Assembly: GCF_025698545.1 (NCBI RefSeq)
Contig: NC_068569.1
Span: 806,001-870,000 of the forward strand
From: Gossypium raimondii
Taxonomy: Eukaryota > Streptophyta > Magnoliopsida > Malvales > Malvaceae
Direction of reading: 5' to 3'
DNA: 64,000 nucleotides
The notes under the pieces were generated by a model, which saw only the letters and a program-made list of their open reading frames with translations, was not told the DNA's origin and did no database searches. The translations under genes were made by a program, and so were the position numbers. Of the stretch, positions 1-64,000 are shown one piece after another. The stretch's first letter is position 1; each line of letters starts with the position of its first letter.

Positions 1-720
1 ATATATAAATTTGAGTCGAATATGACAAAACTTGATCATGAACACTTCTTACTGTAGGGGTGGCAATGGAGCGAGATAGGAGTTGATGTAGTTAGAGACA
101 GATCTAGGAGGCTGAGAGGAGCCTTAACCCCTTAAAATGAAAAATTTTCTATTTGAGTATTTTATAATTTATAAAATTTTAAATTAGTAATGATAAAATT
201 ATATTTTGACCCCCAAAAAGATAAAACTTTGATTTAGACCTCTAAAAATTATAAAGATATAAACTATTAAAATAACAAAATTAAATTTTTACTATTATAA
301 AAATGTATAATTAATTCCGGCCCATCCCAAAATTTTTGGACTTCACCTGCCCCTAAATCATATTTCTAGATCCGCCACTGAATGTAGTTAAATTTACCAC
401 TACTCCATAGTTGGTGTGCTTTGATCCACCAACTACACCGCTCCGTTATAAATATGTATTCTTAAAAATTATTATTACTTTCAAAGTGTTGATATATCCA
501 TTTCTACCCCACTTCTGCTTTAACTTTCTTTTTAATGGAAAGGCTCCGTTTAAATTTAATTTATGTTATTTTAATATTTTCAATATTTTTTAATAAAATA
601 TTTAAACATAATTCTTCAAATAATTTAAACATAAAACATATAAATTTTGTGAACATATTATTACAAGTTTACCCTTTTTAATATATATAATTAAAAAGAA
701 ACCTCATTTCTAGTTTCCCT
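1..720. repeat. Dispersed repeat, copy A (left of SGS3)
   Basis: This AT-rich stretch is clearly related to positions 4055-4880. Shared landmarks are the 'gttgatgtagytaaat' block, the 'accactrctccata' block and the 'ctccgtttaaatttaatt'-like block, all in the same order. Copy A carries a 287-bp insertion (95-381) that copy B lacks. It may extend left beyond the window. No gene is visible in it. The 60-codon ORF at 411-593 is low-complexity and not credible. Confidence 0.75.
95..381. mobile_element. Short insertion with 9-bp target duplication (MULE/MITE-like)
   Basis: The insertion is flanked by the direct repeat atgtagtta at 86-94 and 382-390. The related repeat at 4570-4590 reads straight through this site without it, so 4055-4880 acts as an empty-site allele. 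The 9-bp duplication fits Mutator-like elements, but no long terminal inverted repeats are obvious, so the superfamily is an inference. Confidence 0.6.
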
Positions 721-866
721 TGTCTACATGCATCTCTCATGAATCACGCGAGTATTGATTGTGTCAGCGCCGTGTCCGATTCGTGTTTGATTTCTTTCGT
801 TCCGTTTCCCGGCGTTTCAGACACCGGTACGAGGGTTTCCAGCATTAGTGCTTTAAAGATTGGAGA

Positions 867-3706
867 ATGAGTTCGAGAAAAGGAGGATCAAAAGGGAAAG
901 AGGTATCTGGAGTCTCTCGTCCCAAGGTTGACCAGCTAAGCCATGGTGTAGCGGAAATGAACATGGATTCTTCACAAGATGATGGTGAGTGGGAAGTTAT
1001 TCAAAGAAAACCCAAGAATACAGGTGGAAGCAGTGGTGCAAAGCCATGGGGTTCTCAAAATTCCAACCCTAAACCTTGGAATGGAGGCATGCGGGGTAAT
1101 GCTGGACCTGGAAGAGGCACCGGCGGCAATGCTTGGGCTAATCATGGTGCTGATTCTAGGATAGCAAGTGGCCGAGGGAATTCAAGGCCCCAAATAGTCA
1201 ACAAGAGCTTGGACAACCACCAAGTGCCTTCCAATCCTGTCATTCGCCCGCCTCTTGAGCATGGTTGGAATTGGCAGTCAAGAACTGGTTCCAATCCATC
1301 CAAGGGTTTTCAAGATGGATATGAGAAAGACAATGTCAACGCTGAGGCTGAAAAAGACAACGATGTTGATGATATTGAGGATGATTCGGATGATGTTGCT
1401 GCTGATGATTCTGACAATGAGCTTCTAACCGATGAATTTGATTCAGATTCAAGTCAAAAGAGCCACGAGACAAGAAAGAAAAATAGATGGTTTAAGAAGT
1501 TTTTTGATAGTTTAGATAAGTTGCGCGTGGAAGAGATCAATGACCCAGCAAGGCAATGGCATTGCCCGGCTTGCCAAGGCGGTCCTGGTGCCATTGACTG
1601 GTATCGAGGCCTTCAGCCATTAGGGACACATGCGAAAACTAAAGGATCAAAAAGGGTGAAACTCCATCGTGAACTTGCTGAGCTCTTGGATGAGGAATTG
1701 CGTAGAAGGGGTACTTCAGTTATCCCTGCAGGTGAAGCTTTTGGGAAATGGAGGGGTTTAAAAGATGACGAAAAAGATCATGAAATAGTCTGGCCACCTA
1801 TGGTAATCATAATGAATACAAGGCTTCAACAAGATGATAATGATAAGGTACCCCGAGAACTTGTACTATTTCTGTTTTCCAGTTATAATTCAATGGAATT
1901 TAATTAAATCTTTGTAATTACCGAGGAGCTATTTATGGCGTTGTGTACTTCAGTGGATTGGTATTGGGAACCAAGAGCTGCTTGACTATTTCAGCTCATA
2001 TGCTGCCGTGAAGGCTCGCCATTCATATGGCCCACAGGGGCATCGTGGGATGAGCCTTCTGATTTTTGAGAGCACAGCAAGAGGTTATTTAGAAGCTGAG
2101 CGTCTGCATAAGCATTTTGCTGAGCAAGGAACGGATAGAGAGGCTTGGGAACACCGTCAGGTCTTATTTTATCCAGGTGGGACGCGCCAACTCTATGGTT
2201 ACATGGCAAACAAGGAAGATCTGGACATCTTCAACCAACATTCTCAAGGTTCTCTCCTACTGAAGACAATGGTTATTTGCATGCAGGGATAAACTGCGAG
2301 ATAACTTTATTGCACGAAAAGTTTCTTTATTATTTTCTGCCGATTCTTATGCATTTAATTCACTTGTGTGTAAATGTTATGTTGATTAGGAAAATCTAAG
2401 CTCAAATTTGAGATGAGATCTTATCAAGAGATGGTTGTTAATCAAATCAGGCAAATGAGCGAGGCCAACCAGGAGCTTATTTTTTACAAGAACAAGTTTG
2501 CTATACAGCAAAGGCTCAAAACTGCCCTTGAAGAGTCTTTTGGTGTTGTGAGCGAAAAGCTCCGGAAGACAATGGAGGAGAACAGGATTGTGAGACAGAG
2601 AACCAAAATGCAGCACGAACAGAACAAGGAAGAGGTAATTGTTTTAGTTTCTGATAATTTACATCTAAATGCAGATGCAAGCTAGTGGCTTTCTTCACAG
2701 ATTTGTTGCTAGATGTAATGGTTGTGGCGTACTAATTACTAATTTATACCATAGAACATAACTTCATTTTAGTAAGTTACTGGTTGATCATATCTTTGCA
2801 ACCATATTTATCTTAACTAGCCAGGGATGAATATGAAAACTTTGCTAGTATCTTTATATGTTTGCTATGCTTATACATCTGTGATCTTATTTTTGGATAT
2901 AAAAATTTGGTGGAGATGAATATGAAAATTTTGCATCTCCAAGGAAAATTCCAGGTAGCATTTCATTTTTATTTAGTAGGACCAAGCAGTTTAGTGTGGC
3001 CTTAGAACTTTGAGATGCTTTAACTCGAAAAAACGTCCATGTCCAAACCGTCTCTTTCAGAGCATGTTAGTGTCTTCCCTTGAACTTTTCCATGTACTTG
3101 ATAAATTACATTCTATTTGCTATTCTCTAGTTTCTGTTTGATGTTAACTGTTTTGTATATTGCTCTTCGCAGATGGATTTCCAAGAACAATTCTTCAAGG
3201 AACAAATCAAATTTATTCATGAAGCAAGGGATGAGGAGGAGGAGAAGTTTGAGAAGCTACAGCAGCAACAGCGTGAGAAGTTTGTCAAGCAATCTACTCC
3301 TAATACTTCAAATACAGAGGAATACAGGCGTAGGTATGTAATTTTGATGCTAATGTGAATTTCCATGTGTAATCGGATCGAAACATGCTAAAATGCTGCT
3401 ACACCTTCCGTTTATTTGTTTATTAATTTGTCTACATCAATCATGAGATAACCCATTTTTCTTTCTTGTTTCATTTGTAGGGCGGATGAAATTGCAAAAT
3501 TCATAAAGCTCCAGGACGAAGAGATGGAAGCTTTTGTGTCTGAGAGGGACAAGCTGATTACCGTACACAAAGAGAAGATGGCTGCAATGAGACAGAGGCA
3601 TTGGCAGGAAGAAGTTGAGCTCGAAAAGGAGTTTGATACGGAATTGAGCCGTCTCATGGAGAAGTATACTCCTACTATGCCTGGAATGGACAAATATATA
3701 TATTAA
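867..3706 (+). CDS. SGS3: SGS3-like protein (SUPPRESSOR OF GENE SILENCING 3)
   Basis: In Arabidopsis SGS3 binds and protects RNA for RDR6 in cytoplasmic siRNA bodies, acting in tasiRNA production and antiviral silencing. Five coding exons fit in frame: 867-1847, 1954-2248, 2390-2634, 3173-3333 and 3481-3706, all GT-AG, giving 635 aa against about 625 in Arabidopsis. Domains in order: a Gly/Asn-rich N-terminus (about 50-150), an acidic stretch (about 165-195), a zf-XS zinc finger from residue 231 (WHCPAC...H...H), an XS domain (about 302-425, with HSYGPQGHRGMS and LDIFNQHSQG), and a long C-terminal coiled coil (about 435-630) rich in E, K, Q and R. The start is the first ATG of the open exon. 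It lies between two related repeats. I saw no disabling change. Confidence 0.95.
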
Positions 3707-4054
3707 AATTGTTTTCTACATAGATTAAATTTGATTAAAATATGGGCGAGACTTCTGAGTTCGATTCAATAGCATATAAAACTTAATATTATAATAATAT
3801 AATACTAAAATATAAACATTAAAATATCCGTTGTCTATTTAGAATTTTAATAAAACATATTAAATAATTACATATTAAATTAAAAATAGTATAAGTCTTT
3901 TGTAAAAAATATGTGGACGAGCTTCGAATGATTTTAGATTAGTCTTTTTTATTATATATATTGGTAGTTGTTCCTCTAAATTTACGTTTTTTCTTTGACA
4001 GTACCATGCGTCTTACCATTACATTAGTGTTTATATATATGAAGTGTACCAATA

Positions 4055-4880
4055 CCATATATAAAATTGAGTTGAATTTAACCGAACTTGATTATGAACA
4101 CTTTTGGTTGTAGAGATGGCAATGGAATGTGATATGAGTAGAGGTGATCATGGGTTGGCTGGGTCAGGCCTAGATAAAAATTTAGGCCTGTTTTTTAGGT
4201 CTGGGCTTAGCTTGGCCTAAAATATGGGCCTAAAAATTTGTCTAAGCCTGGCCCAAAAGAAAATTGTTAAGCTCGAGCTCAGCCCGGCCCATGTTTGATT
4301 AAAAATATATATATTTAATATATAATTCGAATTAAAAGTCTAAAATATATATATTTAATAAAAAGTATATTTGATTAAAAATAAATATATATATTTAATA
4401 TATAATTCGGGCCGAGCCCGGGCCAAAAAAGTCTTACACAAAATGGGCCTAATTTTTTTGCTCAATCTCATATTTTGGCCCTATATTTTTACCCGAATCT
4501 TTCTATTTTTTAGGCGGGCCGTCGGGCCGGGTTGGGTAGCCCAACCCATGATCACCTCCAAATATGAGTTGATGTAGCTAAATCTACCACTGCTCCATAA
4601 TCGGTTGCTTTGTTCAATCAAATGCACCATTTCACTATAAATATTTAACTTTAAAAATTATTATCACGTTTTGCATGTTGGATGTATCCATCTCCATCTT
4701 ACTTCGTTTAAATTTAGTTTTTGGTTCTTTAATATTTTTAATCTTTTTGATGAAAAGTAAAATATTTAAATATAATTTTTAAAAGAAATTAAATTTAAAA
4801 CAAATAAATATTTTTGTACCATATTATTTACAATTTTATCTTTTAATATATATAAAGATAAAAAATCGTTTCATATAATA
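4055..4880. repeat. Dispersed repeat, copy B (right of SGS3)
   Basis: This matches positions 1-720 in the same orientation, so SGS3 lies between two direct copies. Copy B is interrupted by a 422-bp MITE (4140-4561) where copy A is uninterrupted ('gataggagttg' at about 85-95). It lacks copy A's 287-bp insertion. Confidence 0.75.
4140..4561. mobile_element. hAT-like MITE with 8-bp target duplication
   Basis: The ends are inverted: 'aggtgatcatgggttgg' near 4142 and its reverse complement 'ccaacccatgatcacct' near 4542-4558. The interior is a GGCC-rich, partly palindromic repeat ('gggccta', 'cggcccat'). The 8-bp direct repeat atatgagt flanks it at 4132-4139 and 4562-4569, the length expected for hAT. 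There is no coding capacity, so it is non-autonomous. Confidence 0.75.
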
Positions 4881-5639
4881 GAATAGGGTGAAGCAAGATA
4901 AATAATTATCATAATTATTTTATATCAATTATAAAAAAAATCTACCAAACCCTGTACACATTCTTTTTAAAAGAAAAATTCACTTTAGAGCGGGTGAATT
5001 CAAAATTCATTTACTATCTTTATTTAATTATTATGTATATAATTGAAGTAAGTATATTAGGTTAATTATAAACATGGTAAAAAAATATCCTACCGAAAAG
5101 AAAATAAATGGCAAAAATGATATAAGCGTGATTCAAGGATGTGTTGTTCGCCTTGTTTTGTAGACTGAATCGAATGGCACTGCATGCAGCACTATCATTT
5201 TAATAACAAAATAAAAAGTAGCACTAAAAGATTGGTGCTAATATCACTGCAAAAAAAATATAAGGTGCAAAACCAGTCATGGAGATGGAGCCAAAGAACG
5301 TTATAAAAACTATAATAATAAAATAACGCAATTCCCATTACGCAGTTTCCCGTAAAAATCAATATTCAAAACACAGCAAATTACTGAAATCTCCATAGCT
5401 ACAGAAGAGAAAGAGAGTAGAGCTCAGCTTCAAAATCACTCCATTTGTATGATAGGAATTTTTTAAGTACAACAAAAGCAAACCCTACTAATTATATTCC
5501 TTTTTTGTGTTTTGATTTTCTAATTTAAGGGAAAAGAAAAAGAAGGAAACCCGTGCTTGTGAGAATCAGATTCATTGACCTACCCTCCTTGTTTTCTCTC
5601 CTTCTCTTTTCCCCCCTCTCTTTTCCATTTTAAGGGTTC

Positions 5640-5673
<34 letters not shown>

Positions 5674-5902
5674 TGCATTTGTTTCTCGTTTCTATCGCTT
5701 CTTCTCTTTGGGTTCTACGAAAAATTTGATTTTCTGAAAATAAGTTGGAATTTTTATGTGCGTGTTTGCTAAAAGTCGAACCTTTACTTCACAGTTATTT
5801 TATCTTAGAACAATGAGAAAACGTATTCAATAACCCTGGAAAGGAAGACTATTTTTTTCAAATAATAATTCTCTTAATTTTTTTCTTTTTTTTATCCCAA
5901 TA
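4881..5902. other. Intergenic region and 5' UTR of the BT1-type carrier gene
   Basis: AT-rich sequence with no credible ORF. The last 500 bases or so are pyrimidine-rich and include a microsatellite, as expected for a plant promoter and leader. I could not fix a transcription start. Confidence 0.5.
5639..5672. repeat. (ATT)n microsatellite
   Basis: About eleven uninterrupted ATT units lie in the presumed 5' leader of the downstream carrier gene, roughly 230 bases before its ATG. It is likely length-variable and usable as a marker. Confidence 0.9.
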
Positions 5903-8900
5903 ATGAGCAATAAAGGAATGGCGTTGTTTGATGATAAGAGAGATATGCTTTTCTCTATATGTGATTTGGGTTCTCAATGGAGTCTCGAGCCAAATACTTC
6001 TTATCCAGGTGGCTTATTTGCTAGCGTTGGTCAAATGGGAATGGGATTTGGGGTTTCACCTAACTCCCCAAATCCGCGTAACGACGGAACCAAACCACCA
6101 TTTTCCGATTTGTTTGTCAAGTATTTACCGTTTCGGGTTATAGAATTACCGGAAGGTGAAGCGGCGTCGACTAAGAAGAAAAAGAAACTAGAGTTGAAAC
6201 TGAAAATCAAGATTCCTAATCCTTCATTAAGGAGGTTAATAAGCGGTGGCATAGCTGGGGCGATTTCAAGGACTTGTGTTGCGCCATTGGAAACAATAAG
6301 GACCCATTTGATGGTTGGGAGTAGTGGGAATTCCACAACTGAGGTGTTTCATAATATATTGCAGAATGATGGGTGGAAAGGGTTGTTTAGGGGTAACCTT
6401 ATTAATGTGATTCGAGTTGCACCTAGCAAGGCCATAGAGGTAAAAACTCCCTTGAATTACAAATGGTATTTTTATGAATATTATCCAGTTTGTTTATCGT
6501 TTTTGTGGTATTGAATATTGCAATGTTGGTTAATCACTTTGCTTGGTTTTTGAGCTTTGTGATGTTGTATATGCAGTATAAAGTATTTTGGTTCGATAGG
6601 TATTCTTGAATGTGAATGATTCGGATTTAACTAAATGCGAGCCTTTCTCATGTCTGTTAATGTGTCTAACTGCATTTCTTGTTTTTATCTACTGTGGTTG
6701 TAAACTGAGTGCTGCGGTCGCTACTTTCATATGTATATTTGTTGTATTGGTTTATAATTTCATTTTAACTGTTAGGCTATCTGTTCAAGCAAAAGGGTAG
6801 ATTGTCACCTTAACTAGATTAAAGTGGCTGTTTTCTGATTGGTTGGATAATGAAACAAAGCTTAATTTACATTGGAAAATTGTGGCAACCTCTGGAAGTA
6901 ACTTTGATGTTTCATTTTCTTACTGCTCTGTTTTTTGGACATGTCATCAATATGGATGTTAAGGCAGCATAACAGAAAAGAAGAATAAGAACTCTCATCA
7001 TAATGAAAATTTTATGTATATACTGTTGCACCCTTCTGCTCCATTCAAAGCCAAATAATTCTCACTGAATGATGTTTCCATGTCTTAGTGATGTTATCTT
7101 CTTGATCTTCTCATTCTTGTCCTCGCAAGATTGAGTATATATTAGATGTTTTGATAAACATCTACTTGCTGTCAAGTGTCAACTGTTTCTATCTTGTTAA
7201 ATATCATCAACTGAATGTGTAATTGACTAAGGATAGTCTTCTTTTATGGTTCTTATCATCCTAAACATGAACAAACTATACAAGGAGATGTGTGGAACCC
7301 AGGGAAGAAGACAAAGAGGAGCTGGCAGTGGCCTTGCCTCCCCCCAACAAAAAAAATTAGATTTGTCATTTGGTCCCTTAAATTTTATGAAATTACATAT
7401 TAGTATAATGGTAAATTTGCACATTGTCCCCTCCTAACATATTAGTATAATGGTAAAATTACATATTAGTAAAATGGTTTTGTCCCTGGCAGAACCATTG
7501 AAGATGTAATATTTATCATGTAGGTTAATAGTGTTGAGCTGTTGGCATCAATCTTCCATGGTTCAATACTCCTAACATGATTCATAACTAGGTTGTAAAC
7601 AAGCCTTTATATGCCCTTCTTCTGAAATATTCTTTCTGGTTCTTATCTTCTCAATGATCGAAATTTTAAACATATGAAAGAAGTGGAGAATACAATTACG
7701 GGCATCGTTCTTCATTTATCACTTGTTAGTGAACATTGCCATCATGAGTTTTATGCCTCTTTTGTAGATCACTTCTGCTACTTTGTCATTGTTGGTTATG
7801 CTTTACAGTTTAATTCCTTGACTCAGTTTTATAGTAGAACCCACGAATGTTTTAAGCAAGCTTTTCTAAGAGTTAATCTATGGTTGCATTTTTCTTCTTA
7901 TTACTAGCCACAGGGGTGTTTTCTTGTTGGCTTTTTGCAATAATAGTTTTGCAAGCTTTGTCCTTGTATGCATCACATGAACTGATGTCATACAGAACTA
8001 ACGGAAGGCCTCGGACAATGAACATGATTTGGCTATTGCTAATGATTTTTTCTGCAGCAAAATGATAGCAAAACAGCTTAGCTGCATCTTTCTGCATATT
8101 ATGCTTCTATGCTGTATTCATCTTGAAACATAGTTGTCTTTTTTAGTCAAATGAGAGTTGCAATTATTCCTGACATATTCATATATTTAATTTCCCATGT
8201 ACTGCAGCTATTTGCTTTCGATACCGTGAATAAGACTTTGTCACTCAAACCAGGGGAAGTATCAAAGATTCCGATTCCTCCCTCGTTGGTTGCAGGGGCT
8301 TGTGCTGGAGTCAGCTCAACTTTGGTGACCTATCCTCTCGAGTTAGTTAAGACTCGACTAACTATTGAGGTAAACACAGTCTAAAATTTGCAATTCACAG
8401 TTTAGAAGTTTTTGTTTTCACTTAAATCTGGGACCTGTGTCTACTTGCAGAAGAATATGTATGATGGTATACTCGATGCTTTCTTGAAAATACTGCAAAG
8501 GGAGGGCCCTGCTGAACTTTATAGAGGTCTTGCTCCTAGTCTCATTGGAGTTATTCCGTATGCTGCCACTAATTATTTTGCATATGATACTCTACGGAAG
8601 GTTTACCGCAAAATTTTTAAAGAGGAAAAAATTGGGAACATTGAAACTCTTTTAATCGGATCATTAGCTGGTGCTATTTCAAGTAGTGCAACGTTCCCGC
8701 TCGAGGTGGCACGTAAGCACATGCAGGTTGGAGCTCTGCATGGAAGACAGGTCTACAAGAATGTGATACATGCACTTTCAAGCATTCTTGAACAAGAAGG
8801 GATTCAAGGTCTATATAAAGGTTTGGGTCCTAGTTGCATGAAGTTAGTACCTGCTGCTGGGATATCTTTCATGTGCTATGAAGCATGCAAGAGGATACTG

Positions 8901-8927
8901 GTTGACGAAGAAGAAGATGAAGCATAG
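5903..8927 (+). CDS. BT1: BRITTLE1-type adenine nucleotide transporter (mitochondrial carrier family)
   Basis: This is a membrane carrier. Dicot BT1 proteins export newly made adenylates from plastids and are also reported in mitochondria. Three coding exons, 5903-6439, 8208-8369 and 8451-8927, join in phase 0 with GT-AG borders to give 391 aa, the usual family length. Three solute-carrier repeats follow a ~110-residue hydrophilic N-terminus. Each holds the signature PX[DE]XX[KR]: PLETIR, PLELVK and PLEVAR. The repeat ends GWKGLFRGN, GPAELYRGL and GIQGLYKGL are also typical. The C-terminus is acidic (DEEEDEA). The N-terminus is not an obvious transit peptide, so location cannot be read from sequence. 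The 1.77-kb first intron holds degenerate repeat sequence near 7300-7480. Confidence 0.94.
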
Positions 8928-9551
8928 AGTCTCTGGTTAAAAGGAATAAAGAACTCATCTTTTTGGGATTGAAGAATGAGATGGCATACATTTTAGGTTC
9001 ATCTTTTTATTTTTTATTTTTAAACAATTTTCTCCTGTTAAATTATTTATTTTTTTGTTGAGGGATCAGTTTCAGCTAGCGGCATTTGCAAGGTAAGAAA
9101 TGACGATGAAAGTAAAATTAGTTGGCATACTGTTTTCTTTGAAGAATGGAGAAGACTTGTTGAGCAATGTTTTGTTTTGGTAACTTGTTTAAGTGGGATT
9201 TTACTCTTTGTGATCCTTTTTCTTTTTGTGCAAGTCATTTGACATGTTATCGAGTGTATAAAAAGTGTTATTCTTTTAACTTTTTACCGTATTTAGAAGT
9301 ATCTTGAAAGAAATGGAAAAACCAAAAGCTTAACCCAGTTCATATAGGGCATAGAAGAAAGGAATTAGCAACAAATTCGAATAATATTTGAATAACAAAG
9401 AACCATAGTATTTTACAAAAATTCCTAAAATCTCATCATCACAATGACTAAGCTTCACTCACAAGCAAGCAAGAAAATAGCTATTAAAAGATACTCACAA
9501 TCAAGTAACACAGCTAAAACTGAGGAAACATCTTATTCTTAACTTATAGCT
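8928..9551. other. Spacer between convergent genes (3' UTRs)
   Basis: It separates the stop of the carrier gene (+) from the stop of the Alba gene (-), so both 3' ends lie here. Nothing else is recognisable. Confidence 0.6.
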
Positions 9552-10945
9552 TTACTCATCAACTAAGGCTTCCTCTGCAGCAGCTGCCATCAACTCATCA
9601 AACTTCTCTGACTTCCCCAGCAGTATTTCAATCTACAATATAAGAAATTGCTGGCTTTCAGCCTCTTATATTAAGATAAGTTCAACCATTTCATGAGAAT
9701 TAATATAAGAGATCTAAATGATTAAAAATGGATGAAAGGAATACAGATGACTTTTACTATATATTAACACCATTCAATAGCTGTGGGGAAAAAAATGACA
9801 AAATAATGAATTGATGTTTCATCCCATTTTCTAACCTACCAATTCACAGAAGTGTTATGTATTTAGTGTGAGCCATGGGATAAACTTAACTTAGAAGTAA
9901 ATTATTACATATGTATTTGCAACATACTTTTGCTTTTTGTACTGGTCGTCCCCCTGATTCCTCTCTCATGTCAATGGTAGAAGTCATGATTTCTGCCATA
10001 TAATGCAAACATATATAATATATCATGATACTAGTTTTGAGTTCTCAACATGAGATGAAAGCTAAAAGTAATCTTGTTAAGGTAAGAATCTTACTTTTCT
10101 CGACAGCCAGCCCGTTGTTCTTCAATATCTCAGCAATGGTAACAACAGTAGCAATAGCTGTCAGCAGCATTTAAACCAAGTTGTAAAGAAAGACAGGAAA
10201 AAGCAAAGAATCGGTACATGTTTTTCCCAACATTCTAAACTAAGAGTACTAATCTGGCATTGCAACAGTAGCATAAATTACATGCCATAAATGACGTACA
10301 CATAGCATGTATGTATGTATGTCAAGGTAATGTGTTGTATTTCAACCTATGTTTTATAAAACAAAACGTTCACTTTGTTCCTTGTAAGGAAGCTATCAAT
10401 GTAAATGACATATTCAAATCCCTCAAAATCTAAACAGAAAACAAGGTGAAATAGAATGGAAGTGTGAAGAAAAGCAAAAAAAGAATACCCATTCCAAGAG
10501 CAGAGAGTTCCACCTCGTTGTATTGCTGCATATACCTCTGCAAAAAAGGAGCAAAATAATCGTTTAAGCAACCAATAAGAATCTGTTTTGTTCATTTTCT
10601 TTTTTGTTCTTATAATTCCCATTTGGTTAAATCATGATCATAAACATCCAGCAAATCAAACAGAAAGCCGCAAAAAGTCCGAATAGGAAATCAAATGAAA
10701 ACCCTAACTTATAATATTAAAGCTACTATTATTCATTAACGACTAAAAACAGAAGACTGCTACAACTTTCGGAGCACGTCAAAATGATCACTGAGAGAAA
10801 AATTGAGAAAAGATAAAAAAAAAGGTGAAGGAACCTTGGCGAGGTTAACGTAGAAGAAAAGGGGTTTCTGGGTATTGGAGACTTGGATACGGTTCTTCTT
10901 GTTGTTGGAGGCAGATGAATCCACTCCCTCAGTAGTCCCCACCAT
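9552..10945 (-). CDS. Alba-domain nucleic-acid-binding protein
   Basis: This is a small Alba-fold protein like Arabidopsis At2g34160. Plant members bind RNA and DNA (R-loops, mRNA granules). Five coding exons fit in frame on the minus strand: 10945-10835, 10537-10489, 10157-10095, 9992-9928 and 9632-9552, giving about 122 aa. The N-terminus MVGTTEGVDSSASNNKKNRI leads into QVSNTQKPLFFYVNLAK, then RYMQQYNEVELSALGMAI, typical of the single Alba domain that fills the protein. The C-terminus is acidic (EEALVDE). All introns are GT-AG. It converges on the upstream carrier gene. The long ORF at 10347-10622 runs through exon 2 into intron and is not the real reading. Confidence 0.9.
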
Positions 10946-11302
10946 TTTTGTTGTTCAGAAAGAGAACAAAAACCCTAAACTGTTGATCACCACGAAACAC
11001 AAGGGGAGGGGGGAGATTTGATCTTTCAGGGCTCAAAAACCCTTGAATTCAACCCCATCTCACCACTACCCCTCCTCTTTTATCGGGGTTTTCCATGGTT
11101 TTCGATAGAATCGATGATTTGGTTTGGTTTCAAACAATATGATACGTATCAGTATCATATGACGTTTATTTTATTTTATCATCTTTTTTTAATTAAATTG
11201 GTTTTACTTTACAAGTAACATTAAATAATAGAATTTTATATTGTATTATATTATTTATATTTACATATAAATTTGCATTATTGTCTATATTTATATTTGA
11301 AC

Positions 11303-11342
<40 letters not shown>

Positions 11343-12264
11343 AACTGAGTTTTGTATCCTGATTGAGTTTTATATCAACTCAATTAGTAAAATACTTAAA
11401 AGAAAAATAAAAATTCAAAAATTATTTTTATACAATTTTATAATTTTTATATAATATTTTTATAAATAAATTAAATCACCTCTTAAAAGAATCAACCCTG
11501 CAAAAAAAAGCCTGTTTTTGTTATCAATGTTAAAATAAATCTATTTTCATATTTCTTTTTACTAAAGTGTGGCTATAAATTATTATCTGATAACTTAAAA
11601 ATACTTGACTGACAAACAAAATGTTATGATTAAACATTTACATTCTTGTTTAAAAAGAAAAGAAAAAACCGAATTATTACTGTGTTATCACTTCAAACAC
11701 AATTATGACATTAAAATATATCACATACAATATAAATACGCATATCTTTATTAGTAATCCACCGGCAGAAAGGTTTTCAGACAATCCAAGGCAAATTAGG
11801 TTGGCACATTATCTTCTTTAAAATGTGCATTCAATGATCAAACATAAAAGCAGAATCAGAGACTAGATTTCACAACATCATTAAGAAATATCTTTGGAAA
11901 TTGGAACCCAAACTTAATGATAGTCTTTATTCCAGTCTCATATGAATGATCAACTAAAACAAAAATAAAATATGGACTCAAAAAAGAACAGTAACAAGTC
12001 CCTTTCATGACATTGGATGAATAAATATCTCTACATAATAATGAAAAAAATATACCTATAAAATTACACAACACCAACATCAAACTTCATCAGCAATACC
12101 ATGTAGAAGAATAGAAGTGAACAAAAAGATAATAGGGTGGCTGGTCTTAGGTCCCCATAAACTTATATCATGCACATGTAACGCTGCAACGTCTCTTTTT
12201 CCTTTGGTTATATACACAATATCCAACTTAGGGTTTACTGGAATAAAATAATCCGGAAACGAAA
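10946..12264. other. Intergenic: Alba gene promoter and 3' flank of CESA
   Basis: Both neighbours read leftward, so this holds the upstream region of the Alba gene and the 3' UTR of the cellulose synthase gene. An (AT)n tract lies near 11307-11339. There are no credible ORFs. Confidence 0.55.
11307..11339. repeat. (AT)n microsatellite
   Basis: About sixteen uninterrupted AT dinucleotides in intergenic DNA. Confidence 0.9.
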
Positions 12265-15200
12265 CTAACAGTTGATGCCACATTGACCATTAGCAGCAGC
12301 TTTTGTAGCTTCTGAGGTGAAGGGGTCGATACGCACCCACAGCAATGAGAAGATGGAAGCCAGAAGTATAGACCACACGATGACAATTGTTGGGGTACGA
12401 TTTTGACGACCCACCAAACCTTTCAAGAAAGGATACAAATGAGCAATCACCCAGATGGCAAAGAAAAGCTTGCCAAAAAGAGGACCCCAGGATTGGTAAC
12501 CACTGTTTATAGCATACGACACGCCGGCCACAATGCCCACCAGGTTGATAATGAGTACTGTGGTTGGAGGAATGAGAAGTGATGTCCATTTGAAAACATA
12601 AAGTTCGGCAAAATCGCCATCATCATCAGACGCCTTTGAAGTGACAGTGAAGTTGGTATCTATTCCAGCAAGCACTTTCAGAAGACCCTGGAAAACAGCA
12701 AAGAGATGAGCTGATGTCCCCCCAATGACCCAGAACTGTTCGTTTCTCCACCAGTCTTCGATACTGACACCACTCCACCTAAGCTCAAGAATTCCAGTAG
12801 CAAAAATGGAGACGAAAAGGAGAATAAACCACATGCTAGCAAAGTTGCTTATCTGCGTAAAGATTGGAGCAACAACATTAGATGATTGCAGGGGTAGAAA
12901 TCAGTTTCAAAGGAAAAAGGGAAGCTCTAGTAATCACTTACCTCAGGAATGATAAATTTTCCTGTCAGAAGGCAAAAGGCAGGAAGCATACAATAAGCAA
13001 GCAAAGGAATAGAGGTGAGGGGGTAAACAATGGTGTTAATGTATGCCAGTCTCTCCAGAAGCCTCAATCTTCCTTTGTAACCATACCATATGGGGCAATG
13101 TCTACTCAGCAAAATCTCAATAGAACCCAAGGCCCATCGAAGCACTTGGTTCAAACGATCAGAAAGATTGATAGGAGCAGATCCCTTGAATGCTGGACGA
13201 GGAGGCATGCAATAAATTGATATCCACCCGCGGGCATGCATCTTAAAACCAGTCAAAATATCTTCTGTAACAGAACCATAAATCCATCCAATCTGGTGAC
13301 AGGAGGGAAATAAAAGGGTTAATGCATATATAAAGGGAAACCAGGTAAGGCACTACTAAAGGCCATGATACTTCACAACTGACCTCCTTGCCCCATTCAG
13401 TCTTGTCCTCATATCCACAACTAATTACATGGATTGCTTCTTTTAAAAGCGTTGCAGGATTGGTTGATGGTGGAATGCCTCCTTGTTCCATGAAGGTAGC
13501 AGCGATAAATACCGGGGATTGACCAAATCGCTTCTCTAGTCTCTTCTGAGACATGAGAAGAGATCTTTCTTCCTCATATCCTGCAGAAAATAATAAATGA
13601 AATTGAGACCAGTCAGACCATGGGCAATACTTTTATACAAACTGCATGATCTTGAATAATGTTGATTCTGGAAAAATATGATATAATAAAAATTTTAAGA
13701 CAGCCACGCTGAAAAGGGAAGAACCCACACTGTATCATATGCAATATAGAATGATAGGATCTAGTACTATATTAGAGATAAAAATCAGAAAGTAATAGAG
13801 TAGTTTCGACCAAAAGCCCACCTTCTACACCCTCCTCAATGTCTTCCATATTGAAAATAGGGATGGTCGATTCAGTTCTCTTAGCTGCCCTCTTCTTGTC
13901 AATGTATTTTTTATTCCCACTCTTTCCCTTCTTTCTTGAACCACAACAACTCTTAACAATAATATTTGGTTCCAAATCTGCTTCTGTCAGAACCGGATCA
14001 TACCCATATAGAGCTTGCCTGTTGAAACAGCAACCAGTTCCCACATAGACAGGACCTTGGATGCCATCTAACCCTTTCAAGTTAATCTGCAAAATACAAG
14101 CACAAAATGAACTACCGTCCCCCATTAACTAGTAATTTGAAACAAGTTCTATCCTGAAGCCAAATTAACGGGTCATACATCAAAGAACACAATATTCCTA
14201 TTGGCATATCGATCGTGCAAGTCAATGCCATCAAAACGTTGAGGGAACTGCACATAGCACGTCTTCCTTCCATAGGCAGGATCCATCATGAAACACATTG
14301 CTTCTTTAAGAGCTTTACTGTTATTGAAGTAGTGATCACAATCGACATTCAATAAATATGCCCCATTGGTAAGAACAGCTGAAACTCGAATCTGAGAATC
14401 AAAAGATGGCCAGATTAGAAAATGAAACTGACAATAGCCCTACAAAGTTGCAACCGCAGAAGGTCTAAAAGGATTTTCCTGACAAAAAACTGGCCAATAT
14501 GTCTACATGACACATTCCTCAGTAAAGAATATCCATCGAAGGAACCAAGGCAGGATTATTGCCAAGGTATGCTCTAAAACACTGTGGTTACATGTAGTCC
14601 CCGAAAATGACCAGAGAACATCAGTGGCTGCTTAAGAGATGCATAGTGAAATTGAAAAAGGGCAGAGAATCACATACCAAAGCATTCATGGCTCCAGCTT
14701 TTTTGTGGTGTTGGAAGCCAGGTCGCTTCTCACGAGAAACATAGATAAGGCGAGGTAGCTCATTTCCATCAGTATCGAGTCCCCCACTATGTCCTAGAAA
14801 CACCTGTTGTTCCACAAAATTACATTAGAAAATAGAAAGAACCATGATAGTAAGTAATCACAGAACAAACTTTACTGGAATGCAACTCAGTTGAAGGATA
14901 ATACCTGTATCATTCCTGGATGATCTCTCGGGTTGTTTCCAGGCCATGGCGTTCCATCCTGCATTGTCCAACCTTCTTCAGGCATTTTCTGAGCTTTGGC
15001 AACAAGGGCATTGATCCGCACCTTGAATTCTTCATATTCTCTCTGTCGAAAGAAAATTTCACCTCTTTTAAAGTTAGAAAATGTGACATCTTTTTCCTGT
15101 TTTAATAGGAAGTAGTGAGTGGAAGAAACATTTCTTTAGATTTTATTTTCTCGTGTTCTAAAAATTTTCATTGTACTTCGGTTGGAATCCACTTAAGCCT

Positions 15201-18200
15201 TCTGCGGAATACTTTCTTCAGTTTTTTATTTACTTATTTATGCAGTGTCAAACTGCAAATATATAAATATATATATATGAATGTAGTGACTGTTTTCAAG
15301 CAAAGCTTACCAAGAAATAACAACAAAAAGGAAATTTATTAACGAAATCATTATAAGGTCTATACCCAACAAACATAACACGTGCATAAGCATAATTAGG
15401 CATCTCTACACTGACCTTCATTGCACGACGCTCCTTGACAAAAGAAGGCTTTATCTTGTCCTTTAGATAATCAATCTTTTGAGCAAAATAAAACTCAGGA
15501 GCTCTAGGCTCTATACTGTGTTTCTTGCAGAAAGGCACCCACTTTCTAGCAAACTCAGCAGTTTCAGAGAGGGCTTCAAAAGTCAGCATAGCTGAACCAT
15601 CATCAGAAACATAGCAAGCTACTTTGTCCACTGGGTAATCCACTGCAAGGATTGACAAGACAGTGTTCGCTGTGACAAGTGGAGGCTCTTTGAGTGGATC
15701 CACTGTACTGACAAAAACATCTACAGGGGATAGCTGTGATGGTTCCCCATCCCGGTCATATCTAGAAAACAGAGCCAACCGATATTAATGTTATGATAAC
15801 AGACAACAGCACCAAAAATACACATAGGCAGACAAAAGGAACAAAGGAGGTTTTCAGCCACATATGAAACAAACCATCAGCGAAGTAATGGACTGACCTC
15901 AAAGCTAGCCTGTCAAGGTAGGTCTCACGGTTAATGGGATACCATTTTGGAAACTGATCTAGAAGCCAAGATAAAGCAAACCAAATCTCACAGATAACAG
16001 ATGTTAGCCACAATGGATATGCATCTTTCACGGGATGTGTGGCACGATATTGCAAGAAAAAGCCCAAAATGATGAGACGGAGAATGATGACAACACGATA
16101 AGGGGTCAGGTGAGACGAAGAAATAGGCACCACACGACTCAAAGGTTGACGAGCATCATCAGCCCTGTGGAACAAGAACCGTCAAAGTTCAAAATGAAAT
16201 GCATAGATGACATCAACTGAGCAAAAAACCATACCAATTAGGACTACAAAGTCAAAAGGAATGGACACAACTTGCATCTATAGATAGAAATATAAAAATG
16301 AAAATAGTCCAAAATAAAATTTAACCAAAAAATTAAGTATGAAAAAACAAAATTCAAGATGAAAAATATAAACTTAACGCGATTTATAAGGTCATTAAGA
16401 TATAAAAAAGCACTCAATGGAACATAGTAAACTAATTTAAGTTCTATTCCAGACAAGATTAGCTCACATTTGCAATTCCTCCCCATTTGAACCAGTTCCT
16501 TCTATATCTCCCTTTCCTTCAGGGTATCTATTGTTCATATGCATCACATTTTTCTCCTGTTTGAGTTTCCAACTTTCAACCCTTTCCTTCCAATCAACAT
16601 TCCCAAGGCCGTAAGAATTCAAGTCCTTCGTTGGGTCCACAATTCTCACCGGGACTACAAGAACAGATAACAATATTAATTGAGATGATAAACCCTTCAA
16701 AAAGGAAAAAAGAAAGAGAAAAAAATCTTGTAAACAAACCCAATAACTTAATTACCTGGTTGCCTTGGGTCAACATAAGGAGAAGAACTGCCATTCTTCT
16801 CAGAAGGGCCCAAAGGACCTGATGTTGTTCGCACCGATCGATTGTCTGGAGTAGCAATTTCTCCAGAAACCTGAAAATGTTGGCCTATCAGTTAGAAAAA
16901 TGACAATTTAAATAGCAGAAATAATGAATCTCTTAGTAATAATCATCAGAGAATATATTAGCAAAGCTAGTAACTTTCCCAAATACAAAAAGTTTTTCTT
17001 ATGATTTAACCAAACCATGCTGGGCCATACATAAGAGTTAAACGGCTAATGAACAAAAAAAAAAATAGCAAGATTGCAATGCATATAACTGCTGTGAACA
17101 TATGAAAAGTTTAAAACAAAATTTGGCAAGAGGGTAATAAATCCTACAAAACCAAGCAAGAATGAAATGATTTTGTCAATTAAATCTGATTAGGATAAAT
17201 CATAATGGACGGCTTGAGTTTTCCAACCATGGAACTGAAACTCAGGAATTGAACAGCACACAGCTTGATCACCAAGTAGATAGTAAAGAAACAAATAATC
17301 GCATTGTTGCAAACTTCATAACATGAATAGGGACAGAAGCACATAAAATGCCTACTGTATGGCCATTGGTTAGAAGAGGGATTGGTTGTTGAGATTCATG
17401 TCTCGAGGATGAAGAAAGATCCACATCTTCACCCTGCCACTGCCGCCTAGCCTTACTGAGTCCTTGAGCATAATCAAACTCATTCTCCAAGTCATCAACA
17501 TCTTCCTCATCGTCGTCTCCCTCCACTCGAGGGCTCCCTGAAATATTCAGAAATTATTTACTTTGCACATGATATAAAATCTTAGAAGCCAAATCATAAA
17601 ATGGAAATGATACAGAAACATAAAAAGAAACAGACAAACCTTTCTGCCTCTTGTATCTAGTCTTGCACTGGGGACAACACTGAGTCCCATCTTTCCGTTC
17701 ATACTCATAGCAAGGCCGGCAAACTGGAAAGGCACACTCATTGCAAGCAACGAACACATCACCGGCAGCACCAACTCCAACATTATCACCACAGATTTGA
17801 CATGTCTGTCCATTCAAATTCTTTAGCGGTTTAGGCTGCATTTAGAAAGGACAATTAAACGCTGTTAGAAATCTTCTGAAAATTTGCAGTTGAACCAAAC
17901 AGAGCCATCGTCTTAAACATAAAACCAAATAGCCACAGCAAATCATCGACATTGAATAAGACAAAGTATTAAATAAGAACTTCTAATGACCAGACTCTAC
18001 AGATGAGTGTCGGCGATAAAAATCCTTAAATCAGAACCAAATCTCAAGATCCGATTATGTTCACTATCCAGTCATTCAGTTCCTCAGTCAACCAAACTCT
18101 GAATTAACATTCACTCAACTTACATTTAGATCGTAACAACTATTATAATAACTTAAACTTTTTATAGTCATTTTCTATTATAACAAACTCAGATCTATCA

Positions 18201-18396
18201 CAATCCAAATAAAGGATATTCCTGCAACAAAAATTAAACTAAAGAATGCAATAAGAAATGCTAACAGAAAAATCAAACTAAAGAATGAAATTAGAAATGA
18301 GGTTAATAGACAAACCCCGCTATCAGAATCATGACGAATCCGAACCAACTGGTTAGTCCGGTGAGAACCGGCCACCATTCCAGCACTTGCTTCCAT
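12265..18396 (-). CDS. CESA1: Cellulose synthase A catalytic subunit, CESA1 type
   Basis: A plasma-membrane glycosyltransferase (GT2) that makes beta-1,4-glucan in the primary-wall rosette complex. Fourteen exons fit in frame on the minus strand, all GT-AG: 18396-18316, 17835-17640, 17537-17356, 16870-16756, 16654-16468, 16164-15898, 15761-15416, 15042-14905, 14803-14678, 14391-14179, 14086-13822, 13580-13384, 13292-12942 and 12852-12265. They give 1083 aa. From the N-terminus: a RING-type zinc finger (from C39, CQICGD... to CPQC), a hypervariable acidic region, two TM helices (about 265-320), catalytic DDG (about 396), DCD (about 563-565), TED (about 782) and QVLRW (about 820), then six C-terminal TM helices and the end CGINC. 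The N-terminus [27 protein letters not shown] is the CESA1/CESA10 signature. The paralogue class is assigned from memory of these signatures. Confidence 0.96.
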
Positions 18397-19116
18397 GATA
18401 TTGTTTTTACAGATTAAAAGGGAAGAGTATTAAATGAAAATTATAGATATTAAGAGAAGTGAGAAAAAGCTGTCGGCAATTTCTCCCCTTCAACACGCCA
18501 TCTCCATCTTCCCTTTACTCATTCCAGCTATAATGTTATGTTTATGAAATGGTTCACTCGATCTTGGGCTCAATGCCTTGTGCTTTTTATCACTTGATTT
18601 TTACTTTCCTTTATTTAACTATTTATTATTTCATTTGTCTTTTTAACAATTTTCACCGTTACTCCGCATATGCCGCTCCTATGGCTGTCGGTGGACTCAA
18701 ATAATACTCCTAAGTTTTTTTTTTTTTGTATTTCAACTAATTATGAATTTACAAGTATACCATTACATTATGGCGTCATCATGATTAGTGAAATGTTTAT
18801 TTAATTCCATTAAAAATGTGCTTTAATTGGTGAAATTTTATTGAATTAATTTTAAAAAGTTATAAAATGATTATTAAATTATTCAATATTTTTAATTTAA
18901 GTTATATAATTTTTTTCGTTGGCACTGTTTAAACTAATTTAATATTTTTTTATGAAACAGTTTTGAGCGTAATGAATCTGCAAATTAAAATCCAAATCTA
19001 AATCTAAACAACTTTTATTTCCGCTCTTCAACACTGACCGTCATTTAAGGTTTGTTCTACTCGTCGAAGGGTATTGATCCACCATATCGATCGCCGAATC
19101 GTTGCTTCAAGCTCGC
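18397..19116. other. Upstream region of CESA
   Basis: Presumed 5' UTR and promoter of the leftward CESA gene. A pyrimidine/purine-rich stretch around 18460-18520 fits a leader. No ORF or clear element is seen. Confidence 0.5.
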
Positions 19117-21114
19117 GGGTCAAATTTAAAAAAAACAAAAAAATTAATAGCCATGTGACTTAAATAAAGATTTTCGAATAGTTCAGTGATCATTTAGAAA
19201 CATTTTAAACTTTAGTGATTAAAACGTAAACTTACTAATAATCTAGTGATGTAATTTACTCTAAATTTTATTAAAAATGTGTTTTAGTTGGTGAAAATAT
19301 TTTGATTAATTGAATCAATTAAGTTTTAATTATTTTTATTATAAATTAATATAGGTTTGAAAACATCAATAAATTAATACTATATCTTAAATTTCATAAA
19401 TAAATATAATTATTTAACAAAAAGTAGATATCGGACATAAATGAAAATATATTTAAAAAATTCAACTATATGAAGATACAAATATGAAGCAAAAAAAAAA
19501 AAGTATTTTATATATCTCAATTATTTTCAAATAACCGGACCAAATTAAACTATCATATACATTCTTTCTTTAAAAAAATATGAATATCGCTAATAATAAT
19601 TATTTTAACACTAAATTTTACAAGTTGATATTCTTTAAAAATATTCTACATTTTCCCGTTGGAATATCGCTTATAATATTTATTTTCAAATACTAAATCT
19701 TACAAGTTGATATTACTTCATATGGTATAGTTGTTTAGGCAATAGAATATTGTTTTCCTTTCTATTTATTTTTATAATTATTAACATATTCACAACAACA
19801 ATAGAATAAAATATATTTGTTCTATTCTCATTAAATATCTATATAAAATTATATTTATAGAGCCAATTTATTAAATGAATTATAGGTAGAGTGATGAATT
19901 ATATGATCGTTTGGAGAAAAACGAATGGTTTCATCCTTGGATTTGATTATTTCAAATAGTGTTTTTTAATTATTTTATATAAAACCATGAAAATAATTAC
20001 AAAACCTATGCCATTTATAATTCTTCTCACATGGGGAAGTGAGAAACTGTTTTAGGGATAAAATTGAATTATAATTTTTTAAGGGATTAAATAACATTTT
20101 TCATATTAAGAGATCAAAGTAAAATTTTATTATAAATTATTTGGATTTTTATTACTTCTAAAGGAATTTGGTTGAATATTTTTATTTTTACGAGTGTCAA
20201 CCTTTGATTGTTGTCTATGCATTCTAACTCTTAAATACGAGAAACAATACATATAAATACATTCAAACTCTTATCCTCTTACTTGCTAATAACAATAATA
20301 TAAATTAAACTAAGCTAAACCAACAAAATATCCGAGCGAATAAGCTAAAGTGTGAAAATTTATTGTGAAACTTTTAGATTATAAATGGGAATTTAATAAG
20401 AAGAGACATAAATTACAATATAAATATTTTACTGTTAACTAAAATGAAATACATGAGTAACAAACAAAGTAGTGATGGTACCAAGACAAGGTTTTGAATA
20501 CAATTATAGGAGTTTTAGCAACAGATTGTTGGCGACACCCTACCTAAATCCATAATAAAATTCCACAACTACTACCTTTTAAATTTATAAATTAATAAAA
20601 TAAAATATATTACTATTAATAAAAATGGAAACAAGGTATTGAATACAAAATATGAAAGTTTTAGCAACAGATTCGTTGTTGTTGCCGACAGGGACGTCCT
20701 ACCTAAATCTATAATAAAATTCCACAACAACTCCCTTTTCATAATTATAAATCTTATATACCCTGAGCCATTGACCAAATTTTGGACAGTTAAATTTACG
20801 ACTTTTCAGCCTCGATAGCCACATTTAAGGTCAGTTCTTCATTGCTTTTAAAAAGTATTTTTGAAAAATTTAAGTGTTTGGTAGCGGTCAAGAAGTACTT
20901 TTGAGAAATAAAATGTCCATTTTAGACATGATATTATAAAGCAACAAATATGTATTTAAATAATGTTCAAATTAGTTAATATTATGATATTTTAGAATAT
21001 ATAAACTATATTTAAATATTTAAATATAATAATTAAATATTTATAATTGATATTGACACAATTGTATTATTTTAAAAATTATTTTTATTTTTAATTATTG
21101 CTTTTAACACATTT
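19117..21114. repeat. 2-kb head-to-tail duplication, copy 1
   Basis: Collinear with 21120-23110 over its full length. The differences I found are one- or two-base changes in homopolymer runs, for example in A-runs near 19124-19141 and 19490 and T-runs near 20150. Inside it are two related ~100-bp blocks (about 20481-20579 and 20630-20740), both ending in 'ataaaattccacaac'. It ends inside a MITE that is complete only in copy 2. No genes. Confidence 0.9.
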
Positions 21115-21119
21115 CTCAT

Positions 21120-23110
21120 GGGTCAAATTTAAAAAAACAAAAAATTAATAGCCATGTGACTTAAATAAAGATTTTCGAATAGTTCAGTGATCATTTAGAA
21201 ACATTTTAAACTTTAGTGATTAAAACGTAAACTTACTAATAATCTAGTGATGTAATTTACTCTAAATTTTATTAAAATGTGTTTTAGTTGGTGAAAATAT
21301 TTTGATTAATTGAATCAATTAAGTTTTAATTATTTTTATTATAAATTAATATAGGTTTGAAAACATCAATAAATTAATACTATATCTTAAATTTCATAAA
21401 TAAATATAATTATTTAACAAAAGTAGATATCGGACATAAATGAAAATATATTTAAAAAATTCAACTATATGAAGATACAAATATGAAGCAAAAAAAAAAA
21501 GTATTTTATATATCTCAATTATTTTCAAATAACCGGACCAAATTAAACTATCATATACATTCTTTCTTTAAAAAAATATGAATATCGCTAATAATAATTA
21601 TTTTAACACTAAATTTTACAAGTTGATATTCTTTAAAATATTCTACATTTTCCCGTTGGAATATCGCTTATAATATTTATTTTTCAAATACTAAATCTTA
21701 CAAGTTGATATTACTTCATATGGTATAGTTGTTTAGGCAATAGAATATTGTTTTCCTTTCTATTTATTTTTATAATTATTAACATATTCACAACAACAAT
21801 AGAATAAAATATATTTGTTCTATTCTCATTAAATATCTATATAAAATTATATTTATAGAGCCAATTTATTAAATGAATTATAGGTAGAGTGATGAATTAT
21901 ATGATCGTTTGGAGAAAACGAATGGTTTCATCCTTGGATTTGATTATTTCAAATAGTGTTTTTTAATTATTTTATATAAAACCATGAAAATAATTACAAA
22001 ACCTATGCCATTTATAATTCTTCTCACATGGGGAAGTGAGAAACTGTTTTAGGGATAAAATTGAATTATAATTTTTTAAGGGATTAAATAACATTTTTCA
22101 TATTAAGAGATCAAAGTAAAATTTTATTATAAATTATTTGGATTTTATTACTTCTAAAGGAATTTGGTTGAATATTTTTATTTTTACGAGTGTCAACCCT
22201 TTGATTGTTGTCTATGCATTCTAACTCTTAAATACGAGAAACAATACATATAAATACATTCAAACTCTTATCCTCTTACTTGCTAATAACAATAATATAA
22301 ATTAAACTAAGCTAAACCAACAAAATATCCGAGCGAATAAGCTAAAGTGTGAAAATTTATTGTGAAACTTTTAGATTATAAATGGGAATTTAATAAGAAG
22401 AGACATAAATTACAATATAAATATTTTACTGTTAACTAAAATGAAATACATGAGTAACAAACAAAGTAGTGATGGTACCAAGACAAGGTTTTGAATACAA
22501 TTATAGGAGTTTTAGCAACAGATTGTTGGCGACACCCTACCTAAATCCATAATAAAATTCCACAACTACTACCTTTTAAATTTATAAATTAATAAAATAA
22601 AATATATTACTATTAATAAAAATGGAAACAAGGTATTGAATACAAAATATGAAAGTTTTAGCAACAGATTCGTTGTTGTTGCCGACAGGGACGTCCTACC
22701 TAAATCTATAATAAAATTCCACAACAACTCCCTTTTCATAATTATAAATCTTATATACCTGAGCCATTGACCAAATTTTGGACAGTTAAATTTACGACTT
22801 TTCAGCCTCGATAGCCACATTTAAGGTCAGTTCTTCATTGCTTTTAAAAAGTATTTTTGAAAAATTTAAGTGTTTGGTAGCGGTCAAGAAGTACTTTTGA
22901 GAAATAAAATGTCCATTTTAGACATGATATTATAAAGCAACAAATATGTATTTAAATAATGTTCAAATTAGTTAATATTATGATATTTTAGAATATATAA
23001 ACTATATTTAAATATTTAAATATAATAATTAAATATTTATAATTGATATTGACACAATTGTATTATTTTAAAAATTATTTTTATTTTTAATTATTGCTTT
23101 TAACACATTT
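21120..23110. repeat. 2-kb head-to-tail duplication, copy 2
   Basis: Second copy of 19117-21114, offset about 2003 bases. Where the copies differ, this one usually has a homopolymer one base shorter. Its right end continues without interruption into the rest of a MITE (to 23442), so this copy has the native right flank while copy 1 has the native left flank. Confidence 0.9.
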
Positions 23111-23442
23111 GTATTATTAGATATTAACATAACATAGAAAACATAAACCTAACAAATTAAAATATTACATATATTTGGATTAAAGTTTTAAAAAGAGATA
23201 ATATTTATATACCAAATATAAATACTAAAAATTTTGGGAGAAAACAAAGGTTAAAAATGTAAATAAAAGCCAAAAGCACTTTTGGCTGAAGAAAAAATTA
23301 AAATTTTTAACTTCTCCATCTGCCAAAAAGTACCTTTTTTAAGTTAAAAATTTTTCTGAAATGATGTCGATTCTTTAATGCTTTTAAGGGAAAAACACTT
23401 TTTATTCCAAAAGCCCATCTGAGAAGCATTAAAGAACGGGCC
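22825..23442. mobile_element. MITE with inverted ends and TTAA/TTA target site
   Basis: The left end 'ggtcagttcttcattgc' and the reverse complement of the right end 'ggcccgttctttaatgc' match. TTAA lies directly outside both ends (22821-22824 and 23443-23446). The duplication could be TTA, TAA or TTAA, so it may be Tourist-like (PIF/Harbinger) or piggyBac-like. It is non-coding. The same left end recurs, truncated, at 20829-21114. Confidence 0.65.
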
Positions 23443-23446
23443 TTAA

Positions 23447-25080
23447 TCATCGGTAAGAAATCTCTAACCATTCTTAAACCTTGTTTTTATGAATGTTTTT
23501 TTTTTAGCAAAATAAAATTTTAATCGAGAAGTCAAAGAAACAGTACATAGCTGGGAGACTTTGAGAATCATACAAGTCTCATAACTTTAACTAGTAATGT
23601 ACATAGGAATATATGGACCGATTAATAAAACTGACAGCCTCGCATGTGGATTTTCAATTTATCCAACATCAGTATGAGCTGCTATCTAATTGATTAATGT
23701 CTTTAAATATTCCCCTCAACCATTCATCACATGTTCAAATTCTTTCCTTCTCAATTTTGGCCCCAAACCCATTACATCTTTTCCTTTTTCATTTCGATAC
23801 TTTCAGATGAAATTTCTTTTAAGTAAAATGTAATTAAAAATTAAAAATTAAAATTGCTTTCTTTCTTTCTTTTAACTAAATCCAACATACATCATAATAT
23901 GTAATTTTTTTTATGATTTAACTTCGAGATATTTATGAAAAAATTAACCTTCCATCAATGAATCATAATTTGTATTTTATATTTATATTTTATGATGTCT
24001 ATATAACTTAAGTGAATCCTTAAAATCTTAATATGGACTGAATTTTGAGATGTAGAATACACAATTTAGAAAAGCTACTATTGAATCTAAGCAGATTGAG
24101 ATAATTTAAGTTGAGTTAAATCAAATTTAAAATTTTAGATAATTTTGATTTGGATAGTTTAGGATTTTAATAAATACAAATTTCTAGGTAGATTTACTTT
24201 AAGTTTTTTTTTAAATTTAGATTTGATTCATTTCAAATTATTTGCTTAAATTATTTTTTTGAACATCTAATTCAATTGTGAAAGCGCCTGAGAATTTATA
24301 AGTTTCCACAATACTTAAAATGTGTTTCAGTACGCTCGAATATAAGGGTGAGCAAAATTCGATTCGATTCGAAAAACTTGATAAAAAATTCAAATTTTGA
24401 ATTAAATAGTTCGAGTTATTTGAGTTAATCAAGTTATTCGAATCAACTCGAATAAAAAAATAAGTTTTTTGGTTTAACTCGAATATGAATTACACAATTC
24501 GAGTTATCCAAAAATTTGAATAAGAAAATGCAAAACTACATCATTTGATAAATGTTTACCCATCAAGTTAAAAGGTAAAACCATTATATTATTTATGTAG
24601 TTAAATAATCTTGTACTTCGTCTGCTAATTAAGTAATCAATCTATATAAACACAACATTGAGTATAAATAATAAAATTCGTTAACTTGACTCGATTTGAA
24701 AAAATTCAAATTGAATTTAATTGCTAAAATAAGATTTGTCAAATCAACTAATTTAAAAGTTGTTGACTCAATCGAATTCTCGCCCTTACTCATATCATAT
24801 CCTCCTAAACTAAGAAAATTAGAATCTTAGTGTAATCTTAAATTTGAATAAGTTTAATTTTAGATTATTTAAAATTAGAATAAAATGAGATAATTTTTTG
24901 TTTAAATTTGAATTCAATTTTTAAATTCATGCAAAAACTTATAAGTTTAAAGCCAAAGCATTTGGGTACTAGAAATCGTAGTAGAGGTAACGGTCAAATG
25001 TTAATTCCAAAGACTTGAAAGCGACATTTTAAACAAAATTAGGCGAGAGGACAGAGGCACTGAGTTTGCTATTTGAGGAA
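23447..25080. other. AT-rich intergenic DNA
   Basis: It contains one MITE, listed separately (24343-24788). No gene, RNA or other structure is recognisable. Confidence 0.5.
24343..24788. mobile_element. hAT-like MITE
   Basis: The ends are inverted: 'taagggtgagcaaaattcga' on the left, and the reverse complement of the right end begins 'taagggcgagaattcgatt'. Similar but imperfect 8-base flanks (ctcgaata and ctcatatc) suggest a decayed hAT-type duplication. The interior is rich in 'ttcgagtt'-type words. Non-coding. Confidence 0.6.
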
Positions 25081-25302
25081 ATGAATGGTGGTGTGGCTCA
25101 AAACAAGGATGTGTCAGTTGATAGCAGAGCAGTATCGGGTACAAAGATGCCAGCCACTAAGAAAAGGCCGCTTGTGTTGTGTAGAGCCCAAGGGATCAGT
25201 CTTTGGACCAAATCCATTAAATTGTCTAAAGATGTTTTAAGCATTGATGATTACCAATTACTTCAAGCCCAAGCACCATCATTCTTTACTTTAGATCATT
25301 AA
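25081..25302 (+). CDS. Small ORF of unknown function, 73 aa (doubtful)
   Basis: An open frame from ATG at 25081 to a stop at 25300-25302. The frame is also open upstream through non-ATG codons. The composition is more protein-like than nearby chance ORFs: basic centre (KMPATKKRPLVLCRAQG) and an amphipathic tail (LSKDVLSIDDYQLLQAQAPS). I recognise no family. It could be a small gene, an exon of a longer gene whose other exons I could not find, or a gene relic. No promoter or splice evidence supports a choice. Confidence 0.3.
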   Translation: MNGGVAQNKDVSVDSRAVSGTKMPATKKRPLVLCRAQGISLWTKSIKLSKDVLSIDDYQLLQAQAPSFFTLDH

Positions 25303-28300
25303 GGTTGCCTTTGTAGCTTTGATTCAGTAACAAATAATTTACATTATTCAAGATAAGTTTTAGGTTGAAGTTCTTATGATTTTGCAACAAAGTAAATTAT
25401 GAGAACTCCCCCATCACTTGAACAAACTTTTAACATTTTATTTATAAATCACAATATTTTATAAAATTTGTAAGAATTACATCTCAAGCAATTTGCATAA
25501 ATGCGAGTTAGATTGAAAAGCTTAATGTGACCTAAATTGTAATTTTAAAAATTAATGAGAAAAATATACGAAACGCCCTCCACCCTTCTCAACCTTTTAC
25601 AAAACGGTGTAGTTGCCAACTGTAAAAATGGTTTTTAAAGGATTAAAAAGGCACAAACTTTAACCAGTTTCAACATGCTTGGTTTTCAAAAGTTAAGACT
25701 TTAAAGAAATAAAAGAAAAACATTACTTTAAAAAGTTATTTATATTTTCATGCTTTGGATTAAAAAAGAAGGGGGATTTGATCTTTTGTCTTTGCTTTCA
25801 ATATTGACTATCACAGTGTTGATATTCAATTCATTCATGAACTCAAAGTAAACCAAATTTCTTCAGTTTCAAGGGCTTTTGGAGGGGCCCTAAAGGATGT
25901 TTTAAAATCATGATTAAAGATGCTCCTGCTCTTCTTTCATCTAGCAATTTACCCCATCCATTTCTCTTTTCTTTCTTGCTTTTTTGCCTATTCAGTCCTT
26001 ACTCTTATTACTTAGTTTTCTTTAATATTATTTGAAGTAATTTACGTATGACTTCAATTTTTGTTCAAATAATTTTGTTGATCAATGTTTTAGATATGTT
26101 GGGTTTATTTTTTATTAATGATGGTCCCATGTTGGGGCATTGGTACACCAATCATGGATTCTAGCAATGAATAGAGCCAACAAAACATCTCTCATATTCC
26201 CATCATAAGGAGAAAGTATTGTTCAACAATGATGGCAGTAAGTGCACTGAAAATGGTGGCAAAAAGCATGGATAAGCATGCAAAAACCATAGCTATCCAA
26301 AAATCGAAAATTGATTTAATTTCTAAATTTTGCTTTTGTTTCGATTCAACAATAATTAAACATATTAATTAGCTTTAATTTTTACAATATAAAATACTCA
26401 ACTTCGAGTTTTAATATGCACGATTATAACGTGTGAGTCTTTAATTGGATTTTAGTCTAATTTTTTGTTTACTATAGTTTCTATTAGTTTGATTTTACTT
26501 TATGATTACTCCGATATATGTTTAGGTTCTTTTATTTGTATAAATTTTTTAGTAAGATAGATAAATATAATAATCTAAAAACAATACACTAAATTTAAAA
26601 GTTCTTTTTAGAAAAAAAAAAAGGGAATAATTAAATAGGCTTCAATAAATGAGTAAACGCAAATCGAAAAAAAAAATGAGATGGTTGTGCAATGGGAAGT
26701 ACTTTCACTTCACTTACATCAACAAAAGCAAATGAGGATTGAGGGGTGAAGGAACGTAAAGCTAAGCTTAAAGTGAAACAAAGATTCTTGCTAAAAGCTA
26801 AATCGTGGATTGTAGTAGCAGACATACACTAATGAATTGCATTCTTACTTTTTGACCATTCTATTTTATTTTTTGAATTTTTCTAATACGTGTTATACAT
26901 ATCAACTAAAGATTGTTTAAAAAAAGCAATATTTTATTAAGTTAAATAATTGGTTATACATATATGTAAATCATTTTCTATATGGAACTTTTAATTTAAT
27001 CAAAGTTTAACTGGTTATTCTCGTAAAGTAATATTAGATTATGACATGAGTGAAATATATATATAAATTATATTTGTTAAAAGTTTATATGATAATAAAA
27101 TAAAATTTTGGATGAAATGGTAAAGTAAAAGTCTAAAATTCATTGTATCGTAAGTTTAAATCACATAATGTATGGGTTTTTATCGATTTTAGACAAAATG
27201 ATAAATTTAGCTCTCAATGTTCACATTTTTTTTTCTAAATTGACCATTGCTTTTTAGTTAAGTTTGACCACAAACTTTCAAAAAGAGTAAAATCGGTTTT
27301 TTAACTAAAATGCGGACTAAAAATATCAAATTTTTTAACGATGTTGGTGGACAACCCTTGTGATAATCTATATGTACGTTATGCTAACATGACGCTATTT
27401 ATCATATATGATACATCAACAAATAATTTAAAATTATAAAATAATTTTAAATAAAAATTCAAAAAGAAAATATAGAAAGTTCATAAAATTCCAAAAAAAA
27501 AGTATGAAGTATACATGGAGAGCCATATGTGATGCAATGTTTAAAAGTTTAAAGTTTTAGTCAATAATATTATTTTATTAAAATATTAGTTCATTTCTTT
27601 TGAAGGTTGATAGTTAAATTCAAATTTTAAAAAGGTTGAGGGCCAAATTGTTAAAAGAGGTAAACATTAAAAATTAAATTTATCATTTTATCTTAATTTT
27701 ATACAAAAAAAAAAACAATATCTTTTGCTTTATAAAAAAATATGTTTTTAATAATTTTTAATGGAGTTAATTTCTAGTAACTCAAAAAAAAAAAAGTACA
27801 ATACACGTTAAAAAGCTCTTTTTCTAGTATCTCTTAATTGGTATTAAAAATCACTATATTTATGCCCCAAATCCAAGAGGTCAATGAGGGAACCCATGAA
27901 AGTTTTGCCTTTAAAAGGTTTGGAATCCTATGTGAAATAGTCATTAAAAGAATCTCACACATACAAGTTGGATTAATCAAAGTTAACCCTGCCCAATAAT
28001 GATACATGGATAATTAATTTGATGGAAATTTATACTATATATTAGCTATAGCTTTTTCAATTGTTCCTTAGAATTACTACATTGAAGTTGCAAAGTACAA
28101 CAAACATAGAAGATAATTATCTCTTCCTTTTGTAGTTAAGATAAGATAATATTAATTACTACCACCTCTTAATTGATTAATTCATTTTTTTTGAAAAGAT
28201 TAATTCATTATTGAACTCATTGGTAGGGCATCCATTTTATACTAAAACAAATTTATATATATAGATCACAAAAGTCCTAACACCAGCCATGTTTTGAAGA

Positions 28301-29088
28301 ATTCTTATATGCATAATATACATATGTGAAGAGCTTTAGGCACACAACATATAATTTTTATGCTGCAAATATTTCATATCTTTAAAGCTATATAGGGCAT
28401 ATGATTCTCAATCTTATTATAAAAGTAGGTTAAGTGATAATGTCTCATCTAATTTCAAGGATACGATGCTGATTTGGAGACATGATTGATTGTCTCTTAA
28501 TCTCCTAATTAATTACCAAAAGGTTAAATCTTCCAAAAGCATATATATAATAATTATAATTTGAATCAAATATACCTATATATTACCTAGTAGTACTACA
28601 TATATTCTTTTTTCTTGCATTGGTTTAGACAAAAGATCCCCATTGTGGTCCAAGAATAACCCTCTTTAACTTTGCTTTGCCTTTGCAGAAGTGAGCAATT
28701 GATGAATTTTAAGTCATAATAATCAAATGTTCCTTGGACCATTTTTTTTTAAAGTAGTCTCATCAAGAAAGATAAAAAAAGAAAAAGGCACAAAGACACT
28801 GATATAACATTGCTGATACCATACATCAATTACATGCATGCCCTATGTACTTTAATATTAGCTTAAGTACTTCAACTGAAGTCTTTCAAACATGATTCAT
28901 CTAAAGATCTAAAATAAAGAAACAAACAAAAGAAAAAGAAAGCAAGATCTGGGATTGCCTTGTCTGATCTCTCTCTTGGGACTGCAGTACCTGAAACCAG
29001 AGACATATGTTTACATACCATGCCTTAATTTCACAAATTAGGACAAAAAGTTGTCAAGTGGTATACCCAAAAATGAAAATTTTATTAA
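25303..29088. other. AT-rich intergenic DNA
   Basis: 3.8 kb with no credible ORF and no repeat I could define. The ORF at 26631-26825 (minus) shows no recognisable protein signature. The right end holds the 3' UTR of the zinc-finger gene. Confidence 0.5.
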
Positions 29089-29681
29089 TTAGTATGAAGA
29101 TTTGTGGGTGGAGTCCCTTGGTGCATTGCATCTGAAACATTCCATCCTGCTGGCAAAGTTGTGTTCATTGCAACCCGACCTTGTCAATTAATACCAGAAA
29201 TTAGAAAAGATTTCACGTCCAACTTTATGTTTAAGCATGCAACATATATATATAAAATGATAACATGCACTCCATATATATAGTGTTAATTAATGGAAAA
29301 AAACCTCGTGCAAATCCAGTCTCCAGATTTCCAGTTAGAGCGACTAGAGCTGCCAGTGCTAAAACCATAACCCCTCATACGTGGGATGTCACTTTCAAAT
29401 CCTCCAGATGATTCATCTTTGGCTGCACCACATTTGAAGCAGCTCGACCTGCTGGCGAAGTTGTGAGCACCGCAGTTGCCCACAGTGCAATACCAGTCAC
29501 CAGGCCTAACATCGGGTCCAGTAAACCCGAAAGATGAGCCACCCCTGCCACCAAAGCTTCCATAGTCGCCGCCTCTGTCACCACCACCAGGTCTTGGTTC
29601 TCCACAGCGCTGGCATGAGTCCCTCCTTTGGAAGTTGAGGTGTTGGCATGACCTGCAATTCCAGTCTCCTGGCCTGCTCAT
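29089..29681 (-). CDS. RanBP2-type zinc-finger protein, three fingers
   Basis: A small plant protein with three RanBP2-type fingers, similar to the Arabidopsis At3g15680 family. Such fingers usually bind single-stranded RNA. Coding exons are 29681-29305 and 29179-29089 (minus, GT-AG), giving about 155 aa. Finger 1 starts MSRPGDWNCRSC and ends CQRC; finger 2 is GDWYCTVGNCGAHNFASR...CFKC; finger 3 is split by the intron as GDWICTR | SGCNEHNFASRMECFRC. Gly-rich linkers separate them. All zinc-binding cysteines and the W and N of each finger are present. The start is the ATG before SRPGDW; the longer frame upstream opens only with a TTG. A TATA box lies about 255 bases upstream. A fragment of finger 2 recurs near 35.7 kb. 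Confidence 0.93.
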
Positions 29682-29934
29682 ATTTTCTCCCCTACTACAC
29701 AATATAGTTAAACAAAACTTAGAAGAGAGGTATATATTATATATATACAGTCATGCATGCATCAACTTCATAATGAAGCATAGGAAATGGTACTCAAAGC
29801 TTAAAAAAGTGCAGAGTTGCAGACCTTGAGAAAACAGATATATAAGGGGTGAGTAAGCAAAGACAGGAACAGTGAAGAAGAAAGAATGTGTTGTAAGCAA
29901 AGTTGTGGGTTTATTTTAATAAGGGGGTTTGGGT

Positions 29935-29946
29935 ATTTATATAAGA
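29935..29946 (-). promoter_or_regulatory. TATA box of the zinc-finger gene
   Basis: Read on the minus strand this is tatataaata, a near-perfect plant TATA box. It predicts a start near 29905 and a 5' leader of about 220 bases before the ATG at 29681. Confidence 0.6.
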
Positions 29947-29949
29947 GAT

Positions 29950-32900
29950 TAGACCTTGAGAATGGGGAGGGATTGAAGAAGTAGGTTGGGCAGTGGAGGG
30001 CTTAGGGTTTTCTTTTTCATATTCTTCAATGTCACTTTAATTCCTTGAACAATGGAATCCCAATAAACTAAAATTGGAAAAAGAGATAAAGGAAATTTGA
30101 AATTAGATTCCAAAGGGGAGGAGAAAAAAGATTTAAAAAGCTCCAATTTCAACTCCTTTTTAGGGCTTCTAGTTGCATGTAAATGAGTGGCAAGTGCATG
30201 AGCACATGCAAATGATTTCATTATATTATTCACTTCCTAATATACCCTTCTTCCTGCATGTTTTTCCCTTTATACTCCCTACATATATAATTATAAATCT
30301 CACCCCTTTTTTTTCTCTTCATAAAAAAAATCTCTCTTTTTTCTTTTTATAAATTAATATTGAATTTCTTTTCTATTTTTAATTTCAGTCCAAAATTATA
30401 TACCAACGATGGATGCAATAATAAAACGAAATTCGAATTTCAATATCAAGACAACAATGTTGGGAAAATAGTAACGAACATCCAAAGGATTATGTCCAAA
30501 TAGCGAATGCGTAGGGGTAGCCTAAGGGGCAACAAAATGGGAAAATTCTTTATAACCCCTCCCTAACATTAAAAAAATTCAATTTAGTCCTTTTTAACTT
30601 TTAATTAAATAGAAAAATTATAATTTTAACCCTTTTAAAGTTTAATAATTTAATTTAAACACTTTTAATATAAAATTTTTAACTTTGACCCCCAAATTTT
30701 ATGATATTCTTACATCAACCCCTAAACAAAATTTTTACTGACTTCATCCCTACGATAGCATGTATATGGTTCATTTACCTTAAAGAGACAAATATAAAGA
30801 GACATCTGATTTTACCAAGATTGGGTTTTGACTCAGCCATATTATTATCCTCACTCTATCATATCCAAGCAGTGAGATATGGCCTTACTGATTTTTATTT
30901 TTGGAGTAATGAGAGAGAACCGGATAAGGAGGAACTTTCCTACCAGACAACATGAATATCCCGACATATCTGTGAAAGAACCTTAGAGCCGACTTATTCT
31001 TATCTTAAAATGACCCAAGGAGGGGTTCATGTCTCCTTTCTATTATAATATATATATTATATATACTTTGAAACATACCCATTCCATAACGGTCACTATA
31101 TGCGAAAAAAATGTGGGTGACTTTTCGATTTTTTTGAATATTCCTTTCTGGATGTACTTTGAATTTCTTTCTTCTTTCTTTTCAAGTCAAATGGGTTTAT
31201 GAGAATATTGGATACTAATTCTAGGGATTAAACTGCCATTTTCGACATACAAACCGCTGCACTACAAAATTTGGTTCCAAACCTTGGGCTGTGCCTTTGA
31301 ATTCTATATGTATATTCGTGTTTCGATAAACCAACCAAGTATCTTAAAGCAAACGTAAAGATTTAGAAAAACAAGTATTCTCAATATTCATCGTAGAACT
31401 GAAAGAAGCATAGATATTATACAGTTATATATATATAGGTGAAATTAAAAAATATTGATGTCACTCGTGTTTGTCAGGTTTCGATCATTTCCATGGAGAT
31501 CTAGTCTAAAAGATGTAAGCGAGGTTAAAGCAAAAGTTATTGCATGGCCACAAGGTACGTTATATCCCATTTTCAATTAATTTATTTGTATCTTCTGATC
31601 CTTGTTTGAAAAAAACGAAGAAGTCCTTTCTTTTTAAGTTTTGGGACAAGGAAAAGCTTTCCGATATTCAAATTCTATATGTATTAAGGATTTATATTTT
31701 GATATAATGACGTACGATCAATTTAAGAAATAATAATAAAATCATCTAACTCCAATGATTTTTCATTATTTCATTTATTGAGCACAAAATTATACCATAT
31801 CAGTGCATCGAAATTTAATTTTTAGTAAATATTATATTTTTTAAAAGATGATATACATGTAGGTTAACATTAAAGAAAGGGAGAAAAATGGTAGGGTTTT
31901 CAAAAAAGAGAGATGGAAGCTGAATGATGGGAAGAGAAGTCTTCGAGGTTCAAAATTTTGACCATCTTTTCTCTTCACTGCTAATGGCTTTTTCGCTTTT
32001 ATTTTCTTTTTCCCCCCTACCCTCTCATCCAAAGCAATTTTTTCTTTTGTGATGGAAAACAAAAATAAAAATACAGGAAGAGAGAGTCAAATTAATTCCC
32101 ACAATTTTATTGGGGAATGAGTAAAGAAAAGCTGTTAAAAGCACAAAGAATGACTTTGGGAAATGCTTCCATGCATGAGCAACCGATTTATGCTCCCAAA
32201 CCAAATCATATTAAACATAAATTTTAATTTATCTACTAATTAATCTAACTTAATATTTTAGACTTCAATAAACATGATAATAACTATTAAATACAATATT
32301 AAGCATATGATTAATAATGTTTGTATGATATTATATTTAACTCTAAAAAGAATCCTTAATATTTAGTCATTTGTTTAAGGAAGTTCACTTTAAACCCATA
32401 TTGTAGACTTGAGTTGCAAGAATAACGTGTTAGTAATGCGTGCATGAAAAATCATATTTTACTTCTACTAGTGGTGCATAAGTTATACCAAAATGAACTT
32501 TTAAAAGAAAAACATGTATTGTACTTATATTTAAAATTTTACTTGCTTAATCGAATGAATCATCAATAATATTGACAAAAATTGAAATGCTAGGGATTTA
32601 GCATGTATTGTACTTTTGCCTGTATTTAAAGTTAAAACATTCACTATTTTTGGGCATCCATATTATGTTAATGAATCTGATAATTAATTAATGAGGATTG
32701 GTATGATTTAGGAAATGTGGAAATATGGGTTGCATGCACGTGAGCAGTTTTTGAGATGGGTACGTATGACGTCAGATTATAATGATAAAAGTTAGCTTTA
32801 TTTTTTCTTTTATTACTTTTTAGTCCTCCAACATATTTTTTATTATGCTTTGAGTTCAAAGTTAGAAATTTTCCAAATGCCTTTCTTCACACCACTTTAC

Positions 32901-33950
32901 TCATTTACCACTTCAAGAAAACCAAAATACAAGTAGAGAGTTGATACTTAAATACGCTTCATTCAATTAATGTCTATAGCTATAGGCGTATTTATTTAGT
33001 ATTTTGATTTTTGTTGCATCTAAGACATTTAATTTAAGAAAAAAATGGATTAATTAACATTTTTAATTTATTTGTACCACTCAAACTAGCATTTAGTTAA
33101 CTTTTTATTTATTCAAATGTTACTGACATGGATATGCATAAAAATATTTGTAATTAATTTAACTAAAATAGATTTTTCACACATCTACTAGGAAATATAA
33201 AATGAACATCTCTTTTAATCTTTTAGAGGATTAAATTCCATGGACACACCCAAACACCTAAACCATGATAACGTCTCTTTTTTTTTTTCCTCTTGATCAA
33301 CAATGGTGATCCGCATGTTACATCAACAATTGCACAATTATAATTTGTATTGGCTTTAGCTAACACAGTCCACCCTCTAACTATTAGAATCGGTTTTTGA
33401 GGAGAAAATTTAATAGGTAACGGCACAATTAGTTGAATATAATGGGATAAGATAAAAGAATGTAGTAATTATTCGATATAAATGAAATATTGAAATAATA
33501 AATTTTATGTAGTAATTAACCAATGATACTTCAAGAAGCATAAAGTAAAGCATTAATAGGATCAGTTCTATTGAACCCGTACAATCTCTTTAATTTGCAC
33601 CAAGACAATATCTTCAATAAATAAAGATGCATCAAAATATCTCTTGTTCCTCTATTTTCATATCACATACAAATATGCACTTCAAGCAAACTTGAGTATA
33701 ACAACAAGCACTTTCCTTTTAAGTTTAAATATCGTCCAAGTTAACCCTTGCCTCCAAGTTCTTACAGCTCTATGAATAGAGTAAAGGCGCAAAATTAACT
33801 ATCATACATTTCTTGAAAAATTGCATTCAAAGAAAATGTGACCATGTTTCTTTGCACCATACATGCAGAAAAAACAATAAATATAAAAGTATTAATGATC
33901 GTCGGTTGGTTGAGAATTTGTTAATGGGTTTTGTTTATATTTGAGAAAGA
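29950..33950. other. AT-rich intergenic DNA
   Basis: 4 kb with no gene I can support. ORFs here (for example 30701-30955 and 31841-32062) are low-complexity and match nothing I know. Confidence 0.5.
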
Positions 33951-35475
33951 AGGCGCGACTCAAATGCTTTTTAGTTATGAAATGGTTTGGTTATGCTTTT
34001 GCTAATTTCGTCCGACTTAATCTTTTCCTGTTTCATAATTAAGTTGTTTAATATAGTGAGTGCTACTTCTGATCATAACTCTGTTGTTGCTAGTGAATTG
34101 ATGCCTACTCGTCGTGCTCATAGACTTCGTTTTGAAAACTCTTGGTTATCTAAAGATGATTTTGGAGAAGTTATTAACTCGAGTTGGTGGGAGTGTCCTT
34201 CAAATGATGTTCTGATCAAATTACGGTTGTGTGGTGAACGACTTCTGATTTGGAACAATAATTTAAAGAATAATTTTAAATCCAGTATCAATGACTTGAA
34301 AGCCCAAATTGAGGCTACTCGAACCCATCATCCTGATTTGACTGTATTGGTGAACCTTTGCTTGATTTAAATATGTTTTTGGCATAAGTTTATTAGAAAC
34401 AACGATCCAAAATCTTTTGGATAAAACATGACGTACCAAATAGCAAGATTTTTCATGCACATACGTCTAAGTGAAAGAGAGTCAATCATATTCATTTGCT
34501 TCACCATGAAGATGGGAGGCGGTGTAAAAATTTTAATGAGATGTGTAATATCGTCAAGACGTATTTTACTAGTCTGTTCTTTCACTCTTCAACTTCTGAT
34601 TTTATCGTTTTCTCTGATTTTCCCGCTTGCATTATTGATTGTCAAAATGAGTCTCTTGTTGCGTCTTTTGTATTGTGGAATTTCCTGAAGCGATTATGAG
34701 TATGCACCTTGATAAAGCTCCTGGTCTTGATGGTATGAACCCAGGTTTTTTTTCAGTGTTGTTAGTCTATTTTGGGTACTGATGTGTTTAATCAATGTTG
34801 TTCACGGTTAGATGATGGTGCCTATCCCAATTTACTTAACGAAACTTTGATTTTTTTGATATCCAACAAAGACAAACCTGATAGCTTAAAAGATTTGCGG
34901 CTCATTGCGCTTTGTAACGTTCTCTATAAAATAACGACAAAAGCTCTAGCTAACCGTCTCAAAAAAAATTCTGCCTTCGATCATCTCTTCATTGCACTAT
35001 ACTTTTGTTCCTGGATGTCTTATCACTGATAACATTCTGATTGCTTTTGAGCCTATCCACCATATGAAGAATAAAGGTCATGGTAAGGTGGGTGATATTG
35101 CTTTGACTTGATGTTAGCAAGACTTATGACCGTATTGATTGGAATTTTATTCAGTTTATCACGTGAAAAATGAGTTTTTCTATGCAATGGGTGAAGTGGA
35201 TCATCTTGTGTGTCACTACGCGTAATTATTGGATTTCTTTGAATGATCATGTGGTGAATCTTATTTCTCTCCATAGAGGGTTGCATTGGGGGATCTTTTG
35301 TTACCTTACCTCTTTATTTTGCGTACTAAATGGTTGAGTTATTTCCTCTATAAGACCCAAGCTAGGGGTGACCTTCATGGTACTTCTGTGTGTCATGATG
35401 GTTCTTCAATTTTTCATTTATTGTTTGTTGATGTTAGTTTTTTTTTATGGTATTTCGAGTCAGGTTATTAATTTT
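33951..35475 (+). pseudogene. Dead LINE (L1-type) fragment: endonuclease end and reverse transcriptase
   Basis: A degenerate non-LTR retrotransposon in several frames. At about 34060-34090 the end of the endonuclease is visible (SDHNSVV). At 34690-34760 the RT start region reads as DKAPGLDGMNPGFF. At 34830-35000 it reads ISNKDKPDSLKDLRLIALCN. At 35100-35150 the 'DVSKTYDRIDW' motif is present, then the 'PYLFILRTKW' block. The FADD-type catalytic box near 35425 reads LLFVDVSFF, so the catalytic aspartates are lost. Stops and frameshifts break every domain. The 3' part is missing. Not functional. Confidence 0.85.
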
Positions 35476-35479
35476 CAGT

Positions 35480-35790
35480 TAAGAACTCGGGGAGGATCAA
35501 AGCATTAGCTAGACAACCCTCGCTTTCATTGAGCAGTCGAACAAGAATTTTAGTCGCGCCTTCCTTGCTCAACATGACCTCCATTTTAGCACCTCCACCA
35601 TCGAATTAACAATTTGCTCCATCTTTTTCAAAGCGTTTAACCCTTCATCGAACCTGAAAAGGTGTCCCAGAACAGTAGTTGACATGGTTTCAATTAAGTT
35701 CTGGAAATGATAAACAAAGGCTGTTGCCCACGGTGCAATACCAGTCACCAGGCCTAACATTGGGTCTAGTGAAATTAAGCTTAACAAAGA
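35480..35790 (-). pseudogene. Mosaic of gene fragments, including part of the zinc-finger gene
   Basis: Positions 35721-35774 match the finger-2 region of the RanBP2 zinc-finger gene at about 29467-29521 with only a few changes. Next to it (35569-35720, minus) the frame reads ...TVLGHLFRFDEGLNALKKM..., then ...MLSKEGATKILVRLLNESEG..., which resembles pieces of another plant protein I cannot name. Frames are broken between blocks. Fragments of unrelated genes side by side suggest transduplication (Helitron or Pack-MULE) or template switching by the neighbouring LINE. Confidence 0.6.
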
Positions 35791-36107
35791 TAAAATTTAC
35801 TTCTGAAAAAAGGAAATAAAATCAAATAAGCAAATATATTAAGGGTTATTTCTTTTATCTGTTGCCGACTTTTATTTTTCTTGCTTCTCTTTGAATGTCT
35901 TATCCTTTGAAGTGTTGGGATTTCTAATATTTTAAAAATTTTCTTGTATGCTAAAGGATTGATCCGTAATGTTAAAGGGTACAAATATATTATGGAGTTA
36001 AAGTAACTTTTATTGGTTTTTTCTTTTTAGAATATTCACTTAAATGACTTAAAATGAATAGTAAAATAAATATTGGCTAAAAAAATAACTACTTAAATGA
36101 ACTGAAT

Positions 36108-36904
36108 TGAATAGTAAAATTGAGTTATAGAAATTAAATGACTGGCACCAACTTTTTTTCTAACACAAACATTGTGTCAGAGATTAAAAAAAATAATTTT
36201 TGGGGTTTTAGACACTAGATGGCTGATACCCATGTATTTTTCCTAATCCGTATCATACTGGTAATATATACCAGTATTTTAAAAAATAGTTATGGTGTTG
36301 ACACATTGATGATGGTCACCCACTACATCTGATTAAAAAAAAATTTGGGTGTTGATACACTGATGGTCGATACCCTCTTTACCTGATTAAATTTTTTTTG
36401 TCATTGGAACACTGATGGTCGGCACCCCTTTATCTCATTAAAAAAAATTTTGGGTGCTAGGACTTTGATGGCCAAATAAAGGGGGTCCCAACACCATTTT
36501 TTTTAATCAGATAAAGGGATACTGACCATCAGTGTCCCAACACCCCAAAAAAATCTTTTTAACCAGATAAAGGAGGTGTCGGCCATCAGTGTCTCAGTAC
36601 CTCAATTTTTTTTTTAATCTAGTGTAGAGGTGCCAACCATCAATGTCCCAACACCCCAAAAAATAATTTTTTATCTAATAAATTAGTGTCAACCATCACT
36701 ACAACACTCTAATTTTTTTTTAAATATTAGTATAAATGTATACTAGTATGACATGAATTGGAAAAAAAATACATAAGTGTCGGCTATTTAGTGTTCAAAA
36801 TCCCAGAAATTATTTTTTTAATCCCTTACACAATCATCAACTAATAATTGTGTCAGAAAAAAAAGGTGGTGCTGATCATCTATTCCCCATAACCCAATTA
36901 TGTA
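36108..36904. mobile_element. Foldback element with long inverted arms and internal ~70-bp repeats
   Basis: The two halves are inverted copies. The left arm runs from 'aattgagttatag' (about 36119) past 'ggcaccaac', 'ttgtgtcagagatt' and 'agacactagatggctgat'. The right arm ends in their reverse complements, up to 'cccaatt' near 36898. Inside each arm, units of about 65-75 bases repeat, each with 'tgatggtc(g)gcaccc' and a T-rich or A-rich tract. No ORF. Exact ends and a target duplication were not resolved. Confidence 0.7.
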
Positions 36905-37523
36905 ACATAACCCTACTTCTACTAAACTGTTTAGACCTACCTCTTTTAAGTAAGTCCAATTAAGGGTATGTTAGAATAGATTAGAGGCAACATATTATAT
37001 TTAATTTTTATTTAGTGAGTATTTTATTATTATTTAAGATAATAATTTGTGAACCTAAAGCATAATTTATTATAATGTAGCTCATAGAATGGATTAAACT
37101 AATAGAGTGAATTTTCTTTAAAAATAAATTAGTAGGGTGAATATATTCCTTGAAAAATTACAAATAAATTAGAAATTTAAGTGTTAAAATGAAATTACTT
37201 TATTAATCCATTAATAACACCAGCTTTGAGGCTAAAATATAACAAAAATCGTTAAACCCAAAATTCAATATCCCCTTAGAAAATGAAAGTTTAAAAGTAA
37301 AAAAAGAAGCACAAAATTTAACGGTTGAATTGTAGGGGATTAATCCTTTATTATCCCGCTCAATGACATTAGATTTTAGGTCATATCAAATATTATTAAA
37401 TGCTACTTTCTTCAATCATCCTCCACCCTTATGCAAAAATTTGGATAGCTGTTCCATTACTAATGCAGAATTATTCATATTTTCCATCATCCTTCTTCAA
37501 ACATTTGCTAATATTCAGCTCTG
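36905..37523. other. Intergenic DNA downstream of the RLP gene
   Basis: AT-rich, no gene or element recognised. Confidence 0.5.
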
Positions 37524-39794
37524 TAATTCATTAGGAATAACGTATGGTAAGAACTATATTTTGACTTAGCCTTAATTAATTGTTAGACTACCTTTATTTA
37601 CCAAAAAGATTATATCCATATATTTCTAGCCAGTTTGTGTATATTTTTCATCTTTTCAGAATATAAGAAGATAATTTGCAATTATAAAGCAAAAAAGAGT
37701 ATACTGCCTTTTTATCGAAGGATAATAAATTACAAGAATATCAAAAAATGAGTAGAGAAAATGTGAACTTAACATTGCCTTACATATTTCCACAGTGGAG
37801 CCTTTTAGGCAGAATATGGTCTTCCAAAAAATAGTAGCAGCAATTGCTTATTGACCCAACATAATAGAACCATGCTTGTCTCCAGTATGGATTAATGTAA
37901 AGCACACATGCAATACTCAGGATTGCCATAACATAAGACACAACGAAAGTCACATAAAAGGAAATCATATCAATCAAACCATTTTCAGTCGATGCTTTTG
38001 GCAATAAAGATGCTGATGGTCCTGATGTTGAGCAGTCCTTCAATGGATCACCACAGAGAAGAGGATTTCCCACATAGCTGCTTTCGTCAAATGTTGCAAA
38101 TTGTGCAGTCCATGCAGGTGTACTTCCAGATAAATTATTGTATGCCACACTGAAATAAGACAACCTATATAACCCCACAAGTTGTGGAGGGATTTTCCCG
38201 CTCAAGTTGTTGTGAGAAAGATCGAGACTCTCAATTTGCTTCAGATTGGAAAACGCCGGTGGGATTGGTCCTATCAAATTGTTGTGAGACAAATTCAAAG
38301 CATAAATATTTCGCAAGTTTTTCACTTCGCTGGGAATCTCACCTGTCAACTTGTTGCAAGAGAGATCAATTCCAGATAAGTATGTGAGAACAATTCCCTT
38401 ATAAGAGTAAGACATGCTTTTCACTCTGAACTCTATCGGTTCATCAATGGAGAAAGAACTGGGAGGTTGAGCAATATCAGTGACATAACGAACATATTCT
38501 TGGGATATTTCATTCAGTGCTGTAATCTTCAGGCAAGGTGGAATTGTACCTGAAAGATTGTTATTGGAAAGATCAATCAGGCTTAACTGGCCCAATTTGC
38601 ATAACTGAATTGGAATCCCACCTTCAAAATGGTTGTTATTTAGCAAAAGAAAACTCAATCGAGAAAGGTTGCCAATCCAACGTGGAATTTTCCCAGTTAA
38701 GTGATTATTGCTGAGATCTAATGTCACCAGGCTAGTGCTATTATGAAAAACATTTGTGAGTGCCCCTTCTAGCTTGTTTCTTGATAAATGAACTTGACTT
38801 ATCCATAAAGGGCTGAAACAAGATGGAAGACGCCCAGATATGTTGTTCACTGAAAGGTCTAGAAGTTTAAGATCATTAAGATGGCAAAACTCCTTTGGGA
38901 ATGGACCTTCAAGATGATTATTTGCCATCACAATTTCTTCCAAATTTGACATACTCCCCATCCACCTTGGTATGTCCCCAGAAAGCTCGTTATTGCTTAA
39001 ATCCAATGTTGACAAACTTGACATATTCTCCATCGACATTGGTATCTCCCCAGAAAGCACGTTATTGCTTAAATCCAATGTTGACAAAAAGGAGCAATTA
39101 GACAAGGAATCTGGGATCTTCCCAGAGAAATGATTCCCATCTAAGTGCAACTCCCGCAACTTTGTAAGGTTAACATTTGAAGAGAACATCTGCCCTTGCA
39201 ATTTGTTGTTGGACAGTGCAAGGGAAGTTAATGAAAAGCAGCCCATGGTCAAATGCTCGGGTAGCCCACCAGACAATTGATTATTGGACAAGTCCAAGGC
39301 TTCTAAGAAATTCATATCACCAATCGAAGAGGGAATGCTACCGTGAAATTGATTTTTTGACATGTTCAGAAACGACAATGATGGTAGTTTTTCCCCAATA
39401 TCAATTGGAAGATTGGTATAGAATGAATTTTCTGAGACATCCAAATACGATAAGTCCGTATGCGGAAGGAAAGGTAACTCAAAATGACCTTGGAGAGAGC
39501 TGTTAGCAAGAACTAACCTTTCCAAATTTGCGTTGTTATTCAACAACCAATTTGGAAATCCCTCTCTAAAGTTGTTGTTAGAGAGATAAACTTGCCTTAA
39601 GTCATGTTGATGGAACAAAATATGAGGAAATTGTCCTACATCTCCACAACTAGATAAACTGATAAGGTTCAATTGGAATCTTGGGGCCAAAGGTTGCATC
39701 TCACTTTCAATGTATATGGTATTGTTGTCCGCATTGAAATGCTTGAGTTTTGAAAGGTTGAAGAAGGGCTCCAATGAGCTTGGGATTTTGAAAT
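37524..39794. repeat. 2.27-kb head-to-tail duplication of the RLP last exon, copy 1
   Basis: Collinear with 39795-42057. The junction near 39790-39800 joins exon-11 coding sequence to the 3' flank across a shared 'taatt'. Differences from copy 2 are single-base homopolymer changes (for example at 37604, 37648, 37690, 37712 and 37746). Confidence 0.92.
37780..39794 (-). pseudogene. Duplicate of the RLP last exon (open frame, no 5' exons)
   Basis: An unbroken LRR frame of about 665 codons from the duplication junction to the stop at 37780-37782. It holds about 20 LRRs (LxxLDLSNNxLSGxIP), the loop-out region (EFRVKSMSYSYKGIVLTYL), more LRRs, an acidic-poor C-terminal cap (LLCGDPLKDC), one TM helix and the short tail after INPYWRQAWFYYV. 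It lacks about 70 N-terminal residues of the exon and all upstream exons, and has no promoter of its own. It is the better-quality version of the exon that is broken three times in the neighbouring copy. Probably an assembly duplicate rather than a second gene. Confidence 0.75.
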
Positions 39795-42057
39795 TAATTC
39801 ATTAGGAATAACGTATGGTAAGAACTATATTTTGACTTAGCCTTAATTAATTGTTAGACTACCTTTATTTACCAAAAGATTATATCCATATATTTCTAGC
39901 CAGTTTGTGTATATTTTCATCTTTTCAGAATATAAGAAGATAATTTGCAATTATAAAGCAAAAAGAGTATACTGCCTTTTATCGAAGGATAATAAATTAC
40001 AAGAATATCAAAAATGAGTAGAGAAAATGTGAACTTAACATTGCCTTACATATTTCCACAGTGGAGCCTTTTAGGCAGAATATGGTCTTCCAAAAAATAG
40101 TAGCAGCAATTGCTTATTGACCCAACATAATAGAACCATGCTTGTCTCCAGTATGGATTAATGTAAAGCACACATGCAATACTCAGGATTGCCATAACAT
40201 AAGACACAACGAAAGTCACATAAAGGAAATCATATCAATCAAACCATTTTCAGTCGATGCTTTTGGCAATAAAGATGCTGATGGTCCTGATGTTGAGCAG
40301 TCCTTCAATGGATCACCACAGAGAAGAGGATTTCCCACATAGCTGCTTTCGTCAAATGTTGCAAATTGTGCAGTCCATGCAGGTGTACTTCCAGATAAAT
40401 TATTGTATGCCACACTGAAATAAGACAACCTATATAACCCCACAAGTTGTGGAGGGATTTTCCCGCTCAAGTTGTTGTGAGAAAGATCGAGACTCTCAAT
40501 TTGCTTCAGATTGGAAAACGCCGGTGGGATTGGTCCTATCAAATTGTTGTGAGACAAATTCAAAGCATAAATATTTCGCAAGTTTTTCACTTCGCTGGGA
40601 ATCTCACCTGTCAACTTGTTGCAAGAGAGATCAATTCCAGATAAGTATGTGAGAACAATTCCCTTATAAGAGTAAGACATGCTTTTCACTCTGAACTCTA
40701 TCGGTTCATCAATGGAGAAAGAACTGGGAGGTTGAGCAATATCAGTGACATAACGAACATATTCTTGGGATATTTCATTCAGTGCTGTAATCTTCAGGCA
40801 AGGTGGAATTGTACCTGAAAGATTGTTATTGGAAAGATCAATCAGGCTTAACTGGCCCAATTTGCATAACTGAATTGGAATCCCACCTTCAAAATGGTTG
40901 TTATTTAGCAAAAGAAAACTCAATCGAGAAAGGTTGCCAATCCAACGTGGAATTTTCCCAGTTAAGTGATTATTGCTGAGATCTAATGTCACCAGGCTAG
41001 TGCTATTATGAAAAACATTTGTGAGTGCCCCTTCTAGCTTGTTTCTTGATAAATGAACTTGACTTATCCATAAAGGGCTGAAACAAGATGGAAGACGCCC
41101 AGATATGTTGTTCACTGAAAGGTCTAGAAGTTTAAGATCATTAAGATGGCAAAACTCCTTTGGAATGGACCTTCAAGATGATTATTTGCCATCACAATTT
41201 CTTCCAAATTTGACATACTCCCCATCCACCTTGGTATGTCCCCAGAAAGCTCGTTATTGCTTAAATCCAATGTTGACAAACTTGACATATTCTCCATCGA
41301 CATTGGTATCTCCCCAGAAAGCACGTTATTGCTTAAATCCAATGTTGACAAAAAGGAGCAATTAGACAAGGAATCTGGGATCTTCCCAGAGAAATGATTC
41401 CCATCTAAGTGCAACTCCCGCAACTTTGTAAGGTTAACATTTGAAGAGAACATCTGCCCTTGCAATTTGTTGTTGGACAGTGCAAGGGAAGTTAATGAAA
41501 AGCAGCCCATGGTCAAATGCTCGGGTAGCCCACCAGACAATTGATTATTGGACAAGTCCAAGGCTTCTAAGAAATTCATATCACCAATCGAAGAGGAATG
41601 CTACCGTGAAATTGATTTTTTGACATGTTCAGAAACGACAATGATGGTAGTTTTTCCCCAATATCAATTGGAAGATTGGTATAGAATGAATTTTCTGAGA
41701 CATCCAAATACGATAAGTCCGTATGCGGAAGGAAAGGTAACTCAAAATGACCTTGGAGAGAGCTGTTAGCAAGAACTAACCTTTCCAAATTTGCGTTGTT
41801 ATTCAACAACCAATTTGGAAATCCCTCTCTAAAGTTGTTGTTAGAGAGATAAACTTGCCTTAAGTCATGTTGATGGAACAAAATATGAGGAAATTGTCCT
41901 ACATCTCCACAACTAGATAAACTGATAAGGTTCAATTGGAATCTTGGGGCCAAAGGTTGCATCTCACTTTCAATGTATATGGTATTGTTGTCCGCATTGA
42001 AATGCTTGAGTTTTGAAAGGTTGAAGAAGGGCTCCAATGAGCTTGGGATTTTGAAAT
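39795..42057. repeat. 2.27-kb head-to-tail duplication of the RLP last exon, copy 2
   Basis: Second copy of 37524-39794, connected on its right to the rest of the RLP gene. It lacks single bases in homopolymers at about 40222-40224, 41162-41163 and 41594-41596. Each shifts the LRR frame. Further short homopolymers lie in the 3' flank. Confidence 0.92.
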
Positions 42058-45000
42058 AATTGTTTGAAAGTCTCAACTCTACGAGGGATGTTAAAGACTT
42101 AAGGGCAGATACATCTCCAGATAACTGATTGGAAGAGAGATCTAAATTCTCAAGAGATGTGAAATTGTAAAAACATTCTGGCAAAGTACCCTTCAGATTA
42201 TTGTTGCTCATATCCAAGAGTCTGAGATTTGTCAAGCCACAAAAACCTGCAAACATAACATTAAATAAATAAATAGAATGCCATTCAAGGGAACCAAAAA
42301 CAATAAAACAAATTAAATATAATATATTCTAGTTGTATTCGTTCCTTGCCTAAAAAAAAGGGATCTTATTGTATGGGAAAGTAGGGTACTAAAATGTTTC
42401 GTGTTTATTCACCTTGGGTATGTAAGGTGCCATTGAGTCCACAACCCGTTAAGCTTAGTTGCTTGATAGAAGGCATTGCACCAATTTTGTGAAGAAAGTT
42501 GTTTTCAAGAGAAGTATCTTCTATGTGCATGAATTCCAAATTCTGCAACTCATGTGGATCTATTTCAAACAAAACCAAAGTTACAAAAATTTATGTAGAT
42601 ATGTTCCAAATGGAAAAAAAAAAAAAAAACTGTATGCAATTCAATATATATAAAAAGAAAGAGAGATCCTTTAAGTTGAGTTTATTATTTTAGCTTTAGG
42701 GTGGGTTTGGATAGGCGATTGGATGCGGTGCGTGCGTTTAGTTTACTTTTTGTCTCACGCACAAGATCACTATAGTGTCTAATCTCACCGCCATGCATTT
42801 TTTACACTAACCGCATTAAAGAGCCCATCCAAACTCACCCTTAGTATTTGGAGTTTTGAGAAAAGGTTATTAGGGACACAAAGTGAGTGCAAATTATTGA
42901 AAATTTTAGAAAAGAAAACAATTTTATAAAATATTACTATAAAATTATAGAAAGAGAGAGAGAAAGAAACTGAGAAATATTATTCTTTTAACCTCATTAT
43001 TCTTTTTATATTTATTGAAAATTTTAGGAAGCACCACAATTTTATAAAATTATCCAAAAAAAATTCACTTTCTTTCTTCTTCTTCTTTTGTAGTATTTAT
43101 TAAAAGTTAAATAATTTCTTGAATTTTCGTCATCACATCCTATCATAAGTTTTTAATGCTGGGAAATGAAATAAAAAAGAAGCATGAATCAACAAATTTT
43201 TATTAATAATTATAAACAGTTTTGCTCTTTTTTGGGTTTAATAAATACTGTTTCAAAATAGGCTTGTAAATAATATATTTATGGGAAAATCATTCTTTGT
43301 ATAAAAGAAATGATAAATTGAAATAATACAGTTGTGTATAAGAAATATTATTTTACAATAATTAAAATATAATATTAAAAAAACTAAAATTAGATGTCTA
43401 AAATCACATTCAACATATGTGCCATTAGAAACCAGTATTTATGTAAATTAATATTAAGAATTAAGATACGTAAAAAAATAGTAACTTACTGATTTGAGAA
43501 TGAGAATCAATTAAATTAACTCCGTCCAAGGAAAGAGTCTTCAATGATGAGAATAAATCTAATGATTGTAGCCGAAGATTGCAATCGGCCTATCAAATAG
43601 TATATTTATATTTACTTTATTTCTTTGGAATATATCAAATTAATCAAACTAACAAGTAATTAGTACATTTAAATTAAATTTGGAATCAGCCACAATTTTA
43701 TTTTAGTAGTACCAATTGGATAGCAGCTCATATGGAGGTCCTCCAAATTGCTCAAGCCATCTAATTCTGAGGAGAATCAAAAATTGAAAAGTAAATACTT
43801 TATTAATATATGTAGACGTCATTGAATAAGGAGAAAGAGGATGATATCTGACCTTTAATATCTATTGTTCCTTCCAAATTGGAGCCTCCTAAAGACAAAG
43901 TCTTTAGATTTGAGAGTGTTCCGAAGATGACAAAATGGTATTGTTGAAGAGATTGCCAAACAAATCAAGCACTGTCAAATTCATCAACCTTAAACCTGCC
44001 TCATTATTACCAAGTAGCATGTTCTTAATTATTTCACTTCCCATTTAGTTATACTTTTCAAATATATATATATACATATATAGATTTTAGCGAATTCTTT
44101 TTCCCCAATCTGTAATATATTTTATATAATTTAAATATATCTAAAAGTATTAATAAATTGAATTCAAGTAAGATCGAAATACAATGGAGCAAAAATTTAA
44201 ACCTAAAATTATGTAAAACTCACATTATCAAATCCTTCACTCTTTGACGTCTCTTGATGCATTTATAATTAATTTTATTTTTATACCCTAATATTATATC
44301 TTTCTTTGCAACTCATGTGGATCTATTTCAAACAAAACCAAAGTTACAAAAATTTATGTAGATATGTTCCAAATGGAAAAAAAAAAAAAAAACTGTATGC
44401 AATTCAATATATATAAAAAGAAAGAGAGAGATCCTTTAAGTTGAGTTTATTATTTTAGCTTTAGGGTGGGTTTGGATAGGCGATTGGATGCGGTGCGGTG
44501 CGTTTAGTTTACTTTTTGTCTCACGCTACAGTATCACTATAGTGTCTAATCTCACCGCCACCGCTGTTTTTACACTAACCGCAGGTAAACGCACCGCCCA
44601 TCCAAACTCACCCTTAGTATTTGGAGTTTTGAGAAAAGGTTATTAGGGACACAAAGTGAGTGCAAATTATTGAAAATTTTAGAAAAGAAAACAATTTTAT
44701 AAAATATTACTATAAAATTATAGAAAGAGAGAGAGAGAAAGAAACTGAGAAATATTATTCTTTTAACCTCATTATTCTTTTTATATTTATTGAAAATTTT
44801 AGGAAGCACCACAATTTTATAAAATTATCCAAAAAAAATTCACTTTCTTTCTTCTTCTTCTTTTGTAGTATTTATTAAAAGTTAAATAATTTCTTGAATT
44901 TTCGTCATCACATCCTATCATAAGTTTTTAATGCTGGGAAATGAAATAAAAAAGAAGCATGAATCAACAAATTTTTATTAATAATTATAAACAGTTTTGC

Positions 45001-48000
45001 TCTTTTTTGGGTTTAATAAATACTGTTTCAAAAATAGGCTTGTAAATAATATATTTATGGGGAAAATCATTCTTTGTATAAAAAGAAATGATAAATTGAA
45101 ATAATACAGTTGTGTATAAGAAATATTATTTTACAATAATTAAAATATAATATTAAAAAAACTAAAAATTAGATGTCTAAAATCACATTCAACATATGTG
45201 CCATTAGAAACCAGATTTATGTAAATTAATATTAAGAATTAAGATACGTAAAAAAATAGTAACTTACTGATTTGAGAATGAGAATCAATTAAATTAACTC
45301 CGTCCAAGGAAAGAGTCTTCAATGATGAGAATAAATCTAATGATTGTAGCCGAAGATTGCAATCTGGGCCTATCAAATAGTATATTTATATTTACTTTAT
45401 TTCTTTGGAATATATCAAATTAATCAAACTAACAAGTAATTAGTACATTTAAATTAAATTTGGAATCAGCCACAATTTTATTTTAGTAGTACCAATTGGA
45501 TAGCAGCTCATATGGAGGTCCTCCAAATTGCTCAAGCCATCTAATTCTGAGGAGAATCAAAAATTGAAAAGTAAATACTTTATTAATATATGTAGACGTC
45601 ATTGAATAAGGAGAAAGAGGATGATATCTGACCTTTAATATCTATTGTTCCTTCCAAATTGGAGCCTCCTAAAGACAAAGTCTTTAGATTTGAGAGTGTT
45701 CCGAAGATGACAAAATGGTATTGTTGAAGAGATTGCCAAACAAATCAAGCACTGTCAAATTCATCAACCTTAAACCTGCCTCATTATTACCAAGTAGCAT
45801 GTTCTTAATTATTTCACTTCCCATTTAGTTATACTTTTCAAATATATATATATACATATATAGATTTTAGCGAATTCTTTTTCCCCAATCTGTAATATAT
45901 TTTATATAATTTAAATATATCTAAAAGTATTAATAAATTGAATTCAAGTAAGATCGAAATACAATGGAGCAAAAAATTTAAACCTAAAATTATGTAAAAC
46001 TCACATTATCAAATCCTTCACTCTTTGACGTCTCTTGATGCATTTATAATTAATTTTATTTTTATACCCTAATATTATATCTTTCTTATTATTTTATTCA
46101 TACCACCCATTTTCAAGAATCGAATAGTGGTTTCGTAATCACAAATCCGAGCTAGAAAGAAAATTTATTTTAATATTGTGGTATGGTCTATATTATGATA
46201 AGAAGGTTGCATGAAAATTTTGATAATAAAATTTTATTGATTATATGGTAAAATTTATTTAAATGGATTAAATAAAAAATGCATTTCGGGACTCCGCCTC
46301 AGAATGGATTCGTAAATATTTATTATAAATATTTACGAAGTTAGTTGTGTGTCTAATTATGTTTTGACTAGGTGAATTTGATTTAATTAGAAGTAATTAG
46401 GAAAAGGGATTAGATTGAAATAAGTGTGAGAGTTTAATTATAAATTAAAGAAAGTAAAAAGGACTAAATAGGCAAAAATACCAATGTTATAAATTTAGGC
46501 GGTTTAACATTGAAAAAATCTAAGATATTTTTAATTTAAAATATATATTATATTATATTTACTTAATTAACAAGTATGTTATTTTATTATATAATATAAT
46601 ATATTATTATATTATTATATATATAAAAACAAAAGAAAGAATAAAGAAACAGAATCGAAACAGAGGAGAAACAGGGAGAAAGAAAGAAAGAAAAAGTAAA
46701 GAAGAAAACTTTAAGGTTCAATTTCAAATTGGTAAGTCAAATTAAGTCATTTTCTTAAAATTTTTGAGTTTTTATGATTCTAGAACAAAATACTATTAGG
46801 TATATGTTGAAATTTTGAAAGCTAGTAGAATTTTTTTATGTAGTTTATATTGAATTAGTGGATGAATTGATGGAAATTCAAACTAGGATTGGGAAAAGGA
46901 TTAAATTGAGAAATAAGTTATAAGTTTAATGTAAAATTGTAAGAAATTGAAATTAGGGTTTATTAGTGAAAATTTGAGGTTAAGTTATAAGTAGAATTTA
47001 AGTAAAAATAAGGTATAGATTGTGATAGAAATAGAAATAATTTTAGTTATGAATTAAATTGAAATATTAGCTAAGGTAAGAAATTATGAAATTATTATAT
47101 CATATATGTTTATTTTTATTAAATAATATAGGAAATTTATTTGATTGTTTTTCTAATATATAAATGTTATGTAACACCCCTTACCCGTATTCGATGCCGG
47201 AATAGGGTACGAGGTATTACCAAAACACACACACTTATAACCATATTAAATCGAGTTGTAAAATTTCATCTAAGCTAAAACTTTTAAATTGTTATTCTTA
47301 ATTCGCTAATTAGGGTTTACATAGCCCAATATACTCACAATCTTTCATTTCCTCGTCGTATGAATTAAAAAATTTCCATTTACTTATTGAATTCATCACG
47401 AATACCTGAATTGATCTGTATCATTACATATTCTCATGTCGTCACATTTTCCTATTTAACTATTGTAATATATCAATTATTCAATATCTTATAAGCTAAG
47501 TGTCACATATACTTTATCCATTCATCTCCCATACAACTATCAATATTAGCTACAAAGATAGAACAAATTTTCTCTGTTCGATGTTAAATCAAAACATATT
47601 ACTTCATTACCAACTACCCTTACTAAATATACACCTTAAATTAGTCCAAGTGTTTAACTATTCACCCATGACATAAATATATTTTATCTATTATTGCAGA
47701 ATATAAATGTGTTACCCAAATCATAATTCACCTCACATAGTAACTAAGTTAATTTTTATCATTTGTCAAATAAATTACAAAACAAATTATATAACAAAAT
47801 ATAGATACATTTTAAACCTCACCAATAAACAAATTCTTATGGCATTAAATAATTATCACGCATCAAAGACAAACGATTTGATATTTCCATCACATAAACC
47901 GGATTAATCAAGCAAACTCAATGATGTAATCATCCTTTAACTTACCTAACCAAGCCAAATTATACCATCATCTCACACATAGAATGTCCCACCTATCATA

Positions 48001-51000
48001 CTTCTCAATTATGTCACTTAATAGACCAAATATACCTAACGCTTATCATCATGATCAATCCACAACCAAAATACATCCATATATCTAAATTACCACACAC
48101 ATATATATATACCATACACACATACTATAAAACTTTATTTTCCCCATGAGCTTAAACCATGACTAATAATGCACAAATATAAGTATCATTTCTATTTCAT
48201 CATTTATCAATTATAATCGAACATATGACCAATTATAGACAAATCATTCATATATTCTCCAATTTTCCTCCTCCTCCTCTCCATTCCACATCCTTAATGT
48301 GTATAATACATTTAAGCAACATTTTCCATACTATCACTATTTTTCTGTATGTAAATTCAAGTTGTCTATCTGAGTCAGAGTCACTAATTTATTTATATCT
48401 CGAGCTACAGAGCTCAAAATTAAGATCCGTAAATTTTTCCTGAAACTAGACTCACATATCTTCTTACCATAAAATTTTCAGAATTTTTGGTGCATCCAAT
48501 AAGTACAGTTTATTCTTTAAAGTTTCCCCTGTTGCACTGCTCGACAGTTCTGACCTCTCTTCACTAAAGATTGATTATCTCATTGAACAGAATTCAAATG
48601 GTATTCCCGTTTATTTCTCATGAAAATAGACTCATGTAGGATTCTAAAAATATAAGTTTTAACCCATAATTAATTTTGTACAATTTTTAATGATTTTCCA
48701 AAGACAGAACAGGGGATTCCGAAATTATTCTGACTCTGTCTCACAAAATTTATTATATCTCATGATTTACAATTCCATTGCTTACACCGTTTCTTCTATG
48801 AGAAACTAGACTCGATAAGCTTTAATTTCATATATTACTCATCTTCTAATTCAATTCCCACGATTTTTGGTGATTTTTCAAAGTTGGCACACTGCTGCTG
48901 CCCAAAACTGTTTTAGTGCAACATTTTGATAACCATTTTGACCCTAAACTTTTAACACATGACAATTTCATCCCTAGGCTCAGAAAATGAAATTCTTGCA
49001 ATTTAATCCTTGATCCAAGCCTAATAGTTCTCATACATATTAATAACAGCCCATGGATACCATGAAATTTCAGAATTTTCCCACAGTTTCAATACTTTTC
49101 AACTTAATCCCTAAAACATATTTTCATCCAAAATTCTTTAATAAAACACCTTTAAACATTCATTAACATATCAATTTCATCATCAAATAACAAAAATCAT
49201 ATGAACTTATCAATGGTATCTTTCTAAACTTTCAACAAAATGAGAAACTAGTAGAATACTAGGTTGGACCTAATTGTAAAAGTCTAAAAATATAAAAATT
49301 TTAATGAAAAAGTAAGAATTTCACTTACTTGAAGCTAAAATATGGAAGACCAGCTCTAAACCCTCTTCCATGGCTATTTCCCACCGAAATTTCAAGAATA
49401 ATTGGTCTTGAAATCCTTAAAATAAACTTTGGCCACATAAACTTTATTGTAATTCCAATTTTGTCCTTAAATACATAAAAATCTTTGATTTTTTTAACGG
49501 TATGCCGCCTCTGCCACTTAAGTTGGTCCATTTACTCCCTTAGTCCTTTCTTATTTAATTTCTAAGCTATTTAATCACTTTAGCAAGTTTTGCATCTTTT
49601 CAATTTAGTCCTTTTTAATTAATTGACTGCCGAAACGTTAAAATTTTCTGACGAAACTTTAACACTACCATATTGACACTCTGTAAATATTTATAAAAAT
49701 ATTTTCGGCTCGATTTATAACATCGAGGTCTCGATACCTCTTTTCCTCAACTTCTTAACTTAATAAATTTTTATAAAACACAAATTACTAATTCAAAAAT
49801 ATCTTAAAAATCATATTTGACCCGTAATTATTAAATAATAAAATTTTTTGAGCTTATTTTCTGAATTTGGTGGTCTCGTACCACTGTTTTCAATATTTCT
49901 AAAAATCGGGCTATTACATGTTATGTGTTTTATATGAAATTGAAGAGAAAGAAAAGAAAGTAAAGGACCTAATTGAATAAAAAGGAAAAGAGAAGGCTAA
50001 GGAGTGAAGGAAGACATCATCTCAACCTTTTTGTTGTAAGTACTACAAGATTATTTTTTAAAAATTATTTTATTTAAATGCCTATATTATAGTATAGAAT
50101 TATTTAGGAATAAAATAAAATAAAGTAAAATAAAAGATTATGGAACCATGAAATTTGTAAAGAAAATTATAGATGGAAAATATAAGATGGTATATTGTTT
50201 AAACATTAAGTAAATATTGTGACAAAACTATATATATGTGAAAATGGTGTGATAATTGTGAATTGTGAAATGTGCACTAAATTGTAATGATGGAGAAATG
50301 AGAAATCTTTTTCAAAATAATTCTATAAAGTATTTAAATGAATGAGATTCAGTTTTAACGCCCAAGTAGATGGAATTTAGAACTACCAGGATATTAGTGG
50401 CATGCCATTAAGGAATTTTAGCGCTCTCTGATTATTAGCACGTTGGTGCTCTCTGATTATTAGCACATTGGTGCTCTCTGATATTTAGCACGCCAGTGCT
50501 CTCTGTTTAGCACATCTGTGCTTTCTGTATAGCACTTTAGTGCTCTCTGTTCATTGGTGCATAATAATGCACCTCTGTATTTGTTCCGTATATCCAGTGT
50601 GTTCTATAAAATCTACTTTGGGCTAATATTATGATTTGTGGATAAAAGCGAATAATTAATGTGTTAAGGTAAGTTTTATGAAGTTTAAATGTATGTAAAT
50701 ATGTAATAGCAGAATGAGTTTGAAATATTTTATTTAGATTTATTTATTTGTTTATTCTTGTGGTGCTTACTAAGCCTTCACCGGCTGAACGCGTTTAATT
50801 TTAACGCGTAGGTACAGTTTGACTCGAAGAGATAAAGTCAGAATAGAAGATCTCTCATCTCATCACATCCTCAAGAGCTTCAAAAGTAGGTACCATATTT
50901 TGAATTAAAATGGCATGTACATAGGCAGTCAGTTATGCTTCCATGTATTAGGAACTAAAATGTAAACTCTTGAACTTCTATATATTTTTAGGTACTTTAC

Positions 51001-54000
51001 ATATTTTGGTATATATATGAAATGAATTAATAAAACTATATGTATGTTTGCAAATATGGTTGGTAAGTTAAAATACCATGTATAAATGTTTTAATTAAAC
51101 AATATCTAGCTATAACCGTTTTGGCACCAAATGTAATAGTCTTATACCGGGTCAGTACGATTAGACCAGGTATAGGGTTGTTACACCACTATCTTGTATT
51201 CATTATTCACAATATTTTAACTTCATTAAGAGCAACAAAATTAGTTATTTCAAAATAATAATAATAACAAAACCAGAAAATAAATAAAACTCAACGTTAA
51301 AAATAAATTTAAAATACCTTGTGATGGAACAAATTCTGTCACCTTGTTGTTCCATAAGAACAACTTCTCTAAATAGCTGAAAGCATTTAGATCTGAAAAA
51401 AGAATTATAAATAATTCTAACAATAAGTCAAATTCATAGATTTAATGCATTGTTGGTTGGTTAATCTTGTTCAACTTATCAAAAAGGCCATATCTTGAAC
51501 AAATTTATTTTTATTTTAGTTAATTGTTTCCTAATTTAGTTTATTTTATGCCTATCATACAAGTGTTTAGCATCTTTTAAAATTCAAAATATTTTTTTCT
51601 CTCAAAAATCGCATAGAACGTTTTACTCTGAAATTAAATTAGAAAAAGAACAAAAAAAATCAAACATAAAAAAGAAAAAAACCCAAAGACGACATATAAT
51701 TACCTTTCATATGTATCGGCCCTTTTAAATTGTTGGAACTTAAATCCAAAGACTTCAAATTTGAGAGTGGAGCAAGGGATGAGAAGACGCTGCTATTCAA
51801 TAGATTTTCACGTATACCAAGCACTTCAAGTTTGTTCAATCTCAACTGTTCTTTATCTGAAAAATATAATGTAATAATTCAATTATGCATGTATATTAAA
51901 GTAAATACTGTAGAAAGAAAATCCAAGGCTCTCAATTTGATTTGAGCCTAAGTACAACTCCTTCAAGTTGATAAAACTATCCAATCAAAATGTATTAGTC
52001 AATTAAATTATTTAAAATACCTTGTGATGGAACAAATTCTGTCACCTTGTTGTTCAATAAGATCAACTTCTCTAAATAGCTGAAAGCATTTAGATCTGAA
52101 AAAAGAATTATAAATAATTCTAACAATAAGTCAAATTCATAGATTTAATGCATTGTTGGTTGGTTAATCTTGTTCAACTTATTCAAAAAGGCCATATCTT
52201 GAACAAATTTATTTTTATTTTATAAGATTGGTCTTGTTTGGTATAAATCATTATTTTAATAATAAAAGTAATTTTATATTTATATTTTGGGGTTAATTAT
52301 TAATATAAAATATTTTTAATAATGTATTATACTATTACTTTAAATTTATTAAAACAAGCTGTTTAAATTAACTTATATCATGGCTTAGCCAACTCCATCC
52401 ATGATGTAAAAATACTTGAATTTAAAATAAAATAAAAACTCTTCCTCTAATAACAAGGTGAGCAGAGAGTTTTGGATGATATACCTACTATTCTTAAATT
52501 GTTGCTGAAATGTGAAATAGTTAATTGTTTCCTGATTTAGTTTATTTTATGCCTATCAAGTGTTTAGCATCTTTTAAAATTTAAAATATTTTTTTCTCTC
52601 AAAAATCGCACAAAACGTTTTACTCTGAAATTAAATTAGAAAATGGTAAACTATATCCATGGTCACTTTTGTTTACCTCATGTTACATTTTAGTCACTTA
52701 TGTTTGAAATGTTAGGTTTTAGTCACTTACGTTTTCATGTTGTAACATTTTAGTCATTGAGCCATTAATTGCCATTAACAATGTAACGGTAAGCTGATGT
52801 GGCACGTTAAATTATCATTTCAAACAAAAATTTTAGGTTAAATTATACAATTGGTCCCCATATTTTTTTCATTTTGAGCAATTTAATTTTTTTCTTTTAT
52901 GTTCTTTTGAGTTTCTTTTTTTCTTTATTTTCCATTTTCTTCTGCTTCCCCCTCTGTTTTTCTACCTTTTCCGTTTCTCTTAACATGTCAGGAAGTCGAA
53001 TTGGCAGTGAAGAAAGAATCATGGTACGGGTTTATGGGTTTTGATTATAGGCAATGATGGCTTTCGACTTCCTACTTCTTTCTTCACTGCCAATTCGACT
53101 TCTTAATATGTTAAAAGACATGGAGAAGGTAGGAAAATAGAAGGAGAAACAAAAGATAATGGAAAATAAAGAGAAAAAGAGAGAGTAAAGTTTAAAGAAT
53201 ATAAAAGAAAAAAATTAAATTGCCCAAAACAAAAAAATATGGGGATCGGTTGTATAATTTAAACTAAAATTTTTGTTTGAAATGATGATTTAACGTACAC
53301 GTCACCACTGCTTAATCGTTAACGGCAATTAACGGCTCAGTGATTAAAATGTTACAACACGATAACGTAAGTGACTAAAACGTAATATTTTAAACAAAAG
53401 CGACCAAAATGTAATCTAAAGTAAACAAAAGTGACCATAGGTGTAGTTTACCCATTAGAAAAGAATAAAAAAATCAAACATAAAAAAGAAAAAAAACCAA
53501 AGATGACATATAATTACCTTTCATATGTATCGGCCCTTCTAAATTGTTTGAAATTAAATACAAAGACTTCAAATTTGAGAGCGGAGAAAGGGATGAAAAT
53601 ACGCTGCTATTCAATAGATTTTCACTTATACCAAGCACTTCAAGTTTGTTCAATCTCAACTGTTCTTTATCTGAAAAAAGATAATGTAATAATTCAATTA
53701 TGCATGTATATATATATATAATGAATAAAGTAAAGTAAATACCGTAGGAAGAAAACCCAAGGCTCTCAATTTGATTTGAGCCTAAGTACAACTCCTTCAA
53801 GTTGATAAAACTATTGAATTCTGTCCACATCCAATTAAAATGTATTAGTCAATTAAATTATTTAAAAAGCATCTAATCAAGAAGCATGAGATTAGAAAAG
53901 AAAGCATGCCTAGCATATCAATACTTCCCACCAATCCACAATCCTGCAATCTCAATGATTTTAAAGAGCTAAAATCATTTAGTTGGGATGAAATGTTTGC

Positions 54001-54854
54001 TATATAATTGTGGTGAGATAAATCCAAAATCTCCAAATTCTTCAATTTTGATAACCTCTTTAAACCTGCTATCAATGATTTTAAACAACATTAGTAATTG
54101 TAATAAGTGATAAATTTTCTTTAAACTTAGGCTTAGATGTTTCGTATATATAATTAAATAATAATTTTACCGTCAATAGGATTTGATCCTATGAAATTGT
54201 TGCCTGCTAGATTCAAAGACTTGAGCGATGAAAGTTTACTTAAGGATGTTAAAATGCTATCGTTGAAATAATTGTCACTTAAGTCGAGGATTTCTAACTT
54301 ATTCAATTTCGATGATAGTTTTTCAAAACCTACAAGAAATAAGGAATTAGACTAAATTTAGATAAACAAATGATTGAAACGTGTGTGTGTCAAAACTTAT
54401 TATTGAAAGTGAATGAACCTTGGTTGTCCACAAAACCAACAATGGAATTCCCACTCAAAAAAAGACTTTGCAATTCCTCAAAAGGAAGAAACAAAGAAGT
54501 GTTGAGATACCAATATTCGTTGTTTCCTGTTCTTCTGTCATATGAGTCATATGAATAAACTAAATCATAGGAGGTTGGAGGAGTGTACGCAAGATTAAGG
54601 AAAAGATGGGTGACACGTCCAGTGATTGAGCTACACTCAATATTTTCCCATTCACAACAATCTGATGAAGTCTCTTTTTCTTCGATAATTGGGCCGTACA
54701 TTGAACCATCAATTCTAGAATCAATGGAAGGAAAGAAAGGTTTGAGTTGGAAGAGAGCTAACCTTTCTTCCTCCAAGCACCCCTCATTACTCCACCCTTC
54801 TCCTAACATTATTAACGCTACCACTACCATCTTCAACCATTTCCAGTACTCCAT
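40046..54854 (-). CDS. LRR receptor-like protein (RLP), giant intron-rich gene, frame broken as assembled
   Basis: A cell-surface LRR receptor without kinase, of the Arabidopsis RLP1/13/14/15 type in which short LRR exons precede one long last exon. Exons (minus), joined in phase 1: 54854-54419 (signal peptide, LRR N-cap GCLEEERLALFQLK...CCEW), 54329-54171, 54065-53910, 53820-53743, 53670-53518, 52095-52021, 51856-51704, 51392-51318, 45775-45633, 45546-45493, 45363-45268, 42559-42413 and 42246-40046 (LRRs, TM, short tail). Total is about 1300 aa. Exon 3 ends at a GC donor. Exon 45775-45633 is 143 nt, one short of in-frame, in both local copies. The last exon has three single-base losses that the copy at 37.8-39.8 kb does not have. 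The intron 51317-45776 holds nested solo LTRs. The true gene may be intact or nearly so; as assembled it is broken. Confidence 0.82.
42544..44306. repeat. 1.76-kb head-to-tail duplication of RLP exons 9-11, copy 1
   Basis: Collinear with 44307-46087. It carries second copies of three RLP exons (43995-43853, 43766-43713 and 43585-43490). The acceptor of the last is damaged here ('caatcggcc' where copy 2 has 'caatctgggcc'). Differences are homopolymer losses plus a garbled MITE at 42699-42840. Confidence 0.9.
42699..42840. mobile_element. Tourist-like MITE (garbled copy)
   Basis: Same element as 44464-44613 with TTA on both sides (42696-42698 and 42841-42843). It is 142 bp with several local scrambles, for example 'cacgcacaag' where the other copy has 'cacgctacag', all within the self-complementary part. 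Confidence 0.75.
44307..46087. repeat. 1.76-kb head-to-tail duplication of RLP exons 9-11, copy 2
   Basis: The better-preserved copy, with intact splice sites for its three exons. Its left end starts inside the first 17 bases of RLP exon 12 (42559-42413), so a truncated exon start is duplicated. Its right end stops about 10 bases before the outer LTR. Confidence 0.9.
44464..44613. mobile_element. Tourist-like MITE (PIF/Harbinger), 150 bp
   Basis: The ends are inverted (gggtgggtttggataggcg, and the reverse complement of the right end gggtgagtttggatgggcg). TTA target duplications lie at 44461-44463 and 44614-44616. It has a strong hairpin with GC-rich 'gcggtgcggtgcgttta' arms. It sits in an RLP intron. 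Confidence 0.85.
47170..49918 (-). mobile_element. Solo LTR (gypsy-like), 2749 bp, nested
   Basis: It begins tgtaacaccccttacccg and ends gggctattaca (TG...CA), with exact 5-bp duplications tgtta at 47165-47169 and 49919-49923. Read on the minus strand it starts TGTAATAGCCCG and ends GGGTAAGGGGTGTTACA, the usual direction for such LTRs. No coding region or second LTR, so it arose by LTR-LTR recombination. ORFs inside (for example 47707-47907) are chance. Confidence 0.9.
50421..50550. repeat. Short tandem repeat within the outer LTR
   Basis: Seven or so degenerate units of 20-27 bases, each with 'gtgctctctg' followed by 'ttagcac'. It lies in the 3' half of the outer LTR. Confidence 0.8.
51318..51990 (-). 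repeat. RLP exon-module duplication, downstream unit
   Basis: This unit matches 52021-53850 in order: exon 51392-51318, exon 51856-51704, and a dead relic of the third exon at about 51979-51910. The relic lacks the 15 or so bases holding the acceptor and exon start. An upstream AG would read into an in-frame stop (…TCA ACT TGA), and its last exon base is A instead of G. The unit also lacks about 290 bases present at 52222-52515. The divergence includes substitutions, so this duplication is real and older. Confidence 0.85.
52021..53850 (-). repeat. RLP exon-module duplication, upstream unit with insertion
   Basis: It contains three intact phase-1 exons (53820-53743, 53670-53518 and 52095-52021) and their introns. 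It matches the downstream unit except for extra sequence at about 52222-52515 and an 810-bp MULE-like insertion at 52644-53453. Confidence 0.85.
52644..53453. mobile_element. MULE-like MITE with long inverted arms and 9-bp target duplication
   Basis: The arms of about 370 bases are reverse complements ('ggtaaactatatccatggtc' on the left; the reverse complement of the right end begins 'gggtaaactacacctatggt'). The direct repeat attagaaaa flanks it at 52635-52643 and 53454-53462. The paralogous unit at about 51635-51650 reads through the site once, so it is an empty-site control. No transposase. Confidence 0.92.
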
Positions 54855-54925
54855 CTGCTCACTTAAAAAGATGCTATAATTAATCACTCTTGGTGCTTTT
54901 GTAGCCAAAACTGCAAACTTGGGCC

Positions 54926-54933
54926 TTTATATA
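54926..54933 (-). promoter_or_regulatory. TATA box of the RLP gene
   Basis: On the minus strand this reads tatataaa, 72 bases before the ATG at 54854, giving a short leader of about 40 bases. The longer upstream frame opens only with a TTG, which also favours the ATG at 54854. Confidence 0.6.
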
Positions 54934-57900
54934 CTACAAATGAAGGAACCACCCCTCGTGTTTCCATGAAATTTACAAATAATTGAGGGTTCACATTTCA
55001 TTGCTTAGATAGAAAACATACTTTTTCTTTTCTTTTCCTCGTTATTAATATTTTCCTAGCATCATCATATATTTCCTCTCTTTTCATTTCAATATAACTA
55101 AAATGTTAATAAAAAGACTTTTGTTTCTTAAGTTTTGTGGCTGATTTGTTGATAATATTTTCCGCAACAAAATTTGATTTTCTTGTTTCTTCATTCATTA
55201 GACTTAACAAAAGAATTGAATGACTTTAGTTTAATTTAAGTTATAAAAATTAACGAGTAGTTTGGCTTGGTAACGTGGAGTTATGTCATTATATTCCACA
55301 CATTAATGTAAGGAAAAATATTGGATGTAAAATCTTAATTACCATAATTAATGTCTTAAAAGTAGTGGTTGATGTATTTACACATTTGTCTGTATTATTA
55401 GTTAAATGATGGCGTACCAATCATGAATTTAATCCCACTCTTGCCCTTGCCAAATTTTAATAACTTCCTCATTGATGTTTTACTGAAAGAAAGAAAAGTT
55501 GTGAATATGATATGATGAAATTTAATGTTTTTTATTCAAAGAATTGTATACAGTAAAATTTGAGTTGATGAATATTTGTAAACTGTAAACTTGATTCTCA
55601 TGAAGTTCCGTTTGGAAGGGGAGAACATAGACTTTTGTTTTGGGATTGATGATATAAAGATGCAAGCTAGCAAGAATTAATGGTTGGATGTTGTTGCCCC
55701 AGCATTACGCCTACTTCTGGAGAAGACTTTGGATTAATGAGAAGACTTTGAATTGATTTCCATTGATAGATGGAATTATTGAGGAGACTTTGACTTTGCT
55801 TATACCCATACCCATACGGCATAAGTAATATCTCTTTATGGATTTGATGCCTTTTTATCATGCTTTTTAGTTTCCTTTAAAAATGGTTGATATGACTTAT
55901 TTTCAGAATTCTATGATTTTTATAAAAAAATTAAAATTTTATTTAGTTATTAAAATTTCTAAAAGTATAGTTTCAGAAAGAAAATGTTCTGAATTGTTTA
56001 TAATTTTGTTAAAAATAAATTTGATATCTCTTTGACTGGTGTTGTGCTTAAAGAAAAGTAGTGTATACTATAAATTCCCACCGATGAATATTTATAAATT
56101 GGATTAAAATGGAAGGATGAAATCCACTTGATTCTCATAAAAGTAACATTTTCTTTCATTAAATTTTGAAGCATTGAAGTAGATATTACTATATGATTAC
56201 TTTAAACAGTGATTTTAATCCACTGTTTGCAAAATCATTAAAATATTTGTCAATATATATAAATAATAACTTTTAAAAAATAAATATATTCATATTTAAT
56301 ATTTTAAATTCATTCGATAGAAGTGATATGCAGCTTGCCCATGAAGTTTCCTTTGGAAAGTGAGAATGTAGACATTTGAATTGATAGAATGAAAGTGTTG
56401 AAACCTTGACTTTGGTGCACACTACAGCCATTAGATGGATAATTCCTACTTCTAATCATAATTCTGGGTGTTTAAATTCATGCCATCCTAGTTGTCAATA
56501 CTTATTTTTTTTAATTTTAGAATTTTATTTAATTAACATTCTAATTACTTTTCTAAATTTTTAAGGTCCTTTTATCACTAAATTTATTGATTTTACCATT
56601 AAATGAGACATTAAATCTTGCATGATATATCCTAAAATGAAAATTTTAAAGAAAATAAATATTGTAAAAATCTTGGTTTTGAGGTTTTCAAAATTTTTAC
56701 GGAAGCTTTAGCTCTTATTCCAATTTTACTTTATTTTTTTAGTTTTAATTTTAGAAGTTATATGGCAATGTTTTATTTTTTATTTAAAATTGTTATTTAA
56801 AATTATGTTACATAAGATTCAACATGTCATTTAATGGTTTAACGGTTCATTTATTGGTGTCAATAATAGAAGAACCTAATTGATAGTTATGGTATGTAAT
56901 TATAACATTTTGAAATTTAGATACTAATTTAGAATGATAATCATAGTTGAGGATGTTGAATGCAATTAACCCTATACTTTTTGGTGTTGGTGTCACAGTT
57001 TGATAGATGGAATTATGGACGAGACTTTGACTCTGCTTATAGCCGTAGCCATAGGGCATAAATTTCCCTGTCAAAATTAACATATGTATTTTAATTGATT
57101 CAGTAGTAGGACCACTAGTGAAGCCAACCACTGAATAGTGATCTTTTTAGATAAGATGCTTACCGTGTTTTTCTGTTCTTGCTCCACGAATGGTTTATGT
57201 TCTTCCGACATCAAAATAATTTTATTACTGTACTAACATATTATTTATAATTTTTAAAGACTTTTATCATTATATTAACATCTTATTTTATTATTTTTAA
57301 AAGATTATAAAAATTTTATCATTTTAAGGGATAAAGTACAACTCAACCACTATATTAATTTAAAATTTTTAAAGGGACTAAAATGAAAATTTTCTGTTGA
57401 GGTCCCAGCCTAAATTTGTTCTAGAAAGCTAGAGGTAAATCATAAATTAATTATTGAAGGTAAAGTATACTAACATATTATTTTATAAAACTTAAGGGAC
57501 TAAATGGTTGCTTACGGAGTGTAAAATTTTTACGGCATATCTAGAGACACCGTCGATACATTTTTTTTTCGATATAGACATTTATTTACATAATTAGACT
57601 TCCCAAAAAAATAGAAAGGAGTAGAAAAATTTATTTTCACTTTCGAATTAACTCAGTTGGATATCTTTATAATTCCATTCGACTCGTATCTTTGAAACAG
57701 TGAGGCTACTTGGACCCAAATTGCTATAAAATCTCATTATAAAAATAATGTTATAAATAATAGTCCACTTTTTGTAAAATGCTATTACAATATATATGGT
57801 TACTTTAAACAGTGGTTTTAATTCACTTTTAGCAAAATTATTAAAATATTTGTGCACCATATATATGAAATATGGTCCTTGAAATATATAAAATTAAATA

Positions 57901-59679
57901 TCTCTATTAAAAATATATATGTAGAGATCTCTATAAAGTTTGGTTTGAAATAGGAAGCCTATATACTTTTTATTTTGATAGATGGAATTTTATAGAGGAG
58001 ACCCTGTAAGTCTTAGGAGTGAAGTTTAAAAATTTTGTGTTATGGAATCAATTTGTTAAAAATTAATTTTTTTATAAAATTTTATTAAATTAATGCATAA
58101 TATTTTTTTCCTTTACGTCATTAGTGAACTTATATTTTATTTTTGTTAAAGTTTTTGACCAAACAATCCAAGCCTTAAATACATAAAGGTGTTCATGAAG
58201 TCAACATGTAATTTGTAATTTTGTTCACAAAAATAAAAATTATTCAAGTGCTTTTGGTATCACGAGAATGCAATATATCAAAATTTCAAATACAAGATTC
58301 ACAATAATCATACTAGTAAAATAAATTTTAAATAAAATGCTAAATTTTTAATTAATATTCAAGAAATTCAACATTACAAACACAGTCATGTCTAATTTCT
58401 TTAATGATTTGTATTAATCAATCTCTAAAATTTATTCAATTATAATGCTATACAAAATCAGCATTTCAAAATCATTCAATAACTAAAAATTTAAATCTTG
58501 TATAAAATCCTAATACATCACAAGAAAAACTACTCTTAATTTTCTATAGATTAATCAACAAAACTTGAAAAGAAAAGAAAAATCCTTACCAAATTAAGGA
58601 GACTCGATTGAAATTATCGAAAGATTGAACACTGGTTTTATAAAAATTTTAGACAAAGTGTGAGAGAAAAGTGACGAGGTCGGAAGAAAATAAAATAATT
58701 AGATATTTTTGTTTATTTTTATCTAAAATAATTGTTTTTCAAAAATTTTGGTCCGCTCTTCCATTTTTTTGGGAGCATATTGTTTAAGAAATCATTTGCA
58801 AAGTTCAAAGGAATCTAGACAATTATTTGTCTAAATTTATCATACACAAAAATAAAAATTTATATTTATTATTTTTTAGGACACATGTCAACATCTTATT
58901 GACTGTAAGTCTAAAATCTAACGGGGTGTTATAGTTAAGTTGGAATATATATTAACCTAAAAATAAATACATATTTACTTTGAAGGACAAATCAGAGCTT
59001 ATCACTTGCTTGAGCTAATGTCTAATATCTGAGTTCGGGCTTAAATACCTTATAATTCAGGACCAGTCAGCAACCTTGAAATTATTTGTTCCCATTAAAA
59101 TTGATATTAAATTGATTTAATTTAGAGATAAATCTTTAAAATTTTTACATGAAATTTTTACTGCTGCTTTTTCTCCATTACTGTTACCTTCCGTACATTG
59201 ATATGCTTTGATGGAGAAAAGAGAGAGATTATATTATCAGTTATTCCAAAAATATAACATTTTTATTGTTTCTGGAAGTGCATGATGCCTACGCATGAAC
59301 ACTGAACGCATGCTGAATTTTATATCGATGGATAGAATACATTACAGAATTTCAGGTTCATCAATGAAGGAACAAGGCAAAGACAGATTATCAATCATTT
59401 AGGTTGATCCTTTGCCCTGTTCCACGGTCATCTTTATTAAATTATATAAGTCGGGTGCGCAGTTTAAAAAAAGAAAACATTTAGGCAAGAAGGAATAACA
59501 CTGTACTGACTGTTTTGAGAAAGATTTATAAATGCAAGCCTTTCAAAATTGTCTCTTCCATTCCTTCCTCTTACAAGAAAAGTGTCACCAAGCTCCGACT
59601 TTCTTTTTTGGGGGGTGATTAACTAGCTATACTAAAGGAAAGAAATTAGCAATCTTCATCATAGCAGGCTCGGCTTACA
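54934..59679. other. Intergenic DNA with decayed local duplications upstream of the RLP gene
   Basis: No intact gene. Related blocks recur: 'gatgaatatttrtaaa...ttgattctcat' near 55567 and 56085, 'catgaagtt...tttggaa' near 55599 and 56340, and 'gatagatggaatt' near 55763, 57001 and 57978. Two minus-strand frames (55667-55861 and 56847-57131) share the peptide MPYGYGYKQSQSL. From about 57430 to 59680 I see only AT-rich DNA and the 3' flank of the boron exporter. Confidence 0.55.
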
Positions 59680-62600
59680 CTAAAACCTATTGCTGCTGCT
59701 GTTGAGTTCTGCCTTTTCTTCTGGATGAACCTGAAAACCATGTTCAAGCACAAGGATGAATAAACAGATAATCTGTACACAATACAACATCACGAAATGT
59801 AGATTTACAGAGATATATATATATACCTGATATAACCTTTCTTCCTTCGTGCTTCTACTTCTAAGTTTTAACTCTCCTCTGTTGGTTGTTATCTCATCTA
59901 ATATCTCAGCATCATAAAAGTCATCTTCACTTCCTTCACTGCGTGAGTCGGTTGATTGCTCTTCCTGTTCCCAAGAGTGATTGCCAGATATCAGTATGTT
60001 TCCAACACTGGCATATTCGATTTTTCACACCCCTTACCAGAAAGGATCAAAAAACAAAAAACAAAATGTACCCTGATTAAATCAAAGTTTCTTCGCGGTG
60101 TCCCGGATTTTTCTTCATACTCAGCAGCATCGAGTTCCCGAAGATGTTCATAATGGAAGAACTTTGGAAAGATGTGCTCTCTGATGGTGATGAGAAGGAA
60201 GAATGGCAGTGGGAACAATATTCCAGCTATAGGTATCCATGTTACCCCAAAACATATCACGAGATACACAAATTGGAACAGTGTAAACATCAAAATGGGT
60301 TTGAAAGGCACTGACTCCACAAATGATGCATGAGCACCTTCGAAAACTCTATTCAAACATATAAAAACCAAAAATAACATCAACCTTAACATTCAATTTG
60401 TATACATATATATATATGGATCTATTGCCTTATAAACACAAATATTTCTAGGATCCATTTGACTTACTTGTAGCGCCTGCTAGGAGTGATGAAAAGTAGC
60501 AATAACCTTTCCCAGAACTGGTTCCCTGGGAGGCTATCAATGGCCATGTAGGCAAAGTATCCCCATAATACCGAGGTAGGTATCATTTTTATTACAGGCA
60601 GAGCACACAACGAAAGTCCAACAAGGAGTGACTGCAACAGGTTGCTTACTCTTTGCTCATTAACTCTAACTGGCAAATAAGCATCAATGTCCTTCTCGGG
60701 ATCAAAATTTTCTTTTGCATCATCATCACCATCACCACCTCTCATTACTGCCTCTTTCAAGTTCTTCAACTCATTATCAACTGCAAGCTGCAATAACATT
60801 CATATTATAATGTTGCAATCAAACAAATATGCCTGAATGCATGCGTATATAGGGAATAGTACGATAAGCCACTAGTACTTACTGCAGGAGATTGGTCCAT
60901 TTTTATAAACACGGCTTGCATCCTTCCATAGATCTCTGAGTTGCTTGCATGTTGCAACTTGCCCTCCTTGGCACTTTTTACCATTTTTTTCCGAATCAAC
61001 TGTAATTGATATCAGTTATATAATCTAAGAATACACACTGATGAAAATCATTTAAGAATTAAGAGAGTAGTTTCTAAAAGTACTACACGGTACACCCCAC
61101 CTGCTTCTTGAGAACTGAAAGGCTCTTAGTGTGCATAGGAGATTGTGGAAGGACCCCATTTGAAGGAGGGAGTCCCAGCAACCCACAAATTAAAGTCTGA
61201 AACCATGATTGAAAGGAAGCATTTAAGCCTGAAATTAGTAGGAAATATAAATTTGAAAATATAACTTATGAAAAAGGGGAGGAGAACAAAGAGAGAGTAG
61301 GTTAGAAGCATCAGTTGAAATACCATTACTCCTAGCAACAAGACATCATAATGGTAAGTCGATGGATATTTAAGGTTAAACTCCTTTTGTTGCGCCAACT
61401 GTGAAGCAACACTATGATCAAAGAAGTATAGTCCTGCTATCATCAATGCTGGTATAATGGCAGCAAAGATGTACTCTATTGGAACATTTCCCATATCCTA
61501 TAATAAGAGATTTGATAAAGTTTAAGGTTATGGATTTTACAGATAATTCAAGCATATATGGAAATTGATTCATGACTTACCTTTATCACTGTCCAATGAG
61601 GTAATGATTCAGGTTCCCAAAGAAGTGGACAGAAAAGCCTCCTGGGAATTCCAGAATTAACTTTTCTTGGTACTGTGTAAGACAATGCAGTCCAACACAC
61701 GACCATTAAGGGAACTCCATATTCTGCAATAAAACTTCGAAACCACCCTGAAAGCGAAGTTTTTAGTGAAGCTATCAGATAGTTAATCAGTCAATCCTAG
61801 TTGGTGAGTTGATATACCTGTTCCATACCGCCATGATCTTGCCTTCCTCGTCTTTAGAGCAGTGATTGTCAGCCCAAATGAGAAAATGACTGCCAGCAAG
61901 CCGTTTGTATATAGCCAGTGGAACTGATATTTCTCCAGATTAGGATTTTCACCTTTGGGAATATTGAACTCACTCACCACTCCCTATGATCCAACATTAT
62001 CATTATATAATAAGGGTCAATTTCAAACCAAGGGTTCTGTCATCACAAACCTCACACTTTATTTTATGCATAAGTCATTGAATACCTTAATAGCCTCTTG
62101 AATGAAAAGAACAGTTATCAACATGCCAAAAAGCTCTCCAGCAATTCTTGTAAACCTAGTGATTATGGTGCATGCATTGAATATAGCAAGAAGAATAAGC
62201 AGCAAAGCTGTCCATACACAGACCCTGAAAGAAAAACCAAAGGAAATAAATAACATTTCTGGTGAAATAAAAAGCTTAAAAAACATTAAATAAACTCATA
62301 AAATTATAATAAGAAAACAGAAAAGGGAATTATGTCTAGTACCATGCAGCCCAAGCCAAAAAGAGTTGCTTGCCCAACTCTGCCCTTGCTTTGCAGAAAT
62401 TGTACAAATAAGTGTACATTATAATTGTTGGCTCTGCAACACCTAAAATCAACAAAGGCTGCCCACCTACAATGGAGTGAATGATTCCACAAAGAGCTGT
62501 GGAAGCCAATGTTTCCACTGGGCTAAGAGCACCATCTGAATAAACAAGAAAAAATATAATCTTAACTCTTAAGGCTTATTCATGAAAAACCATTAATTGA

Positions 62601-63017
62601 AGAAAAATGTTCCTTAAAAAACACCCATCATTTCAGTAATTAATATTCTTTGAAATAAGATGGCTGTCATCGTAGTAACTTCATCCTAGATCATATTGGA
62701 TATTAATTAAACATTATGATTTTAAAGAGACAAACAAATGGAGTACCTGTATCTCGACTCAATTGCTCACCAAAGGCAATAACAGGAAGAGCAGAAGCAA
62801 AGAAGATATACGTAGTTGGAGCTAATATCCTGATCGAAATATATAAATCAAAATGGGATAAAATGTTTATTAGAGGAACATAAAGTCGTATAAAAAATTT
62901 AAGAACAAGAACATACCGATATCCTGAGCGAAATCCACTGACCCAATCTTGCTTGTAGCATGCACTTCTTCCCTTGACGTCTTTGATTATCCCCTTGAAT
63001 GGACTTATGTTTTCCAT
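59680..63017 (-). CDS. BOR4: Boron exporter, BOR4 type (SLC4-like anion transporter)
   Basis: A plasma-membrane borate exporter of the SLC4/HCO3- transporter family. The BOR4 clade drives boron efflux for tolerance to excess boron in Arabidopsis. Thirteen exons (minus, GT-AG): 63017-62917, 62829-62747, 62535-62343, 62224-62086, 61983-61818, 61747-61581, 61497-61324, 61196-61101, 60999-60883, 60787-60468, 60348-60072, 59964-59827 and 59730-59680. They give 673 aa. Family hallmarks: [90 protein letters not shown] and [17 protein letters not shown], with about 10-12 hydrophobic segments and a hydrophilic tail. The short tail, [16 protein letters not shown] and [22 protein letters not shown] favour BOR4-7 over BOR1. 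The ATG directly follows an intron acceptor in the 5' UTR. Confidence 0.95.
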
Positions 63018-64000
63018 AACTGATGCAAGAGAAAAAAAAAACCATAAATTATATAATTAAACTACATTCTATTAATGACAGCAACACTTAAGGCCAAAAA
63101 AGAAAAATAAGACGGCAACACTTGGGTCACCTGAATCCTAATACCCTCTTAATTACACAAGACAATAGAGTGAAAAGTGTGAAATATCTCTATAAGGTAG
63201 GCAAATCACATGAAAGCATATCAAGGAGAAGATTCATGCATGCATGCATGCATGCATGAATGTGGCTTTTGTGAAGACCAATAGTAACGTAAGAAGCGAT
63301 GATACAACTACTTGATGAAAGGGAGAATTAATTACCATAATCAAAACAATACATTTAACTGGTAATTTACAAGTAATAGTAGCATATACTAATACAAGAA
63401 GAACCGTCCAAACGAATTGAATAGAAAAGCCATATCATCAACACAACCAATAAAAACAACTTTTCAGATGAATGATACAACGCAGACTGAATCAAAAGAA
63501 GAATCCCAGAAATGTCTAAGGATTAAAAAAAGAAAAGCAAACCTACATTACTTTTTTCTTTAATTCTTTTTTTGTATATTGTAAACTAAGGTTGTTGAGA
63601 AAAATTTCGATTTGGAAGGAACTCAAAATGTTACAGAAAATTCCAGCATCAAACGAAGCATAGTATATTTTACTCACATTTTCATGAAAATGAAGCATAC
63701 AACCCCCAAATCAATGGTGAATAGGTTTCAGATCAATTTTAGGCGGTGGATTGTGGAAGCGAAAAGTTGTGAAGTTTTCTGTTCTCTCCTACACTCTCCT
63801 TCCTAAAGAAGAAAGCAAAAAAAAAAAAAAAAACTTTCTAAAAGATTTCGTTAAAATGAAAATGGTGTATTTATTTCTCAAAATATTTTTGTTATTTTTT
63901 TGGGGAAGGAAATTTTCTGAAGTTTTTCTTAACATGTCTTTCGCAGAGAAGATAGAGGGAGAGGGACCGAGGGAGAGCAAATTTCTGTAGGCGTCGGGGA
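63018..64000 (-). other. 5' UTR intron and leader of the boron exporter
   Basis: The ATG is preceded by an acceptor (cag|ttATG). A plausible donor (taG|GTTTGC on the minus strand) lies near 63543, so an intron of about 520 bases sits in the 5' UTR. The leader exon and promoter lie to the right and may run off the window. The intron holds a (CATG)n tract at 63237-63258. No other gene is seen. Confidence 0.55.
63237..63258. repeat. (CATG)n palindromic tract
   Basis: About six CATG units in the presumed 5' UTR intron of the boron exporter. It contains overlapping CATGCA (RY) motifs on both strands. Confidence 0.8.

Follow-up and report, generated by a model that had tools for sequence, protein, structure and literature searches.

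Three adjacent direct repeats in a plant genome assembly as probable products of untrimmed joins between overlapping pieces

Introduction

Homotype false duplications are reported to arise near contig boundaries, or from sequence left under-collapsed owing to sequencing errors (Rhie et al. 2021, PMC8081667; Ko et al. 2022, PMC9516828). As set out in the sections of these two papers drawn on here, the copies differ in consensus quality and partial gene duplications can arise from them (PMC8081667; PMC9516828), and incorrect gap filling is named as one link between false copies (Ko et al. 2022, PMC9516828). In the portion of PMC8848313 used here, the inserts placed by long-read gap closers are described as capable of bearing errors, for instance a short homopolymer contracted by a single base. 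One scaffolder is described, in the corresponding portion of PMC8849508, as prone to artificial contig duplications, and overlaps between neighbouring contigs are there treated as negative gaps to be merged.

We analyzed a stretch of 64,000 nucleotides, referred to as the window, which carries three adjacent direct repeats (D1, D2 and D3). When set beside the described classes, these repeats resemble a known kind of assembly artefact, the homotype false duplication.

Location and layout of the repeats

Self-BLAST of the window returned three adjacent direct repeats, at exactly the loci for which they had been claimed in the original prediction. The three pairs, with their self-BLAST limits, are:

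D1 pair, 19117-21114/21120-23110, direct, 99.45% identity
D2 pair, 37524-39799/39795-42061, direct, 99.6% identity
D3 pair, 42544-44306/44307-46087, direct, 98.5% identity

Judged from the sequence, three kilobase-scale pairs at 98.5-99.6% identity could not be of chance origin. A 31-mer scan of the window, in which offsets were listed when at least 10 k-mers were shared, gave only short shared stretches at 51-52 kb besides D1-D3. The parts into which the repeats and the neighbouring sequence were divided are as follows:

19117..21114, D1 copy A, longer in 9 of 11 homopolymer differences
21115..21119, spacer between the D1 copies, 5 bases, without a junction match
21120..23110, D1 copy B, probably the less corrected side, being shorter at 9 of the 11 homopolymer differences
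37524..39794, D2 copy A, the longer copy in 8 of 8 differences; contains the open LRR frame; would be the end of the better left piece
37780..42328, minus strand, region of the last exon of an LRR receptor-like gene, into which the D2 repeat intrudes
39795..42056, D2 copy B, its frame broken by contraction at three sites
39795..44306, 4512 bp, putatively one under-corrected piece made up of D2 copy B, the unique stretch and D3 copy A
42057..42543, single-copy stretch between D2 and D3, 487 bp, without a self-match in self-BLAST
42544..44306, D3 copy A, which is the shorter one at 8 of the 9 differences lying outside the fold-back element
42699..42841, fold-back element of D3 copy A, within which all 6 D3 substitutions lie, at 42764-42816
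44307..46087, D3 copy B, would be the start of the better right piece
44463-44613, counterpart of the fold-back element in D3 copy B

D2 and D3 thus have their shorter copies next to each other, facing across the 487 single-copy bases. The window contains no N at any position, and therefore any gap within it had already been closed.

With respect to its general character, the window has a GC content of 31% and contains a cellulose synthase gene, a mitochondrial carrier, and XS-domain and LRR matches, a gene content by which it appears to be plant nuclear DNA. Several further features were observed within it. A tandem array of about 54-base units lies at 36279-36655, beside an imperfect inverted self-match at 36294-36655, and the local GC skew of the interval 48001-50000 (-0.31) is strong relative to that of the remaining 2-kb steps. 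A near-palindrome of 815 bases at 52642-53456 (80.6% self-match on opposite strands) encloses an Rfam match to MIR8643 at 52973-53121, which scored 171 bits against a gathering threshold of 135. A diverged duplication spans 51307-53814, in which 51307-51980 matches three pieces of 52010-53814; its differences are mainly substitutions, unlike those of D1-D3, and it looks to have been interrupted by two inserts, one of which would be the near-palindrome.

Nature of the differences between copies

The divergence of the copies had been described beforehand as confined to homopolymers, and this description held for D1 and D2 and only in part for D3. All 11 differences between the D1 copies were 1-bp homopolymer indels, with no substitutions, and the 9 differences between the D2 copies as first aligned were likewise all homopolymer indels, again with no substitutions. 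One of these nine sits at an ambiguous 5-base junction, and when the D2 copies are ended at 39794 and 42056 the count becomes 8 homopolymer indels in 8 differences. Homopolymer compression rendered the two copies of D1 identical, as it did the two copies of D2. Of the 22 atomic differences in D3, 6 were substitutions, 9 were homopolymer indels and 7 were indels of other kinds; 13 differences remained after homopolymer compression, 9 of them at 42761-42823. Outside the fold-back element D3 held 9 differences, every one an indel, of which four were something other than simple homopolymer changes (two AG-repeat steps, one T and one TG).

Changes were tabulated against run length by run-length encoding, and the table is quoted for D1 and D2 together. 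No change was found among 2501 runs of 1-2 bases, while 4 of 211 runs of 3 bases, 1 of 79 runs of 4 bases, 9 of 25 runs of 5 bases and 5 of 11 runs of 6 or more bases had changed. The corresponding row for D3 was set aside owing to alignment slips beside AG repeats; it contained 10 changed runs, compared with the 5 homopolymer events counted outside the element.

The ratio of substitutions to indels was 0:28 in D1-D3 outside the element. Nine further repeat pairs from the window served as controls and gave 93:25 (Fisher p about 1e-15). These control pairs were hand-picked from self-BLAST, are older than D1-D3 and are of several kinds; the comparison marks the mix of substitutions and indels as abnormal and gives no dating. 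The 28 indels comprise 11 from D1, 8 from D2 and 9 from D3 outside the element, with the differences inside the element (6 substitutions, 7 indels) excluded. Also excluded, from the controls, were the inverted self-matches at 36294-36655 and 52642-53456, the pair 20486-20592/20631-20752 inside D1, and the repeated entries that the D2 copies produce for the 38941/39013 pair. By their kind, the differences in D1-D3 resemble consensus errors of long-read assembly.

Heterotype false duplication likewise takes the form of near-identical copies side by side, as described in the sections of PMC8081667 and PMC9516828 drawn on here, and the repeats might accordingly represent two haplotypes of a heterozygous plant set in tandem. 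Substitutions are, however, absent from D1, from D2, and from D3 outside the fold-back element. Allelic substitutions between the copies were not found, haplotype duplication was rejected, and we consider such an origin extremely unlikely.

Between the two copies of the fold-back element the substitutions and indels are clustered, and the remainder of D3 is free of substitutions. Both copies of the element fold better than shuffled sequences, with z scores of -4.47 and -4.34. The arms of the element were considered as a marker of the damaged D3 copy, in which case intact arms would have been expected in copy B and disrupted arms in copy A; the arm alignment scores were 32 for copy A and 29 for copy B, and the marker was discarded. 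The cluster of substitutions does not fit a pure homopolymer error model; that it stems from mis-mapped reads of related elements in the same family is no more than conjecture.

Consensus quality of the copies and the LRR receptor-like gene

The lengths of the copies were compared at each difference. D2 copy B was the shorter in 8 of 8 differences (p = 0.008), D3 copy A in 8 of the 9 that lie outside the element (p = 0.039), and D1 copy B in 9 of 11 differences (p = 0.065), a direction which is not significant alone. For D2 a reading frame was available for comparison. Copy A contains an open LRR frame of 672 aa (37780-39798, minus strand), and the frame of copy B is broken at 40222, 41162 and 41595 by three contractions, which are all of the coding indels in D2; the other five D2 indels fall in the 3' flank. 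When copy A was joined to the right flank of copy B, a single last exon resulted, open to the stop. In D3, copy A is without two bases at 43587 which copy B retains, and by eye this site looks like a splice acceptor. The copies thus differ in consensus quality, and the shorter copy appears to be the one of lower quality, as indicated by the reading frame in D2 and by counts only in D3 and D1. The 487-bp unique stretch gave no independent sign of error.

Real duplication has to be weighed against these observations. If the repeats were genuine tandem duplications, of very recent date and essentially identical sequence, and one copy had been left unpolished as short reads mapped to the correct copy, the same homopolymer-only differences would be expected. 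Receptor-like loci do hold real tandem duplications, one of 39.7 kb being present at barley Mla in the part of PMC8290290 consulted. That duplication is 99.9% identical and yet has 13 SNPs as well as 11 indels, not indels alone (PMC8290290, same part). Real duplication would moreover need three identical young events within 27 kb, two of them less than 500 bp apart in one gene, and the unpolished copies of D2 and D3 would also have to face each other. We regard this origin as very unlikely. In a more specific form of the same proposal, D2 and D3 would be real young partial duplications within one LRR receptor-like gene, at a stage before substitution, with D1 a third nearby and the second copies left unpolished. 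We give this form a slender chance; if true, a plant receptor gene would have been surrounded by local duplications arising in a burst.

Junctions and proposed origin of the repeats

Short matches had been claimed at all three junctions. The claim survives for D2 only, where a 5-bp match is possible; the D1 junction has a 5-bp insert and no match, and the D3 copies abut, also with no match. The junctions of D1, D2 and D3 have no common signature.

The repeats are very probably an assembly artefact in which pieces were joined without trimming of their overlaps, D2 and D3 representing the ends of one piece and D1 a second join. Overlapping pieces, either contig ends or a patch for a scaffold gap, would have been joined end to end untrimmed such that each overlap is present twice, and the copy derived from the less corrected piece would bear the homopolymer contractions. 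D2 and D3 would be both ends of a single piece, at about 39795-44306 (4512 bp), which overlapped both of its neighbours. Of the better pieces, one would end near 39794 and one begin at 44307, and their true separation would be only about 487 bp. A similar join would have produced D1, in which copy B is probably the less corrected side. We infer that the extra copies are missing from the plant, that D2 and D3 are common to one piece, and which step of the pipeline would be responsible. Gap filling and a small misplaced contig would look alike in outcome here. The original prediction had attributed the repeats to a systematic assembly step such as gap filling or overlap trimming, and this attribution is upheld to the extent that the repeats are best explained by an overlap left untrimmed or by a gap fill, the differences resembling consensus errors.

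The same prediction had counted three independent events. The interval between D2 and D3 is under 500 bp and has a shorter copy on either side, and since these facing worse copies would be explained by one piece of 4512 bp, the three events reduce, probably, to two. When three units of the observed lengths were placed at random in simulation, two of them fell within 482 bp in 5.5% of trials, and we reckon that inward-facing shorter copies would have a one-in-four chance if D2 and D3 were independent. An artefact of the same class could also have arisen from three unrelated joins, with the closeness of D2 and D3 due to chance. Any one junction, taken alone, could be the product of an untrimmed join, and the differences in detail among the three would suit unrelated joins. 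Neighbouring shorter copies of D2 and D3 are, on the other hand, what is predicted from one piece with two overlapping ends, and the proximity of D2 and D3 alone has only the simulated frequency given above under random placement. Three unrelated joins are unlikely in our estimation, at odds which overlap with those of the single-piece explanation.

With respect to the nature of the piece that would have been inserted between 39795 and 44306, the 16-A run in D3 is the same in both copies and the identity of the copies is high, which argues for a fill with a consensus-level piece rather than raw reads. The cellulose synthase ORFs outside the repeats follow one another along the Pfam profile from position 1 to position 719, and the flanks are therefore not broadly error-ridden. 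This tiling was obtained with 7 of the 10 ORFs of one Pfam scan together with one further ORF; of the other three scanned ORFs, one matched the zinc-finger of the cellulose synthase family and two were without a match.

Discussion

Among the described classes, homotype false duplication is the one that D1-D3 resemble. Of four features listed for it in the sections of the literature drawn on here, two were observed, namely error-type differences and differing consensus quality. The error-type, non-allelic differences were found in D1, D2, and D3 outside the fold-back element, but not within the element. The cases published in those sections were established by read depth and k-mers, whereas D1-D3 are known from the assembled sequence alone. 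A single piece overlapping both of its neighbours, so that one insertion gives two repeats, is not described in the sections of PMC8081667 and PMC9516828 drawn on here, and the exact anatomy seen in the window has no description in the portions used of PMC8081667, PMC9516828, PMC8848313, PMC8290290 and PMC8849508.

Faulty gap filling or unmerged negative gaps are plausible as sources of D1-D3, although each differs in some respect from what was observed. The copies of D1 and D2 are 99.4-99.6% alike, which is above the mean identities of several gap closers given in the portion of PMC8848313 used here, and untrimmed overlaps are not described in that portion. For unmerged negative gaps, the portion of PMC8849508 used here gives no junction anatomy for comparison.

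If this join error recurs, gene models would be split or lengthened and family counts inflated, for example those of LRR receptors. In LRR receptor families tandem copies are expected, and hence false ones would be believed. To count one event per repeat would overstate even the number of artefacts, as D2 and D3 probably represent one mis-joined piece in one gene.
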